In this document: in pieces, positions 1 through 62,024 of the stretch
How the letters are laid out: each line of letters begins with the position of its first letter
How positions within the stretch are numbered: position 1 is the first letter of the stretch
Source of the DNA: Magnetospirillum molischianum DSM 120
GTDB lineage: Bacteria; Pseudomonadota; Alphaproteobacteria; Rhodospirillales; Magnetospirillaceae
NCBI RefSeq assembly: GCF_000294655.1
Contig: NZ_CAHP01000032.1
Coordinates: 1 to 62,024, forward strand
Direction of reading: 5' to 3'
Length of the DNA stretch: 62,024 nucleotides
Position numbers and translations under genes: made by a program
The notes under the pieces: generated by a model
Told to the model about the DNA's origin: nothing
The model's input: the letters and a program-made list of their open reading frames with translations, nothing else
The model's database searches: none

Positions 1-307
1 TGCCGATGCCGTCGCCTATCGCCGCCCAGAGACCCTCCTTGGTCCTGGCTGCGACCTTCTTGAGGAAAGCCTTCAGCTTCGAGAAGGCCATCTCGATGGG
101 GTTGAAGTCGGGGCTGTAAGGCGGGAGGTACATGACTTGGGCGCCGACGGCCTCGATGGCGGCGCGGACCCCGGCGAGCTTGTGAGCGGGCAGATTGTCC
201 ATGACCACGATGTCACCTCGGGTCAGGGTCGGCGCCAGCACCTGCTCGACATAGGCCAGGAAGGCTTGGCCGTTCATCGCGCCGTCGAGAATCATCGGCG
301 CGGTCAT
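1..307 (-). CDS. IS630 transposase, C-terminal ORF (partial)
   Basis: This is the second half of the IS630 DDE transposase. It carries the second catalytic Asp in [10 protein letters not shown] and the catalytic Glu in [12 protein letters not shown]. The ATG overlaps the stop of the upstream ORF (ATGA), so translation is probably coupled or made by frameshifting, as in two-ORF IS630 elements. The stop codon lies beyond the left window edge; the equivalent protein in copy B is 121 aa. Confidence 0.8.
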
Positions 308-888
308 GCGCTCAGACGAAGACCGCCGACGAAGGTGGTAGTTTTCCAATGCCCATGCGGCACCGGCGCCCGGCACCGCTCGCCGCGAGGGGCACGCCCG
401 CGGAGCCTCGCCATCTTGGTCGAGGCTCCGGTCTCGTCGATGAAGACTAGGCGCTCGGGATCAAGCTCCGGCTGGAGATCGAACCACTCATGTCGCCGCC
501 GCAGAACGTCGGGCCGTTGCTGCTCGCTGGCGTGCGCCGTTTTTTTGAAGGTCATGTCGTGGCGGTCCAGCAGGCGCCATACGCTGCTCGGGGCGATCTT
601 GCCCCCGTGTACCGCTTCCAGGTGGGCCGCGATCTCGGCCAGGGTGATGTCGGGAGTCTGCTCTACCAGCCCCAGGATCTCTTCGGCCAACGCCTCCATC
701 CGGTGCGAATGACGGTCGCCGCCACGCGGCCTCGACACGGCGTGTCCTTCCGATCGCCAGCGGCTCACCCATTTGATTGCTGTCGAGGCAGCAACCCCGA
801 ACCGCTTCGCCGCCGCACGGCATGATTGACCGCTCTCGACCGCCGAAATCACACGCTCTCGGAGATCGCGGGAAAGGGATGTCGCCAT
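304..888 (-). CDS. IS630 transposase, N-terminal ORF
   Basis: This 194-aa protein starts with a helix-turn-helix region ([22 protein letters not shown]), followed by a second winged-helix-like segment and the first catalytic Asp in VFIDETG. It ends GGLRLSA, where related single-ORF IS630 transposases continue into MTAPM; here that segment lies in the next frame. Copy A is intact up to this shared ORF junction, whereas copy B has an extra frameshift. The remainder of the catalytic core is in the overlapping ORF to the left. Confidence 0.82.
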
Positions 889-1124
889 CAGGGCTGGCCT
901 CCTTCACCAGCCCAAATCTTGAATCATACTTTTCCCTAATTGGGAATCCCCAATGATTCCATATGAGTGGATGATGCTCTAGCTTTGGATGGAATTCTCC
1001 GCAGCCCCGCGACCAAAATTGGGGCGTCGATCGATATCCATCTCCACAGGTAACACGACACAACGCTTGACTTCCGCCCGCCCCACCGTCATGTTAACCA
1101 ATGAAATCTTGTTAACTACTGTGG

Positions 1125-2126
1125 ATGGCAGGGTTCCCCATGATGAAAAATCCTCCTAAGAAAAAACTCCGCCCCGATGTCGCGACTTTTATTGAAGAGA
1201 TGGCCGAGCTGCCCCTGGCCCAGCACGCAGCCTATGCCCAAAGAGAAATCAATCGGCTGCGGGACTCTCTGAGCCTAAACAGCCTAAAAACCTATCTCAG
1301 CCTACGCCGAACGGCGGTCAGAGAACGATTCGGTGTTGATGACGGAGCGTTTGACCTGTTGCGCCTTACCGATGATGAATATGCTCAGCTGCGCCAAAAT
1401 TATCAGTCCGCAGTGTCGCTGAGGCAGGCGGAACCGATTCGTATCCGTCATAGCCGGGAAATGCTGTTTACAGCCCGGGAAATGCTGAAGACCGATGATC
1501 GATATGCGCTGATTCTCGGCCTTGCGCTTCTCACCGGCCGCAGACCCAACGAGATCGCTTGTAATCCCAAGACCCGATTTGATTTCATACCAATCCCCAG
1601 CGTGCAGGCTCGTGCATGGGAGAAGTGGCACATAAGGTTCCGCGGCCAAGTGAAAACTAGGAACGCCAAAGGAACGATGACAAATTCGGCATTCACCATT
1701 CCTGTGCTTGCCCCAGCGAAAGAGATTCGCGAGGCATTCGTGCGACTGCGGGACCGCATCGCCCCCGACCTAGTGGGAATGGATTACGAAGAATTCAATC
1801 GGGCCTCCAATACCCCACTAAATCGACGATGCAAAGCCGTTTTCGGCCGGTTCTGGAGCAATGACGACAGCGCCGACCTTGCTGAAGCTCGGGTTGGAAC
1901 AAAGGCCCGTGGCAAAAGAAAGCTGGAAGGAGCGTCGGTATCGGCCCGGGATATGCGCATCATCTATGCCGAGATATGTAGCCGAATATTCAACAAGACC
2001 GGCACGAACGAAGAACGATGCAAGCCAAGCGAGTATTATGCTCGCATTTTAGGACACCGCGAAAACGACCTGACCACGGCCCAGTCTTACGCCGCAGTGG
2101 TGTTGGAAGATCTGCCCAGATCGTAG
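1125..2126 (+). CDS. TelA-like telomere resolvase (protelomerase)
   Basis: This 333-aa protein resembles the catalytic core of protelomerases, the enzymes that cut and reseal replicated hairpin telomeres of linear replicons. Recognisable blocks, in order, are LTGRRPNE, WHIRFRGQVKT, a FTIPVL strand, ARDMRIIYAEI and ARILGHRENDLTTAQSY. They match, from memory, TelA of Agrobacterium (MTGRRPYE, FNGQAKT, YEIPVL, LRHLYAE, ILGHNNNDLETSLSY). The set keeps the Arg, Lys, Arg, His and nucleophilic Tyr of the tyrosine-recombinase chemistry. The region SLKTYLSLRRTAVRERFG resembles the TelA muzzle segment, while TelA's extra N-terminal domain is missing. An ATG 15 bases downstream, behind a GCAGGG, is an alternative start. 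The gene lies between two IS630 copies. A conventional phage integrase is the main alternative, but the GQ.KT and ILGH.NDL blocks favour a resolvase. Confidence 0.78.
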   Translation: MAGFPMMKNPPKKKLRPDVATFIEEMAELPLAQHAAYAQREINRLRDSLSLNSLKTYLSLRRTAVRERFGVDDGAFDLLRLTDDEYAQLRQNYQSAVSLRQAEPIRIRHSREMLFTAREMLKTDDRYALILGLALLTGRRPNEIACNPKTRFDFIPIPSVQARAWEKWHIRFRGQVKTRNAKGTMTNSAFTIPVLAPAKEIREAFVRLRDRIAPDLVGMDYEEFNRASNTPLNRRCKAVFGRFWSNDDSADLAEARVGTKARGKRKLEGASVSARDMRIIYAEICSRIFNKTGTNEERCKPSEYYARILGHRENDLTTAQSYAAVVLEDLPRS

Positions 2127-2153
2127 ATCGGCACCTCCTCTCGTCGGCAGAAC

Positions 2154-2183
2154 GGCACCAGGTCACAGGCCAAACTTGGTGCC
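2154..2183. repeat. Hairpin downstream of the telomere resolvase gene
   Basis: GGCACCAGG pairs with CTTGGTGCC (9 bp with one G-T pair) around a 12-base loop, 28 bases after the stop codon. No T-run follows, so it is a weak terminator candidate. It is too short and too open to resemble a resolved telomere junction. Confidence 0.45.
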
Positions 2184-2480
2184 TCTCCTGCGAACAACCG
2201 CCGTCTCATCCATCCTATGGACTATCTCTGCATTTAATAAAAAGCCCCGCGCCAATAGTATAGACGGCCACGTCGGGCGGCGCGTGCGAGCGCTCATGAT
2301 GATTCATGGTGTCTCTTTGAGCCGACTTTCGAGCGTTATTGGCATCTCGTGCCAAAACTTTACAAATACGAGCGTGGTATTGATCGGATCGGGGCCTCTC
2401 GGCTCTATCAAATCGCAACGGCTCTCGGCGTCTCGCCAGAATTCTTCTTTGAAGAATTAGGAGCCCCACGGCCGGGGTTA
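2176..2480 (+). pseudogene. XRE-family HTH regulator, frameshifted and truncated
   Basis: The first frame encodes GHVGRRVRALMMIHGVSLSR and a helix ending ISCQN. The sequence then continues in another frame with YKYERGIDRIGASRLYQIA and GVSPEFFFEELG. Together these give the standard helix-turn-helix of alphaproteobacterial XRE regulators, but a one-frame shift at about 2350 separates the halves. The gene runs straight into the end of IS630 copy B (TA at 2479-2480), so its 3' end was probably interrupted by that insertion. The true start is not clear. Confidence 0.65.
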
Positions 2481-2493
2481 GAGCATTTTCCGT

Positions 2494-2859
2494 TCAATCG
2501 CGGTCATAACCTGCGGCTGCGAAATATTTGATGCACTCGTCTGGTGTGAAGGTGCCGATGCCGTCGCCTATCGCCGCCCAGAGACCCTCCTTGGTCCTGG
2601 CTGCGACCTTCTTGAGGAAAGCCTTCAGCTTCGAGAAGGCCATCTCGATGGGGTTGAAGTCGGGGCTGTAAGGCGGGAGGTACATGACTTGGGCGCCGAC
2701 GGCCTCGATGGCGGCGCGGACCCCGGCGAGCTTGTGAGCGGGCAGATTGTCCATGACCACGATGTCACCTCGGGTCAGGGTCGGCGCCAGCACCTGCTCG
2801 ACATAGGCCAGGAAGGCTTGGCCGTTCATCGCGCCGTCGAGAATCATCGGCGCGGTCAT
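2494..2859 (-). CDS. IS630 transposase, C-terminal ORF (copy B)
   Basis: This 121-aa ORF contains the second and third members of the DDE triad ([21 protein letters not shown]). It starts MTAPMILDG at an ATG overlapping the upstream stop, and ends in the Rhodospirillales-style IS630 tail [15 protein letters not shown]. It is intact itself, but the partner ORF that supplies the DNA-binding domain and first catalytic Asp is frameshifted. Confidence 0.8.
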
Positions 2860-3441
2860 GCGCTCAGACGAAGACCGCCGACGAAGGTGGTAGTTTTCCA
2901 ATGCCCATGCGGCACCGGCGCCCGGCACCGCTCGCCGCGAGGGGCACGCCCGCGGAGCCTCGCCATCTTGGTCGAGGCTCCGGTCTCGTCGATGAAGACT
3001 AGGCGCTCGGGATCAAGCTCCGGCTGGAGATCGAACCACTCATGTCGCCGCCGCAGAACGTCGGGCCGTTGCTGCTCGCTGGCGTGCGTCCGTTTTTTTG
3101 AAGGTCATGTCGTGGCGGTCCAGCAGGCGCCATACGCTGCTCGGGGCGATCTTGCCCCCGTGTACCGCTTCCAGGTGGGCCGCGATCTCGGCCAGGGTGA
3201 TGTCGGGAGTCTGCTCTACCAGCCCCAGGATCTCTTCGGCCAACGCCTCCATCCGGTGCGAATGACGGTCGCCGCCACGCGGCCTCGACACGGCGTGTCC
3301 TTCCGATCGCCAGCGGCTCACCCATTTGATTGCTGTCGAGGCAGCAACCCCGAACCGCTTCGCCGCCGCGCGGCATGATTGACCGCTCTCGACCGCCGAA
3401 ATCAGACGCTGCCGAAGATCCGTGGAAAGGGATGTCGCCAT
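2856..3441 (-). pseudogene. IS630 transposase, N-terminal ORF, frameshifted (copy B)
   Basis: The start MATSLSTDLRQRLISAVESG parallels copy A. Near 3089 the sequence reads gtgcgtccg where copy A has gtgcgccg: one inserted T. The frame breaks after DMTFKKT, and the first catalytic Asp region (FIDETG) sits out of frame. The adjacent run of seven T bases is the same length in both copies, so the event is an insertion beside the run rather than slippage within it. Confidence 0.8.
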
Positions 3442-3534
3442 CAGGGCTGGCCTCCTTCACCAGCCCCAATCTTGAATCATACTTTTCCCTAATTGGGAAT
3501 CCCCAATGATTCCATATGAGTGGATGATGCTCTA

Positions 3535-3888
3535 GCACCATCATGCGCTGCCGCGGCGGTCACCGGCCATTTGCGGATCAGCCCATGCGCCCGGTCCGCC
3601 GAAATATGGTTCTTATAGCCGAAAGACGGAACGGCCAGATCGACCTGAGGCTGGACGTCCTCGCGCGGCTTGGCCTTCGAATATTTCACCGTCCAGCGGG
3701 CGTCGCGGTCCTTTTGGCGCAGTTTGGCAGGCTTGTCCTTCCAAGCGTCGGGAATTTGCCCCGCCTTGATTGCCGCCTTTTCGCCATCGGTGTTGCGCTG
3801 CTTGGGGGTGGCCACGATTGTGGCGTCCAACAATTGCCCCGACATCGCCAGATACCCCGCCTCGCGCAAGGCCCCCACCGCCAGGGTT
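3535..3888 (-). pseudogene. IS5-family transposase fragment
   Basis: The readable piece starts LREAGYLAMSGQLLDATIV and includes KPAKLRQKDRDARWTVKYSK and SFGYKNHISADRAHGLIR, the middle of an IS5-type (DDE_Tnp_1) transposase. It is related to, but clearly diverged from, the transposase at 21438. The N-terminal third is replaced by unrelated sequence, and the C-terminal part ends where IS630 copy B inserted (TA at 3533). Confidence 0.8.
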
Positions 3889-4098
3889 TTTGGAGGTGTC
3901 CAGCTCGTTGGCTCCCTTGGCGTCGAACTGTGCCGTCAGGCCTTCGGCCGAGATCGTTTCCTTGCGATCGCCCTTGGCGACGCTGGTCACCAGCACCTGA
4001 CCGACGGTCTGGGGACCGGCCTCGACCTTGCGGGCGTAGCCCTTGGCGGTGACCCCGGATAGCAGCGCCGGGTTGATCCCCTCGACCGTGCCAAGCGA
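3889..4098 (-). pseudogene. Unidentified coding remnant between traL and the IS5 fragment
   Basis: One frame gives about 70 residues of protein-like sequence (SLGTVEGINPALLSGVTAKG, then VGQVLVTSVAKGDRKETIS and LTAQFDAKGANELDTSK) without start or stop of its own. The abrupt junction with the IS5 fragment at DTSK suggests the element inserted here. I do not recognise the family; a plasmid or phage structural protein is possible. Confidence 0.4.
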
Positions 4099-4103
4099 GA
4101 ACT

Positions 4104-4545
4104 GAGATGCCGCTTCAGCATCTGCTCCATGTCGCGGCCGAACGTCTCCGGCTTGACCGCCGGGATCGTCACCAGGGCATGGACCCGGCCCTGGTGGGTC
4201 TGTAGGCGTTGCTCTCTTCGAAGCTTTTGCCGTTACGAACCGGGCGGCCGAAATACTCGTTGATCCACACCACCACCGGCACATCGGGGATGTTGCGGCA
4301 CAGGCTGATGAAGCCCTCGGTGGTGTCGGGCAGCGCCTGAGACCGCCAGTGATCACGGTGTGGAAGCGGACCCCATGCCCTGCCTCGGCCAGCAGCGGAA
4401 TCACCTCATTTTGCAACAGGTAGGAGCACAAGGGGACGAAGGTGCTGGCCCCGTTATCGACCACCATCACCGGCGCGGACTCATCGCCGTCACCCTCGGC
4501 CATGATCCGCTCGACCAACTGGTCGAAGGCACGGGGTATGCCGCC
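4104..4545 (-). pseudogene. TraL-like conjugal transfer protein, degraded
   Basis: The sequence VVDNGASTFVPLCSYLLQNE, then AGHGVRFHTVITGG and, after frame changes, IPAVKPETFGRDMEQMLK matches the middle and C-terminal parts of plasmid TraL proteins, which are ParA/MinD-like ATPases of conjugation systems. The N-terminal P-loop part is absent, and at least two frameshifts separate the readable blocks. It points to a former conjugative plasmid or integrative element at this spot. Confidence 0.65.
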
Positions 4546-4759
4546 AGAAAATTATGAGCGGCCACCTTGAATCCCCCCTCCCCCATATCCTTATAGCCAA
4601 CAAGACATAGATAATGCCTTGTATGTTTATTACCAAAGCAGCGCCCCATCCACATGGCGATGCGTCTGCTGTTAGCAGCTTTTTTCCCTCTTTACGTGAG
4701 TTAAATAAAAACCTTATCGCATCGGCTCCCTCCCTCTCCCCAGCCCTAAGAGGATCGCG
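4546..4759 (+). promoter_or_regulatory. Leader region of the chemosensory-stressosome locus
   Basis: No gene is visible in these 214 bases. TTGAAT at 4567 and TTATAG at 4591, 18 bases apart, could be a sigma-70 type promoter. The first gene has a good ribosome site (AGAGGA, six bases before its ATG). The boundary with the traL remnant is immediately upstream, so the promoter may have been brought or changed by the mobile DNA. Confidence 0.25.
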
Positions 4760-6706
4760 ATGGCTCTTGTGAAGAAATCCGGCGTGGCCGCCAAGCCAGC
4801 GGCGGCGACCAGCCGTGGTCTTGATGACGATGCTGGCGTTGCTGGTGTCGGTAACTCATCTCGATTAGTTGCCGAGGCTCAGAAACGAAAAGCCAGGACG
4901 TTTGCCCGCCAGCAAAAGGTCGCTGAACGGGTTGCCGCCGCCACCTCGGAACTCGCCAGCGGAATCGCCGAGGCGACCAGTGCGGCAGAGGAACTGCGCA
5001 AGGCATCCGACCAAATCGCGGCTGGTGCCGAGGAGGCAGCCAACGCCGCCCAGGAATCACTGAAAGCGGTCAGTCGCAGCACGATTCTCATCGCGACCGG
5101 CAAGGAAAGCGCTGACAACACGGTGAGCAAGACCGAGGCGCTGCAAACCATGGTGATCGATGTCGGCCGTCAGATCGGCAACTCGATCAGTGCCATCGCG
5201 CGGGCGTCCGAGCGCCAGGAGACATCAGTCCGGATGGTCAAAGAACTGGAACAGCAGGCCCAGACCATCAGTGACGTCGTTAAAGCCGTCGCCCGGATCG
5301 CCGACCAAACCAATTTGTTGGCACTGAATGCCGCGATCGAAGCGGCGCGGGCCGGTCAGCATGGCAAGGGATTTGCCGTCGTCGCCGACGAGGTTCGTAC
5401 CCTCGCCGAAACCAGTGAGAAGTCCGCCCGCGACATCCAAGAACTGATCGTACAGATTCAGAAGGATGTCAAAGCCATCGCCGAGGGGATCACGGCCTCT
5501 GCCCTCGCCGCCCGCGAAGAAGTCGAGAAAGGTCGCCAGGTCACCGAGTCTCTGGAGGTCATTCGCCAGGAAATGGCCGATGTCATCGTCGGGTCGCGCG
5601 AGATCGCCAAGTCCAACGATGAATCCGCCGCCGCCGCCAAAGAGGCGATGAAGGGCGCCGAGGTCATCGCCGCTGCCGCCGAAGAACAGGGTGCCGCCTG
5701 TCAAGAAGCAAGCAAGACCGTTGAGCAGCAATCGCTGGCCCTGCTTCAAAGCGAACAGGCAGCGCAGGAACTGTCGGAACTGGCCGACGAGTTGAAGAAT
5801 GCCACCGATATCGGCAAAAGCGCTGAAGAGGTTGCTTCCGCCGCTGAGGAGCTGTCCAGCGCGGTCGAAGAAATCAACCGGGCCGCAGCCCAGATCATGA
5901 CGGCCTTGGAGCAGATCAACAAAGGCTCGCAGCAACAGGCCGCCGCAACTCAACAATCCTCCGCCGCCATCGCCCAGATCGAACGCAGTGCACTTCTCGC
6001 ACAGCAACGGTCACAGCAATCGGTAGAAAAGGCCACCTCGATCGCCGAGATGCTCGACCGGAACCGCAAGATTGTCGATGCCCTGATCGAAGGGGTCGGC
6101 AGATCGGTCGAATCCGGCCGCCAGAGCCGCGACCAGATCGTCGCCCTGGAACAGATCAGTCGCCGTATCGACAAAATTGTCGATGCCATCACCACCGTGT
6201 CGATCCAGACCAACATGTTGGCGGTCAACGGTTCGGTCGAAGCCGCTCGTGCCGGTGAGTTCGGTAAGGGCTTTGCCGTGGTTTCAACCGACATCCGCAA
6301 CCTGGCCCGCGATTCGGCGGAAAACGCCGACCGGATCAAAGACACTGTGAAAGCGATTCAGGATCAGATTGTCGCGGTTCGCTCCGACCTCAGCGAAATC
6401 GCCGAAGCCGCCGCTCTCGAAGTTGAAAAGAACCGGGCAACCTCCGCCAGTCTTGAAGTGATCGGCACCGAGACAGCTCAGGTTCTGAAAGGCAACTACG
6501 AAATCTTGAGTGGTGCCGCTGAAATCACAAAGGGAGTCAAGGAGGTACAGACTGCCGTCGAGCAGGTTGCCGCCGCCGCCCAGCAGGCCAACCGTGCGTC
6601 GAGCGAAGCCTCGATTGCCGCCAAGGAGCAAGCCAAGGGAGCGGAAGAACTTGCCGCCGCCATCGAGGAGATCGCTTCCCTAGCCGACGAATTGCAGGCC
6701 GGCTGA
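4760..6706 (+). CDS. Soluble double-headed methyl-accepting chemotaxis protein (DosM-like)
   Basis: This is a 648-aa chemoreceptor with no transmembrane helix and no recognisable ligand-binding domain. It carries two complete coiled-coil signalling modules. The first hairpin tip is near residues 178-228 ([18 protein letters not shown], then [16 protein letters not shown]) and the second near 475-528 ([18 protein letters not shown], then [16 protein letters not shown]). Heptad-rich Ala/Glu/Gln segments with possible methylation sites (EE/QQ pairs) separate them. In Vibrio cholerae a receptor with two signalling tips, DosM, stabilises cytoplasmic arrays made of two facing CheA/CheW baseplates; this layout suggests the same job. 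What it senses is not visible, so input probably comes from a partner. It is the first gene of the locus, 29 bases before the CheW gene. Confidence 0.9.
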
Positions 6707-6735
6707 CGGCTTGAGCTCCAGCGGAGGAAACATCC

Positions 6736-8319
6736 ATGACAGCTCTTGCCGACCCCGAGGGTGACGGCCTGAACGGTACGGACCACCCCCAGGGAGGGGA
6801 ACCCGGCCGGGGCGATGCACGCCAGTTCGTTATCTTTCACGTCCAGGCAGAAAGCTTTGCCGTCGCCTTGTCCGATGTCCAGGAAATCATCCGCATGCCG
6901 GACGTCGTTCGGGTACCGATGAGTCCAGGCGCTTTGGAAGGACTAGCCAATCTGCGCGGCACGGTTCTTCCCGTGGTCAACCTTCGTCACGCGTTTGGTT
7001 TCACTCAAACGGCACATGACGATTCCACCCGCGTCGTCGTGCTTGATCTGGGGCGACCGGTCGGGATGGTGGTCGATCGGATGGCCAACGTTGTCACCGT
7101 CGAGGCCAGCAGTATCGAACCGGCTTCCAGCATCCAGGGCACCATTGATACCGATCTTTTGACCGGCATGATTAAAGCAGACGACGGACAATCGATGGTG
7201 ATGATCCTGGATGCGGGCCAAGTCATTCGCCGCGAGTTCAAGGATCTGGCGAACCGTGCCGAGACTCTGGGCAGCACCACTCAAGCCACGACCAGCGTTC
7301 ATCGCAACGAAGACAAGGATGTCGAAACCGCAACCGACGAAGATCAGTTGGTCAGCTTTGAGGTCGCGGAACAGGAATATGCTTTTCCAATCGAGCAGGT
7401 GCAGGAAATCGTGCAGATGCCCGATAGCGTCAGCCATATCCCCAATGCGGCGTCACACGTCCTTGGGGTGATCACCCTGCGCAACCGGCTGCTACCTCTG
7501 GTGTCGCTCCGCGAGATGTTCGGCCTGCCCGGAACCACACTGAGCGAGGCCAACAAAGTCGTGGTGGTATCGCTGGGAGGTGGGCTGTCGGTCGGGGTGG
7601 TGATGGACAGCGTAAAGGAGGTTCTGCGCGTCAACCGCTCGGTGATCGATCCGATGCCAAGCCTGCTGTCGCAGGATCAGAGCCTAAGCGACATCCAGTC
7701 GATCTGTCGCCTGCAAGACGGCAAACGGCTGGTGTCGGTGTTGTCGGCGGAACGGATGTTCAACGCCACCGACCTGCGCAAAGTGATCGCAAACAACGAC
7801 GACGAGGCGGGCATGCAGTCGGGCGAGACGGATGAAGACGCCAGAACGGTCGAGGTCGATGACGAGGAACAGTTCGTCGTCTTTCGGCTGATGGACGAGG
7901 AATACGGCGTTCCCATCGATGCGATCCAGGAAATCGTCCGGGTTCCAGAGGAATTGACCCGCGTACCGAAGACACCCGCTTTCATCGAGGGAGTCATCAA
8001 CCTGCGCGGTGTGGTGCTGCCGGTCGTCGATCAGCGCCGCCGCTTCGGATTGAGCGGGATCGACCGCAACGACCGTCAACGAATCATGGTGTTCACGATC
8101 AGAGGCATCCGCACGGGCTTCATCGTCGATTCGGTGTCGGAGGTGATGCGCATCCCCGCCCGCTTCATCGGCGCGGCGCCCGACCTGTCGGAAGAACAGC
8201 GCCGCCTGATCCGTCGCGTTGCCAATCTGGAGCATCTGAAGCGGATGATCCTGCTGTTGGAAGTGACCCAATTGCTGAACGTGCAGGAACTGGATGTGTT
8301 AAGCGGAGACGCCGCATAA
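6736..8319 (+). CDS. Triple CheW-domain scaffold protein
   Basis: This 527-aa protein is built of three CheW domains: about residues 30-160 (FVIFHVQAESFAVALSDVQE), 190-345 (LVSFEVAEQEYAFPIEQVQE) and 375-515 (FVVFRLMDEEYGVPIDAIQE). Acidic linkers separate them. Each domain has the typical LANLRGTVLPVVNLR-like core (second copy: ITLRNRLLPLVSLR). CheW couples receptors to CheA, so a three-headed version could bridge several receptor or kinase contacts and set array geometry. The ATG follows CAGCGGAGG. Fused CheWs occur in several alphaproteobacterial chemosensory clusters, but three in one chain is unusual. Confidence 0.92.
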   Translation: MTALADPEGDGLNGTDHPQGGEPGRGDARQFVIFHVQAESFAVALSDVQEIIRMPDVVRVPMSPGALEGLANLRGTVLPVVNLRHAFGFTQTAHDDSTRVVVLDLGRPVGMVVDRMANVVTVEASSIEPASSIQGTIDTDLLTGMIKADDGQSMVMILDAGQVIRREFKDLANRAETLGSTTQATTSVHRNEDKDVETATDEDQLVSFEVAEQEYAFPIEQVQEIVQMPDSVSHIPNAASHVLGVITLRNRLLPLVSLREMFGLPGTTLSEANKVVVVSLGGGLSVGVVMDSVKEVLRVNRSVIDPMPSLLSQDQSLSDIQSICRLQDGKRLVSVLSAERMFNATDLRKVIANNDDEAGMQSGETDEDARTVEVDDEEQFVVFRLMDEEYGVPIDAIQEIVRVPEELTRVPKTPAFIEGVINLRGVVLPVVDQRRRFGLSGIDRNDRQRIMVFTIRGIRTGFIVDSVSEVMRIPARFIGAAPDLSEEQRRLIRRVANLEHLKRMILLLEVTQLLNVQELDVLSGDAA

Positions 8320-8373
8320 CGCACTTATTCGCCAATCCGAGCAACGGGACCAAGCGACGGAGTGTGGTGATAC

Positions 8374-9498
8374 ATGATAAAAGTCCTGGTCGTTGACGAT
8401 TCTGCCCTGATGCGCAAGCACATGACACAAGTGCTTGAAGGCGCGGGAGATTTCGAGGTGATGACGGTCCGCAACGGGGCCGAGGCGCTCGATCTTCTCG
8501 AACGGTTCGACCCCGACGTCATCACCCTTGATGTCAACATGCCAGAAATGGACGGCATCACCTGTCTGGCCAATATCATGGCCCGACGGCCCAAGCCGGT
8601 GGTGATGGTGTCGTCTCTGACCGAAGAAGGGGCCGAGGTAACGCTTCAGGCGATGAGTCTGGGCGCGGTGGATTTCGTCCACAAGCCCGGCGGCACCATC
8701 TCGCTCTCGATCGACCAGATTCATTACGACCTGTTGACCAAGGTCCGCGCCGCCGCCAAGGCGCGAGTGCGCCGCTCGATTGGCCTGCGCCAGCGTCTGG
8801 AGACCCACCAACGCGGACGATCCGCCACGTCCACCCCCAGCCACAAGACACTTGCCCCCCTGCCGCGCGGCAAGATGGGCATTGTGTTGATCGGCGTTTC
8901 CACTGGCGGCCCCAGCACGCTGGAGGAGATTCTTCCGGTACTTCCTGCCGATTTCCCTTGGGCGGTGCTGGTCGCTCAACACATGCCCGGCAGTTTCACC
9001 GGCGTTTTTGCCCGCCGCCTCAACGATCTGTGCCAAATCCCGGTGGTCGAAGCCTTCCGCCAGACTCCGATCGAACCCGGAACGGTCTATATCGCCAAGG
9101 GCGATGCCGATCTGGTCGTGCTAAGACGTGGTACGGGATTCTGCGCCGCGCCCGTTCCCTCGTCAAAAGACTTTCTGTGGCATCCCAGCGTTCACCGGAT
9201 GGTCGCCAGCGCCGTCGATGTGGTGCCGATCGACCGGATGATCGCCGTCCAATTGACTGGCATGGGCGATGACGGTGCCGAAGCGATGGCCGAACTCCAT
9301 CGCCGCGGAGGCCGCACCATCGCCCAGGATGCCGCTTCGTCCATCGTGTTTGGCATGCCGAACGAACTGATCAAGCGCGGCGGTGCCGATCTGGTGATGC
9401 CAGCGGACCGAATTGGCGACCAACTGATTCAATGGCTGTCAGCCGAACCTCAATCGAGAAAGGAGGCTGGTCATGGCGCTCATAAATGCAGGGAATAG
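8374..9498 (+). CDS. cheB: CheB protein-glutamate methylesterase/deamidase
   Basis: This 374-aa enzyme removes methyl groups from receptor glutamates. The N-terminal receiver has the acidic pair in VVDDSA, phosphoacceptor D53 in TLDVNMPEMDG and the conserved Lys in VDFVHKPGG. A linker leads to the esterase domain with the catalytic Ser in GVSTGGPST, His in AQHMPGSFT and Asp in GMGDDGAEAM. All signature residues are present. It lies after the CheW gene, and its last 26 bases overlap the HEAT-protein gene, indicating coupled translation. Confidence 0.95.
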   Translation: MIKVLVVDDSALMRKHMTQVLEGAGDFEVMTVRNGAEALDLLERFDPDVITLDVNMPEMDGITCLANIMARRPKPVVMVSSLTEEGAEVTLQAMSLGAVDFVHKPGGTISLSIDQIHYDLLTKVRAAAKARVRRSIGLRQRLETHQRGRSATSTPSHKTLAPLPRGKMGIVLIGVSTGGPSTLEEILPVLPADFPWAVLVAQHMPGSFTGVFARRLNDLCQIPVVEAFRQTPIEPGTVYIAKGDADLVVLRRGTGFCAAPVPSSKDFLWHPSVHRMVASAVDVVPIDRMIAVQLTGMGDDGAEAMAELHRRGGRTIAQDAASSIVFGMPNELIKRGGADLVMPADRIGDQLIQWLSAEPQSRKEAGHGAHKCRE

Positions 9499-10108
9499 AA
9501 GCAAAACTCGCAAGACCGATACCACGCCGTCGCCCCAACCGACGAAAACCCTGGAAACCCTGCTGGAGGAACTCGATTCGGACGATGTTGGCCTCCGTCG
9601 CCGTGCCGCCCGCGATCTTGCCGATTTTCCCGAGGCAGTCCCGGCTCTGTGCCTTCGAGTTGCAACAGAAACCGCCCTGAGCGTGCGCACCGTGCTGTTT
9701 ACCGCCCTGATCCGCATGCGCTCGCCATCGGTGGTCGCCGGACTGGTGCCCTATCTCCGTTCCGAAGATGCCGGATTGCGCAACGCGGTGATCGAGGCGT
9801 TGCAGGATATGCCCGAGGAAGTTGCCCCGGTCATGGATGAATTGCTGGCCGATCCCGATAACGATGCGCGTATCTTCGCCGTTAATATCCTGAGCGCGTT
9901 GCCACATGCCAATGCCCCGCACTGGCTGGTTCAGGTGATTGACACCGATCCCCATGTCAACGTCTGCGCGGCTGCGGTCGATTGCCTGGCCGAGGTCGGC
10001 GATATTGCCGCAGTTCCACATCTTGAAAATCTAAGTCGTCGCTTTGCCGACCATCCCTTTATGCAATTCGCCGTCACAACGGCCATTCGCAGGATCAACG
10101 GGGAGTGA
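9473..10108 (+). CDS. HEAT-repeat protein of the chemosensory locus
   Basis: This 211-aa protein consists of about five alpha-helical HEAT-like repeats after a short basic N-terminus. Examples are LEELDSDDVGLRRRAARDLA, VVAGLVPYLRSEDAGLRNAV, and a later repeat ending DCLAEVGDIAAVPHL. Such repeats form curved protein-binding solenoids; no catalytic motif is visible. The start has a strong ribosome site (AAAGGAGG), sits inside the 3' end of cheB, and its stop overlaps the cheR start (GTGA). A role as adaptor or allosteric partner of CheB/CheR, or in linking the array to another complex, is inferred from position only. Confidence 0.85.
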   Translation: MALINAGNRSKTRKTDTTPSPQPTKTLETLLEELDSDDVGLRRRAARDLADFPEAVPALCLRVATETALSVRTVLFTALIRMRSPSVVAGLVPYLRSEDAGLRNAVIEALQDMPEEVAPVMDELLADPDNDARIFAVNILSALPHANAPHWLVQVIDTDPHVNVCAAAVDCLAEVGDIAAVPHLENLSRRFADHPFMQFAVTTAIRRINGE

Positions 10109-10983
10109 CGGCCGTGGCGGCATTGATAAAACCCAAGGAGCTTCCAAATCCTATTTCGGAGGAGGAATACGCAAAATTCTGCGAATTCTTTTATCGAAAA
10201 ACTGGAATTCTTTTCACGGAGAAGAAAAGATACTTCGTAGAAAGGCGGATCAACGATAGAATAAATAAGACAAATTCCAAAGATTTCCGAGAATATTTCG
10301 GATTGATCCGCTTCCAGGCCTGCGGCGAGGAATTGCAACATCTCGTCAACGTCATGACCGTCAATGAGACCTATTTCTTCCGCGAAGACTATCAGTTCGA
10401 TGCCTTGGTGAAGGGAATTCTACCGGAAATCGCCCGAACCAAACGTCCCGGCGATCCGATCCGCATCTGGTCTCTCCCCTGCTCGACCGGCGAAGAACCT
10501 TACTCGATCGCGATCTACATCCTCGACCGCTGGCGACAGTGCGACGAATACGACATTGAGATTTTGGCTTCGGACATCGACAGCCGGGTTCTGAATGACG
10601 CCAGACAAGGCATTTATAACGAGCGGGCGATCCATCGCCTGTCCGCCGAAGAGCGGACTCGGTTCTTCGTCCATCTGGGACCGGATCGCTTCCAGATCCG
10701 CGAGGAAATACGGGGATCGATCGAATTCTCGCTGATGAATATCGCCGACCCGCCGCAGATGAGCCGGTTTCGCAACATCGACCTGATCTTCTGCCGCAAC
10801 CTGCTGATCTATTTCGACGACGTAAGCCGCCGTCAGGCAGTCGAGACGATGTACGAATGCCTGGTACCGGGGGGGCTGATCTGCCTCGGACATTCCGAAA
10901 GCATGAGCCGGATGTCCTCGCTTTTCCGCCCCAGAAAGTTTGCCGACACGATTGTTTATCAGAAGCCAACCCATGGCGAATGA
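10105..10983 (+). CDS. cheR: CheR protein-glutamate O-methyltransferase
   Basis: This 292-aa enzyme methylates receptor glutamates using S-adenosylmethionine. The N-terminal helical domain (EYAKFCEFFYRKTGI) precedes the Rossmann-type domain with the SAM-binding motif WSLPCSTGEEPYS and later FRNIDLIFCRNLLIYFD. The length is usual for the family. The proposed GTG start overlaps the HEAT gene stop; a second GTG nine bases on would give MAALIKPK. It forms the adaptation pair with CheB for the soluble receptor, whose Glu-rich helices are the obvious substrate. Confidence 0.95.
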   Translation: MTAVAALIKPKELPNPISEEEYAKFCEFFYRKTGILFTEKKRYFVERRINDRINKTNSKDFREYFGLIRFQACGEELQHLVNVMTVNETYFFREDYQFDALVKGILPEIARTKRPGDPIRIWSLPCSTGEEPYSIAIYILDRWRQCDEYDIEILASDIDSRVLNDARQGIYNERAIHRLSAEERTRFFVHLGPDRFQIREEIRGSIEFSLMNIADPPQMSRFRNIDLIFCRNLLIYFDDVSRRQAVETMYECLVPGGLICLGHSESMSRMSSLFRPRKFADTIVYQKPTHGE

Positions 10984-10991
10984 GGACGCGC

Positions 10992-11372
10992 ATGAGCATG
11001 AAGAAAATCCTTGTCGTCGATGACGGCATCACCATGCGTCTGTTCTATCGCGAAGTGCTGGAAGGAGCCGGCTTCGAGGTCGAGGAGGCAGCCAACGGAG
11101 TCGAGGGACTCGAACGTGCCCTGCTCGGCGGATTCGACCTGATGGTCGTCGATATCAACATGCCGAAAATGGACGGTTATGAAATGGTCCGCCAAGTCCG
11201 CGGCGACCCGGCCTTGCGTGCGATTCCGGTGGTGACGGTCAGCACCGAGGAAAAGGATGAGGACGTCCTTAAAGCCTACACAGCCGGCGCCAATTTCTAC
11301 CTGACCAAGCCGGTTATCCCCGGCGATCTGATTGAAACAGTGCGATTGCTGACTGGGGTCGCGACACAATGA
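10992..11372 (+). CDS. CheY-like response regulator (receiver 1)
   Basis: This single-domain receiver of 126 aa has the acidic residues in VVDDGI, phosphoacceptor D54 in VVDINMPKMDG, the conserved Thr/Ser in VVTVSTEE and the Lys in FYLTKPV. It immediately precedes cheA and overlaps its start by four bases, so it is likely the main phospho-acceptor of this CheA. Two in-frame ATG codons six bases apart are possible starts. It has no output domain, so it acts by protein contact. Confidence 0.92.
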   Translation: MSMKKILVVDDGITMRLFYREVLEGAGFEVEEAANGVEGLERALLGGFDLMVVDINMPKMDGYEMVRQVRGDPALRAIPVVTVSTEEKDEDVLKAYTAGANFYLTKPVIPGDLIETVRLLTGVATQ

Positions 11373-13954
11373 CCCCGCTGCTGGCCCGTTTCCTTCCCGA
11401 GGCGCGCGACCTGATTCAGGTCGCCGCTACCGGCCTGCTCAACCTGGAAAAAAATCCCTCCGACGAAACGATCATCAACGACGTTTTCCGCTCGGTTCAC
11501 ACTTTGAAAGGCTCGTCCGGCCTATTCGAGGTAGCGGCGTTGACCCAATTGGTTCACGCGGCCGAGGATTTGCTGGGCGCGGTACGAGCCGGGCAGATCG
11601 CCCTGATATCCGACATGGTCGATATGCTGCTCGACGCCCTCGATCAGGTCAGTCTGTGGATCGACAGTCTGGAGCGAACCGAACGGCTGCCCGACGATGC
11701 CGAAGCGACGTCACGGCCGTTAGTGACCCGACTGCGCGGCTGCTGCCCCCAATCCGCCAGCAAGGCGAAGGCCACCACGGCAACGGCGGAGGATGGCGCG
11801 GCGGATTGGTTGGGATTGCTACCGGAATCCGACCGGCTGGCAGCCTTCGCCCACGCGGTATCGGGACATCCTCTGCTGGCATTGCATTATTGCCCAGACG
11901 AATCCTGCTTCTTTAGCGGCGAAGACCCGCTCAATCTGGTCCGCCAATGCCCCGAAATGCTGACCGGCTTCATCGTACCCCGTGCGCAGTGGGAGCCCTT
12001 GGACAGTTTCGAACCCTATCAGTGTCGTCTCGATTTTTTGATCCTGTCGTCCGCCCCACGGGCAGAGATCGAGCATCTCTTCCGCTATGTCACGGAACAG
12101 GTTCGTATCGCCGCCGTGGCACCTGAACATCTGATCCTGCTGGAAGGAAACAGCACGGATTGCACTGTTTGCGCCGATTTCGTCGCGGCCGCACGGACAG
12201 ACCTCGACGCCAAAGATTTCAACGCCCTGCGCCGGGCCGTTGACACCGAACTTGAACGAATCGATAGCACCTTGCGAGCCGCCTCAGCGCTTCGCTGGCT
12301 GAACGCGGTTCTGGGTTCTCCCCTGCCCAACCCGCTGTGGATCGGCGCCATGGTCGAAGCCATCGCAAGCGGCAAGCCGCCTTGTTTTGACCGTGCCACG
12401 ACGGAACCGAAGCTCAACACGCCACCCCCATCGCCCGCCATGTCACCGCTGTTCCACCGCATCCTTGGGGAACAGCGCCGCGTGCTGTCGTTGCCCGCAG
12501 AGCCGGATCAGATTCGAACCCGGATCGCCTCGGTGGTCGCCTCGATCACCAACCTCCTCGTCAGTGCGGGGCTAGCCGATCTGACAGAAACACTGACCCG
12601 AGCCAGCAGCCACGCATTCGAATACGGCTCTCCGACCCGGCTGCTCGACCTGCTGGAAGAGTGGGAACGGTGCGGCCCGACATCGATTCCGGCCGGGAAA
12701 CAACCGCCATCGATCGCCCCCGCATCGCCGGGAGGCTCCGTTGCGTCCCCCGAGGACGCCGCCTCAGAACGGACCACCGTCCGCATGCTGAAGGTCGATC
12801 AGGCCAAGATCGACCTTTTGATGAATCTGATTGGCGAGTTGGTGGTGTCAAAAAACAGCCTCCCCTTCCTTGCCAAGCGAGCCGAACAGGTTCACGGCTC
12901 CCGCGAGATGGCCCGCGAGATCAAGGACCAATACGCGGTCATCGACCGCCTTGCCCAGGAGATGCAGGGGGCGATCATGCAGGTTCGCATGCTCCCAGTC
13001 TCCGAGGTCTTTGAACGCTTCCCCCGTCTGGTCCGCGACCTGTCGCGCAAATTAGGCAAAACCATCAGCCTGGAAATCGAGGGCGAGGAAACGGCCGCCG
13101 ACAAGTCGATTATCGAATCGCTGGCCGATCCCTTGATCCATATCGTTCGCAACGCTCTTGATCACGGCATTGAATACCCTGACGAGCGACGCGCTTCGGG
13201 CAAGTCGTCTCACGCCGCCATTCGGCTTAAGGCTTTTCAAGAGGCCGATCAGGTCGTCATTGAGGTCGGTGACGACGGACGCGGCATCGACCCGGCCGCG
13301 ATCAAGGCCGCCGCAATCGCCAAGGAGGTTATCACCCAGGACCAAGCCGATCTTCTGAGCGATCAGGATGCCATCAACCTGATCTTTCATCCCGGCTTCT
13401 CGACCGCGGAACAGATTTCCGACCTATCGGGGCGGGGCGTCGGCATGGATGTGGTGCACAACACCATCGAACGACTGAACGGCACGGTCCAGGTTTCCTC
13501 TATTCTGGGCGAAGGAACCGTGGTGCGTCTGTCGCTGCCGCTCAGTATGGCGGTAACCCGCGTGATGATGGTCGAAACCGGCAGCCAATTGTTCGGTATT
13601 CCGATGGATATGATCGTTGAAACAGTTCGGGTTCCTGTAACCGCGATCAGAACCATCAAGCGGACCGAGACCTTCGTTCTGCGCGACACCCTGATCCCGC
13701 TGGTTCGGATGACGCGCCTGCTCAACCTGCCCGGTCGCCACCGTGACGAGGCCACGAACGAGGACGAAGCGGTCCTGGTCTGCCGGGTCAATGGCAGCCC
13801 GGTTGGGTTGGTGATCGACAGCTTCCGTGAGGGAATGGACGTAATTCTTAAACCGCTCGACGGATTGCTGGCCAATATCCCCGGTTATTCCGGTACCGCG
13901 TTACTGGGGGATGGTCGGGTGCTGCTGGTGCTCAATCTGAAGGAATTGCTCTGA
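11369..13954 (+). CDS. cheA: CheA sensor histidine kinase
   Basis: This 861-aa kinase is the core of the locus. The N-terminal P1 Hpt domain carries phospho-acceptor H44 (SVHTLKGSSG). A long middle region (about residues 130-460) has no clear motif and holds the probable P2 response-regulator docking segment. The dimerisation domain begins at KVDQAKIDLLMNLIGELVVS. The HATPase follows, with VRNALDHGIEYP (N box), GDDGRGID, a GRGVGMDVV loop and EGTVVRLSLPLSMA. A C-terminal CheW-like domain ends at the stop. It is longer than the usual 650-750 aa because of the middle part. Its start overlaps receiver 1 and its stop overlaps the STAS-like gene. Confidence 0.95.
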   Translation: MTPLLARFLPEARDLIQVAATGLLNLEKNPSDETIINDVFRSVHTLKGSSGLFEVAALTQLVHAAEDLLGAVRAGQIALISDMVDMLLDALDQVSLWIDSLERTERLPDDAEATSRPLVTRLRGCCPQSASKAKATTATAEDGAADWLGLLPESDRLAAFAHAVSGHPLLALHYCPDESCFFSGEDPLNLVRQCPEMLTGFIVPRAQWEPLDSFEPYQCRLDFLILSSAPRAEIEHLFRYVTEQVRIAAVAPEHLILLEGNSTDCTVCADFVAAARTDLDAKDFNALRRAVDTELERIDSTLRAASALRWLNAVLGSPLPNPLWIGAMVEAIASGKPPCFDRATTEPKLNTPPPSPAMSPLFHRILGEQRRVLSLPAEPDQIRTRIASVVASITNLLVSAGLADLTETLTRASSHAFEYGSPTRLLDLLEEWERCGPTSIPAGKQPPSIAPASPGGSVASPEDAASERTTVRMLKVDQAKIDLLMNLIGELVVSKNSLPFLAKRAEQVHGSREMAREIKDQYAVIDRLAQEMQGAIMQVRMLPVSEVFERFPRLVRDLSRKLGKTISLEIEGEETAADKSIIESLADPLIHIVRNALDHGIEYPDERRASGKSSHAAIRLKAFQEADQVVIEVGDDGRGIDPAAIKAAAIAKEVITQDQADLLSDQDAINLIFHPGFSTAEQISDLSGRGVGMDVVHNTIERLNGTVQVSSILGEGTVVRLSLPLSMAVTRVMMVETGSQLFGIPMDMIVETVRVPVTAIRTIKRTETFVLRDTLIPLVRMTRLLNLPGRHRDEATNEDEAVLVCRVNGSPVGLVIDSFREGMDVILKPLDGLLANIPGYSGTALLGDGRVLLVLNLKELL

Positions 13955-14205
13955 TGCCGATAAGGATTGAGCACAATCTGGTGATCTTCGACGGCATTTG
14001 TTCAGTCGAAGAGGCCCTACCTTTGCTTGAACACCTGCGCGAGCACCGGGAAACCGAGATCGATCTTAAATCTTGCACACATTTGCACACCGCCCTGCTC
14101 CAAACGCTGGCGGCATTTTCTCCACAGCACATCATTCCACCGGACGAATCGACCTTGGCCTGCTGGGTCATGCCGGTGATTGTCCGCGCCGGTAAGGAGA
14201 AATAA
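13954..14205 (+). CDS. Small STAS-like protein after cheA
   Basis: This 83-aa protein has the beta-alpha pattern of an anti-sigma-factor antagonist (STAS) domain: a hydrophobic strand NLVIFDGI, a helix, then EIDLKSCTHLHTALLQTLAA in the position of the usual D-L-S-x-V-x-x-x-D-S-[ST]-G loop. The usual Ser is a Thr or His here, so phosphorylation is uncertain. The ATG overlaps the cheA stop (TGATG). Its place between the chemosensory half and the receivers, in a locus that later encodes RsbR and RsbS, makes it a candidate physical link; that link is inference. Confidence 0.6.
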   Translation: MPIRIEHNLVIFDGICSVEEALPLLEHLREHRETEIDLKSCTHLHTALLQTLAAFSPQHIIPPDESTLACWVMPVIVRAGKEK

Positions 14206-14345
14206 GACCTCCCTCTCCTTCCCTTGCGGACGCCCCAAAGAGTCAGTCGAACCCTTGATTATTACCTTCGGGATAACGAACTACGTTGGTATGGAGCGAC
14301 ACATCGCATCCAATACCCATCGTCAGGGGTCCGGGAGTTTCCGCC

Positions 14346-14720
14346 TTGTCCAAACAAATCATGATTATCGACGATTCCCCCACCATGCTGATGAGCCTGA
14401 ACGGCATTCTGTCGAAGGCCGGTCTGACCGTGGTTCAGGCCCGGAATGGTGAAGAGGCCCTCGCGATTCTCAAGGGGGGGAGCAAACCCGATCTGATCGT
14501 CACCGACCTAAACATGGGGGCGATGAACGGGATCGAGTTGATCCGCAATATCCGCAAGTTGTCGGGGTTGCAATTCACTCCGACAATCGTGCTGACCACA
14601 GAATCGCAACAGGATCGCCGGACCGAGGCCAAAGCGGCCGGAGCGACCGGATGGATCGTAAAGCCGGTCGAAGCCGACGCCCTACTCCAGGTTGTGCGGC
14701 AACTCGTTCCGGGGGCATGA
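14346..14720 (+). CDS. CheY-like response regulator (receiver 2)
   Basis: This single-domain receiver of 124 aa starts [14 protein letters not shown] at a TTG preceded by GGGAG, with phosphoacceptor Asp in [11 protein letters not shown], Thr in VLTTES and Lys in WIVKPVEA. It is closely similar to receiver 3 downstream (both share GATGW[IL]VKPV and LLQVVRQ), so the two arose by duplication. It sits one base before the membrane-anchored receptor/CheZ-like gene. An upstream ATG would add 20 residues that do not look like a receiver. Confidence 0.88.
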
Positions 14721-14721
14721 G

Positions 14722-15951
14722 ATGACCTCGGCCCGGACAGCGGCTCTCGACTGGCGGTCCTGCGCCGGGGCGTGCGTGGTCGCCTTGATCGCCGTCCTGG
14801 CGGCCTGGCTGGGCGGAGTTCCTCTTGTCTCTAGCACCGCCGCATTGATTCTGGTCGCGACGATGATCGCGACGGGTCTGACGATCGCCATTCTACGCCA
14901 TTTCGAACCGGCGCGACCGCCGCAGCCGGGAACCGTTGCGAAACCGCTTCCGTCTGCCCCCAGCCTGATCGAGACCCCGAACTATTCCTCGGAGGTACCG
15001 TCACAGACGCGGGACGGTCTCGCGATGCTCGGCCGCCAGATCGATAGCTACCGCCCGCTGTTCAATAAGGTCAAAGTCGAAGCGACCGCGATCAACGAGG
15101 AAACGGAAACGGCGGCGACCGGAATTATCCTCCGGCTGCAATCTGTCGATCATGCCATTTCCGATCTGCTTGAATTCCTGGCCAGTTCCAACTCAAACGA
15201 CAAAGTAATCGCTTTGATCGAGCGAACCGAAGCCCACCTCGATTCAAACCGCCGCCTTATCAACGATTTTGTTATCCGGCGCGGTAACGATATCGAAGAA
15301 AGCCGGGTCCGGTTTCAAGACATCGAGGAAGTCACGGCCAGACTGGCAAAGACTATCGGCACCATCAGAACAATCGCTCGTCAAACCAATATGCTGGCCC
15401 TGAACGCCACGATCGAATCCGCTCGTGCGGGAGACGCTGGCAAGGGGTTTGCCGTCGTCGCGGGTGAGGTCAAGCTTCTGGCCCGACAATCGGACAAAGC
15501 CGCCGTCGAAATCAGCCGCGGGCTTGATTCACTGTGTCAGGCAATCGCCGCCAGCGTTGACTTGCTGATCGAAAAGCGGATCGAGCGAGAAAGAAGCGAA
15601 CTGGACACCATTTCCGATGCAATCGGAGAGTTGACTGAAAACATAGAACGTTTGGTCTCGCACCAACGCGATGTCCTCGAAAAGGTTCACGGTGAGAGCG
15701 AACGCATTGCGCAGCCTATCCTACAATTGATCGGGTCGATTCAATTCCAGGATATCACCCGCCAGCGCCTTGAAAGCCTTGCCGGAGAGTTCGATCAGGC
15801 CACTATTCATCTTGGATTGATCGAGGACTCGATGAGCGATCTGTCCAAAGGCAATCATGTTCCTGAATTAACCAACCTTATCACCTTGACGGCCACATCA
15901 CGTTCACCGGTATCGCGACAACCGGGCGATCTGGCAATCGAACTTTTCTAG
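14722..15951 (+). CDS. Membrane-anchored MCP-like protein with CheZ-like motif
   Basis: This 409-aa protein has two hydrophobic helices near its N-terminus ([20 protein letters not shown] and a second from residue about 40) with almost no loop between them, so it cannot be a periplasmic sensor. A short MCP signalling hairpin follows ([30 protein letters not shown]). The last third contains [16 protein letters not shown], in which D344 and Q348 have the D-x-x-x-Q spacing of the CheZ phosphatase site (QDLTGQ in E. coli). The chain ends IELF, recalling the short CheY-binding tail of CheZ. It may place a CheY phosphatase at the membrane or array. Homology to CheZ is inferred from the motif only. 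Confidence 0.75.
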
Positions 15952-15966
15952 GGGGAGGACGCCGCG

Positions 15967-16338
15967 TTGAAACGAATCCTGATTATCGACGATTCCGCGA
16001 CCATCCTTCTCAGCATGGAAGGTGTGCTGGCCAAAGCCGGTTATGCAATCGACAAAGCCAGCAGCGGCGAGCAGGCGCTGACGATGCTGAACGACGGGCT
16101 CCGCCCCGATCTGATCATCACCGATCTATACATGGGGGCAATGACCGGAACAGACCTGATCCGTCTTGCCCGACAAGTGACAGGATTGCGTTTCACGCCG
16201 ATGTTGATGGTCACCACCGAATCTCAGCAAGACAAACGGATTGATGCCAAAACCGCCGGAGCGACCGGCTGGCTGGTCAAACCCGTAGCCCCGGCGGCTT
16301 TGCTGCAAGTGGTGCGGCAGGTCCTCCCTGAACGGTGA
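15967..16338 (+). CDS. CheY-like response regulator (receiver 3)
   Basis: This 123-aa receiver begins MKRILIIDDSATILL at a TTG after GGGGGAGG. It has the phosphoacceptor Asp in ITDLYMGAMTG, Thr in MVTTESQQD and Lys in GWLVKPVAP. It is a paralogue of receiver 2. Its stop overlaps the following CheZ-like gene, repeating the receiver plus CheZ-like pairing seen one gene earlier. Confidence 0.9.
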   Translation: MKRILIIDDSATILLSMEGVLAKAGYAIDKASSGEQALTMLNDGLRPDLIITDLYMGAMTGTDLIRLARQVTGLRFTPMLMVTTESQQDKRIDAKTAGATGWLVKPVAPAALLQVVRQVLPER

Positions 16339-17057
16339 CGGCCATGACCATGTTCCATCCGATAAAATTCTGTTGGAACCACCCCCGAGCCACCGCCCTG
16401 GCGGCGGCGGCACTCGTCTCTGGCCTCGGTGTCTGGCTCCACGGGATCTTGCCGCCGATCGCCGGATGGGGATTGGCCATGGCGGAGATCGGCCTGGGGA
16501 TTGGACTGGCCCGCCTGCTGTGGCCCCAGACCGAGCTTGTCGCCCGGTTGAATCAGAGCGAGAAAACAGCGCAACGAATCGCCGCCGAACTCGCTCACTA
16601 CCAGACCTTCACCGACATCCTGCGCCGACAGGGCGAGATGGTCACCGCCATCACAGAATCGGCTGCCATCACCCTGATCGACGGATTGCGAAATGTCGAT
16701 GCTGGAATAGATCGGATCGTCGCCGATTGCTCCGGCAACCTTAACCAGAATGCCGAAGAGATCGAGGAACTGTCGCGACTGATGATCCTGCTGATGGGCA
16801 GCATCCAGTTCCAGGACATCACTCGTCAGCAGATCGAACAAATGGCGCGGATGTCCGTGATGGTAGACCAGCATATCGCACTGGCTCATGCGGCGCTGGC
16901 CGATCTGTCCCGCCAGTTCGACACGACGTCACTGGCGGACAAGCTCGATCAGGTCTTTGCCGATTACGTCATGGCCGCACAGCGTGACAGCCACCGCGCC
17001 GCGCGCGGCGAAAGCACGGATCGGGAGGGCATCGGCGCGACAGTCGAACTGTTCTGA
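16335..17057 (+). CDS. Membrane-anchored CheZ-like protein
   Basis: This 240-aa protein has one or two N-terminal membrane helices (TALAAAALVSGLGVWLHGIL and GWGLAMAEIGLGIGLARLL), then a long helical hairpin. It lacks an MCP tip. The motif [20 protein letters not shown] places D161 and Q165 in the D-x-x-x-Q arrangement of the CheZ active site, and the C-terminus ends ATVELF. Its length is close to CheZ (about 214 aa) plus a membrane anchor. The start could be the GTG overlapping the upstream stop or the ATG nine bases later. It is a likely phosphatase for one or more of the four receivers, by motif and neighbourhood rather than proven family membership. Confidence 0.7.
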   Translation: MTAMTMFHPIKFCWNHPRATALAAAALVSGLGVWLHGILPPIAGWGLAMAEIGLGIGLARLLWPQTELVARLNQSEKTAQRIAAELAHYQTFTDILRRQGEMVTAITESAAITLIDGLRNVDAGIDRIVADCSGNLNQNAEEIEELSRLMILLMGSIQFQDITRQQIEQMARMSVMVDQHIALAHAALADLSRQFDTTSLADKLDQVFADYVMAAQRDSHRAARGESTDREGIGATVELF

Positions 17058-17092
17058 TCCAACCAGTCCCCATTCGGATAAGGAGCGAGGGC

Positions 17093-17470
17093 ATGGCCTC
17101 CATTCTGTTAGTTGACGATGTGATGGTGGTGCGCATGACCCTGCGTAAGTTCCTTGAGCGCGGAGGCCATACCGTCCAGGAGTGTGACAATGGATTGGAA
17201 GCGATCGGACACCTCAATTCGGGCCGCTTCGACGTCGTACTTACCGACATATGGATGCCAGGCGGTAACGGAGTCGATCTGATCCGCACACTGAAAGAGA
17301 CCGGGATCAAGACAAGAGTGATCGCCATTACCGGGGGCGCGCCACGGGCACCACAGGAATATTCGATGGAAGAAGCCCAAAAAGCCGGGGCCGACGGAGT
17401 TTTGCTAAAGCCGGTAACCAAGGACGAATTGCTGTCGGCCGTTGCCGCCGTCATGGAGCTACGGACATAG
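17093..17470 (+). CDS. CheY-like response regulator (receiver 4)
   Basis: This 125-aa receiver has [10 protein letters not shown] at the N-terminus, phosphoacceptor Asp in [14 protein letters not shown], Thr in [10 protein letters not shown] and Lys in [11 protein letters not shown]. It belongs to a different subgroup from receivers 2 and 3 (longer beta4-alpha4 loop). It follows AAGGAG and lies just before rsbR, at the junction of the chemosensory and stressosome halves. It could be the target of the terminal histidine kinase or of CheA. Confidence 0.9.
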
Positions 17471-17496
17471 GCCGCGACGATCCGGGAGGAGATCAG

Positions 17497-18345
17497 ATGA
17501 GAGATATTTCCGAAATCCTGAACCGTAATCAGGATAGTCTGCGCACCGTCTGGTTCGAACGAATTTCCGAGTTCGCCAAGGACCGGATCAGCCAGCCGCA
17601 GATCGCACGCCTGATCAAGGCCGAGGCAGGTGACTTCCTGGATGCTTTGTGCCGCGCCATCGAAGCGGGCGGCGACGACATCGACGGTCCGGCCTATGTT
17701 GACCTCCTCGACCTTGCCACCTCCCTCAGCTCCGCCAGAGCGCGCGACGGCTTCTCTCCGACCGAAACCGCCGGTTTCGTTCTAACGCTGAAGGACGCGA
17801 TGATCCCGATGCTGGTGCGGGAATTAGGCGACAGCCCCCCGAGGTTGGCGTCCCAACTGGCGACAATCAGTAGCATCGTCGATCATCTCGCGCTCGCGAC
17901 CTTCAATGCCTATCTGAAGGCGCGCGAAAGCATCATAGAACGGCAAAGCCGGGCGATCCTCGACCTTTCGACCCCAACCTTGCGGGTATGGCAGCACATC
18001 GTACTGATGCCGCTGGTGGGAATCATCGACACCCAACGGGCGCAAAAGGTGATGGAAGATCTTCTGACCGCAATCGCGCGCGAGGAAGCTCATGTCGCCA
18101 TCCTCGACGTCACAGGTGTGCCGGTAATCGACACACGGGTTGCCCTTCACCTGACCAAAACCGTCAGCGCCGCAAGTATGCTGGGAGCAAAGGTAATCCT
18201 GACCGGAATCAGCCCGGATGCGGCCCAGACCCTGGTCAAGCTCGATGTAGATCTCGGCAGCCTGAAGACCTGCGGCACGTTACGGGCCGGTCTGTCGGAA
18301 GCGTTGCGCCATATCGGTCAACGTATTGTCCCAATCGGAGGATAA
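17497..18345 (+). CDS. rsbR: RsbR-type stressosome scaffold/sensor protein
   Basis: This 282-aa protein has an N-terminal helical sensor-type region (about residues 1-155, RsbRD-like) joined by a helix to a C-terminal STAS domain (160-275). The STAS part matches Bacillus RsbR closely: [35 protein letters not shown], and [13 protein letters not shown]213 in VIDT is at the site phosphorylated by RsbT in RsbR proteins. RsbR and RsbS form the large cytoplasmic stressosome that sequesters RsbT. It is preceded by GGGAGGAG and followed four bases later by rsbS. Its N-terminal domain is probably the sensory or docking part. Confidence 0.92.
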
Positions 18346-18349
18346 GTCG

Positions 18350-18760
18350 ATGCGGGTCCCTGTTCTACGCCTCGGACATATTCTTCTGACTTCGGTACAG
18401 TCCGATCTGACCGATGAACAGGCCATGACGTTACAGGGAGACATTCTGGAGCTTCTCCGCGACGGTAAAGCCGATGGGATCGTGATCGACATTACTTCTG
18501 TCGATGTCGTCGATTCTTACATGGCCCGAGTTCTCAACGAGACGGCACGAATGGCCCGAATCATGGGCGGAGAAGTCGTGTTGACCGGAATGCAGCCCCT
18601 CGTCGCCTTGACCTTGGTCGAAATGGGACGCGAGATCATCGGCGTTGAAACCGCCCTGGATCTCGAAAGCGGAGTTGAACGACTAAAATCCTCGCTGGCG
18701 CGGCGAGATCGCGACCGAAACGACACACGCGCGAATCCAGGTGACCGATATGGCGAATGA
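18350..18760 (+). CDS. rsbS: RsbS-type STAS protein
   Basis: This 136-aa protein is a single STAS domain with the RsbS hallmarks IDITSVDVVDSYMARVLNET and VLTGMQPLVALTLVEMG. S56 in VVDS corresponds to the serine phosphorylated by RsbT (S59 in Bacillus). The ATG at this position follows a perfect GGAGG, better than an upstream alternative. The C-terminus carries a polar tail (RRDRDRNDTRANPGDRYG) longer than in Bacillus. In the family, RsbS is the core stressosome brick whose phosphorylation releases RsbT. Confidence 0.94.
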   Translation: MRVPVLRLGHILLTSVQSDLTDEQAMTLQGDILELLRDGKADGIVIDITSVDVVDSYMARVLNETARMARIMGGEVVLTGMQPLVALTLVEMGREIIGVETALDLESGVERLKSSLARRDRDRNDTRANPGDRYGE

Positions 18761-19157
18761 AACCGACATCACGGTCGAAGTTCACAGTCAGGAAGACATC
18801 ATCACCGCCCGCCAATCCGGGCGCGAACTGGCGCGGCAATCTGGATTCGGCACCGTCGATCAGACCCGGCTCGCCACCGTTATTTCCGAATTGGTCCGCA
18901 ACGCATTGGTCTATGCCGGCGGTGGCACGTGCCGGATTTATAGCGATATTTCCGACAGTCAGCGCACTCTTCATTTGGTCGTTTCGGACGAAGGGCCGGG
19001 CATTGTCGATGTCCCCCGAGCGCTAGAACCAGGATTCTCAAGCGGTGGCGGCCTCGGCCTCGGCCTACCTGCGGTACGGCGGTTGATGGACGATATGACA
19101 ATCGACACTCATCCGACCGGCACGGTGATCCACGCCAGAATGACCAGGAAGCGATAA
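18750..19157 (+). CDS. rsbT: RsbT-type serine/threonine kinase (first copy)
   Basis: This 135-aa GHKL kinase shows strong RsbT identity: DIITARQSGRELARQSGFGT, N box ISELVRNALVYAG, DEGPGI, and PGFSSGGGLGLGLPAVRRLM. RsbT phosphorylates RsbR and RsbS and, once released, binds a partner through its RsbU-like domain. The ATG overlaps the rsbS end by 11 bases with AGGTGA upstream. A GTG nine bases earlier is an alternative start. Confidence 0.93.
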   Translation: MANETDITVEVHSQEDIITARQSGRELARQSGFGTVDQTRLATVISELVRNALVYAGGGTCRIYSDISDSQRTLHLVVSDEGPGIVDVPRALEPGFSSGGGLGLGLPAVRRLMDDMTIDTHPTGTVIHARMTRKR

Positions 19158-19159
19158 TT

Positions 19160-19564
19160 GTGGAAAAAACGATCAATTTCAGCGTGCAGAACGAATTGGA
19201 CGGAACCGAGGTGCGTCTGTACGCACGCCAAATGGCCCAATCACTGGGCTTGCCGCATGCTCGGGTTTATCGGTTGAGCACGGCGATATCTGAACTGGTC
19301 AACAATTTGGCGTTCCACACCGTCAAAGGCGGCATCGTCCACCTGACCCCGATCGAAGATTGCGGGAAAATAGGAATTGAGGTTGTCACCGAGGATGACG
19401 GCCCCGGTATCGACAATATCGAGCTCGCGATGCAAGACGGATTCTCGACGAATGGAGGTTTAGGCAGTGGACTTCCCGGAATCCAGCGGCTGATGGACGA
19501 GTTCCACCTCGAATCGAAGCTGGGATCAGGAACCCGAGTTGTGGCAAGGATTTGGGATCGATGA
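19160..19564 (+). CDS. RsbT-type serine/threonine kinase (second copy)
   Basis: This is a second complete RsbT-like ATPase of 134 aa, two bases after the first: RLYARQMAQSLGLPHARVYR, N box ISELVNNLAFHT, EDDGPGIDNIE and QDGFSTNGGLGSGLPGIQRL, then DEFHLESKLGSGTRV. It has all ATP-binding boxes. It is clearly paralogous but not near-identical to the first copy, so the pair is an old duplication that may have split the roles of phosphorylating the stressosome and activating the partner. A GTG (or the TTG two bases earlier) starts it. Confidence 0.9.
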   Translation: MEKTINFSVQNELDGTEVRLYARQMAQSLGLPHARVYRLSTAISELVNNLAFHTVKGGIVHLTPIEDCGKIGIEVVTEDDGPGIDNIELAMQDGFSTNGGLGSGLPGIQRLMDEFHLESKLGSGTRVVARIWDR

Positions 19565-20145
19565 TCATCGGCAGCGCGATACGGCCTATCGGCGGAGAAT
19601 TTCACTGCGGTGATGCCGCGAAATGGTGGATGGACGGGCCGAACTGGACGCTGTGTCTGGCCGATGGTCTGGGCCATGGTCGCGATGCCGCCGATGCGGC
19701 CCGCGCCGCGTTGACACATGCCGAACTGTGCCGCTCGCTGCCACCCGCCGCAATGCTGGAGGAAATCGACCGGAAGATCCGCGATACCCGCGGCTGTGCA
19801 ATGACGATAATCCAGCTCGATTCAGAGGCCAGGACCTTGTGCCATGCCGGAATCGGCAACGTCCGCGCCGGCCTGTTCGGTGAGCGCTCTTTCCGCTTCG
19901 AGGGAACTCCGGGAATTGTCGGCGGCAGAATCCGCCAGCCTCAGACGGTCGAAGCCAACTGGATGAATGGCGATGTCCTGGTGATATGGACCGATGGACT
20001 CGCCACCTCTTTGACTCTGGCCGAGGATTGCCTGCGGCTGAAAGCCGACCCTGATCGCCTGGCCCACCGCCTCCTGGTCCGTTTCGAAACGCCTCGGGAC
20101 GATGCCGGTGTCCTGTGCTGCTACCTGGAGAGCGACGGAGCATGA
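19561..20145 (+). CDS. rsbX: RsbX-type PP2C phosphatase
   Basis: This 194-aa SpoIIE/PP2C-type phosphatase is the size of RsbX. Metal-binding acidic motifs are visible: the Asp in HCGDAAK, ADGLGHGRDAADAAR, VIWTDGLA and ETPRDDAGVLCC. In stressosome modules RsbX dephosphorylates RsbR and RsbS and resets the complex. Its ATG overlaps the stop of the second RsbT gene (ATGA), and its own stop overlaps the kinase gene in the same way. It has no N-terminal RsbU-type domain, so it is the reset enzyme rather than an output phosphatase. Confidence 0.9.
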   Translation: MIIGSAIRPIGGEFHCGDAAKWWMDGPNWTLCLADGLGHGRDAADAARAALTHAELCRSLPPAAMLEEIDRKIRDTRGCAMTIIQLDSEARTLCHAGIGNVRAGLFGERSFRFEGTPGIVGGRIRQPQTVEANWMNGDVLVIWTDGLATSLTLAEDCLRLKADPDRLAHRLLVRFETPRDDAGVLCCYLESDGA

Positions 20146-21191
20146 ATGACGAATGCGCCGACGCTTATGCCGACCTGACCCGAACCTATGTCCTGGTCGG
20201 CGACGAATTGGCGCTAATCGCCATCGCCAGCCTTGGCCGCGATCTGGTCGCGGACGAAATCCCAATCGAGGAAATCGCCGGCCTGCATGAAGTGGCGATG
20301 CTCGGCTTGCTAGAGAGTTGCCCGACGGCGATGAATGAAGAGTCGGTGCACCGGGCCTCGACCTGTCTGGCCGAACTGATGATGTCGTTTTCGGGAGCGT
20401 TTCGCGAAAGAACAGAACTGCTCGAACGCGAAAAGGCACTGGAGCAGGAACGGGTCGAACGCGACCGTCAGCGTCGCGAGTCGCTCGGCCAGTTCGTCGG
20501 CGGCGTTGCGCACGAGATCAATAATTTACTGCAACCGATACAAGGGTTGGCGGAACTGGCGCTGGAAGATCACGACGAGAACAGCGAAATCAGCCAGTCT
20601 CTGCGGACTATTCTCGACTGCGCGGTTCAAGCCGCCGCCATCGTTCGCGGCATTCTGACCTATGTTCGCCAACAAACTCCAGTACCTCAACCGATCCGGC
20701 TCGGGTACGTGGTCGAACGCTGCGTCGGGTTCTTGCGTGCGGTCACTCTGCCCGGCCTCAGCATCGAGGTTTCCATTGCCAACCACGATGCCTTGGTCAT
20801 CGGCGACGACAGTGAGTTCACCCAAATTCTGATGAATTTGGTCAATAATGCCTTCCACGCCATGAACTACTCCGGGACGGTTGGCATCAGAGTCGATCTT
20901 CTGGCCGCATCGGGAGGAGTTGAGATGCCGAACGGCAACGAACAGGCTCCTCACGCCCGGTTAACCGTCACCGACCAAGGATGCGGCATGACGGACGACG
21001 TTCTCGCCCACGCCTTTGACCCATTCTTCACCACCAAGGGACCGGGCGAGGGAACTGGTCTCGGCCTCGCCATTGTGCGCGGCATCGTCCGCTCGTGGGG
21101 CGGCGAAGTGGTGATCGATACCGCTCCGGGCAAAGGAACCTCTATAATAATCCTTCTGCCCCTGATCGCCGCACCAGCCGCCTCTGCCTGA
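20142..21191 (+). CDS. Histidine kinase with RsbU-like N-terminal domain
   Basis: This 349-aa soluble kinase ends the locus. Residues 1-95 are helical and read like the RsbT-binding domain of RsbU: LGRDLVADEIPIEEIAGLHE aligns with a stretch of Bacillus RsbU containing EHQIPPEEIISIH, followed by LAELMMSFSGAFRE. A coiled coil (about 90-115) leads to the HisKA domain with H124 in GGVAHEINNLLQPI. The HATPase follows, with LMNLVNNAFHAM, TDQGCGM, DPFFTTKGPGEGTGLGLAIV and a C-terminal strand. There is no receiver or membrane segment. Position and docking domain suggest that freed RsbT controls this kinase. Its target regulator is unknown; receivers 1-4 are candidates. Confidence 0.85.
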   Translation: MNDECADAYADLTRTYVLVGDELALIAIASLGRDLVADEIPIEEIAGLHEVAMLGLLESCPTAMNEESVHRASTCLAELMMSFSGAFRERTELLEREKALEQERVERDRQRRESLGQFVGGVAHEINNLLQPIQGLAELALEDHDENSEISQSLRTILDCAVQAAAIVRGILTYVRQQTPVPQPIRLGYVVERCVGFLRAVTLPGLSIEVSIANHDALVIGDDSEFTQILMNLVNNAFHAMNYSGTVGIRVDLLAASGGVEMPNGNEQAPHARLTVTDQGCGMTDDVLAHAFDPFFTTKGPGEGTGLGLAIVRGIVRSWGGEVVIDTAPGKGTSIIILLPLIAAPAASA

Positions 21192-21437
21192 GCGTCAAAC
21201 GAAGAAGACGAGCGAATCGCGCGCCTACCGGACACCCCTCGATTTAACCCGTTGGCCGGTTGGTATAAGTCGAAGGACGAAAGGATACCGACCTCGGTAA
21301 TCCCCCCATTTTTAGCGGGGGTTGGACAACGAAACCGGCCCGTTGGACGGACTGCATCAAGACCTGGACACTTCCGGAAACTGGCGTCCTGTCAGAATTA
21401 ATGATTCCATCCTTGGAGGCTGAGATGCGAGGGCGGA
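21192..21437. other. Gap between the locus and the right-hand insertion sequences
   Basis: No gene is visible. A short hairpin (CCCCC at 21303-21307, GGGGG at 21317-21321, followed by TT) may be a weak terminator for the upstream operon or part of the IS5 element end. The sequence just before the transposase carries GGAGG. Confidence 0.35.
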
Positions 21438-22394
21438 ATGGTCGTTCAGCATGGGTTCTGGGATATCGAGCATCGTCTGGCGGAATTATCGGCCGAGGGT
21501 GATCCACTGGAAAAGCTGTCGGCGACGGTGGATTTCGAGGTGTTCCGGCCGGTTCTGGAGCGGGCATTGCGGCGGCGGATCGATCCGGCGAAAGGCGGCC
21601 GTCCGGGCTTCGACGTCGTGCTGAAATTCAAAATGCTGGTGCTGCAGTCGCTGCACGGTCTGGCGCTCCAGCAGACCTCGTATCTGGTCCGCGACCGATT
21701 GAGCTGGATGCGGTTTTGTGGCCTTGGCCCAGGCGATGCGGTGCCGGATGCCAACACGCTGTGGGATTTCCGCGAGGCGTTGATCTCGGCCGGTGCCCTG
21801 GACGATTTATTCCAGCGCCTCGACCAGGCGATCGTTGCCGCGGGCTATCTGCCGATGTCGGGTCAGATTATCGATGCGACCCTGGTGTCCGCCCCGCGAG
21901 GCCGTAACACCGAAGCCGAGAAGAGCGAGATCAAAGCCGGTCGCATCCCCGAGGGTTGGAAATCGAAGCCCGCCAAACTGCGGCAAAAAGACCGGGATGC
22001 CCGTTGGACGGTGAAGTTCTCCAAGGGCAAGACAAAGGAGGATGGCACGCCTCAGGGCGATATCGCCATCCCGCACTTCGGCTACAAGAACCATATTTCG
22101 ATCGACCGCAAACACGGCATCATCCGCCGCTTCATCGTCACCGATGCCGCCGCTGCGGATGGCGCCCGCCTGCGTGAGGGGCTGATCGACCCGGCCACCA
22201 ACACCGCTTCCGATGTCTGGGCCGACACCGCTTATCGCTCCCAGGCCAACACTCGCCTCTTTACCGCCACATCGGCCGGTCTGCGCTGGTTTCCGGAAGT
22301 GTCCACCTCGCCAACGCGGCGGTCCGCAAGCAGAAGATCTATTCCAGAGATGGGATGGTTCCCCGCGAGGTGCTGCACGCCGTACGGCCAGTAG
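21438..22394 (+). pseudogene. IS5-family transposase, 3' truncated
   Basis: The N-terminal two thirds are an intact IS5-type transposase: LVRDRLSWMRFCGLGPGDAV, DANTLWDFREALI, GYLPMSGQIIDATLV, SKPAKLRQKDRDARWTVKFS, HFGYKNHISIDRKHGIIR and VWADTAYRSQANTR. After that the family's usual C-terminal block (IHRKK, HVEHVF and the catalytic Glu) is missing; the frame runs into unrelated repeat-like sequence. The element therefore cannot transpose by itself. It is related to, but different from, the IS5 fragment at 3535. Confidence 0.8.
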
Positions 22395-22420
22395 CGCCTG
22401 ACGCCGCCCCCGGAGGGGCG
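22344..22420 (+). repeat. Structured repeat, first copy
   Basis: This unit of about 77 bases runs from CCAGAGATGGGA through CCCCGCGAGGT, the palindrome GCCGTACGGC and GCGCCTGACGCCGC to a GC-rich hairpin (CGCCCCCGGAGGGGCG). A diverged second copy starts 194 bases downstream. It occupies the broken end of the IS5 transposase gene. It could be a mobile repeat or a piece of a repeated coding sequence, since both copies can be read as SRDGxVPxEV peptides. Confidence 0.6.
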
Positions 22421-22537
22421 TTTCCTCGTGCGGGAACCAAGGCCAATATACTCTCGCGCGACGAGGTTCTCAAATCGAACCATCCCTACGGTTCGACCGA
22501 CCTGAGCCGGTCACCAGACTGAAAGAAAGCCGCGACT

Positions 22538-22613
22538 CCAGGGATGGGAAAGTCCCCGCCGAGGTTAACCGCGCCGTACGGCCATCATTGCCTAACGCCG
22601 CTCCGAAGAGCGC
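22538..22613 (+). repeat. Structured repeat, second copy
   Basis: This diverged copy of the unit at 22344 has CCAGGGATGGGA, GTCCCCGCCGAGGT, CGCCGTACGGCC and TTGCCTAACGCCGC, followed by a weaker hairpin around CTCCGAAGAG. Spacing of conserved blocks is kept while sequence differs at roughly a quarter of positions, which suggests an old duplication with some constraint on structure. Confidence 0.6.
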
Positions 22614-22749
22614 CCTTCGGTCGGTCCCTAGCCCGGATTATTCATCAGTTCGCGTAAAGATGCTGGCGGATGCAGCATAACCATCTGAAATCGTGTATGA
22701 TTCTGGTGTTCAAGCAAGACCACCACGATCACACGGAGTTGCATCCGCC

Positions 22750-24070
22750 ATGGGAGAGGTTACCGGTGTTTTGCCAGGGCTTCCAGCGATCTGCGGCAAG
22801 CCTGTTCACGTCGCCTTCGATGGAGGCCAACTGACGTCCGATGCCGGCGTTTTGGTGCTGGCCGAGATCGACCGGCGACTGGGGATTTCGGAGCGACTGG
22901 CCGGATGCCTCGAAGACCGGCGCGCACCCGAGCGGGTTCGGCACAGCCATGCCGGGATGATCCGGTTTCGGGCTTTGATGATCGCCGCCGGTTATCCCGA
23001 CGCCAACGATTGCGATACTCTGCGATCCGATCCGGCCTTTAAGATGGCGGTAGATCGGTTGCCCGAGAGCGGCGCCGATCTGTGTTCGCAGCCGACCATC
23101 AGCCGGTTGGAGAACCTGCCGGGGCCGGTGGCGTTGAAGCGGATGATGGCGGCGATGGTCGATCTGTTCTGCGATAGCTTCGCCGATGTGCCCCGGCGGA
23201 TCGTTCTCGACATCGACGACACCGAGGACAAGGCGCACGGAGCGCAGCAACTCTCACTGTTCAACGCCCATTACGACAGCCGCTGCTTCCTGCCGATCCA
23301 TATCTATGAAGCCACCACCGGCAAGCCGGTCGCCTTCATCCTGCGCCCCGGCAAGACGCCGGACGGCGCCGAAGTCGCCCTCGTGTTGCGCCATCCGCGC
23401 CCGCTGGCCGCGTGTCGAAATCATGGTGCGCGGCGACAGCCATTACGGCCGTCCCGAGGCGATGGCCTGGTGCGAGAGCAACCGGATCGGCTACATCTTT
23501 TCTCTCGGCGGCAATAAGGTTCTGCTGGCCCGCGTCACCGATCTGGCCGAACAGGCCGCCCTGGGCCGGATCGACGGTGAGGCCGGGAAGGTCCGCCGCT
23601 ATGGCGAGTTCCACTATGCCGCCAAAAGCTGGAAGAAGACCGAGCGCCGCGTCATCGCCCGTGTCGAGGCGTCGGCGCAGGGAACCGATTCGCGCTTCAT
23701 CGTCACCAATCTCAGAGGGTTGCCCGGAACGCTCTACGAAAAGATCTACTGCCACCGCGGCCAGATGGAGAACCTGATTAAGGCCCACAAGCTGCACTTG
23801 GCCTCCGACCGAACCTCCTGCTCCAGCGCCACGGCCAACCAGTTCCGCCTGCTTATCCACACCGCCGCCTACTGGCTGATCCATACCCTGCGCGGCTTGG
23901 CACCCAAGACATCGTTCTGGCGCGATGCCCAGTTCGACACCATTCGCATGAACCTCATCAAGATCGCCGCCCGCGTCACCGAGATGGTCACCCGCATCAA
24001 GGTTGCCCTGCCGTCGAGCTACCCCCATCAAGAAAGTCTGGCGCTGCTCGATCCGGCTGCCTCCGGCTGA
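22750..24070 (+). pseudogene. IS1380-family transposase, frameshifted
   Basis: The N-terminal part (FDGGQLTSDAGVLVLAEIDR, RFRALMIAAGYPDANDCDTL, then RIVLDIDDTEDKAHG) and the C-terminal part (VRGDSHYGRPEAMAWCESN, YCHRGQMENLIK, FRLLIHTAAYWL) belong to an IS1380 DDE transposase of about 440 aa. A frame change near 23400, around CCGCTGGCCGCG, separates them, so the gene is inactive unless frameshifting occurs. A possible left terminus CCTAGCCCGGATTATTCAT lies at about 22627. No matching right terminus is visible, so the right end was lost. Confidence 0.82.
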
Positions 24071-24290
24071 CTATGGCACCGGCCCCCACCTCATTACCCT
24101 GTTCCAATCCGCCGACCGCTCGACTCTGTTTCACGAATCCGCCCATCTGTGGCTGCAAGAACTGATCGACCATGCCAACGCAGCGGACGCACCGGCAGCC
24201 TTCCGCGCCGACCTCGACGCGGCGATCAAATGGATGGGGGGCGAGCATTGGGGCCAGATCGGGGATCGCGAGTATTGTCGGTTTGCCGTA
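24069..24290 (+). pseudogene. Fragment of a phage/plasmid polyvalent protein with a zincin motif
   Basis: About 74 residues are readable with no start: HLITLFQSADRSTLFHESAH, then LWLQELIDHANAADAPAAF and IKWMGG. The HESAH motif (HExxH type) with this context is found in large multi-domain proteins of plasmids and Mu-like phages that carry a metallopeptidase domain. It abuts the end of the IS1380 transposase directly. It is a relic, not a functional gene. Confidence 0.5.
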
Positions 24291-24333
24291 GATACGGCAA
24301 AGTTCCCCACACAGCCTATGTCTTCACGCAAAC

Positions 24334-24366
24334 GGCTCCCCCGTTCCGCTGGGAAACGAGGGAGCC
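24334..24366 (-). terminator. Probable terminator of the hydrogenase operon
   Basis: On the minus strand GGCTCCCTCGTT pairs with AACGGGGGAGCC around a nine-base loop, 12 bases after the hydA stop codon. The following bases GTTTGCG give only a short T-run, so termination may be partial. Confidence 0.55.
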
Positions 24367-24378
24367 GCTCTTGTCCGT

Positions 24379-26304
24379 TTACGACATGAATTTGCCACGA
24401 GGGGAATAGTGGGTGTGCAAATGGTGGTGTGCGATGTGGCCGCACGGCCCATCGGTGAGGAATTCGCGATAGAGCTGAAGCACTACCGGGTTTTCATGCG
24501 ACTTGCGGATACTGAAATCGCTATCGATCTGGTAGATCGCCTGCGATCGCTTCGCGCGGATGGTAGCGTCGGTCGGAATAGGCTGGCCACCACCGCCCAA
24601 GCAACCACTAGGGCAAGCCATGAACTCGATGAAGTGGCACTTGCTGAACGGTCCGCCTGCTTTGATGTCCTCCATCACCCTCTTGGCATTGGCCGAACCG
24701 TGGACGATACCGACGCGCAGAGTTACCCCTTTCAGCCAATCCCAGTCTGGCACCAGGGATTTAAACAGGTCGGGAACTTGGCCGACTTCGGTGATTGGAA
24801 TCTCGGCCATCCGCGCACCTTCGATACCACGTACCGGCAAGATATTGGCGTGGTCGAAGAAATTTTCGACCTTCTGGCCGGTGACGACCTCGATTACCGT
24901 GCGCAGGGCCGCTTCCATCACACCGCCGGTTGCGCCAAAGATATTGCCTGAGCCGGTTCCATCGCCAAAAGGCTCGTCGAACGGACTTTTGGGCAGATGA
25001 GGCAGGTCGATACCGGATTCGGCAATCATCTTGGCCAGTTCACGGGTGGTCAGGGCGTAATCGACGTCTTTGAAGCCGCTGGAGCACAGTTCAGGCCGGT
25101 TGCACTCGAACTTCTTCGCGGTACAGGGCATCAGGGCGACGACAACGATATCCTTCGGATCGATCCCTTTCTTGTCGGCGTAATAGGTTTTGAGCAGGGC
25201 ACCGAACATCTGCATCGGGCTTTTGGCTGAAGACAGATTGGGAACCGCGTTCGGGTAGAAATGCTCAAGGTACTTAACCCAGCCGGGTGAACAGCTGGTG
25301 AACTGAGGGAGCGCGATATCGGTATCGCCCTGGACCAGGGCTTGATACAGCCGGATAATCAGTTCTGTGCCTTCTTCTATGATCGTCAGGTCGGCGGTGT
25401 GGTTGGTATCGAACACACCGTCGAATCCCATCCGCTTCAACGCAGTGTTGAGCTGATACGTAACCTGAGTCCCCGCTTCCAGCCCAAAGCACTCACCGAT
25501 GGCGGCACGGGGCGATGGCGCGGTCTGGATCACCACATGCTTGGTCGGGTCGTCCAGCATTGCCCAGACCTCGTCGGTCTGATCCTGCTCGGTCAAGGCT
25601 CCGGTCGGGCAGCGATTGATGCACTGGCCGCAATTGATACAGACGACCGAGGAAAGCGGCTTGTCGCCAAACGTGGCGATGCGCGAACGGACACTGCGCC
25701 CCTTGACCAGCAGCGCGCCGACGCCCTGCAACTCACTGCACGTGCGGACGCAACGACGGCACAGGACGCACTTGTTCATGTCGCGCACGACCGAAGGACT
25801 GGAGCGGTCGATGGGATATTTTGGTTCGGTCGGATGACCGAAGCGGTAGTAATCGACGCCATATTCTTTGGCCAGGGATTGCAGCTCGCAATTGTTGTTG
25901 CGCTTACAGACGGTACAGTCGCCGTAATGGTTGGCCAGCATCAGATCGACGACATGACGCCTGGCGGTACGGACCGCAGGCGTGTTGGTCTGAATCTTGA
26001 CCGGCTGAGTCACCGGAGTGGCGCAAGCGGCCTGAAGTGTGCGCATCCCCTCGACCGCGACAACGCAGATGCGGCAGACGCCGGCGGTACACAAATCGTC
26101 GTGGTGGCATAGGGTGGGAATGCGCAGCCCGACCCGTCTGGCCGCGTCAAGGATTGTCGTACCATAGGGAACTTCAACGTCGATGCCGTCGATGGTGACA
26201 GCAATCATCGGCGCTGCGGCCTCGACCGGGGCGACGGTATTGGTCCCGGACTCCGCGCTGTCAGCGACAGGCTGGGATTCGGTGCTCGAAGGAATGGTGT
26301 CCAT
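24379..26304 (-). CDS. hydA: [FeFe] hydrogenase catalytic subunit (group A, HndD/HydA type)
   Basis: This 641-aa enzyme interconverts H2 with protons and electrons. In order it has a plant-type [2Fe-2S] domain (C66, C77, C80, C94), a His/Cys cluster site (H126, C130, C133, C139), two [4Fe-4S] motifs (CVLCRRCVRTC, CINCGQCINRC) and the H-cluster domain. Motif L2 is MPCTAKKFE and L3 is EFMACPSGCLGGGGQP, both canonical. Motif L1 reads TSCSPGW instead of TSCCPGW (C338, S339). The ATG used follows GGAG at a good distance; longer starts overlap the upstream gene. The partner is the HoxF-like flavoprotein upstream in the same operon, so NADH/NAD+ is the likely electron carrier. Maturases HydEFG are not in this window. 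Confidence 0.93.
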   Translation of the reverse strand: MDTIPSSTESQPVADSAESGTNTVAPVEAAAPMIAVTIDGIDVEVPYGTTILDAARRVGLRIPTLCHHDDLCTAGVCRICVVAVEGMRTLQAACATPVTQPVKIQTNTPAVRTARRHVVDLMLANHYGDCTVCKRNNNCELQSLAKEYGVDYYRFGHPTEPKYPIDRSSPSVVRDMNKCVLCRRCVRTCSELQGVGALLVKGRSVRSRIATFGDKPLSSVVCINCGQCINRCPTGALTEQDQTDEVWAMLDDPTKHVVIQTAPSPRAAIGECFGLEAGTQVTYQLNTALKRMGFDGVFDTNHTADLTIIEEGTELIIRLYQALVQGDTDIALPQFTSCSPGWVKYLEHFYPNAVPNLSSAKSPMQMFGALLKTYYADKKGIDPKDIVVVALMPCTAKKFECNRPELCSSGFKDVDYALTTRELAKMIAESGIDLPHLPKSPFDEPFGDGTGSGNIFGATGGVMEAALRTVIEVVTGQKVENFFDHANILPVRGIEGARMAEIPITEVGQVPDLFKSLVPDWDWLKGVTLRVGIVHGSANAKRVMEDIKAGGPFSKCHFIEFMACPSGCLGGGGQPIPTDATIRAKRSQAIYQIDSDFSIRKSHENPVVLQLYREFLTDGPCGHIAHHHLHTHYSPRGKFMS

Positions 26305-26332
26305 ATTAGTCTGATCTCCCCGCTTTGGCCGG

Positions 26333-28036
26333 TCAGGCGGCGCCCAGGATCGGGCGTGCCATGATTTCATCCTTGAAGTGCGCGTTCAGAGCGATGACCA
26401 CGTTTGGACTCGCCTGACCCAGGCCGCATTTCGAGGCCAGCTTGACCGTCTCGCTGAGACTGATCAGGTCATTGAGATAGCGGTTGGAGCATTTCCCCTG
26501 TTGCAGTAGCCGGATACCTTCCAGCAATTTTTGATTACCGACGCGGCAGGTGGTGCACTGACCGCAGGATTCTTCAACGAAGAATTCGAGATAGTTCTCG
26601 GCGACTTCCAGCATGTCGCGGTCGGCACTGTAGACAATGATCGAGCCGCCGATGCCCAGATCCTCATAGGCGAGACGACGGTCGAACTGGCGAGCCGGGA
26701 CTAACTGGCCGGTATAACCACCGATCTGGACTGCTTTAGCCCCCTGCCCGCCCACGGTTTCCAGCAATTGATCGACCGTGATCCCCCAGGGCAATTCATA
26801 GACGCCGGGGCGTGAGCAATCGCCCGAAACGCTGAACAGTTTGAATCCCTTCGACCGCTCGGTTCCCATCGATGAGAACCATTTGGCTCCGCGTGAGACG
26901 ATGCAGCTCAACGTCGCCAGGGTTTCAACATTGTTGACGACGGTCGGCTGTCCGTGCAGGCCGCGCTCTGCCGGGTATGGAGGGCGGTTACGCGGCTCGC
27001 CGCGCCGTCCTTCCAGGCTTTCGATCAACGCGGTTTCCTCGCCGCAAACATAGGCACCCGCACCCATGTGGATGCGGATGTCGAAACAGAACCCCTTTTG
27101 GCCCAGGATATCGCTGCCGAGCAGATTCGATTTGCGCCGCGCCTCCAGCACCGCCTCAAGATGCGGCTTCAGGTGAGTATATTCCCATCGCAGATAGACG
27201 ACGCCTTCGCGTGCTCCGATCGAATAGGCGGCGATGGTCATTCCCTCGAACACCATGTCGGCATATTTGCCGAGAATGATGCGATCCTTAAAGGTGCCAG
27301 GCTCGCCTTCGTCGGCGTTGCAGATGATGTATTTGGTGTCGCCTTTGGCCTTGGCAGCCAGATTCCACTTAATTCCGGTGGGGAACCCAGCACCTCCGCG
27401 CCCACGCAGACCAGACACGGTCAGTTCGGCGATCACCTCCGAGGGGCTAACCGACACCGCCCGTCGCAAGCCGGAATTGATCTCGTGATTGGTGTAATTC
27501 AGGGTGTTGGCATAGGTCTCACCAACATTGCCGACGGTGGGGCGACGAGCGTTGAATTCCTGCCGACAATCCTCGATCACCCGGTGAACTTTGGGCGGAG
27601 TCAGATTGGAGAACACCTCATTGTTCACCATCATCGCCGGGGCCTGATAATTCATCCCGATACAGCTGGTCCATTCCAGGGTGAACATGCCGTCCGGCGT
27701 TGTCTCGCCAAAGCGGATCCCCAGGTCGTTTTCCAACTGACGGGCGACTGATTTAGCCCCCTTCATGATCGAAGACATATCGCGGCTAAGCCGGATGATG
27801 AACTTTCCCTTGGGCTTCTTGTTAATAAAGTGAAAGAAGGTGGCGACGCCGAGAACCTCTGATGCGGAAATACCGATCAGATCGGCGATATATTGCATCG
27901 CAAATTCAGAAACAAAGCCGCACTCCGCCTGGACAGACTGCATAATAGGTATAAGTGAAGATCTTTGTCGCCCGTGTTTTTTAACAAGTCTAGCTATAAG
28001 GGATTTCTCTCTGTCCTGCCCTGTCAGCAGCATCAT
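26333..28036 (-). CDS. HoxF/NuoEF-like NADH-binding subunit of the hydrogenase
   Basis: This 567-aa flavoprotein fuses a NuoE-like domain (about 1-150) to a NuoF-like domain. The NuoF part has the FMN/NADH motifs RGRGGAGFPTGIKW, NADEGEPGTFKDR and GAGAYVCGEETALIESLEG, and the [4Fe-4S] motif SCGQCTTCR with a distal Cys in SKCGLG. The NuoE part keeps the fold (ENDLGIRFGETTPDG) but has lost most [2Fe-2S] ligands: S84 and S89 replace the first Cys pair, and C125 is followed by N129 instead of Cys. The start at MMLLTGQ is preferred because GGGGAG precedes it; ATGs up to 21 bases upstream lack such a site. It shuttles electrons between NAD(H) and HydA; the loss of one cluster may change any bifurcation ability. 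Confidence 0.9.
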   Translation of the reverse strand: MMLLTGQDREKSLIARLVKKHGRQRSSLIPIMQSVQAECGFVSEFAMQYIADLIGISASEVLGVATFFHFINKKPKGKFIIRLSRDMSSIMKGAKSVARQLENDLGIRFGETTPDGMFTLEWTSCIGMNYQAPAMMVNNEVFSNLTPPKVHRVIEDCRQEFNARRPTVGNVGETYANTLNYTNHEINSGLRRAVSVSPSEVIAELTVSGLRGRGGAGFPTGIKWNLAAKAKGDTKYIICNADEGEPGTFKDRIILGKYADMVFEGMTIAAYSIGAREGVVYLRWEYTHLKPHLEAVLEARRKSNLLGSDILGQKGFCFDIRIHMGAGAYVCGEETALIESLEGRRGEPRNRPPYPAERGLHGQPTVVNNVETLATLSCIVSRGAKWFSSMGTERSKGFKLFSVSGDCSRPGVYELPWGITVDQLLETVGGQGAKAVQIGGYTGQLVPARQFDRRLAYEDLGIGGSIIVYSADRDMLEVAENYLEFFVEESCGQCTTCRVGNQKLLEGIRLLQQGKCSNRYLNDLISLSETVKLASKCGLGQASPNVVIALNAHFKDEIMARPILGAA

Positions 28037-28417
28037 ATTTCTCCCCATCTGATACATTTGTCTTATTGATCTTTTCTTGTGGGCGCGATCTTTGTCGCGT
28101 TTGCGCGTTGCGTAACACGAAAAAATATCTCTGTTATATTCGGAAATGGACGCACGATCGCTCCCCCACCCTTTCCGGTGGTGACTACCCTAACGCACCG
28201 GATTTTCCTACCCTAGATACCGCCTCATACGGGTAGGTGGCAAGCTGCCCGTGAGGATGGGAGCATGCTCTCCACTCTTTTCGGCCTACCCACGCAAGGC
28301 ATAAGCACATTTTGCAATAGCGGCCGAGGTCAGTGCACATCAAGAGCGGGCATTGACTATCACTTATGTAGTACACATATGATTTTAAGCATAGACTAAC
28401 CATTCTCAGGCATCGCC
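28037..28417. promoter_or_regulatory. Divergent promoter region, hydrogenase operon / chemoreceptor
   Basis: These 380 bases separate two divergent transcription units. Four copies of a CTACCC motif occur: CTACCCTA at 28185 and 28208 (23 bases apart), its complement GGGTAGG at 28231 and CCTACCC at 28285. The copies at 28207-28213 and 28231-28237 form an inverted repeat. They look like binding sites for one regulator. I found no convincing FNR or sigma-54 site. Confidence 0.35.
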
Positions 28418-30109
28418 ATGCTCACCAACGTCCGTATTTCGCGCAAAATCGGGATCGTTATCGCGATCCTCTCCTGTGTCATGGTCGCGATAAGTGCGCT
28501 CGGCTACTACAGTTTGCAGGAAATGACCGTAGCCGCGCGACAGATCGATGCCTCTGGCGATCTGGTCAAGCTCGGGGGACGCCTGAACCAGAATCTTCTT
28601 ATTATGAACCGGGCGGAATACCGCATGGCCGCCAACCCGGCTGAGGCTGACGACGCCTCTAAATTCCTAAGAAACTCAGCCGCAACGGTCAAAGATAATC
28701 TGGAAAAGATCCAGTCATCTACTCCACCGGCCTATCGTAAAGATTTGGATGAAATTAATCGCTCTTTTATAGAATACTACGAACATGCCAAAAAAACAGA
28801 AGCCTTAGCGTTGGAGCAGAAGAACCGAACTCTCGACGCAGAGCAGCAGGCAATCTACGAGAGCGTGCGGGTATCACGCTCCAAGGCAACGCCGTTGATA
28901 GAACACATGCGCTCTGTTGTTGAATCGTTCGACAAAGACGGGACCGCCATTGCGGATGACACCGCGCATATGGCCCGAACTCTCGGCATCGTTATGATCT
29001 GCACCACACTGGGCGGCATCGTCCTGGGCGTCACCGTTGGAATGTTGATTTCACGCAAGAGTCTGGTCCAGCCAATCGTGAAGATCACCGACGTTTTGAA
29101 GCAATTGGCGGACGGCAACCTAACCGTCGCAATCGACGGCACCGGGCGGGGTGACGAAATTGGCGATATCTCGCGGGCCGCGCTGGTATTCCGTGACAAT
29201 GCGCGTCAGGCCGATGAAATGCGGGCGCAGCAAGAACGCGAACGTCAAGCCCGCGAGGGTCGCGCCAAAGCTATCGAAGAGATGACCGGCGGCTTTGACC
29301 AAGCCATCGGGGGCGTTATCGGGATCGTTGTCACTGCCTGCAACGATATGGAAGCCACGGCTCAGATGCTGTCTGCCAGTGCCGAGCAAACCCATCGCCA
29401 AGTCACGGCGGTCGCCGCCGCGACCGAACAAGCGTCGGCCAGCGTCCAGACGGTAGCGAGCGCGGCCGAAGAATTATCGGTCTCGATTACCGAGATCGGG
29501 CGCCAGATGGAACAATCTTCGCGGGTTTCGAACGCTACCGCAGATCAGGCTCGCCAGACCCGTGTCCTGGTTAAGGGACTGGCCGATTCTTCGGCTCGCA
29601 TCAGTGCCGTGGTCGATCTGATCAATGACATCGCATCGCAGACCAACCTTCTGGCATTGAACGCGACCATCGAGGCGGCGCGGGCTGGCGAGGCGGGCAA
29701 GGGCTTTGCCGTGGTTGCGGGAGAAGTCAAACACCTCGCCAACCAGACGGCACGCGCCACCGAGGAGATCGTCAGCCAGGTCGGAGCGGTACAAAGTGCG
29801 ACTGACGACACCGTAAAAGCCATTGTTTCTATCGTCGAACGGATCGAGGAGATCAACCAGATCGCAACGACGATTGCTTCGGCGGTTGAAGAGCAATCCG
29901 CCGCAACCAATGAAATTGCCCGCAATGTCCAGCAGGCGGCAGTGGGAACACAGGAAGTTTCCAACACCATTGTCGGCGTCAGCGAAATCGCCAACCAAAC
30001 CGGAGGCGGCGCGCGACAGGTTCTATCCTCGTCAAAGTCGCTATTAACCCAGAGCAATGACCTTAAGCATGTTGTCGATGATTTTCTACGCAGAGTGAAG
30101 AGCGCCTGA
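28418..30109 (+). CDS. Membrane methyl-accepting chemotaxis protein
   Basis: This is a classical 563-aa receptor. A first membrane helix (about 10-32) is followed by a periplasmic four-helix-bundle type domain (about 33-190, with [20 protein letters not shown]), a second helix (about 190-212) and a HAMP domain ([20 protein letters not shown]). The signalling domain has its tip at [19 protein letters not shown] and [18 protein letters not shown]. It lacks a C-terminal CheR-docking pentapeptide. It is divergently transcribed from the hydrogenase operon, so a redox or energy-taxis input is conceivable, but nothing in the sequence shows the ligand. Confidence 0.93.
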
Positions 30110-30180
30110 TTTCAGGGGCTAGATCACAGAATATTTCGAATTCGCGGTTCGATCCGAATCGTCAACTGCGGCGACCCGTA

Positions 30181-30882
30181 TCACCCCCTTGTAACGGCCT
30201 CGATTTCATCCGTTCCAAGGGGGCGCCACAGCCCCTCTTCCAACCCGTCCAGAGTCAGACCGCCGATTCTGGTCCGCCGCAACGTCTCGACATGATTGCC
30301 GACCGCGGCAAACATGCGGCGGACCTGATGGTAACGCCCCTCGGTGATAGTTACACAGGCGGACAGGTTGCCTTTCGCCTCGAATTGCGCCGGCAGCAAC
30401 GGCTCGGCTTCCGAACGCAGCATCAGGGTTCCGCTGGCGAAAACCTCGGCCTCGTCTCCACGAAGCGGACGCGCCAAGGTTACCTCATAGGTCTTGGCAA
30501 TGGCGCGACGAGGGGAAATGACGTGATGGAGAAATTGCCCGTCATCGGTCAGCAACAGCAGGCCCGAACTATCGCGGTCCAACCGCCCTACCGTCGCCAC
30601 GACCGGCTTGCGCAGGATAAAACGCGGCGGCAGCAACGAATAGACCGTCAACCCCGGATCGTTGGTCGAACAGGTATAGCCGCACGGTTTGTTCAGCATC
30701 AGCACGATTCCCTGCGGTGGGTCGAGCGGCTTGCCGTCGAGCAAAATGTCGGCATGGTCGGCGCGGGCTTCCACTCCCAACGGAACGCCGGCGCGCGTTG
30801 TCAGCCTTTCGTCGCGAATCATGGCGCGAACGTCTTTCTGACTACCATAGCCCAGATTGGACACCAATTTGATGAGCCGCAT
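30181..30882 (-). CDS. rsuA: 16S rRNA pseudouridine synthase, RsuA family
   Basis: This 233-aa enzyme of the RsuA/RluB/RluE/RluF group begins with an S4-like RNA-binding segment (MRLIKLVSNLGYGSQKDVRA). The catalytic core has the active Asp in VGRLDRDSSGLLLLTDDG, with KTYEVTL and EGRYHQVRRMFAAVGN. RsuA makes pseudouridine at position 516 of 16S rRNA; assignment within the group is likely but not certain. It is convergent with the receptor gene on its left. Confidence 0.85.
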   Translation of the reverse strand: MRLIKLVSNLGYGSQKDVRAMIRDERLTTRAGVPLGVEARADHADILLDGKPLDPPQGIVLMLNKPCGYTCSTNDPGLTVYSLLPPRFILRKPVVATVGRLDRDSSGLLLLTDDGQFLHHVISPRRAIAKTYEVTLARPLRGDEAEVFASGTLMLRSEAEPLLPAQFEAKGNLSACVTITEGRYHQVRRMFAAVGNHVETLRRTRIGGLTLDGLEEGLWRPLGTDEIEAVTRG

Positions 30883-31015
30883 TGATCCTCGAACACGTAT
30901 GACACGGTGGCAGAACGCGCCACCCGCTGAGTAAAAGCATAGGTCGTCGCAACAGCAGCGTCGAGAGGTGACGCCGGGGTGGACAAAAGCAGCGGCGATC
31001 CGTTATGTCGAGCCG

Positions 31016-32029
31016 ATGTCTGAATCCTTGACCGCCCTCTTATATCCCTTTGCCAAGGGAATTCTCCCCCATCCGCAACCAGGACGCGGCTTTTTTCTGC
31101 GTGCAGAGGGACCATTCGATCCTGGTTGGCACCGATCCATCGTGTGCGAACAGGGGTTCAAACCTGCGTTCGAAACATTGCGCCAGAACGGCGTCACCGT
31201 CGTCCCCGACCTAACCGATGATGGATACGATTTTGGTCTCTGCCTGATAACCAAACACAAGGCCGAGACCCTCGCTAATTTGGGGCGGGGATGGGCCGCG
31301 CTAAAATTAGGCGGAATTCTCGTCTGCGCAGGAAGCAACGACGTCGGGGCCGGGTCGATTGAGCGTGCGTTCAAAGCCGCGATCGGCGGCGTCTCCGCGC
31401 TGTCGAAATCGCATTGCAAGGTATTCTGGGCCAAGCGCGGCGACACGATTCCGCCCACCCTCGCCGATTGGGCCGAGGCCGGACGGACACAATTGGTACC
31501 GGAAACCGGCTGCTGGTCTCGTCCTGGTCTCTACAATTGGAACAAAATCGACGCCGGATCGGCGTTGTTGGCCAAGCACATCCCCGCCGATTTATCCGGA
31601 CGTGTCGCGGATTTGGGGGCCGGATGGGGCTATCTGTCGCTCGCTCTGCTCGATCGCGCCCCTGCAATCGCCTCGCTCGATTTATTCGAAGCCGAATGGC
31701 ACGCGATTGAAGCTGCGAAACTCAATCTCAGCCGCGTGGCAAGCCCGGCCCGCCTCGGCTTTCATTGGCATGACGTCGCGGCCGGTTTGCCCAAGGCGAC
31801 CTTCGACATCGTGGTGATGAATCCGCCCTTCCATCAGGGCAAGGCGACCGATATCGACCTCGGTCGCGCCTTCATCGCCGCCGCCGCCGCCGCGCTGGTG
31901 CCGGGAGGACGGTTGCTGTTCGTCGCCAACCGCCAATTGCCCTACGAACCTGTTGTCGCGGCTCACTTCCGCAGCAGCACGACCCTCGACGAAACCGCGC
32001 TCTACAAGGTGATTCTGGCCCACCTCTGA
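31016..32029 (+). CDS. rsmC: 16S rRNA guanine-N2 methyltransferase, RsmC-like
   Basis: This 337-aa protein has the RsmC/RlmG two-domain plan: an inactive N-terminal Rossmann domain (to about 175, with LITKHKAETLANL) and an active C-terminal one with SAM motif ADLGAGWGYLSLALL and catalytic VMNPPFHQG. RsmC methylates G1207 of 16S rRNA. The ATG giving MSESLTALLYPFAKG is chosen because homologues begin in that region; a GTG 48 bases upstream would add a tail with no family similarity. It is convergent with glmS, 37 bases away. Confidence 0.85.
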   Translation: MSESLTALLYPFAKGILPHPQPGRGFFLRAEGPFDPGWHRSIVCEQGFKPAFETLRQNGVTVVPDLTDDGYDFGLCLITKHKAETLANLGRGWAALKLGGILVCAGSNDVGAGSIERAFKAAIGGVSALSKSHCKVFWAKRGDTIPPTLADWAEAGRTQLVPETGCWSRPGLYNWNKIDAGSALLAKHIPADLSGRVADLGAGWGYLSLALLDRAPAIASLDLFEAEWHAIEAAKLNLSRVASPARLGFHWHDVAAGLPKATFDIVVMNPPFHQGKATDIDLGRAFIAAAAAALVPGGRLLFVANRQLPYEPVVAAHFRSSTTLDETALYKVILAHL

Positions 32030-32066
32030 TCGACCGAAAAATCCTGGTCGAGCGGAACTCCGTCAG

Positions 32067-33890
32067 CTACTCGACGGTAACGCTCTTGGCAAGGTTACGA
32101 GGTTGATCGACATCTGTGCCTTTGGCTACGGCAACGTGATAGGCCAGCATCTGCACCGGGATTGCATAGAGCAACGGAGCGACAAAAGACGCGACTTCGG
32201 GCAGTTCGATCGTCGCGGCCACCTTGGCCGACAAACGGGCGATGCCGTGCCGGTCGGACAAAAAGATGACCCGCCCCCCACGCGCAACGACTTCCTGAAC
32301 GTTCGATGCCGTCTTATCGTAAAGATGATCAGATGGGCAGATCACGATAACCGGCACGGAATCGTCGATCAAAGCGATTGGACCGTGCTTTAGTTCGCCA
32401 GCAGCATACGCTTCAGCATGGATGTAGCTGACTTCCTTCAGCTTCAGCGCGCCTTCGAGCGCGATCGGATAGCCGGTGCCGCGTCCAAGATACAACACGT
32501 CGCGCGCCTCGGCGATCGAGGGAGCAATGGCACGGATCGCGCTATCGTCGCGTAACACGTCGGCAACGCGAGACGGCACCTCGGCCAGAGCGCGGCAGAC
32601 CTCTGCCTCGGCAGCGCGGTCCAGCGCTCCCCTAGCCCGCCCCAACGCCACCGCTAGGCAGGCCAGCACCGTCAATTGAGTGGTAAACGCCTTGGTTGAG
32701 GCAACGCCGATTTCTGGCCCGGCCAGCGTCTCCAGCACACCGTCGGCCTCGCGGGCAATCGTGCTTTCCGGGACGTTGACCAGAGCTAAACAATGTTGGC
32801 CGTTGGCACGGCAATGGCGTAGCGCCGCCAGGGTATCGGCTGTCTCGCCCGATTGCGAAATGAAGATCGCCAGACCGCCCTGCTCCAGCGGCGGCGAGCG
32901 ATAGCGGAATTCCGAGGCGATATCGACTTCGACCGGAACACGGGCCAGCTGTTCAATCCAGTATTTGGCGACCATTGCTGCGTAATAAGACGTCCCACAC
33001 GCGATGATGCGCACCCGCCCGATCCCGGCCAGATCGAACGGCAGATACGGCAAGGTAATCGTGCGTTCCGCTGGGTTCAGCATCGTCTTCAAGGTGCCGC
33101 CGATCACTTCCGGCTGCTCGAAGATTTCCTTCAGCATGAAGTGGCGGTGCTGCCCCTTGCCGATCAGAGCCCCGGACAGGTTGGTCTGGCGCACTTCACG
33201 CTCGACCGGGTGTCCGTCCCGGTCGCACACCGAAGCACTGGTCGCGGTAATCACGGCGCGATCGCCATCGTCGAGATAACTGATCCGCCGGGTCAACGGT
33301 GCCAACGCCAGCGCGTCGGACCCCAGATACATCTCGCCATCGCCATAGCCAATTGCCAGCGGCGACCCTTGGCGGGCGGCAATCATCATTTCAGGACGGC
33401 CGGCAAAGATGATCCCGAGCGCGAACGCGCCCTGGAGCCGGGCCAGGGCACGGTCGGTCGCCTCTACCGGATCGAAGCCCTGAATGAGCAGGTAATCGAT
33501 CAGTTGAGCCACCGCCTCGGTGTCGGTGTCGCTTTCGAACACCTGACCGGCGGCGGTCAGCTCGGCCTTCAGTTCCTGGAAGTTCTCGATGATGCCATTA
33601 TGGACCACGGCAACACGGGCGGTGGCGTGAGGGTGAGCATTGCGCTCGGTCGGAACGCCGTGAGTGGCCCAGCGGGTATGACCGATGCCGGTGCTGCCCC
33701 CCAAAGGCTGAACCTTTAGCAGGTTCTCAAGATTGACCAATTTCCCTTCGGCGCGGCGGCGTTCAATCCGCCCTTCGACCAGGGTGGCAATCCCGGCAGA
33801 ATCGTAGCCGCGATATTCCAACCGTCGCAGCCCTTCGACCAACAACGGCGCGGCATCCTGCCGACCAACGATTCCGACGATTCCGCACAT
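32067..33890 (-). CDS. glmS: Glutamine-fructose-6-phosphate aminotransferase
   Basis: This 607-aa enzyme makes glucosamine-6-phosphate from fructose-6-phosphate and glutamine, the entry step to UDP-GlcNAc for peptidoglycan and lipid A. The N-terminal class II amidotransferase has nucleophile Cys2 (MCGIVGIVG) and GHTRWATHGVPTERNAHPH. Two SIS domains follow (CGTSYYAAMVAKYWIEQLA; LGRGTGYPIALEGALKLKEV), and the chain ends NLAKSVTVE. It starts six bases after glmU, forming a glmU-glmS operon. No glmS ribozyme is expected or seen. Confidence 0.97.
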   Translation of the reverse strand: MCGIVGIVGRQDAAPLLVEGLRRLEYRGYDSAGIATLVEGRIERRRAEGKLVNLENLLKVQPLGGSTGIGHTRWATHGVPTERNAHPHATARVAVVHNGIIENFQELKAELTAAGQVFESDTDTEAVAQLIDYLLIQGFDPVEATDRALARLQGAFALGIIFAGRPEMMIAARQGSPLAIGYGDGEMYLGSDALALAPLTRRISYLDDGDRAVITATSASVCDRDGHPVEREVRQTNLSGALIGKGQHRHFMLKEIFEQPEVIGGTLKTMLNPAERTITLPYLPFDLAGIGRVRIIACGTSYYAAMVAKYWIEQLARVPVEVDIASEFRYRSPPLEQGGLAIFISQSGETADTLAALRHCRANGQHCLALVNVPESTIAREADGVLETLAGPEIGVASTKAFTTQLTVLACLAVALGRARGALDRAAEAEVCRALAEVPSRVADVLRDDSAIRAIAPSIAEARDVLYLGRGTGYPIALEGALKLKEVSYIHAEAYAAGELKHGPIALIDDSVPVIVICPSDHLYDKTASNVQEVVARGGRVIFLSDRHGIARLSAKVAATIELPEVASFVAPLLYAIPVQMLAYHVAVAKGTDVDQPRNLAKSVTVE

Positions 33891-33896
33891 GGCCGA

Positions 33897-35240
33897 TTAT
33901 CCCTTCTTACCGCGCTGCTGATCCCGGAAATTATCGGCCCAGCCGGGCATATCCGCCTGTAATCCACGTGCCACGGCAAGAGCCCCCGGAGCGACCTCTC
34001 GCGTGATAACCGAACCCGCCCCGACAATCGCGCCGTCACCGATTTTGACCGGCGCAACCAGAGCGCTGTTCGAACCGATGAAGGCTCCGGCACCGATATC
34101 GGTGAAGGACTTCGAAAAGCCATCGTAATTGCAGGTAATCGTTCCCGCGCCAACATTGGCTCCGGCACCGATACGGGCATCGCCGATATAAGTCAGGTGG
34201 TTGACTTTGGCCCCGGCCTCGACGGTTGCGGCCTTGATCTCGACGAAATTGCCGATATGAGCCGACACTCCGATCTGAGCGCCGGGACGCAGGCGGGCAT
34301 ACGGGCCAAGCGTGGCACCATCGGCAACCGTACAGCCCTCGAAGTGACAGAAACCGCGGATTTCGACCCGATTGCCGATTGTCACGCCAGGCCCGAACAC
34401 GACGTGCGGCCAGATAACGACGTCCTGGCCGATCTTGGTGTCCCAACTGAACCACACCGACTCAGGGTTGATCAGAGTCGCCCCCCCCTCCATCGCCGCG
34501 TCGCGCAGTTTGCGCTGAATTACCGCTTCGGCAACGGCCTGCTCGCTTCGGGAATTAACGCCGAGCAGTTCGATCTGCTCGCCCTCAACGAAGCAGCAAC
34601 AACAGCCATCGGCACGAGCCAACGCCACCGCGTCGGTCAGGTAATATTCGCCCTTGCTGTTGGTCGTGGGGTCGATCCGATCGATCAAACTCCACATCCG
34701 CCGCCCGTCCAGCGCCATGACGCCGGAATTGCACAACGGATTTTCACGCTGCTCGCGGGTGGCGTCGCGATATTCAACGATCGCCTTCAGCCCTTCGGCA
34801 CCGACCACCAGCCGACCATACTGGCTGGCCTTATCGGGCTTGAAGCCCAGCACCACCACGGCCGGGTCGCGGGGACCGCGCCGTTCGGCCAGCAACCGCT
34901 GGAGCGTCTCGGCGGTGATCAGCGGGGTATCGCCATAAAGGACGATGACATCGCCGTCGAACTCGCCTAGCGCAGCGCGGGCCTGGGCCACGGCATGACC
35001 GGTACCCAAACGCTGGGTCTGGACCACAGTGGGAACCGGGGCGACAGCGGCGCCGACCGAGTCCATGTCTGGACCGACGACGACCACAACGCGGTCGGGG
35101 GAAAGAGAATGCACCGTGTCCATCAGGTGACGGATCATCGGCCGACCGGCCAGAGGATGCATCACCTTGGGCAAAGTGGATTTCATACGGGTGCCCATGC
35201 CGGCGGCAAGGACGATGACAGCAAGCGCGCGGGAAGCCAT
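33897..35240 (-). CDS. glmU: Bifunctional UDP-GlcNAc pyrophosphorylase / GlcN-1-P acetyltransferase
   Basis: This 447-aa enzyme makes UDP-N-acetylglucosamine in the cytoplasm. The uridyltransferase half has VIVLAAGMGTRMKSTLPKVM and VLYGDTPLI. The left-handed beta-helix acetyltransferase half has hexapeptide repeats, the catalytic His region in KVNHLTYIGDARIGAGANVG and the CNYDGFSK motif. The start MASRALAVIVLAAG is preferred over an upstream ATG that adds 17 unrelated residues. It is the first gene of the operon with glmS and is divergent from the phosphatase gene. Confidence 0.97.
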   Translation of the reverse strand: MASRALAVIVLAAGMGTRMKSTLPKVMHPLAGRPMIRHLMDTVHSLSPDRVVVVVGPDMDSVGAAVAPVPTVVQTQRLGTGHAVAQARAALGEFDGDVIVLYGDTPLITAETLQRLLAERRGPRDPAVVVLGFKPDKASQYGRLVVGAEGLKAIVEYRDATREQRENPLCNSGVMALDGRRMWSLIDRIDPTTNSKGEYYLTDAVALARADGCCCCFVEGEQIELLGVNSRSEQAVAEAVIQRKLRDAAMEGGATLINPESVWFSWDTKIGQDVVIWPHVVFGPGVTIGNRVEIRGFCHFEGCTVADGATLGPYARLRPGAQIGVSAHIGNFVEIKAATVEAGAKVNHLTYIGDARIGAGANVGAGTITCNYDGFSKSFTDIGAGAFIGSNSALVAPVKIGDGAIVGAGSVITREVAPGALAVARGLQADMPGWADNFRDQQRGKKG

Positions 35241-35334
35241 AATAGCGGCGTGAACCCAATCTGTTGCGGCAGTCGCGGCAACGTGCCACAACGGTCGCCA
35301 ACGGCCAAGTCAATCTTTGTTACGGTAGGTTTCG

Positions 35335-36288
35335 ATGTCGCTCACCCCCTCGTCACCTCGTGCCGTTCTGTTCGATCTCGATGGCACGCTGATCGATTCC
35401 CTGCCGGATCTGGTGGCGGCAGTCAACCGGATGCTGGCGGAGTGGGACCGCCCCGCCCTGTCCGCCGAAGCGGTGAAGGCGTTGGTCGGCGGCGGAGCCG
35501 CAATTCTGGTCGAGCGGGCGTTCATGACGACGGGAGGCCCGGTGACGGTGGAGGTCGGGGAATTACTGCGACGGTTCATGGCCGATTACGAGCCGCGCTC
35601 GGCAGAATCGACCCGCCCCTGGCCTGCGGTGATCGAGACCCTGACCCGACTGAAAGAGGCCGGTCTGCTTCTGGCGGTCTGTACCAATAAACCCAGCGGC
35701 GCGACCGCCGTGGTTCTGTCCAAGCTGGGACTTGCCCCGTTCTTCGATGTCGTGGTCGGGGCCGACGACACGCCGGTGCTGAAGCCCGACCCCACCCATA
35801 TCCACGTAATTCTCGACCGCTTGGGCGTTACTGCGGCTCAGGCAGTGATGGTGGGCGATTCCTTCAACGACATCGCTGCGGCACGGGCGGCAGGCGTGCC
35901 GACCGTGGCCGTCTCGTTCGGATATGCCCACGGCCCGGTCGCCGAACTGGGAGCGGATCGGATCATCGACGATTACCGGGAGTTGCCATCCGTATTGGGT
36001 CTCGATCTGCCACCGCCGGAACTGGTGGGAATGGTGTCGTCCTTCGCTCGCGAAATGGCCGCCGACCGCACACGGCTGCGCGAATTACTCCACGATTCCA
36101 ACCGGGCCGCTTTGCTCGATCATGTCCATGCCATGCGCGGTAAATGCTCAATGTTCGGCGAATCATCCCTGGCAGACCGACTCGGCCAGTTGGAGCAAGA
36201 TGTCTTGGAGGCCACCACGAACGAGTTGGACCAACTGGTAGCCCCGATCTTCGAACGACTCGAGTGGCTGGTGCCCGAAACGCCATAA
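35335..36288 (+). CDS. Phosphoglycolate phosphatase-like HAD protein with C-terminal HPt-like domain
   Basis: Residues 1-225 are a Gph-type HAD phosphatase. The nucleophile and acid/base are D14 and D16 in [10 protein letters not shown], then CTNKPSG, K150 in LKPDP and [18 protein letters not shown]. Residues 228-315 are extra for this family and look like a histidine phosphotransfer domain: a helix [21 protein letters not shown]265 in [19 protein letters not shown], then LEQDV and a terminal helix. Gph normally ends near residue 225. The next two genes encode receivers, which fits a phosphorelay role for the tail. The ATG follows the glmU divergent promoter gap of 94 bases. The HPt assignment rests on pattern only. 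Confidence 0.8.
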
Positions 36289-36445
36289 CGCTACAATAGA
36301 TTTCGTCCACAGTCTTTCTACCCCATTCCCTGTTCATCGGATGGAGGAACGCTGGGCATCGTCGGCGCTGGCAAGCAGGTTTCCAACAGAGCCAAGCCTC
36401 TATTATACTCCAAAAGGATATTCCTATCCGAAAGGGGAGATACCA

Positions 36446-36892
36446 TTGAGCCAACGGAACGCACCTGAAACCTTTGACATCCTTCTGGTCGAGGACAATC
36501 CCGGCGATGCCCGTCTGGCTCAGGAGGCCCTGAAGGAAGGGCGGATGACCAGTCGTCTGAAGGTCGTGGTCGACGGTGTCGAAGCGATGGCCTATCTGCG
36601 ACGCGAGGGTATTTATGCCGATTCGCCCCGCCCCGATCTGGTCCTTCTCGATCTCAACCTGCCCCGCAAGGATGGGCGTCAGGTTCTGGCCGAAATGAAG
36701 GAAGACCCCGAACTGCGCCGCATTCCGGTTGTCGTCCTGACGACCTCGCAGGCGGGTCAGGACATTCTGCGCAGCTACGATCTGCACGCCAATTGCTACA
36801 TCACCAAGCCGGTTGACCTCGATCGCTTCATTTCGGTGGTACGCTCGATCGAGGAATATTGGTGCTCGGTGGTAACGCTGCCGCCTCGCTGA
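36446..36892 (+). CDS. Rcp1-type response regulator
   Basis: This single-domain receiver of 148 aa starts at a TTG behind GGGGAG. It has [20 protein letters not shown], phosphoacceptor in [28 protein letters not shown] and Lys in [12 protein letters not shown]. The long loop after beta3 ([13 protein letters not shown]) is typical of receivers paired with phytochrome-type and other hybrid kinases. Its end lies 17 bases before the next coding start. It may take phosphate from the HPt-like tail upstream or pass it on to the next protein. Confidence 0.9.
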
Positions 36893-36909
36893 ATAAAAGC
36901 CACGCCACC

Positions 36910-39393
36910 ATGGCTCCGCCGTCTCCCTCTCCGGTTCTGTCGGTCCTGGTCGTCGAGGACAACCCCGGCGACGCCCGCTTGGTAAAAGCCTATCTGGAAG
37001 AGGATCAGGCCCGTCCCTTCGCTGTCACTTGCGTCAGCTACCTGTCCAAAGCGCTTGAATTTCTCAAAACGCACCCGGTTGACGTGGTGTTGCTCGACCT
37101 GTCCTTGCCGGATTCTTTTGGCCTGGACGGTCTAGCTCAATTGCGTCAGGCCGCCCCGACGCTCCCCGTCGTCGTCCTGACTGGCACCGTCGATGAAAGA
37201 CTGGCGCTGGAGGCTTTGCGTCAGGGCGCACAGGATTATCTGGTCAAGGGCCAGGGCGAAGGGGATTTGGTGCGCCGGGCGATCCGCTATGCCATCGGAC
37301 GGTCGCGAGCCGACGCCGCCCTGCGCGAAAGCGAGGCGCGGTTTCGCGCCTTGTTCGACAATGCTGGGGCAGGCGTGATCCTGACCGACGCCGAGGGGCG
37401 TTATCTGCATTGCAACCCCGCCTTCTGCGCGATGGTTGGCTATAGCGAATCCGAACTACACCTCATGACCTTCCGCGACATCTCGCACCCCGATGATCGC
37501 GACAGTGTCAACCATCTATACCGGCAGGTCATCAGCGGCGAGATCGAAAGCTGCGACATCACCAAGCGCTATCTCAACCGTGACGGAACGGTACGTTGGG
37601 GCCGCCTTACCGTGACCCCGATCCGCGACACCGAAGCAGGTCAGTTGCGGCATGCCGTCGCCGTGGTCGAGGATGTAACCGAGACCAAGCGGCTTGAGGA
37701 TCACATGCGTCTTGCCGCGACGGTGTTCGAGAATACCGGCGAAGGACTCTTCGTTACCGACGAGCGGCGGCGGATCATCCACGTCAACCCCGCCTTTACC
37801 GTGCTGACCGGCTATGCCCCCGAGGACGTTCTGGGCAAAACACCGCGCATTCTCGCCTCGGGTCGCCATCCTCCCGAGTTCTACGACCGGATGAACGAGA
37901 GTCTGGTCAAAACCGGGCGCTGGCAGGGCGAGGTGTGGAATCGGCGCAAAACAGGTGAGATGTTCGCCGAATGGCTGAATATCGCCGAGGTTCGCGACGA
38001 ACACGACCGATTAACCCATTACGTCGCGGTATTCTCCGATATCACCTCGCGCAAGGAAGATGAGGAACGCCTCAGTTACCAGGCCAACCACGATCCACTG
38101 ACCCGACTGCCCAACCGCACCCTGTTCCAGGAACGGCTGTCGCGCGCCCTGACCCGCGCCCATCGCAATCACTCGATCGTAACCCTGCTGTTCATCGACC
38201 TTGACCACTTCAAACAGGTCAACGACACATTGGGACACCTTGCTGGCGATTGCCTGCTGCAACAGGTGGCCGAACGCTTGTCCTCGTGCGTACGCCAGGG
38301 GGACACCATCGCCCGGCTGGCCGGCGACGAGTTCACCGTAATTCTCGAAGACGTCACCGAGGCTCGCGACAGCGCCATCGTCGCCCAGAAAATCCTGTCA
38401 TTAATGGCGGAACCCTTCGATCTTCAGGGCCACGAAGCGCGAATCAGCTCATCGATCGGCGTTGCCCTTTACCCCAACGATGGCGACGATCCGCAGACAC
38501 TGATCAAGCTGGCTGACGCTGCGATGTATCAGGCCAAAAATCAGGGCCGTAACGCGTGCCGCTTTCACTCCGAATCCGTTTACGCCCAGGCGTTCGAGCG
38601 GCTTGGACTGGAAAATTCGCTGCGTCTCGCTGTTGAACGTAACGAATTCGAGCTTTATTACCAGCCGGTGTTCGCTGCCGATACCGGTCGGGTGATGGCG
38701 GTCGAGGCCCTGTTGCGGTGGCATCACCCCGAAATCGGCCTGATGACACCGGACCATTTCCTCCCCCTGGCAGAAGAAACCGGGCTGATCTTTCCGATTG
38801 GCCGTCTCGTACTCGAATCAGCCTGCCGCCAGACCCGATTGTGGCTGGATCAGGGCATCGCCCCTCCGCGAGTGTGCCTTAATCTGTCGGCGCGCCAGTT
38901 CCACGCGTCCACCCTGGCCGACGAAATCGCGGCAGCGCTGGCTGAAAGTAACCTGCCCGCGGCGATGCTGGAATTCGATCTGCCAGAATCCTGCTTGACC
39001 GAGAAGGGACCGAAAACCGACAGCCTGTTCACCAGCCTCAAGACACTGGGAATCGGCATTGCAATCGACGATTTCGGCTCGGGCCATTCCTCGTTCAGCC
39101 TGCTGCGCCAGATGAGAACCGATACATTGAAGATCAGCCAGGATCTGGTCCGCGACCCTGCCGGCAGTTCGGGGAACACCGAGGTAATTCAAGCCATTGT
39201 CGCGGTCGCCCACGGCCTGCATATCCGAGTGGTCGCTCCGGGAATCGAAACCGTCGAACAATTGACCAGCATGATTGGCTATGAGTGCGACTTGCTCCAG
39301 GGCTTTTTGTTCAGCCCTCCCTTGCCGACAGAAGAAATGACCGCCTTTTTGCGGCAAGGAATCCCACCTCCGGCGCTGGCGAACAGAATATGA
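36910..39393 (+). CDS. Receiver-PAS-PAS-GGDEF-EAL c-di-GMP protein
   Basis: This 827-aa composite signalling protein contains a receiver with phosphoacceptor in VVLLDLSLPDSFG (about 10-125), two PAS domains (about 145-265 and 270-390; NPAFCAMVGYSESEL, NPAFTVLTGYAPEDV), a GGDEF domain whose signature is AGDEF (about 400-560) and an EAL domain (570-820). In the EAL part VEALLRWH, NLSARQF, IDDFGSGHSS and LQGFLFSPPLP are good. The usual ELTES is DLPES, LKIDQ is LKISQ, and AEGVET is APGIET. It may therefore bind rather than hydrolyse c-di-GMP, or hydrolyse weakly. The ATG is weakly supported; a TTG 51 bases earlier inside the previous gene is an alternative. No membrane segment. Confidence 0.9.
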   Translation: MAPPSPSPVLSVLVVEDNPGDARLVKAYLEEDQARPFAVTCVSYLSKALEFLKTHPVDVVLLDLSLPDSFGLDGLAQLRQAAPTLPVVVLTGTVDERLALEALRQGAQDYLVKGQGEGDLVRRAIRYAIGRSRADAALRESEARFRALFDNAGAGVILTDAEGRYLHCNPAFCAMVGYSESELHLMTFRDISHPDDRDSVNHLYRQVISGEIESCDITKRYLNRDGTVRWGRLTVTPIRDTEAGQLRHAVAVVEDVTETKRLEDHMRLAATVFENTGEGLFVTDERRRIIHVNPAFTVLTGYAPEDVLGKTPRILASGRHPPEFYDRMNESLVKTGRWQGEVWNRRKTGEMFAEWLNIAEVRDEHDRLTHYVAVFSDITSRKEDEERLSYQANHDPLTRLPNRTLFQERLSRALTRAHRNHSIVTLLFIDLDHFKQVNDTLGHLAGDCLLQQVAERLSSCVRQGDTIARLAGDEFTVILEDVTEARDSAIVAQKILSLMAEPFDLQGHEARISSSIGVALYPNDGDDPQTLIKLADAAMYQAKNQGRNACRFHSESVYAQAFERLGLENSLRLAVERNEFELYYQPVFAADTGRVMAVEALLRWHHPEIGLMTPDHFLPLAEETGLIFPIGRLVLESACRQTRLWLDQGIAPPRVCLNLSARQFHASTLADEIAAALAESNLPAAMLEFDLPESCLTEKGPKTDSLFTSLKTLGIGIAIDDFGSGHSSFSLLRQMRTDTLKISQDLVRDPAGSSGNTEVIQAIVAVAHGLHIRVVAPGIETVEQLTSMIGYECDLLQGFLFSPPLPTEEMTAFLRQGIPPPALANRI

Positions 39394-39516
39394 TCGCCAG
39401 CGCCGATTTAACCATTGCATCACCTCGGAGAATTGGGTAGAAGGTCGGCCTCCGCAGCGGAGCCGAAGGGGAAGCCCCCAGACAGCCACCGAAGCGGCCC
39501 GCAGGAAATGGTTTTA

Positions 39517-39591
39517 GGGCGCGTAGCTCAGCGGGAGAGCATTCGCTTCACACGCGAAGGGTCACAGGTTCAATCCCTGTCGCGCCCACCA
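39517..39591 (+). tRNA. tRNA-Val (anticodon CAC)
   Basis: The cloverleaf is complete. The acceptor stem GGGCGCG pairs with CGCGCCC, the D arm is GCTC-AGCGGGA-GAGC, the anticodon arm is TTCGC-TTCACAC-GCGAA with anticodon CAC, the T arm contains GGTTCAATCC, and discriminator A plus encoded CCA end the gene. It decodes GUG. A GC-rich hairpin (CTCCGC/GCGGAG) about 65 bases upstream may end the preceding transcript. Confidence 0.96.
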
Positions 39592-39730
39592 TTCCCCTCA
39601 GATGCCGTTGCGATGCATCCTATCGTGCATCACGTTTGGCGCACGATACTCTAAAAACATCGCCCCATTCTTTTGACGATGAAATCGGGTATAAAGCGGC
39701 AGGCTCCCCCCTGCCCCGGACATCCACGTC

Positions 39731-40645
39731 ATGATCGTCAGAGACCGACCCGCTGCCTGGCGTCTGTTCTTCGCCGTGCGCGGCTCCATCCTTCACCGTA
39801 TCAAATGGGAAGTAACGACCACCGTCTGTATCGCCATCGGCGTCACGATCCTGCATGGACGGGTGTTCGACACCAAGATTACCCTGACACCGATCCCCTT
39901 CAGCCTGATTGGTCTGGCTCTGGCGATCTTTCTCGGCTTTCGCAACAGCGCGACCTATGACCGATGGTGGGAAGGGCGCAAGCAATGGGGCGATCTGGTG
40001 ATCCACGCCCGCTCGCTGGCCCGACTGTCCCTGAACCATATCAGCCCGAATGGCGACGATCTTCCGGCGATTCAGGTGCGCCGGATCATCGCATTCACGC
40101 ACGCCTTGCGCCACGCCCTGCGCGGCAGCGAAGATTGTGACAGCGCCGCCTTCCTGCCCGAAAACGAACGCCGGGACGTGCTGAACTCGGTCAATCCTCC
40201 CAACCGGATTTTACGCGCCTTCAGTGCCGATCTGGCCGCCGCCACCGCCCAGGGACGGGTGACTCCGATGATGGCGGTCAGTATCGAGGAAAATGTCACC
40301 GCCCTGGCCGGAGTCCAAGCAGGGTGCGAACGAATCAGCGGCACACCGCTACCATTCTCCTACACCCTGCTGCTGCATCGCACGGCGCATATGTATTGCC
40401 TTATGCTGCCGTTCGGTCTGGTCGATACGATCGGCTTTGCCACCCCGGTGGTGGTCGGGCTAATCTCGTATACTTTTTTTGGCCTAGACACGATCGCTGA
40501 CGAGATCGAAGACCCGTTCGGAATGCTGCCCAACAATCTACCGCTCGACGCGATCAGTCGCCGGATCGAGATCGATCTGCGCGACGCCTTGGGCGAGACC
40601 GACCTGCCGGAGATGCTTCAGCCGGTCGAGTCTTGCCTGATGTAG
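39731..40645 (+). CDS. Bestrophin-family membrane protein
   Basis: This 304-aa inner-membrane protein of the bestrophin/UPF0187 (YneE) family is thought to form anion or cation channels. It shows the family pattern: two N-terminal membrane helices (TTTVCIAIGVTIL; PFSLIGLALAIFLGFRNSAT), the signature YDRWWEGRKQWGDLV, then a pair near residues 215-255 (YCLMLPFGLVDTIGF, VVVGLISYTFFGLD) and DEIEDPFGMLPNNLPLD. Length is normal. It is a single gene after the tRNA, convergent with dadA. Confidence 0.9.
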   Translation: MIVRDRPAAWRLFFAVRGSILHRIKWEVTTTVCIAIGVTILHGRVFDTKITLTPIPFSLIGLALAIFLGFRNSATYDRWWEGRKQWGDLVIHARSLARLSLNHISPNGDDLPAIQVRRIIAFTHALRHALRGSEDCDSAAFLPENERRDVLNSVNPPNRILRAFSADLAAATAQGRVTPMMAVSIEENVTALAGVQAGCERISGTPLPFSYTLLLHRTAHMYCLMLPFGLVDTIGFATPVVVGLISYTFFGLDTIADEIEDPFGMLPNNLPLDAISRRIEIDLRDALGETDLPEMLQPVESCLM

Positions 40646-40651
40646 TAGAAA

Positions 40652-41905
40652 TTACAGCCGATCCATCCCCAGCCCGGCGGGATCGATTCCAGGATGACGC
40701 CCGGTGATCAGATCGGCCAGCAGGCGACCCGAACCGCAAGCCATCGTCCAGCCCAGAGTACCGTGGCCGGTATTCAGCCACAAATTACGGAACGGAGTTG
40801 CACCGATCAGAGGCACTCCGTCCGGTGTGGTCGGACGCAACCCTGTCCACGGTTCGGCGCGGCTGTAATCGCCGCCATCGGGGAACATCTCCTGCGCCCG
40901 CGCCTTGATCGCATCTACCCGCGATGGCGTCAGAACCAAGTCGAAGCCGGTCATTTCGGCAGTCCCCGCAACGCGCAGGCGTTCGCCCAAACGGGAATAG
41001 ACGATTTTGTGTTCGTCGTCGGTGATCGAGACGATGGGAGCGCCGAGATGGTTATCGACCGGGACAGTGAGTGAGTAACCCTTGGCCGGAATGATCGGCA
41101 GGTACAGCCCCAACGGCTGAACCAAGGCAGGACTGACGCAGCCGGTCGCCAGGACATAGGCGTCAGCCTGGACGGTCCCGTTCTCCGTGACCAGACCGCC
41201 GATACGGTCGCCGTCGCGCACCAATCCCTGCACCGCGACATTCCAGCGGAACCGCGCCCCGCGCGCCGTCGCCAGATCAGCCAGCGCCTGAGTGAAGCGA
41301 TGGGCATCGCCGCTTTCATCGCCGGGGGTGAAGATACCACCGGCCAGAGCGGGTGCGACTGTGGCAAGGGCCGGTTCGATTCCGACGCACTCGGCCGGAT
41401 TCTTCACCAATCGCTCCAGCCCGTGATCGAGCATCAGTCCGGCTGTGACGCAGGCATGGGAGAATTCGCGGCCATCCCGATAGATATGGAGGATACCGGC
41501 GATTCTCTGGTCATAGGCGATTCCGGTTTCCTCACGGAGATCGCGCAGGCACTGACGCGAAAACATGGCCAGACGGAGGGCGCGCTCAGTATTAATTGCC
41601 GCCCGTCGATGGGTGCAATTCGCCAGGAAACGAAGACCCCAAGCCCATAATTCGGGGTCCCAACGCTGCCAGCGCATCAATAGCGGCGCATCCTCACGCC
41701 CCAGCCAGCGCAAAATCTTGGGGAGCACTGTCGGGCTGGCCCAAGGATCTGTATGGCAGGGAGAAATCTGACCACCATTGGCGAAGCTGGTTTCAAGTCC
41801 GGCAGCCTCACGCCGCTCCAGAACCTCGACCTCGTGCCCCTCTCCGGTCAGATACCAGGCGGTGGTGGTCCCGACCACGCCCGCTCCGATGACGATGATC
41901 TTCAC
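40652..41905 (-). CDS. dadA: D-amino acid dehydrogenase small subunit
   Basis: This 417-aa FAD enzyme oxidises D-amino acids (D-alanine) to keto acids and passes electrons to the respiratory chain. The dinucleotide fold starts KIIVIGAGVVGTTTAWYL. DadA signatures are present: LETSFANGGQISPCHTDPWA, YVLATGCVSPALVQPLGL, IPAKGYSLTVPV, PWTGLRPTTPDGVPLIGAT and LNTGHGTLGWTMACGSG. A GTG is chosen as start because GGAGG stands seven bases before it and homologues begin there. No racemase gene adjoins it. It is divergent from nnr. Confidence 0.93.
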   Translation of the reverse strand: MKIIVIGAGVVGTTTAWYLTGEGHEVEVLERREAAGLETSFANGGQISPCHTDPWASPTVLPKILRWLGREDAPLLMRWQRWDPELWAWGLRFLANCTHRRAAINTERALRLAMFSRQCLRDLREETGIAYDQRIAGILHIYRDGREFSHACVTAGLMLDHGLERLVKNPAECVGIEPALATVAPALAGGIFTPGDESGDAHRFTQALADLATARGARFRWNVAVQGLVRDGDRIGGLVTENGTVQADAYVLATGCVSPALVQPLGLYLPIIPAKGYSLTVPVDNHLGAPIVSITDDEHKIVYSRLGERLRVAGTAEMTGFDLVLTPSRVDAIKARAQEMFPDGGDYSRAEPWTGLRPTTPDGVPLIGATPFRNLWLNTGHGTLGWTMACGSGRLLADLITGRHPGIDPAGLGMDRL

Positions 41906-42001
41906 CAGCAATCCTCCATGACGAAAAGAAGCATCCAATACAGCATGTAGTTCAGCGGCCCGCCCTTGGCAAATGCAGCATAGCCGCGATAGGCTCGATG
42001 C

Positions 42002-43432
42002 ATGGCTCAGGAACTTCTTACCGTCGCCGAAATGGCTCGCGCCGATGCCTTGACCATTGCCTCGGGCTTCGCGGGCGAGCATCTGATGGAAGCCGCCGGT
42101 TGGGCGGTGGCGCGACAGGCCACCCGCATATTACCACGCCGCCGGGTCGCTATTTTATGTGGACCCGGCAACAATGGCGGCGATGGATTTGTCGCGGCGC
42201 GTCTGCTGGCCCGGCGGGGGTGGCCAGTGCGCGTCGCGCTTTTGGGCGAACGCGGACAATTGCGCGGCGATGCCGCCTTGATGGCGGCGCGTTGGACCGG
42301 CCCGGTCGAAACATTGTCGCTCCGCTCCCTCGATGGATGCGGCGGCGTGATCGATGCCCTGTTCGGGGCCGGTCTATCCCGACCGCTTAACGGTATTGCC
42401 CGCGACGTAATCGAGGAGATTGGCCGCCGCCGCCTGCCGACGATCGCGATCGATGTTCCCTCGGGCGTGGACGGTGATAGCGGCGAAATCCTTGGCGCAG
42501 CGGCGGATTGCCTCGCCACCGTCACCTTTTTCCGCAAGAAGCCGGGACACTGCCTACTGCCGGGCCGCCTCAAATGCGGCGTGATCACCGTGGCCGACAT
42601 CGGCATCCCGGATTCCGTGCTGACCGAGATCGCACCGAAGACCGCCGAGGCGATGGCAGTTCCTCCCCCCGCCCCCAAGGTGGACGGGCACAAATACCGG
42701 CGTGGCCACGTCCTGGTCGTCGCGGGAGGTTCGATGACCGGAGCGGCCCGTCTGGCGGCGCTGGCGGCACGGAGAATCGGAGCCGGGCTGGCGACCATCG
42801 CCGCGCCAGCCGAGACGCTGGCCTCGCTACGGGCGACCGAACCGGGCACCTTGATCACTGCGCTGGAACCGTTTGAGCTTCTGCTGTCCGACCCGCGCCG
42901 CAACGCGATCGTGATCGGTCCCGGCGCGGGACGAAGCGCGGAAACGGCGGATCGAACGCTGGCCGTTCTCGCCACGGGACGAGCCGCGGTGCTCGACGCC
43001 GATTCTCTGACCAGCTTTCGCGATGCCCCCAATCGTCTGTTCGCGGCGCTTTCCCCCCTGGCGGTGCTGACGCCGCACGACGGCGAATATACGTCCCTAT
43101 TCGGCAGCATTGAGGGAAGCCGACTGGCCCGCGCCCGGATGGCGGCGGCGCGATCTGGCGCGGTCATGCTGCTGAAAGGACCGGACACGGTGATCGCCCA
43201 CCCCGACGGACGGACGAGAATCGTCACCGACGCGCCCCCCGACCTTGCCACCGCAGGTTCAGGCGATGTCCTTGCCGGAATAATTGGCGGATTACTGGCC
43301 CAGGGATTACCTCCGTTCGAAGCGGCGGCAAGCGGTGCTGCACTGCACGGTCGGGCCGGTCGCCTGGCCGGACGGGGGATGATTGCGGAAGATATGATGG
43401 AATCGTTACGAATACCCTCATTTTTCGCCTGA
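42002..43432 (+). CDS. nnr: Bifunctional NAD(P)HX epimerase/dehydratase
   Basis: This 476-aa metabolite-repair enzyme restores hydrated NAD(P)H. The N-terminal YjeF epimerase half has LCGPGNNGGDGFVAARLLA and AIDVPSGVDGDSG. The C-terminal ADP/ATP-dependent dehydratase half has VIGPGAGRS, LTPHDGEY, LLKGPDTVIAHPDGR and ATAGSGDVLAGIIGGLLAQG. Length matches the fused bacterial form. The opposite strand here carries a long open frame, but this strand holds all motifs. Confidence 0.95.
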   Translation: MAQELLTVAEMARADALTIASGFAGEHLMEAAGWAVARQATRILPRRRVAILCGPGNNGGDGFVAARLLARRGWPVRVALLGERGQLRGDAALMAARWTGPVETLSLRSLDGCGGVIDALFGAGLSRPLNGIARDVIEEIGRRRLPTIAIDVPSGVDGDSGEILGAAADCLATVTFFRKKPGHCLLPGRLKCGVITVADIGIPDSVLTEIAPKTAEAMAVPPPAPKVDGHKYRRGHVLVVAGGSMTGAARLAALAARRIGAGLATIAAPAETLASLRATEPGTLITALEPFELLLSDPRRNAIVIGPGAGRSAETADRTLAVLATGRAAVLDADSLTSFRDAPNRLFAALSPLAVLTPHDGEYTSLFGSIEGSRLARARMAAARSGAVMLLKGPDTVIAHPDGRTRIVTDAPPDLATAGSGDVLAGIIGGLLAQGLPPFEAAASGAALHGRAGRLAGRGMIAEDMMESLRIPSFFA

Positions 43433-43488
43433 TACGCTCCGTTCCTCCGCGTATAGTGCCCGCCATTGTGTGACATCAGGTTGAGACC

Positions 43489-45474
43489 ATGAGTGACCCT
43501 TCCTTGAAACTTGCGTCCGAATTTCCCGTTCCCGATCGCGCGCAGTGGCTGGCGCTCGTCGATAAGGCGCTGAAGGGCGCCCCCTTTGATAAGAAGCTGC
43601 TGACACGGCTTTACGAAGGGATCGTGGTTCAGCCGCTTTACACTCGCACAGATGTGGCGGGTGAAACCGATCCGTCTGGCTTTCCAGGAGCCAGCCCGTT
43701 CGCACGAGGCGGCCGCGCCTCGGGTGCCGGAGTCGATGGATGGGAAATCCGGAGCGAGCACAATGCTTCTCTGCCCGCCGACGCCAACACCGCGATCCTC
43801 GACGATCTGCTACGCGGAGCCACCGCGATTCATCTCCGCCTCGACAGCGCCGCCCGCAGCGGCCGCACCACCGAGGCCGCCCTGTGGGGTGAAGGCGGCA
43901 TCGCGATCCACGGGCCAGAGGATCTCGACCGCACGCTGAAGGGCGTTCTGCTCGAATTCGTGCCGTTGTCACTGGAAGCTGGTGCCAGCGCCGAACGCGC
44001 CGCCGAGTTGCTTACCGATTTGTGGCGCGCACGAGGCACCACTCCCGATCAGGCCCGTGGGTCGTTCGGACTCGATCCGCTGGGCACCCTGGCCACCGAA
44101 GGACGGCTTTCCGCTCCGATCGAGGACAGCCTGACGCGGATGGCTGCGGTCGCCGCTGCCACCGCCCGCGATTGGCCACACGCCACCGCCGTCGGCGTCG
44201 ATACCGGCGCGTATCACGATGCGGGAGCCACCGCGACCCAGGAACTGGCCGCCGCGATGGCGACCGGCACCGCCTATCTGAAGGCAATGACCGCCGCCGG
44301 TCTCGACATCGCCACCGCGCTGGGGCAGATCGTCTTTACCCTGTCGGTCGATTGCGATCAGTTCCTGTCGATTGCCAAGCTGCGCGCGGCGCGGATGATG
44401 TGGGCCAGAATCGCCGAAGCCTGCGGCGCACCCGAATCCGCACGCCGGATGCGCCTTCTCGCTCGGACCAGCCGCCGGATGATGTCGCGGCGCGACCCCT
44501 GGGTGAACCTGCTGCGGACCACCGTGGCCGGATTCGCCGCCGGTGTCGGCGGTGCCGATAGCGTTGCGGTATTGCCGTTCGACGCCGAACTGGGACCGTC
44601 GGACGCTTTCTCCCGCCGCATTGCCCGCAATATCCAGATTCTGCTGAAGGAAGAATCGTCACTGTCCCAAGTGATCGATCCGGCGGGCGGGTCCTGGTAT
44701 GTCGAGACCCTGACCCGTCAGGTCGCCGAAGCGGCCTGGACCGAGTTCCAGAAGATCGAGAGCGCGGGCGGTATGGCGGCGGCACTGATTGATGGCTCGC
44801 TGGCCGAACGGATCGCCCTGTCTTGGGCCGAGCGCGAAAAGAATATCGCCAAGCGCAAGGATTCGCTGACCGGCATCAGCGAATTCCCCAATCTGCACGA
44901 ACGCCCGGTCGAACGGTCTCGCCCCGATCTGAAGCCGTTGCGGGCCGAAGCCGCCAGCTATCTGGTCGGAGCGGGTAGCCCGGCAGAGCCGGGCGTGAAC
45001 ATCGCTCCCCTGCCCCGCCATCGCCTGGGCGAAGCGTTCGAGGCCTTGCGCGATGCCGCCGAAGCGTTCCGCAACCGCACCGGAAACTGGCCCAGGCTGT
45101 TCCTGGCCAATCTCGGTCCGGTTGCCAGCCACACGGCGCGGGCGACCTATGCCAAGAATTATTTCGAGGCGGGCGGTATCGAAACCCTTGGCAATGACGG
45201 ATTTACCGAGGTCGAAGCCTGCGTTGCCGCCTTCAAGGCCAGCGGTGCCCGCATCGTCGCCCTGTGCGGTAGTGACGGCTTGTACGAAAGCCATGCCGTC
45301 GCCTTTGCCCAGGCGTTGAAGCAAGCCGGAACCGATTGTCTGTACCTCGCCGGCAACCCTGGCGAGCGCAAGGCGGACTATACCGGTGCCGGTGTCGATG
45401 AATTTATCTTTGTGGGCTGTGACGTGCTGGCCACCCTGCGGACCGCCCACGCCCGTCTCGGAGTCTGTGCGTGA
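43489..45474 (+). CDS. mutA: Methylmalonyl-CoA mutase small subunit
   Basis: This 661-aa subunit is the non-catalytic partner of MutB. It has the mutase barrel ([24 protein letters not shown]-like core replaced by [35 protein letters not shown]) and a C-terminal B12-type domain that lacks the D-x-H-x-x-G cobalamin motif, as usual for MutA. In propionate metabolism the pair converts (R)-methylmalonyl-CoA to succinyl-CoA. It overlaps the mutB start. Confidence 0.93.
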
Positions 45475-47675
45475 TGTCGAGCTTTCCCGATTTCTCCACC
45501 CTGCCCCTGAGCGGCGCCGATGCGCAGAGCGATCTCGGCTCGTGGCAGGAGCGTTATGCCGCCGAGACCGGACATGGCGCGGCCTCGTCGCTGTGGCGGA
45601 CCCCGGAACAGATCGACGTCAAGCCGCTGTTCTCCGGTGCCGACCTGCTGGGTCTCGACCATCTCGACACCCTGCCCGGCCTGCCGCCTTTCCTGCGCGG
45701 CCCCTACCCGACGATGTACGTCAACCAGCCCTGGACGGTGCGGCAATATGCCGGCTTCTCTACCGCACAGGAATCCAACGCCTTCTACCGCCGCAATCTG
45801 GCGGCGGGTCAGAAGGGTCTGTCGGTCGCGTTCGACCTTGCTACTCATCGTGGCTATGATTCCGATCATCCCCGTGTGCCGGGCGATGTCGGCATGGCCG
45901 GGGTGGCGATCGATTCGATCCTCGACATGAAGACGCTGTTCGACGGCATCCCGCTCGACCAGATGAGTGTGTCGATGACGATGAACGGTGCGGTGTTGCC
46001 GGTTCTCGCCGGATATATCGTCGCCGCCGAGGAACAGGGCGTCAGCGCGGATAAGCTGTCAGGAACCATTCAGAATGACATTCTGAAGGAGTTCATGGTC
46101 CGCAACACCTACATCTATCCGCCCAAGCCCTCGATGCGGATCATTTCGGACATTTTTGCCTATACCGCGCAAAACATGCCGAAATTCAATTCGATCAGCA
46201 TCTCGGGGTATCACCTCCAGGAAGCCGGAGCCACCGCCGATCTCGAACTGGCCTATACCCTGGCCGATGGCGTTGAATATGCTCGCGCGGGCATTGCTAC
46301 CGGAATGACGATCGATCAGTTCGCGCCGCGCCTGTCGTTCTTCTGGGCAATCGGCATGAACTTCTTCATGGAAGTCGCCAAGATGCGCGCCGGGCGCATG
46401 CTGTGGGCCAAGCTGATCAAGCAGTTCGACCCCAAAAGCGACAAGTCGCTGTCGTTGCGCACCCACTCGCAGACTTCGGGCTGGAGCCTGACCGCGCAGG
46501 ACGTATTCAACAACGTCCCGCGCACCTGTATCGAAGCGATGGCAGCAACCCAGGGCCATACTCAGTCGCTGCACACCAACGCGCTGGACGAAGCGCTGGC
46601 TCTGCCGACTGATTTCTCGGCCCGCATCGCCCGCAATACCCAGTTGTTCCTCCAGCAGGAAAGCGGCACCTGCCGCGTGATCGATCCCTGGGGCGGCAGC
46701 TATTATGTCGAGCGGCTGACCCGTGAACTGGCCGAAAGCGCCTGGGCTCACATCCAGGAAGTCGAAGCCACCGGCGGCATGGCCAAGGCAATCGAGACCG
46801 GCATTCCCAAGATGCGGATTGAGGAAGCCGCCGCCCGCACCCAGGCCAGAATCGATTCGGGTCGTCAAACGGTGCTGGGCGTCAACAAGTATCAGGTCGA
46901 AGACGACCAGCCGATCGACGTCCTGAAGGTTGATAACACCGCCGTCCGAGCCAGCCAGATCGCCCAGCTTCAGAAGCTGCGGGCTGAACGCGATTCGGTT
47001 CGCTGCCAGCAGACCCTCGACGCCCTGACCAAAGCGGCGGAAACTGGCGAGGGTAACCTGCTCGCCCTGTCGGTCGATGCGATCAGAGCGCGGGCGACCG
47101 TCGGCGAAATCTCGTCGGCGCTTGAAACGGTCTATGGCCGTCACAAGGCGGAAATCCGCACCATTTCCGGCGTCTATGCCGGCGAGATCAACAGCCGGGG
47201 GGCCGGTCGCGTGTCGAAAGTTCAGGAACTGGTCCGCCGTTTCCAGGAATTGGACGGCCGCCGTCCCCGCATCATGGTTGCCAAGATGGGCCAGGATGGC
47301 CACGACCGGGGCCAGAAGGTGATTGCCACCGCTTTCGCCGATCTTGGTTTTGACGTCGATGTCGGACCTCTGTTCCAGACCCCGGAAGAAGCAGCCCGTC
47401 AGGCGGTCGAGAACGATTGCCACATCATCGGAGCCTCGTCGCTGGCCGCCGGTCACCTGACCCTGGTGCCGAAGCTGCGCGAAGAACTCGCCAAATTGGG
47501 TGCCGAGGACATGATGATCGTCGTCGGTGGCGTTATCCCGCCCCAGGATTGGGACGAGTTGTATCAAGCTGGTGCCGCCGCGATCTTCCCGCCCGGAACG
47601 ATCATCAGCGACGCCGCCGAGGATCTGCTCAAGAAGCTGGCCGAGCGTCTGGGCTATCCGTCACTGGCGGCCTAA
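45474..47675 (+). CDS. mutB: Methylmalonyl-CoA mutase large subunit
   Basis: This 733-aa catalytic subunit uses adenosylcobalamin. The N-terminal substrate barrel has [60 protein letters not shown] and [15 protein letters not shown]. The C-terminal cobalamin domain has the His-on motif DGHDRG in [12 protein letters not shown]-type context, then [15 protein letters not shown] and GGVIPPQDW. The ATG overlaps the mutA stop (TGATG). A strong terminator follows 16 bases after the stop. The assembly chaperone MeaB and the epimerase are not in the window. Confidence 0.97.
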
Positions 47676-47690
47676 ACACCGTCCAACGTC

Positions 47691-47730
47691 AAAACCCCCA
47701 CCGCCTGGGCCAGGCGGTGGGGGTTTTTCT
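47691..47730 (+). terminator. Rho-independent terminator of mutAB
   Basis: AAAACCCCCACCGCCTGG pairs with CAGGCGGTGGGGGTTTT around a tiny loop and ends in TTTTTC. It is a textbook intrinsic terminator and, because the A-run mirrors the T-run, it could also stop minus-strand transcripts coming from parE. Confidence 0.93.
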
Positions 47731-47754
47731 TTGGGGGGGGAGTGGTCAGGGCGG

Positions 47755-47940
47755 CTTTGGGGGGCTGTGCGCCCCCAATCCCCGTATCAGGAGGCTCCGC
47801 CTCCCGAACACCCACCGCTTTCAATAAAACGGGAGGCTTGGAGGCTGTGCCTCCAAATGGGTCCGGGCGATAGCCCGGCCGCGCCAGCGGAATACAAAAA
47901 CCCGGCCGCGTTAGCGGAACCCGCGCGGCTGCCCGCCCCC
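47755..47940. repeat. Cluster of short GC-rich hairpins between mutB and parE
   Basis: In under 200 bases there are several small palindromes: TTGGGGGGC-TGT-GCGCCCCCAA, GGAGGC-TCC-GCCTCC, TTGGAGGC-TGT-GCCTCCAA, and CCGGGC-GATA-GCCCGG, plus two CCGGCCGCG.CAGCGGA-like copies (CCGGCCGCGCCAGCGGAA, CCGGCCGCGTTAGCGGAA). Such mosaics of related small palindromes in convergent intergenic spaces resemble REP/BIME-type repeats. Confidence 0.7.
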
Positions 47941-47950
47941 CCCACCGACC

Positions 47951-49942
47951 CTAAACGTCGAGGTCGGTGGCAAAACGAGCGTGTTCCTGGATGAAGCGGA
48001 AGCGGAGTTCCGGCTTACGGCCCATCAGGCTTTCGACCAGCCGGGCAACTTCCTTCCCCTCTTCCTTTTCCTCTTCGGTGCGGGACGCGGGGATAGTGAC
48101 CTGGAGCAGGATGCGCCGGGCCGGGTCCATCGTGGTTTCCTTGAGCTGGGACGGCGGCATTTCGCCCAGACCCTTGAACCGGCTGATCTCGATATTTTTC
48201 TTGCCCGCGAAAACTGTCCGCAGCAGTTCTTCCTTATGAGCGTCGTCGCGGGCATAGACGACGGTCTGGCCATGAGCGAGGCGGAACAATGGCGGCATCG
48301 CCAGATAGAGATGACCGTCGCGGATCAGATTGGGCAATTCCTGATAGAAAAAGGTCATCAGAAGCGAAGCGATGTGAGCACCGTCAACATCGGCGTCGGT
48401 CATGATGATGATTTTTTCGTAGCGCAGCTTCTCGCTGTCATAATGTTCGCGAGTGCCGCAGCCTAGCGCCTCCATCAGATCTTTCAGTTCCTGATTCTGA
48501 CGCATTTTATCGGACGAGGCCGAGGCGACGTTCAAGATCTTGCCGCGCAGGGGCAGGATCGCCTGGGTCTCACGGTTACGACCTTGCTTGGCCGAGCCAC
48601 CGGCGGAATCGCCCTCGACCAGAAACAGTTCGGTACCGACATTGACCGAGCGCGAACAGTCGGCCAGCTTGCCGGGCAGACGCAGCCGCTTGGTCGCGGT
48701 CTTGCGGTTCATTTCCTTGGCCTGACGACGACGCAGCCGTTCCTCGGCGCGATCGATCAGACGGGACAGCAACGCGGCGGCCGATGCCTTGTCCGCCGAC
48801 AGCCAATGGTCCAGCCGATCCTTGACCGCATTTTCCACCAACCGCGCCGCCTCGGGACTGACCAGCTTTTCCTTGGTCTGCCCCTGGAATTGCGGATCAC
48901 GCAAGAACAGGCTGACCATCACGCAAGCGCCAGCCATCACGTCTTCCGCGGTGATCTGCGCCGCTTTCTTATTGCCTGCCAGATCGCCATGCGCACGCAG
49001 AGCACGGGTTAGCGCGGTGCGGAACCCGGCTTCGTGGGTGCCACCATCGGGAGTCGGGACAGTGTTACAGTAGGTGTTGACGAAACCATCCTCGTCATCT
49101 TCTGGCCACGCCACCGCCCACTCGACCTGTCCCATATCGTCGGCCAGCGGCGCAGTACCGTCGAACAGATCGCGCGTGACCAGCGGCCGCTCTTTCAAAA
49201 CGGCACGCAGAAAATCGGACAGACCGCCGGGGAAGTGCAAGGTGTCCTTTGCTGGAATCTCGTCGTTCTCGGCGATCAGCAGCGGGTCGCACTTCCAGTG
49301 AATTTCGACGCCCCGGAACAAATACGCCTTGGAGCGGGCCAGCCTGTACATTGGACCGGCGCGTAAATGCGCTCGCTCGCCGAAAATCTGCGGATCGGGA
49401 TGGAACATCACGGCCGTACCGCGCCGGTTTTGAACCGGGCCGACCTTTTGCAGCGGCCCCATCGGCAGACCGCGTGAGAAAGTCTGACTGTACAAGGTGC
49501 GATCGCGCGCGACCTCAACCACCAGCTTGTCGGACAAGGCGTTGACCACCGAAACGCCGACGCCGTGCAGACCGCCCGAGACCTTATAGGCATCGCCGCC
49601 GAACTTTCCACCCGAATGCAGCGTCGTCAGAATCACTTCCAACGCACTCTTGTCTGGGAATTTAGGGTGAGGGTCGATCGGGATGCCGCGCCCGTTATCA
49701 CGGATCGTCGCGGTACCGTCTACCGACAATTCCAGCTCGATCCAGCTGGCATGGCCAGCCACCGCCTCGTCCATCGCATTGTCGAGCACTTCGGCGACAA
49801 GATGATGAAGAGCGCGATCGTCGGTACCGCCGATATACATACCGGGACGACGGCGAACGGGTTCAAGTCCTTCAAGAACTTCGATGTCCTTGGCGGAATA
49901 GTCGGTGCTTTTGGGAGCAAGCTGCTGGAACAGGTCTGACAT
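47951..49942 (-). CDS. parE: DNA topoisomerase IV subunit B
   Basis: This 663-aa ATPase subunit of the decatenating type II topoisomerase has the GHKL ATPase (EVLDNAMDEAV, RDNGRGIPID, GGLHGVGVSVVNALSDK), the transducer domain and the Toprim domain with LVEGDSAGGSAKQGRNRETQ and ITD-like IMTDADVDGAHI. The C-terminus is EHARFATDLDV. The GMYIGGTDDRALHHL segment and the length favour ParE over GyrB. The start MSDLFQQLAPKS is used; MPAMSDLF nine bases earlier is possible, and a much longer upstream frame would run into the thioesterase gene. Confidence 0.95.
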   Translation of the reverse strand: MSDLFQQLAPKSTDYSAKDIEVLEGLEPVRRRPGMYIGGTDDRALHHLVAEVLDNAMDEAVAGHASWIELELSVDGTATIRDNGRGIPIDPHPKFPDKSALEVILTTLHSGGKFGGDAYKVSGGLHGVGVSVVNALSDKLVVEVARDRTLYSQTFSRGLPMGPLQKVGPVQNRRGTAVMFHPDPQIFGERAHLRAGPMYRLARSKAYLFRGVEIHWKCDPLLIAENDEIPAKDTLHFPGGLSDFLRAVLKERPLVTRDLFDGTAPLADDMGQVEWAVAWPEDDEDGFVNTYCNTVPTPDGGTHEAGFRTALTRALRAHGDLAGNKKAAQITAEDVMAGACVMVSLFLRDPQFQGQTKEKLVSPEAARLVENAVKDRLDHWLSADKASAAALLSRLIDRAEERLRRRQAKEMNRKTATKRLRLPGKLADCSRSVNVGTELFLVEGDSAGGSAKQGRNRETQAILPLRGKILNVASASSDKMRQNQELKDLMEALGCGTREHYDSEKLRYEKIIIMTDADVDGAHIASLLMTFFYQELPNLIRDGHLYLAMPPLFRLAHGQTVVYARDDAHKEELLRTVFAGKKNIEISRFKGLGEMPPSQLKETTMDPARRILLQVTIPASRTEEEKEEGKEVARLVESLMGRKPELRFRFIQEHARFATDLDV

Positions 49943-50036
49943 GGCGGGCATTATAGGGGGGTGGCCGCCGGGTGCAAGCCCATGCTGTGGCGCACCACGC
50001 CCCCAATACAAGATATAGACCAAGAGAGAAAAGCTA

Positions 50037-50441
50037 ATGAGCGAGAGCGTTGGAACGTCGGATAGCCCGAATGGACGGCTTTCGATTCGGACCATTGCGA
50101 TGCCCGCCGATACCAATATGTTCGGGCATGTTTTTGGTGGCTGGCTGCTCAGTCAGATGGATCTGGCCGGAGGCACTCATGCTTATCGTCGTGCCAGCGG
50201 ACGTTGTGCCACCGTCGCCGTCGAGGGGATGGAGTTTCACCAGCCTGTCTATGTCGGCGACGAACTAAGCTGCTACACCGACATCAAGCACATCGGCCGC
50301 ACATCGATCGCGATCCGGGTCGAAAGTTGGGTCCGTCGCCATGGCGGAAACGACACCCAGGTCAAGGTCACCAGCGCGATGTTCACCTATGTCGCCGTTG
50401 ATGATCTTGGCCAGAAGCGCCAGATCCCACGGGAAGAGTAG
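50037..50441 (+). CDS. Acyl-CoA thioesterase, YciA-like
   Basis: This 134-aa single hotdog-fold thioesterase hydrolyses acyl-CoA. The signature TNMFGHVFGGWLLSQMDLAGG carries the catalytic Asp, followed by CATVAVEGMEFHQPVYVGDEL. Length and motifs fit YciA or the short acyl-CoA hydrolase group. It is divergent from parE and separated by only about 95 bases, so the promoters must overlap. Confidence 0.88.
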   Translation: MSESVGTSDSPNGRLSIRTIAMPADTNMFGHVFGGWLLSQMDLAGGTHAYRRASGRCATVAVEGMEFHQPVYVGDELSCYTDIKHIGRTSIAIRVESWVRRHGGNDTQVKVTSAMFTYVAVDDLGQKRQIPREE

Positions 50442-50798
50442 AACGCTCTTCGGAACTGACAGGTCGCCCCCAAACGACCCGACCCCGGCCGCACAGCGCA
50501 AGCGGTCGGGGAATTCGACCGCTCCCCGCGATTTAAAGGGACGCGAGCCAGACCAAATCTCGGCGCACGCATCATTCCGATCAGACCAAAATAACGGGCA
50601 CGCCGCAATTTGGGTGTTTTCCGATACTGATCATCCGCTTTTATTCTTGCTATTTTTCATCGTCAATCACGACGCCGCGACTTTCATGCGGCATCGCTTT
50701 TACTTTTATTCATTTTCCGATGGCAGAGTCACAATGGAGACCGGAGGTCTTCCGGTTGCCGCGCCCCTGCCATTCCTCTGCTTTAAGGAGTGCGCTCC
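50442..50798. other. Gap without an identified gene
   Basis: I see no coding sequence that looks real here. The last 200 bases are AT-richer than the surroundings and probably hold the promoter for the small membrane protein and lipoprotein group that follows. Confidence 0.3.
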
Positions 50799-50951
50799 AT
50801 GTCTACACTTCTGCTGATTATTCTAATTTTGTTCCTGATCGGTGCCCTGCCGAGATGGCCGCATAGTGCGAATTGGGGGTATTACCCGAGCAGCGGTGTC
50901 GGAATTATTTTAATCATCGTCATCATCCTGCTGTTCACAGGACGGATCTAG
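50799..50951 (+). CDS. DUF3309-type small membrane protein
   Basis: This 50-aa protein has two hydrophobic segments, MSTLLLIILILFLIGALPRW and GVGIILIIVIILLFTG, joined by a short HSANWGYYPSS loop and ending GRI. This matches the DUF3309 family of tiny proteobacterial inner-membrane proteins of unknown function, often seen near envelope-stress genes. It has a strong ribosome site (AAGGAG). It is followed 39 bases later by the OmpA-type lipoprotein gene. Confidence 0.85.
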   Translation: MSTLLLIILILFLIGALPRWPHSANWGYYPSSGVGIILIIVIILLFTGRI

Positions 50952-50990
50952 TCATCGCCGACTGAAACGAACAGGACAGGATCAAAACAG

Positions 50991-51896
50991 ATGAAGCGCG
51001 CTTTGCACCTGATGGCTCCCCTGCTTCTGTGTGGCCTTGCCGCCTGCACCGGCACGCCGCAGAACGGAATGATCCCGCGCAGCACCTACCAGTTGGAACT
51101 CCTGAACCGCACAACACCGACCGGATCGCCCTTTACCCAAGCTCTGACCACCGATTACAGAACCCTGGCTCTGTACGAATGGGGAGAATACGACTGGTTC
51201 GCGCAACAGGTCTTCGCCAAGAAAGGGCTTGCCGCCGCCGCTGGAAACGCGGTGCCGCCCGAGCGACTGGAAGATTGGCACGTCTCGGATGCCGATGCCG
51301 CCGCCGATCTTCGGGTCGCGCGAGGATATCTTGTCACGCTTCTGGCAGGCGATGCGCCGCGCCTGTTTCCGCAATGGAGTTCAACCGCTCAGACCCAGTT
51401 CGATTGCTGGCTGCACGAGCAATACGAGGGATGGGAAACCGAACGTATCCGGGAATGCCGCGATGGATTCAGAGCGACAATCACCCAGATCGCCGCCCGG
51501 CAAAGCGCGCGTGCCGCACCTGCGGCAGAGGAATCCAATGATTCCGTGGCACGGAAACAACCGACGTCTTTCATTGTGTTCTTTGATTTCGATAAGTCCG
51601 ACCTGATGCCAGCCTCGCGACAGGTCATCGCCGCCGCCATCAAAGCGATTACGGCGACCAAGGGATCCAAGGCAAAAATCGTCGGCTACACCGACACATC
51701 CGGAACGGATAAATACAACCATTCACTGTCGTTACGCCGCGGTAAATCGGTTGAACAGGAACTGACCTCCAACGGCATTCCAGCCGAGACGATCAGCATC
51801 GAAGGCAAGGGAGAGAGCGACCTGCTGCTCGCAACCCCCGATGGTGTGCGGGAACCGCAGAATCGGCGCGCAACGATCCAGTTGATCAAGCCATAA
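50991..51896 (+). CDS. OmpA-family lipoprotein
   Basis: This 301-aa protein has a lipoprotein signal (LLLCGLAAC, acylated Cys about residue 19). A middle region (about 20-185) includes YEWGEYDWFAQQVFAKKG and shows no known domain. The C-terminal OmpA/MotB peptidoglycan-binding domain has VFFDFDKSDLMPASRQVI, IVGYTDTSGTDKYNHSLSLRR and NRRATIQL. It likely anchors the outer membrane to the wall. It heads a series of three small envelope genes. Confidence 0.9.
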   Translation: MKRALHLMAPLLLCGLAACTGTPQNGMIPRSTYQLELLNRTTPTGSPFTQALTTDYRTLALYEWGEYDWFAQQVFAKKGLAAAAGNAVPPERLEDWHVSDADAAADLRVARGYLVTLLAGDAPRLFPQWSSTAQTQFDCWLHEQYEGWETERIRECRDGFRATITQIAARQSARAAPAAEESNDSVARKQPTSFIVFFDFDKSDLMPASRQVIAAAIKAITATKGSKAKIVGYTDTSGTDKYNHSLSLRRGKSVEQELTSNGIPAETISIEGKGESDLLLATPDGVREPQNRRATIQLIKP

Positions 51897-51942
51897 CGAT
51901 CCCACCGCCGCTGTTTGGCGACGGCATAAAAGGAAAAAAGCG

Positions 51943-52185
51943 ATGAACCGGATACTTTTCGCCGTTGCGGTGATTCTGGCCACCTCCACCCTGTCGGCCT
52001 GCGGATCGAGCACCGGAGACCGCGCCCTGAGCGGTGGCGGAATCGGCGCCGGTGTCGGCGCACTGGGCGGATTTTTGGTCGGCGCCCCGCTCGAAGGCGC
52101 ACTGATCGGTGGAGCGGTTGGCGCAGGTGCCGGTGCCCTCACCAACAAAAACCAAGTCAATCTCGGCCGTCCGGTTTGGCGTTAG
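51943..52185 (+). CDS. Small glycine-zipper lipoprotein
   Basis: This 80-aa protein has a lipobox (TSTLSACGSS) and a glycine-zipper segment GGGIGAGVGALGGFLVGAPL followed by GGAVGAGAGALTNK, like the 17-kDa antigen/OsmB type of outer-membrane lipoproteins. It follows a good ribosome site (AAAGGAAAA). Function in the family is loosely linked to envelope stress. Confidence 0.85.
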   Translation: MNRILFAVAVILATSTLSACGSSTGDRALSGGGIGAGVGALGGFLVGAPLEGALIGGAVGAGAGALTNKNQVNLGRPVWR

Positions 52186-52218
52186 ATCTGTCTAACCGTC
52201 AGAGCAGAGGAAAACGCA

Positions 52219-52707
52219 ATGTATCCGTCCAAAAAATCGGGACCGTTGGTGGTGGCGTTGATTGCCATTGCCGCCCTTTCGACCGCTCCAGGCTGCACCG
52301 AACCGGAAGACGGATCGCCCCGTCGGCACACTGGATCGACGCCAAGTCCCGAACTAGCCGGGGCTTGGTACCAGATCTTTTTCGACAGCAATAAGACAGA
52401 GATCGACGAACGGGGGCGGATGATCGTCCAAAACGTCGCCTATGTCGTTGCGCACGACGACACAACGCGGGTAACGGTGATCGGCAAGACCGACCGAATC
52501 GGAAGTGCCTCGTCCAACCTGTCTCTATCCGAAAAGCGCGCCGATCAGGTGCGCAACGCGCTGGTCGCCGCCGGTGTCCCGTCCGCACGAATCGATACCA
52601 GTTGGACGGGAGAGAAAGGTCAGGGTGTTGAAACACCCAGCAGCGCGGCAGAACATCACGACCGGGCTGTCGATATAACAGTTGTAAAACAACCTCATCG
52701 TCAATAG
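52219..52707 (+). CDS. Short OmpA-like lipoprotein
   Basis: This 162-aa protein has a signal and lipobox-like STAPGC and an OmpA domain (YQIFFDSNKTEIDERGR, VIGKTDRIGSASSNLSLSEK, ADQVRNALVAAGV, DRAVDITV). It is a second, shorter relative of the lipoprotein two genes upstream, so the two may bind peptidoglycan at different distances. AGAGGAAA precedes the ATG. Confidence 0.87.
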   Translation: MYPSKKSGPLVVALIAIAALSTAPGCTEPEDGSPRRHTGSTPSPELAGAWYQIFFDSNKTEIDERGRMIVQNVAYVVAHDDTTRVTVIGKTDRIGSASSNLSLSEKRADQVRNALVAAGVPSARIDTSWTGEKGQGVETPSSAAEHHDRAVDITVVKQPHRQ

Positions 52708-52805
52708 CCACAAGCAACAACAATATTTGTGGATAATTGACGCTGCTGGATCGTGACGAAGCGGACTCGACCCTGCTGTTGATGCGGCGCAGGGAACCCT
52801 GACCG

Positions 52806-54014
52806 TTGAGGTTACCCTTGGCCCGTCACCTGGATGATCCGACTGACAAACAAAAGCTGCATCGGCTCGCGGAACGGGTGCTGAAGAAAAGGCCCGTCGC
52901 TCACAACCTATCTGCGGATGATCCACAGCGTCTTATCCACGAACTTCGAGTCCATCAAGTCGAACTGGAGATGCAGAACGAAGCTCTGATCGAGATGCGC
53001 GCCGCCACCGAAGAAGCCCTGGAACGCTATACCGCGCTCTACGATTTTGCTCCGGTCGGTTATGTGACGCTGAACCGGACGGGGATGATCGAGCGTGCCA
53101 ATCACGTTGCCCTAACCCTGCTGGACATACCACAGCACCAGATCGGCCAAAAACGACTGGAGGCGTTCATCTCCGATTCGTCACAGTCCGATCTCGCTCA
53201 TTTTCTTCGCTCTCTCCCCGACAACAGCGGGATCGAACGGTGCGAGGTCGCGTTAAAGCCGACCTCAGCGAACCTGGGCGCATCCATCATTCTGGAAGGT
53301 CGCTGCGGCCAGCCCGGACACGGAGACAATATAGCGCTGATCGACATCACGAAGTGGCGGAAAGCAGAACAACTTCTGAGTCAACGCAGCCTTGAACTCC
53401 AGCAGATGAATCAAGCGCTTTCAATCTCTGTTTCGGATCTGATCGAAGCCCGCAAATCAATGGAAATAATGGCGATGCACGACCAATTGACCGGGCTGGC
53501 CAATCGACACAAATTTCTTCAAACTTATGCCGTCGAAGTCGAACGCCATAATCGCACACTGCGCCCGCTGTCTCTGCTCGTGATCGATATCGATTACTTC
53601 AAAAACGTCAATGACCGCCTGGGGCATCTGGCAGGAGACACATGCCTTCGTGCCTTGGCCACCCTGATGGAGCGCAATGTGCGCACCGCCGATTTGGTCG
53701 GACGGTTCGGTGGAGAGGAATTCGTCATCCTACTACCGGATTCCGATGCCGAAGGTGCCGTGGCGGCGGCGGAGAATCTCCGCGACGAAATCAAAAGCAC
53801 TAAGCTCGACGTTGGAAATGAAGGACTGTACCTGACCGTCAGCATCGGCACTGCAACCTTGGAAGCAGGGCAACCCGTCGATTTCGATCGACTGATGAGG
53901 AGAGCCGACCGGGCGCTGTACCGAGCCAAAGCCGCCGGACGGAACATGGTAACGATGTCAACCGAAGCAGACGACACCAACGCCCCGCTTCCATTTACAC
54001 CACCATCCAAATAA
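52806..54014 (+). CDS. PAS-GGDEF diguanylate cyclase
   Basis: This 402-aa soluble protein has an N-terminal helix (HELRVHQVELEMQNEAL, as in PAS kinases), a PAS domain (about 75-185, YDFAPVGYVTLNRTGMIERA), a coiled coil and a GGDEF domain with GGEEF in the active site (FGGEEFVILLP) and DYFKNVNDRLGHLAGD. It should make c-di-GMP. An RxxD inhibitory site is not obvious before GGEEF (RTADLVGRF contains RTAD, which may serve). The start is a TTG after AGGGAA, and upstream alternatives are poor. Confidence 0.88.
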   Translation: MRLPLARHLDDPTDKQKLHRLAERVLKKRPVAHNLSADDPQRLIHELRVHQVELEMQNEALIEMRAATEEALERYTALYDFAPVGYVTLNRTGMIERANHVALTLLDIPQHQIGQKRLEAFISDSSQSDLAHFLRSLPDNSGIERCEVALKPTSANLGASIILEGRCGQPGHGDNIALIDITKWRKAEQLLSQRSLELQQMNQALSISVSDLIEARKSMEIMAMHDQLTGLANRHKFLQTYAVEVERHNRTLRPLSLLVIDIDYFKNVNDRLGHLAGDTCLRALATLMERNVRTADLVGRFGGEEFVILLPDSDAEGAVAAAENLRDEIKSTKLDVGNEGLYLTVSIGTATLEAGQPVDFDRLMRRADRALYRAKAAGRNMVTMSTEADDTNAPLPFTPPSK

Positions 54015-54125
54015 AACACCAATCAATTAAAAACAATTATTTACAGAAGAATAAGACATAAATGAAGAATTAAACAAATAAAAATAAAATTCAGGGCCAA
54101 TAATGAGATTCCACAGGACGCTCAC

Positions 54126-54443
54126 TCAAATAAAATCTGGTGAAACTGGTGAGGTGGAGTCTTCCGCAGCCTGAGACGGTGCGGCCGGGGTGAGCAGGAT
54201 GCCGCGACTCACCATTTCCTGGATGAATTTTTCCTGGGTGAGCGCGCTGCGCATGAATCCGCCCAAAGGCATATACAAAGCATATCTTACTTTGATGCTC
54301 GCCCCCTGCCCATCCCCACCCCCTTCTATCGAATCGAGGGAGGGAGAGAGCGTGACGAGTTCGATGCGGATCATCCCATCGATGAAGTCGATCCGGCTAA
54401 TGGTGTTGGCAAAAATATCCTTCATTTTCAGCAGCCTACTCAT
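54126..54443 (-). CDS. Hypothetical protein in an AT-rich island
   Basis: This 105-aa protein of unknown family contains ISRIDFIDGMIRIELVTLSP, a variable proline/glycine-rich middle and YALYMPLGGFMRSALTQEKF followed by IQEMVSRGILLTP. The pattern suggests two beta-strand blocks and an amphipathic helix, without signal or membrane segment. It stands alone on the minus strand between two signalling genes, in DNA much richer in A+T than its neighbours, which suggests acquisition. No function is proposed. Confidence 0.6.
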   Translation of the reverse strand: MSRLLKMKDIFANTISRIDFIDGMIRIELVTLSPSLDSIEGGGDGQGASIKVRYALYMPLGGFMRSALTQEKFIQEMVSRGILLTPAAPSQAAEDSTSPVSPDFI

Positions 54444-54920
54444 GTTGAGTCAAACCAATAAGGCGAGAAAGGCGCGGCTTTAGAATAAAAAACGAATAAA
54501 AATGTATATAAAAATTATATGACGAAATAATTTGATAACTAATTATACGTTTATAATTATAGATAACCCCAATTAATAATATAGCTATTAACAGTAAAGA
54601 CGAGAGAGTCGGAAAACACTCATCAAAAAACTAAAAAATATCGGTCTAAAATAGGCTTTTTAAATTTAGGTAGAATCCGAATCTCTCAGATCCGTCACAA
54701 TCTGTTGTAGAGTTAAATCGTTAAGTTACATCAACGACCATCATCATGGTCTTGATATGAACAAGGTTATGTGTCATTCGTATGATTTGGGCTGCTGCGC
54801 CGAACCAAACACGGAAGCAGCGCAGGCGAAACGCAGCAGGATGGCTTCACATTGGCTGACCTTGCATCGTGGTTTCGCCCCCCCAGACAGATGAACATTG
54901 GCGGGAAGGGTTTTCGTACA
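54444..54920. other. AT-rich gap with a small inverted repeat
   Basis: About 480 bases contain no credible gene. The first 250 are strongly AT-rich. An inverted repeat at 54729-54756 (ATCA-AC-GACCAT, CATC loop, ATGGTC-T-TGAT) could be an operator or terminator. The following regulator gene probably has its promoter here. Confidence 0.4.
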
Positions 54921-55706
54921 ATGAAGAACATCGTTATGGTCGAACAGGATACGGAATATTGTGGCGACGTTATCCGTTACCTGTCCCTGTTCGGAATGTC
55001 GGTTCGTCGGGTTGCGCCAGGAACCGAGATGGAGGAGTTTATCTCCCCCCGCTTTTCGGGAGTCGTCATCCTCAACAATGATATTTCCGGCGACGGCGCC
55101 TATTCGCTGGTCACTCAATTACGGCGGAACCGCTCGGTTCGAATCGTGATGCTCTCGGCTCACGACAATCTCGACGACAAAGTTCTGGCCCTCAGCGTCG
55201 GAGCCGATGCCTATCTGGTGATGCCGGTCTCGATGCGCGAACTTGAAGCGGTAATCCGCAGCCTGCTCAGTCGGTTGGACGAAGACCCCAGCAACGCCCC
55301 CAGACAGGCCGCCCGCACTCCCGACGGGCCATGGGTGTTCGACGCGCTGAACTGGCTGCTGATCGCGCCGAACGGTCTTCCGGCCTCTTTGACCAACGCC
55401 GAATATCAGGTTCTACGCAGTCTGACCGAAAAAGCAGGACAGACCGTGATGCGTGATCGCATTGCCGCCGCCTTGGGTAAGGAAGTCGGCGGATATGACG
55501 ACCGCAGCATCGACGCAGTGATGACGCGCCTGCGCCGCAAGGTCAATTCGATCACAGGGGAAAGTCTTCCCGTTCGCTCGGTTCGGTCGGCGGGCTATGT
55601 CTTTGCCGCGACGGTCGATATTCACCCGACATCGGACCAAAACGAGATGACAACGTCGCGAATGATGTCGCATCGAAACGGATCTTCGGCTGATGCATTA
55701 AACTGA
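54921..55706 (+). CDS. OmpR-like regulator with degenerate receiver
   Basis: This 261-aa protein has a receiver-like domain (1-120) and a winged-helix DNA-binding domain (about 135-235: LTNAEYQVLRSLTEKAGQTV, SIDAVMTRLRRKVNS, VRSAGYVF). The receiver has lost key residues. The second acidic position is Q9 in MVEQD, the phosphoacceptor region VVILNNDISGDG has N52 where Asp is expected, and the invariant Lys is M101 in AYLVMPVS. It probably acts without classical phosphorylation. No kinase is adjacent. The ATG follows GGGAAGGG; an ATG 30 bases upstream is possible. Confidence 0.85.
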   Translation: MKNIVMVEQDTEYCGDVIRYLSLFGMSVRRVAPGTEMEEFISPRFSGVVILNNDISGDGAYSLVTQLRRNRSVRIVMLSAHDNLDDKVLALSVGADAYLVMPVSMRELEAVIRSLLSRLDEDPSNAPRQAARTPDGPWVFDALNWLLIAPNGLPASLTNAEYQVLRSLTEKAGQTVMRDRIAAALGKEVGGYDDRSIDAVMTRLRRKVNSITGESLPVRSVRSAGYVFAATVDIHPTSDQNEMTTSRMMSHRNGSSADALN

Positions 55707-55731
55707 GCCACCCGCCCGTTAATGGCGCGTC

Positions 55732-56019
55732 TTATCCCGCGACCAGCCGGACCCAGATCTCTGCGGCAACATTGCTGCCGATCGCCAGTCGGCGTTCGTC
55801 GAGACCGATCAGGGTTGCTCCGCCGGGCAGCAGACTAAGCACGACACAGAGTCTGCCCGGCGTAAATCCGGCGGCGGCCAGTTCCTCGATTTCTTTTCCG
55901 CCGCCTCTCAAAGCAACGACCCGCAACACGTTTCCAATCTTCGCCTGCGCCAAAGGCATGGCCCGAACGGTCTGATTGCTACGACGGGATTGGATCAGGT
56001 CAGGTGTCAGAGACGTCAT
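55732..56019 (-). CDS. FeoA-domain protein
   Basis: This 95-aa protein is built around a FeoA (SH3-like) domain: MPLAQAKIGNVLRVVALRGG, AAAGFTPGRLCVVLSLLPGG and RRLAIGSNVAAEIWVRL. FeoA assists the FeoB ferrous iron transporter in the family. It lies three bases after the diguanylate cyclase gene, in the same operon; no feoB is in the window. An N-terminal tail of about 20 residues is unusual for FeoA. Confidence 0.82.
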   Translation of the reverse strand: MTSLTPDLIQSRRSNQTVRAMPLAQAKIGNVLRVVALRGGGKEIEELAAAGFTPGRLCVVLSLLPGGATLIGLDERRLAIGSNVAAEIWVRLVAG

Positions 56020-56022
56020 GGC

Positions 56023-57354
56023 TTAATCCGAACTGTTGATCTGAAAACCATGCTTTCCCGCCCGCTTCACCGCATACATCGCGGTATCGGCACGCTTCAG
56101 AAGATCGGCGGCCTCGGAGCCATCGCCTCCCAGAGCGATGCCAATGCTGGCGGAGACCTTGAGCGGGCCGCCGTCAAACGCCATTGGCCGGGACAATTGC
56201 TCCACCAGATGGGCGGCAACCCGCCGGGCTACCCCGTCGCTTTCGACCGGAGCCAGTACGATGACGAATTCATCGCCGCCAAGGCGGGCCACCATGTCGT
56301 CAACCCGGACTGCCGCCGCCATCCGCCGCGCCATTTCACACAGCAACGCATCGCCAGCATCGTGGCCGCGCGTGTCGTTGACAGCCTTGAACCCGTCAAG
56401 GTCGATCAACAGCACGGCAACCCGATGCCCTTCGCCCCGCTCCTGCGTTAGAATCGCCTGTAACGTCTCTTCGAACATTCGCCGATTGGGCAAGCCGGTC
56501 AGGGGATCGTGCTTCGCCTCGCGCAGGATTCTTTCCTCGTGGCGCTTGCGTTCGGTGATGTCGAAATAAAAGCCGACCAGAAATCCACCTCCGCCAGCCT
56601 CGGCGACGACACGGGTGATACTGAGCCACACAGCATAAGGCGTGCCGTCCTTATGACGGTTCCACACTTCGCCACACCAGATGCCCTCGCGGTCGAGGGC
56701 GCGACGGATCGCAGCGTGAAAGGCAGAATCGTGATGGCTGGAACGCAGTACAGACACCGGGCGGCCGATGATATCCGCGGCCTCGTATCCCGACAGACGG
56801 GAAAAGGCCGGATTAACAATGATAATCGTCCCGGACAGGTCAGCCACGATGATCGCCTGGGGCGACCACTCCACCACCGCCGCCGCCAGCTTGCGGCTTT
56901 CCTCGGCATGACGACGTTCGCGGATATCGCGGAACACCACCACAGATCCAGTCACCCGGCGCGCTTCGACAATCGGCGCGGCGACGATCTCGATCGGAAT
57001 CGACAGCCCGTCGCGTCCCCGCAGAACCGCCTCGACCCGCTCGCGGGCAACGACGCGTCCTTGTTGTGGCAACAGAGACACGAAAGGAAAAACCGCTTCA
57101 CCGGCAAGCCCAAGGGTCTCGCGCTCGCTCCAACCGCTCAGATGCTCGGCGGCACGATTGACGAAGGTAATCCGGCCTTCCTGATCAAGGCTAAGAATAC
57201 CGTCGGCAACCGAGTCGAACACCGCCTTATTCAGCGCGGCGACCAGATTCGTTTCCTCGGACCGCGAATGGTTTCCAGACCCGCCGAACACGGCCGCTTT
57301 CCATCTTCGTATTCCACTCAAAACCATGACCGCCGGTTTGACGCCATCCCCCAC
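56023..57354 (-). CDS. PAS-PAS-GGDEF diguanylate cyclase, co-transcribed with feoA
   Basis: This 443-aa soluble protein contains PAS 1 (about 45-155, VADGILSLDQEGRITFVNRA), PAS 2 (about 160-285, NPAFSRLSGYEAADI) and GGDEF (about 285-440) with an intact signature in RLGGDEFVIVL, preceded by RVDD in the inhibitory-site position, and IDLDGFKAVNDTRGHDAGD. It should synthesise c-di-GMP. Two Fur-like boxes in the divergent promoter suggest iron control. The start could also be the ATG 27 bases downstream (MVLSGIRRWK). Confidence 0.9.
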   Translation of the reverse strand: MGDGVKPAVMVLSGIRRWKAAVFGGSGNHSRSEETNLVAALNKAVFDSVADGILSLDQEGRITFVNRAAEHLSGWSERETLGLAGEAVFPFVSLLPQQGRVVARERVEAVLRGRDGLSIPIEIVAAPIVEARRVTGSVVVFRDIRERRHAEESRKLAAAVVEWSPQAIIVADLSGTIIIVNPAFSRLSGYEAADIIGRPVSVLRSSHHDSAFHAAIRRALDREGIWCGEVWNRHKDGTPYAVWLSITRVVAEAGGGGFLVGFYFDITERKRHEERILREAKHDPLTGLPNRRMFEETLQAILTQERGEGHRVAVLLIDLDGFKAVNDTRGHDAGDALLCEMARRMAAAVRVDDMVARLGGDEFVIVLAPVESDGVARRVAAHLVEQLSRPMAFDGGPLKVSASIGIALGGDGSEAADLLKRADTAMYAVKRAGKHGFQINSSD

Positions 57355-57408
57355 CGCTTCCTCACTCCCGGACAGGATTGCGGCGACTTAAGAACCGACC
57401 TCGCCGCA

Positions 57409-57428
57409 ATTTGCGAGTGATTCGCATC
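57409..57428. promoter_or_regulatory. Fur-like box 1
   Basis: TTTGCGAGTGATTCGCATC matches the common Fur-box form AATGCGAATGATTCGCATT at 15 of 19 positions and contains the perfect inverted repeat TGCGA-GTGAT-TCGCA. It lies 55 bases upstream of the cyclase-feoA operon start, on the promoter side of both divergent units. Confidence 0.6.
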
Positions 57429-57561
57429 TGACATCGATGGAGTCAACGCCTATTCCGGTCGATCAACCATCAGGAATAGAGGGCAGCCTCCGCTGCCGAT
57501 AAGCGCAACAGGAGAAAGTGACCATTGACAAAAACGACACGGAAAGACGATAGTCATCGAT

Positions 57562-57580
57562 ATTAATAATGACTCGCATT
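57562..57580. promoter_or_regulatory. Fur-like box 2
   Basis: ATTAATAATGACTCGCATT matches the same Fur-box form at 14 of 19 positions, with a nearly perfect right half (AATGA.TCGCATT). It ends 20 bases before the DUF2325 start codon, where a bound repressor would block transcription. Confidence 0.5.
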
Positions 57581-57600
57581 TGCGTCAGGGAGTTCCCCCC

Positions 57601-58821
57601 ATGTGTCAGGTCTGTCAAAGCGATCAGGTCCCCCCCGAACCCCGCCTTCGTCTGCGCCGCAAATTATGGGAGATCGATACCCATTGTCATTGCACCATTA
57701 TCGGCACCTGCCTCTCACTGCCGGAACTGCGCGGAATCGCGTCACGCAACGGCCTGGAATTGGCCAAGCCGAATCCGACCGAATATGAAATCCATTCGGC
57801 GATGGTCCATCTCGCCTCACGCGACCGTTCGCTCGGCAAAGCCCTCCATAAGGCGCTTGATCGCAAATACGCCCTATCGATCAAGCGCTTCTCTCGGGTC
57901 ACCAATCGCGATGCGGTCGAAACGCTGTGGAAAGAGTGCCTGGGTCGGGGCGAGGTCGCCGGGCCGCTCTGGGCGCTGATGACCCACCCCGCCACCGACG
58001 ATTCCCTTCAATCTCTGGTGTTCGGCGAAATCCACATGCTGTCGCATCAGGTGGGATCGATGGTGCGGGCGGACATGAGGCAAATGGCCGGCCTGGAAAA
58101 AGAAAAGGCCGAGCTGAACAGCAAAATCAAACGCCAGCAGGAACGGCTCCACCACGAAATCGCCAGCAGAGACACCGCTTTGCGCGACCTGCTTGCCCTC
58201 GAACAGGCCGAGAATCGGCGTCTGCGCGAATGCGGTGACACAACGGAGCAAATCCGGTCGTTGAAGGTCATTCAGCAGGATTTACAACAAGCTCTGGATC
58301 TTGCCGAGAATCGCGCCCGCAAGGCCGAGGATCGTACCCGCATCGCCGAAGAAATCATCGGCGATCTTGACCGCAGTCTAACCGAACAGACCACGGAACT
58401 GACGGCTCTGCGTGCCGAGGTCGAGACATTGGAAGCACGGTTGAACGAAGCCTTGCCAGGCGGCCGAGACCGACCAAGTTGCCCCGCACCGTGCAACCGC
58501 CCCGATTTGTGCGGTCGCTGCATTCTGTATGTCGGTGGACGATCGGTGCAGGTGCCGCATCTGCAAAAACTAGTGTCGGAGCGGAACGGCATTTTGATCC
58601 ACCATGACGGCGGCGTCGAAGACAATATCGGCCGCTTGCAGGGGCTGCTGGGCAATGCGGACGCGGTGATGTTCCCGGTCGATTGTGTCAGCCATGCCGC
58701 TCACGATCAGTTGAAGAAACTGTGCCGCCGGTGGAGCAAGCCCTTCGTTCCGGTCCGGCGCTCGGGCCTGGGAGCCTTCATCGCCGCGCTCGACACCTTG
58801 TCCTCGCCCACTCCATCATGA
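57601..58821 (+). CDS. DUF2325 protein with N-terminal Cys motif and coiled coil
   Basis: This 406-aa protein begins MCQVCQSD (CxxC), followed by a helical domain (about 20-150) with TIIGTCLSLPELRGIA, a long coiled coil (about 170-290) and a C-terminal DUF2325 domain (310-400). The last has a Cys-rich lead PSCPAPCNRPDLCGRCI and ILYVGGRSVQVPHLQKL, VMFPVDCVSHAAHDQLK. The many cysteines suggest metal or redox sensing. The family's function is unknown to me. The Fur-like box directly before the start links it to iron. It overlaps the next gene by four bases. Confidence 0.85.
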   Translation: MCQVCQSDQVPPEPRLRLRRKLWEIDTHCHCTIIGTCLSLPELRGIASRNGLELAKPNPTEYEIHSAMVHLASRDRSLGKALHKALDRKYALSIKRFSRVTNRDAVETLWKECLGRGEVAGPLWALMTHPATDDSLQSLVFGEIHMLSHQVGSMVRADMRQMAGLEKEKAELNSKIKRQQERLHHEIASRDTALRDLLALEQAENRRLRECGDTTEQIRSLKVIQQDLQQALDLAENRARKAEDRTRIAEEIIGDLDRSLTEQTTELTALRAEVETLEARLNEALPGGRDRPSCPAPCNRPDLCGRCILYVGGRSVQVPHLQKLVSERNGILIHHDGGVEDNIGRLQGLLGNADAVMFPVDCVSHAAHDQLKKLCRRWSKPFVPVRRSGLGAFIAALDTLSSPTPS

Positions 58822-59150
58822 CCGCGCCCGCCACACCGGTGGAACGGTGCGATCCCACGTGCCGCGATCAGATGTGGCGGACCGTGCTGGAGCTTGTCTT
58901 GCCCGCCCCGCAGCCATTGGGCCGGGTCGTCTCGGTTGTCGAGGGGGTGATATCGGATTGCGGACGGCACAAATCACTGTCCGCTTGTCTCCAGGAAATG
59001 GCACGGGGCGGACATATCCGCATGAATTGCGATGGCCGACGGTGGACTGTCTCGCTGGGGCCAGCGGGACGGGCAACCCTGCAACGGCTTCAAAGAGAAA
59101 TGCCTCTGGACAGGAGAGATCACACCCCTATAAATGCGTCTACGTCTTAG
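58818..59150 (+). CDS. Small protein coupled to the DUF2325 gene
   Basis: This 110-aa soluble protein has its ATG overlapping the upstream stop (ATGA). The segment VVSVVEGVISDCGRHKSLSA, CLQEMARGGHIRMNCDGRRW and LQREM suggests a winged-helix-like fold, but no family is recognised. Co-translation implies a partner role with the DUF2325 protein. Confidence 0.6.
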   Translation: MTAPATPVERCDPTCRDQMWRTVLELVLPAPQPLGRVVSVVEGVISDCGRHKSLSACLQEMARGGHIRMNCDGRRWTVSLGPAGRATLQRLQREMPLDRRDHTPINASTS

Positions 59151-59190
59151 ATTCTGTAGAAAGTGCTTTTCCAGTCCAAAGGAAGCCCCG

Positions 59191-59880
59191 ATGCGCCGTT
59201 TTTTTGCCGTTCTCCTTCTGCTCGTCGTCATTGCCTTCCCGGCCTATGCCGACAGCTCGGCACGCATCGGGTACCTTGGTGCGGAGAAAGTAGATCTGGT
59301 CAGCCTCCTGCCGCCGCCCCCGCGCGACGAGACCTTTATTCGCAGTGAAATCGACTATCTGCTCTCGTTGCAGAGGCAGCGCACAGAAGCTCAGGTGAAG
59401 CAGGCTCAAGCCGATGAGGATAAGGGGATCGACCGTTTCCTTCCTGCTATTGGCGACCTGGACCTCGACCGGTTGCCCAAGACCCGCGCCCTGTTCGAGC
59501 GGTTGGGCGACGATCTGAATCAGATTGTTGCCGCAACGAAAGCGGTCTGGCTGCGCCCCAGACCGTTCCTGGTTGAACCGACCCTCGATCCCTGTGTCAC
59601 CCGGCCCAAGGGCAGCTCTTATCCCAGCCGTCACAACGCCTATGCGATGCTGACCGCCGAAGTACTGGCTCGGATGGCCCCCGACCGTCGCGATGCCCTG
59701 TTCGCTCGCGCCCGGCACTATGGCGAGCAGCGGATGATCGGTGGCGTCCACTACCCCAGCGACGTCGAAGCCGGACGGATGGCAGGTCTTATCATCGCCG
59801 AACGCTTGTTCGCCAATCCGGCCTTTGCCGCCGATCTGGCCGAGGCAACCGCCGAAATGGAGGCCGCGCGTCAGCCCTGA
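59191..59880 (+). CDS. PAP2-type class A acid phosphatase
   Basis: This 229-aa secreted protein has a signal peptide (LLLLVVIAFPAYADS). The PAP2 catalytic motifs are KAVWLRPRPF, GSSYPSRHN and EQRMIGGVHYPSDVEAGR, with the phosphate-binding Lys/Arg and two His. It resembles PhoN-type nonspecific acid phosphatases of the periplasm. The ATG is chosen by the signal peptide. It is a single gene between the DUF2325 pair and ndvB. Confidence 0.9.
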   Translation: MRRFFAVLLLLVVIAFPAYADSSARIGYLGAEKVDLVSLLPPPPRDETFIRSEIDYLLSLQRQRTEAQVKQAQADEDKGIDRFLPAIGDLDLDRLPKTRALFERLGDDLNQIVAATKAVWLRPRPFLVEPTLDPCVTRPKGSSYPSRHNAYAMLTAEVLARMAPDRRDALFARARHYGEQRMIGGVHYPSDVEAGRMAGLIIAERLFANPAFAADLAEATAEMEAARQP

Positions 59881-59952
59881 CGCCCGGCCTGCCCTTTCAT
59901 CGTCATAAATGGCGAGACGCCGGCACACAACACATTATAAATATATAAAAGT

Positions 59953-59984
59953 ATTGTTGACTCCGATGCGAATCGGACAACAAT
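59953..59984. repeat. Imperfect palindrome downstream of the acid phosphatase gene
   Basis: ATTGTTG-act-CCGAT, GCGA loop, ATCGG-a-CAACAAT forms a 12-bp stem with one internal bulge. It sits in an AT-rich gap of about 375 bases (59881-60256) that otherwise shows no gene. It may be a terminator (followed by AGATAAG rather than T) or an operator for the downstream synthase gene. Confidence 0.5.
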
Positions 59985-60256
59985 AGATAAGCATACAAAC
60001 GACACCGAAGCGTCGGCAATACTAATTGCCAATAGACAATCGGCTACAAAAACAGCTTAAAAAAACGTAACGTCGGCTAAAAATTCCGGCGAACGCCCTC
60101 TCTTTCCCATGCCGATGGCCTGGACCCGAGGCGAAAAATCGTTTTCGTCAAAACGACGAACCGTCCATTCGCTTAGAAATAGCCACAAAGGGTCTTGCTC
60201 GTTCAGACGCGAGTTCCGCGATACCGCCGCGCGCAGCGAGAAGGAGACCGGGGCCG

Positions 60257-62024
60257 ATGCGATCATTTCTTCCCTTCCTCAGATCTTTTTCCATCCGATT
60301 ACCGTTCCGCTCCCGCGTCGCGTCGCTCTGGGACGACCGTGAGCCGATTCGTGAAGAGTTGTTCAGCGTCGAGCGAATCGAAGAGCATGCCCGCAGTCTG
60401 GCGGTCGCCCAGACAGTAACGGCCAAGTCAATCCGGGGACGTCCACTGGCCCCTCGGCTGGCCGACAATGGAACCGTTCTGCTGGGCGCTTATCGGGACA
60501 TGGTGGGGGTCATCGACGAAGGTGGCGCGATCACCCCGGCAGCGGAATGGCTGGTCGATAATTATTACGTCATCGAGCGCCAGATCCGCGAAATTCAGTC
60601 CAACTTGCCCAGCAGCTATTACCGGCAATTGCCGAAACTTTCCGAAGGTCCGTTCGCCCTCTACCCTCGGGTGTTCGGACTGGCCTGGGCCTTTGTCGCC
60701 CATGGCGACAGCCGTTTCGATCCCAGCATGCTGATCCGGTATGTCCGCGCTTACCAGGAGATCCAGCCGCTGACGATCGGCGAGTTGTGGGCGGTATCGA
60801 TCACCCTCCAGATCGTACTGATCGAGAATTTACGACGGGTGGGGCAACAGATTCTGACGGATCGCGCCGCCCGCCAGCAAGCGAACGCTCTGGCCGACCG
60901 CCTGTTGGGACTCGAGGGGAGCGATGTTGAACCGATCGAGAATATCCTCGCCGGACAGGGGACGGTCCTGATGGCCGAGGCGTTCGCGGTCCAATTGGTC
61001 CACCGCTTGCGCGATCAGGATGTGCGGATTACCCCGGCGCTGAGTTGGCTCGACCGCCGTCTGGCGGCTCAGGGCGTAACCGTCGAAACGGTCGTTCATG
61101 ACAGTCACCGACGCCTCGGGGCCGCCAATGTCACCGTCCGCAACATCATCACCAGCCTGCGCCTGATTTCCGAGATCGATTGGAACGAGATCGTCGAAAG
61201 CATTTGCCTGGTCGATGACGCACTGGCCTCCGAATGCGCATTCGATGCGATGGATTTCCCGACCCGCAACCTATACCGCTGCGCGGTCGAGGATCTGGCG
61301 CGACGGTCGGGGCTGTCGGAGCTTGAGGTCACCCACGCCGCCATCGCCGCCGCTAAATCCCAGCACGAAACCGTCACGGAAGAGGAAACGAACCGACTCA
61401 ACGATCCTGGATACTATCTGATCGCCGGGGGACGCACCGAGTTCGAAAACACGATCAGCTATCACCCGCGTCTGAGGCGCTGGCCGGTACGGTTGATCCG
61501 GCTGTTCGGCATCGGTGGCTATGCCCTCGCCACCGGAGGAATCGCCACCCTTCTCCTCGCGATGCCGCTGCTGACTCTTTGGCTGAACGGACTGGAAACG
61601 ATCAGCCTGTGCCTGCTCGCGGCGTTGGGGCTGACCCCGGCAATCGATGCGGCCGTCGCCCTGGTCAATCGGGTCGTAACCTTTGGGTTTAGGCCAACCT
61701 TGCTACCGGGACTGGAACTCTCCCACGGGATCGCCGCACCGTTGCGGACCATCGTCGTCGTCCCCTGCCTGCTGACATCGACCGAGGCGATCGAAGAACA
61801 GATCGAACGGCTGGAAATCCACCACCTCGCCAGCCCCGAGGGGGAAATCCATTACGCCCTACTCTCCGACTGGACCGATTCGACGACAGAGACGACTGTG
61901 GAGGACAATTTCCTGCTGACGGTGGCGGCAGCGGGAATCGAACGGCTCAATCGCCAGCATGGTCCAGCCCCGGCGGGAGCCAGATTCTACCTGTTTCACC
62001 GCAAACGAATCTGGAGCGAAGGCG
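60257..62024 (+). CDS. ndvB: Cyclic beta-1,2-glucan synthase, N-terminal part
   Basis: This frame is open to the right edge; 589 residues are visible of a protein that usually exceeds 2700. Family-typical N-terminal segments include GAYRDMVGVIDEGGAITPAA, EWLVDNYYVIERQIREIQ, LPSSYYRQLPKL, FALYPRVFGLAWAFVAHGDS and YHPRLRRWPVRL, before a membrane region (LFGIGGYALATGGIATLLLA; ISLCLLAALGLTPAIDAAVA). A segment LRTIVVVPCLLTSTEAIEEQ then begins the glycosyltransferase part. NdvB makes periplasmic cyclic glucans for osmotic adaptation. The ATG follows AAGGAG. Confidence 0.88.
   Translation, partial: MRSFLPFLRSFSIRLPFRSRVASLWDDREPIREELFSVERIEEHARSLAVAQTVTAKSIRGRPLAPRLADNGTVLLGAYRDMVGVIDEGGAITPAAEWLVDNYYVIERQIREIQSNLPSSYYRQLPKLSEGPFALYPRVFGLAWAFVAHGDSRFDPSMLIRYVRAYQEIQPLTIGELWAVSITLQIVLIENLRRVGQQILTDRAARQQANALADRLLGLEGSDVEPIENILAGQGTVLMAEAFAVQLVHRLRDQDVRITPALSWLDRRLAAQGVTVETVVHDSHRRLGAANVTVRNIITSLRLISEIDWNEIVESICLVDDALASECAFDAMDFPTRNLYRCAVEDLARRSGLSELEVTHAAIAAAKSQHETVTEEETNRLNDPGYYLIAGGRTEFENTISYHPRLRRWPVRLIRLFGIGGYALATGGIATLLLAMPLLTLWLNGLETISLCLLAALGLTPAIDAAVALVNRVVTFGFRPTLLPGLELSHGIAAPLRTIVVVPCLLTSTEAIEEQIERLEIHHLASPEGEIHYALLSDWTDSTTETTVEDNFLLTVAAAGIERLNRQHGPAPAGARFYLFHRKRIWSEG

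Follow-up and report, generated by a model that had tools for sequence, protein, structure and literature searches.

F9-class chemosensory systems are described as comprising a double-headed receptor (DosM), CheW3, CheA, CheB, CheR, and CheY (PMC7534058, PMC9321776). Arrays of this class have been imaged in Vibrio cholerae, their function is termed elusive (PMC7534058), and the passages of PMC7534058 and PMC9321776 consulted name no F9 output. Stressosomes of the RsbRSTX type are found in Gram-negative bacteria (Vibrio vulnificus and others) with kinase/receiver or c-di-GMP outputs; in the parts of the survey consulted, the R-S-T-X order is followed by downstream signalling proteins, some with RsbU_N, including RsbU_N proteins beside RsbX (PMC9237108). 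In Bacillus subtilis, RsbT acts on the N-terminal domain of RsbU (PMC12143880), and the same paper cites a second-messenger enzyme with the N-terminal domain of RsbU, a Moorella diguanylate cyclase controlled by RsbT.

The locus analysed here lies in Magnetospirillum molischianum DSM 120 (contig NZ_CAHP01000032.1, of which a stretch of 62,024 nucleotides, the window, was analysed). It has the same double-headed receptor, triple CheW, CheA, CheB, CheR, and CheY as V. cholerae cluster I, but here the genes of a complete stressosome set and of an RsbU_N kinase follow on from the cluster. The R-S-T-X order is that of the Gram-negative stressosomes; however, RsbR carries RsbRD_N, whereas the survey targeted the globin-coupled sensor (PMC9237108), and the locus has two RsbT paralogues and is joined to a chemosensory cluster. 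With B. subtilis it shares the docking of RsbT on an RsbU N-terminal domain, which is predicted here, whereas a histidine kinase replaces the PP2C phosphatase output and no sigma factor is found in the 19 genes. In comparison with Moorella, the window has a kinase only, although a relative (G106) also has an RsbU_N-like-PAS-GGDEF-EAL protein.

Layout and gene content of the locus

Nineteen genes, all on one strand, occupy positions 4760-21191 as overlapping or closely spaced open reading frames (open reading frame list and Pfam); this is the count given in the earlier note, and the Pfam identities agree with the positions listed there (Table 1). The widest intergenic gap is 80-155 bases, from 14205 to 14286 or, if REC2 uses a later start codon, to approx. 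14361. A consensus scan (18 sites in total vs. 15.6 in shuffles) found no plus-strand terminator-like site between 9342 and 21191 and thus none within the 14205-17500 join, and a promoter consensus scan gave five sites compared with 4.7 in shuffles. An RNA element in the locus was rejected, as Rfam at gathering thresholds gave only the tRNA. Judged by eye, the catalytic motifs of the products appear intact. Transposase genes are present on the flanks of the locus.

Table 1. Features of the composite locus and its right bound
Feature	Position	Strand	Basis
DosM-like double-headed soluble receptor	4760..6706	+	Pfam MCPsignal, 2 stretches, no other Pfam family
CheW3, three concatenated CheW domains (F9 hallmark)	6736..8319	+	Pfam CheW, 3 stretches
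CheB (receiver + methylesterase)	8374..9498	+	Pfam
HEAT-repeat protein, between cheB and cheR, conserved in F9 loci	9473..10108	+	Pfam HEAT_2
CheR methyltransferase	10105..10983	+	Pfam
REC1, single receiver; likely start near 10980-10998	10857..11372	+	Pfam Response_reg; REC1 clade
CheA	11369..13954	+	Pfam Hpt, H-kinase_dim, HATPase_c, CheW
STAS-like mini-protein (sm), 83 aa, directly 3' of cheA	13954..14205	+	Predicted fold
REC2, F9 core receiver	14286..14720	+	Pfam; REC2/3 group in receiver tree
MCP2, MCP-like, hydrophobic N-terminus, QFQDITRQ motif, C-terminal IELF; likely start 14722	14692..15951	+	Pfam MCPsignal; hydropathy; motif scan
REC3, F9 core receiver	15967..16338	+	Pfam; REC2/3 group in receiver tree
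hyp240, helical, weakly hydrophobic N-terminus, invariant QFQD-x-T-x-Q motif, C-terminal VELF	16335..17057	+	12-row alignment; low-confidence model
REC4, receiver of kinase-associated lineage	17093..17470	+	Pfam; receiver tree
RsbR (RsbRD_N + STAS)	17497..18345	+	Pfam
RsbS (STAS); likely start 18350	18326..18760	+	Pfam; alignment with invariant Ser
RsbT1 switch kinase	18741..19157	+	Pfam HATPase_c_2; T1 clade; N and G1 motifs present
RsbT2 switch kinase, paralogue distinct from RsbT1	19160..19564	+	Pfam HATPase_c_2; T2 clade
RsbX feedback phosphatase (SpoIIE family); likely start 19561	19552..20145	+	Pfam SpoIIE, 36.2 bits
Histidine kinase with N-terminal RsbU_N domain; likely start 20142	20115..21191	+	Pfam RsbU_N, HisKA, HATPase_c
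Transposase, not part of the system (right bound)	21438..22394	+	Pfam DUF772/DDE_Tnp_1

Judged from its genes, the first half of the locus is an F9-class chemosensory system with a DosM-like receptor and triple CheW: Pfam places a receptor with two signalling domains, three concatenated CheW domains, and CheA, CheB, CheR, and CheY in one cluster. The receptor, which had been described as soluble and double-headed, indeed has two MCPsignal stretches and, by hydropathy, no hydrophobic stretch long enough to span the membrane; its identity is 68-74% in the closer F9 loci and 48-51% in three others (G204, G208, and G222). The identities proposed in the earlier gene list hold, but the HEAT-repeat gene had been overlooked and "CheW" consists of three CheW domains.

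The second half is, on the same kind of evidence, a complete RsbR-S-T-T-X stressosome gene set, in which Pfam and alignments reveal an RsbR with sensor and STAS domains, an RsbS STAS protein, and RsbT kinase; the view that both halves are complete by motif is thereby borne out. RsbR is the sole RsbRD_N match in the genome. Ser55 of RsbS is invariant in 11 aligned rows, and in RsbR the window sequence has Thr159 and Thr213, both conserved in 90% or more of 13 rows; we take these residues to be equivalent to the Bacillus phosphorylation sites. We use the name RsbT because of the gene order and because the proteins are akin to those of other R-S-T-X loci, not because of a curated model, the best curated match of RsbT1 and RsbT2 being the anti-sigma factor SpoIIAB (48.1 and 47.3 bits, respectively, vs. 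a cut-off of 135). Pfam identified no RsbU phosphatase, RsbV, RsbW, or sigma factor among the 19 products. A standard SigB cascade was therefore rejected: its lower components are absent from these products, and the output is a HisKA kinase.

Recurrence and shared lineage of the pairing

Whether the order of cheA and rsbRST recurs had been posed as a question in the earlier note, with uniqueness to this genome as a reason to regard the modules as neighbours. The order is not confined to this genome: F9 and rsb genes stand side by side in 11 genomes (Alphaproteobacteria, one Gammaproteobacterium, and one Anaeroferrophillacea MAG), in at least five arrangements and across two or more classes; carriers include Methylobacterium sp. 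J-077, Aureimonas sp. Leaf427, and Azospirillum halopraeferens DSM 3675. Recurrence on this scale speaks against chance adjacency in one genome. In the order sample, five genomes have both F9 and rsb, compared with 0.52 expected (P 4.6e-5, kinship ignored), and the two are adjacent in all five. RsbR was counted order-wide by RsbRD_N, a count that misses RsbR with other sensors and that gave 11 matches, including one (G148) without any other rsb gene.

The F9 query (best 80 matches kept; 52, L090-L141, excluded as weaker CheW matches) placed rsb next to F9 in 10 of 42 F9 genomes among the matches listed, a count that includes an only partly F9-like locus (L089, with a short CheW3 and no DosM match) and in which L088 and G151, one and the same contig of 54161 bases, are counted once. 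Five loci (L058, L062, L064, L070, and L073) end in or before cheA, and neither RsbS nor RsbRD_N was found in their genomes. Since most F9 loci have no rsb genes, the stressosome is an optional partner, which the array can dispense with, and an obligatory F9-stressosome system is ruled out. RsbS occurs in 10 F9 genomes, in four of which it is not adjacent (two on the same contig, at 464 kb and 1.1 Mb, and two on other contigs); all four of these stressosomes fall outside the F9-linked lineage.

That lineage is evident from the RsbR+RsbS trees (L167, L219, L248, and L251 excluded; L165, L166, L168, L217, and L218 in the first tree only), in which 10 of the 11 F9-linked rows belong to a single 12-member clade (support 100/98). 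When more rows were included (of 30 further places listed, 11 were examined and three were already in the set), the clade grew to 13 (aLRT 99), and only 1 of the 24 rows outside it is F9-linked. The stressosome of A. halopraeferens lies outside the main clade on a long branch, whereas L022 (G166) and L249 lie within it with no F9 genes seen beside them; the contigs of L248-L251 are short, and RsbR of L252 is 268 bases from the contig start. F9 and Rsb distances are correlated across the 10 F9-linked loci of the clade (Mantel r 0.84; none of 20000 permutations as high). Such a correlation could arise from common descent alone, and the search that turned up several of the linked rows started from F9. 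On the F9 tree, rsb-linked rows are scattered, requiring eight changes (equalled or undercut by 60 of 500 shuffles), or seven without five cut-off or doubtful rows; a single origin of the linkage on this tree is thus not supported. The position of Aureimonas differs between the F9 and Rsb trees.

The gene content, recurrence, and shared lineage of the composite locus are demonstrated at the level of sequence, and their best reading is that the F9 array and the stressosome have been inherited together as one composite sensory unit. It is unlikely, with odds well below one in five in our view, that they are signalling cassettes co-travelling in a mobile island with no joint function: the flanking transposases, the many transfers by which F9 clusters have reportedly been relocated (PMC9321776), and the majority of F9 loci without rsb would suit such an explanation, but the pairing is kept in different arrangements and classes, the linked stressosomes, all but one, belong to a single lineage, and the non-adjacent ones do not.

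Proposed output arm, receivers, and possible routes of coupling

The kinase that ends the locus scores 26.6 bits for RsbU_N (Pfam cut-off 25.5), and the next best match in the genome to the RsbU_N-domain profile has an E of 0.7. An RsbU_N-like profile recovers the kinases of all 10 clade loci, six of which are training rows, and gives E of 1e-4 to 3e-8 for the four non-training kinases (G136, G201, G202, and G106); Pfam RsbU_N itself is above cut-off in two of 10 relatives' kinases, below it in five, and unreported in three (G136, G202, and G106). In A. halopraeferens, the kinase matches PAS but not RsbU_N. The sequence suggests that the destination of freed RsbT is the RsbU_N kinase, and there is precedent both for an action of RsbT on RsbU_N (PMC12143880) and for RsbU_N proteins next to RsbX (PMC9237108).

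Among the four lone receivers of the locus (Pfam), REC4 clusters with receivers fused or adjacent to histidine kinases (support 98/94), apart from REC1-REC3, and its relatives include receivers that in G106 and G136 are fused to the RsbU_N-type kinase; the idea that REC4 is a receiver of the CheA type was rejected on this evidence. A lone receiver beside hyp240 in a related F9 locus (G210) nests among the REC4s of rsb-linked loci (98/90) and appears to be left over from an rsb block that has since been lost. The catalytic Asp and Gln of CheZ sit four residues apart, and the QFQD-x-T-x-Q motif of MCP2 and hyp240 presumably resembles that of CheZ. Both residues are invariant in all 12 hyp240 rows, whereas Gln is replaced by Arg in MCP2 of several relatives. 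The likeness is at the motif level, the CheZ family in Pfam matching neither protein, and the low confidence of the hyp240 model (mean pLDDT 64.8) precluded a fold search; hyp240 is a candidate CheZ-like phosphatase.

Within this context, we consider joint function of the F9 array and the stressosome, with an arm leading from RsbT through the kinase to REC4, to be the main reading, with a probability of roughly two in three. Stress acting on the RsbR-S core would cause RsbT1 and RsbT2 to phosphorylate the core and then leave; freed RsbT would bind the RsbU_N domain and activate the kinase, which would phosphorylate REC4. In parallel, CheA would phosphorylate REC1-REC3, while CheB/CheR methylation would adapt the array, the two CheZ-like proteins would drain phosphate from the receivers, and RsbX would reset the stressosome. 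Because the RsbU_N kinase is the presumed target of RsbT and REC4 stands apart from REC1-REC3, coupling may be downstream, at targets or phosphatases common to both branches, instead of linking the array to RsbT; convergence of the two branches at the receiver or phosphatase level is a tentative proposal, to which we would give about one chance in three.

A candidate joint between array and stressosome is the mini-protein encoded after cheA. It has no Pfam match, but its AlphaFold2 model is confident (pLDDT 91.7), and the 28 best PDB matches in a fold search are STAS proteins (best E 2e-3, none at or below 0.001; TM about 0.5; Mla chains assigned to MlaB from their length), the nearest including RsbV from the RsbV/RsbW complex, SpoIIAA with SpoIIAB, and RsbS. 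These structures, the position of the gene, and the SpoIIAB likeness of RsbT1 and RsbT2, though below cut-off, would fit a hierarchy of the kind proposed in the earlier note, with control running from array to stressosome or from stressosome to array: CheA-phosphorylated REC2/REC3 might act on RsbR, for instance, or freed RsbT might dock on the mini-protein. However, the mini-protein gene follows cheA in 36 of the 37 F9 loci with a visible cheA end among the matches listed (missing in L081 and weak in L066), most of them without rsb, which indicates that it did not evolve for RsbT alone. Moreover, in a 32-row alignment, its His45 is invariant and the next site is Thr, Ser, Ala, or Gly, unlike a classical phosphorylated antagonist, and no feature suggesting receiver binding was found in RsbR. 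Such a hierarchy therefore appears improbable, at something under one in five. Thus, of the functional coupling inferred in the earlier note, the association is well supported (11 genomes, with all linked stressosomes but one in a lineage of their own), whereas gating between array and RsbT is retained as a rival and the pairing is optional.

Two further proposals are more doubtful, each at about one chance in eight. The stressosome might act not on signalling by the array but on its expression or assembly, such that the F9 array is switched on under stress; Pfam found no DNA-binding domain among the 19 products. Alternatively, the mini-protein might be a second dock for RsbT1 or RsbT2 in a physical super-assembly, with stress-freed RsbT moving to the array and resetting kinase output; if so, F9 would be a stress-gated array, which would answer what F9 arrays are for.

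The occurrence of the same pairing in distant bacteria gives the F9 array a likely partner. The recurring and apparently co-inherited F9-stressosome pairing offers a candidate pathway that can be tested, its genes and carrier genomes being named. If joint function holds, two giant cytoplasmic sensory complexes would work as one unit, with an output running from RsbT through a histidine kinase to a single receiver.

The F9-stressosome locus and its recurrence

All nineteen genes listed in the earlier note were found on a single strand; among the things which that list overlooked is an RsbU_N domain at the N-terminus of the histidine kinase (Pfam, 26.6 bits vs. a cut-off of 25.5). The chemosensory half comprises, in order, a DosM-like receptor, triple CheW, CheB, a HEAT-repeat protein, CheR, the lone receiver REC1, CheA, an 83-aa protein, the receiver REC2, the MCP-like MCP2 (hydrophobic N-terminus), the receiver REC3 and the helical protein hyp240. 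The stressosome (rsb) half comprises the receiver REC4, RsbR, RsbS, RsbT1, RsbT2, RsbX and the kinase. Because a receptor with tandem signalling domains and a triple CheW are both present, the array can be named F9, a class for which the accessible text of PMC9321776 gives these hallmarks. For V. cholerae, the accessible text of PMC7534058 describes an F9 array built as a two-layered plate in the cytoplasm, whose function is elusive. F9 is not the sole chemosensory system of the window's genome, since CheW-domain genes also occur on further contigs; contigs C8 and C14 each carry paired CheW matches of identical scores, which suggests that a che region is repeated or that the assembly overlaps there.

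Coordinates of the locus, its flanks and two features of related loci
Feature	Source	Position	Strand	E value
F9-rsb locus	window	4760-21191		
Telomere resolvase (ResT/TelK) catalytic domain, 333-aa protein	window	1125-2126	+	1.3e-28
Transposase gene or fragment, flanking the locus	window	2494-2928	-	
Transposase gene or fragment, flanking the locus	window	21438-22394	+	
Transposase gene or fragment, flanking the locus	window	22693-24070	+	
[FeFe]-hydrogenase large subunit beside fused NuoE/NuoF-like subunit	window	24379-28057	-	
MCP adjoining the hydrogenase genes	window	28418-30109		
RsbU_N-like domain + PAS-GGDEF-EAL protein, adjoining RsbU_N kinase	G106, L028	12765-15083		
PAS-GGDEF-EAL protein with chemoreceptor zinc-binding (CZB) domain, after kinase	Contendobacter, L207	3061-5181		

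In the right flank, a DDE_Tnp_1_4 transposase is split across two overlapping frames. Telomere resolvases of the ResT/TelK type are enzymes of hairpin-ended replicons.

The earlier note proposed checking whether the order recurs in other Rhodospirillales; F9 and rsb are adjacent and collinear in genomes G136, G106, G201 and G202 as well as in the window. Within the window's order, triple CheW was found in 15 of 317 genomes and RsbRD_N in 11, and the two coincided in five genomes, where 0.52 would be expected (P 4.6e-5 by a hypergeometric test that disregards kinship). RsbRD_N was not found in the remaining ten F9 genomes, and no rsb genes lay within the 4.5-10.8 kb visible after cheA in nine of them, the contig of the tenth (G222) ending early. 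One F9 contig, that of G151, which shares a family group with the window's genome, is a Telmatospirillum MAG contig.

A scan of named genomes gave at least 28 loci counted as F9 among the matches listed (one, L088, being the same contig as G151). Among these matches, RsbS (E 1e-8 or better) occurred in 10 of 28 genomes and adjoined F9 in five: Methylobacterium sp. J-077, Aureimonas sp. Leaf427, Azospirillum halopraeferens, Candidatus Contendobacter odensis (Gammaproteobacteria) and an Anaeroferrophillacea MAG. Non-adjacent rsb genes lay on the same contig in two genomes (464 kb and 1.1 Mb off) and on a different contig in two; in a Chromatiaceae MAG, 132 bases of the F9 contig remain beyond the MCP2 match, and a second contig has RsbR starting 485 bases in. 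J-077 also carries a second rsb set of a different lineage, on a separate contig with no F9 alongside. Searching the whole class for RsbR, which was found in 14 of 385 genomes, added G596, which with the window was the only F9-linked genome among the 14, and brought the linkage to 11 genomes in total; by F9 query alone, rsb is adjacent in 10 of 42 distinct F9 genomes (15 + 27), among the matches listed. In an order-wide sample around G596, RsbR (E 1e-60 or better) occurred in 9 of 397 genomes, and G596 alone among these was of the F9-linked type by score; no F9 was found in G840, the one of the other eight inspected, or in the visible stretch, short for several, of 11 rsb loci from a phylum sample.

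The arrangements vary, with the linkage kept. The rsb genes follow hyp240 and REC4, upstream of MCP2, in G106, G136, G201 and G202; they follow MCP2 and REC4 in G596, J-077 and Leaf427, and MCP2, REC3-hyp240 and then REC4 in the window, from which G596 differs only in REC3-hyp240. They come straight after MCP2 in Contendobacter and after MCP2-kinase-REC-ParA in the Anaeroferrophillacea MAG, whereas in A. halopraeferens they lie upstream of DosM. Many F9 loci include a ParA-like ATPase (Pfam AAA_31/CbiA), which was not found in the window.

Lineage, apparent co-inheritance and likely remnants

In a tree of RsbR and RsbS, 10 of 11 F9-linked rows fell within one 12-row clade (bootstrap 100, aLRT 98). 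In an enlarged tree, 10 of 13 clade members (aLRT 99) were F9-linked vs. 1 of 24 outside (Fisher P 8e-6, uncorrected for kinship, with several linked rows found starting from F9). The three further members are L209 (the Chromatiaceae contig), L022 (genome G166, with no triple CheW match) and L249. The A. halopraeferens stressosome is an outlier beyond the clade, on a long branch, and is possibly an independent pairing; the kinase of this locus has PAS, not RsbU_N. On the F9 tree, the linked rows lie scattered, with 8 changes, a number as low as this being reached in 60 of 500 shuffles. The pattern is compatible with one stressosome type having been lost or transferred repeatedly and is not in itself evidence of clustering. 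Protein distances for F9 and for Rsb correlate across the ten clade loci (Mantel r 0.84, a value reached by none of 20000 permutations; r 0.91 once the discordant Aureimonas is removed), a result that shared ancestry is enough to explain. In the tree, RsbT1 and RsbT2 fall into separate clades (aLRT 100; 12 rows each), and both retain their N and G1 motifs in 10 of 10 loci.

Two F9 loci likely retain remnants. In G210, which has F9 and no rsb, the sequence of a lone receiver between hyp240 and MCP2 nests among the REC4s of linked loci (98/90). In a Competibacteraceae MAG, in whose genome no RsbS was found, MCP2 is followed by an RsbU_N kinase (31.5 bits), a stretch that partly matches RsbX and a receiver. 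In the F9 tree, the Anaeroferrophillacea MAG is placed beside a Nitrosomonadales MAG; its F9 genes may therefore reflect transfer, or contamination of the MAG. Two further F9 loci without rsb, L067 and L068, carry a REC4-like receiver and ParA downstream of MCP2, followed in L067 by a PAS protein in which a HisKA domain is just beginning where the stretch ends; the accessory kinase may take other inputs.

Candidate joints between the two halves

In Bacillus, RsbT activates RsbU via its RsbU_N domain (PMC12143880, accessible text), and RsbU_N proteins adjoining RsbX have already been described (section 10 of PMC9237108; PMC12143880, in the parts available). A profile of the kinase N-terminus (eight rows: window, L156, L207, L208, L209, L210, L212, L214) was run against 5827 locus ORFs. 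Outside training rows and duplicates, it matched, at E 1e-4 to 3e-8, one kinase each in G136, G201, G202 and G106, to which G106 adds a GGDEF-EAL protein; further matches were the kinase of L022, an rsb locus without F9 (E 3e-23), the outputs of rsb loci L166 and L167, and the kinase of L219, a contig originally picked by its RsbU_N match; one unrelated A. halopraeferens protein matched twice (E 0.002). The window's genome holds a single convincing copy. Since G106 carries the domain on two proteins, its two RsbT paralogues may serve two outputs; the Contendobacter PAS-GGDEF-EAL protein gave no RsbU_N match.

The 83-aa protein has a confident predicted model (pLDDT 91.7), whose 28 best solved relatives are all STAS proteins; with a best E of 2e-3, none at or below 0.001, and TM about 0.5, the modelled likeness is distant. 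This STAS-like mini-protein follows cheA in 36 of 37 F9 loci with the cheA end visible and is a candidate joint of the F9 and stressosome arms; its presence also in F9 loci that lack rsb means that RsbT cannot be the sole reason for its origin. A protein with a Q-F/Y-Q-D motif, often ELF-terminated, lies downstream in 31 of these 37 loci. The motif Asp and Gln are invariant in hyp240 (12 of 12 aligned rows), and in the MCP2 of several relatives the Gln is replaced by Arg. We take this motif to resemble the CheZ active site; the motif proteins gave no Pfam match to the CheZ family.

The earlier note read the locus as an operon-level fusion in which array output feeds, or is gated by, RsbT release: the genes and their recurrence hold, and the functional coupling is partly supported. 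Searches of open-access full text, with the papers judged by title and abstract, turned up none that links a stressosome to F9 or to a chemosensory array of any other kind. The parts are of known kinds, and the conserved combination appears undescribed in the open-access literature searched, a provisional statement given that subscription papers lay outside the search.

In the receiver tree, REC1 and REC2/3 split from REC4, which groups with receivers fused to or adjoining an RsbU_N kinase (98/94). We infer a two-arm scheme: in one arm, CheA would signal to REC1-REC3; in the other, the stressosome would act through RsbT on the RsbU_N kinase and thence on REC4, with the putative CheZ-like proteins and RsbX serving as brakes.
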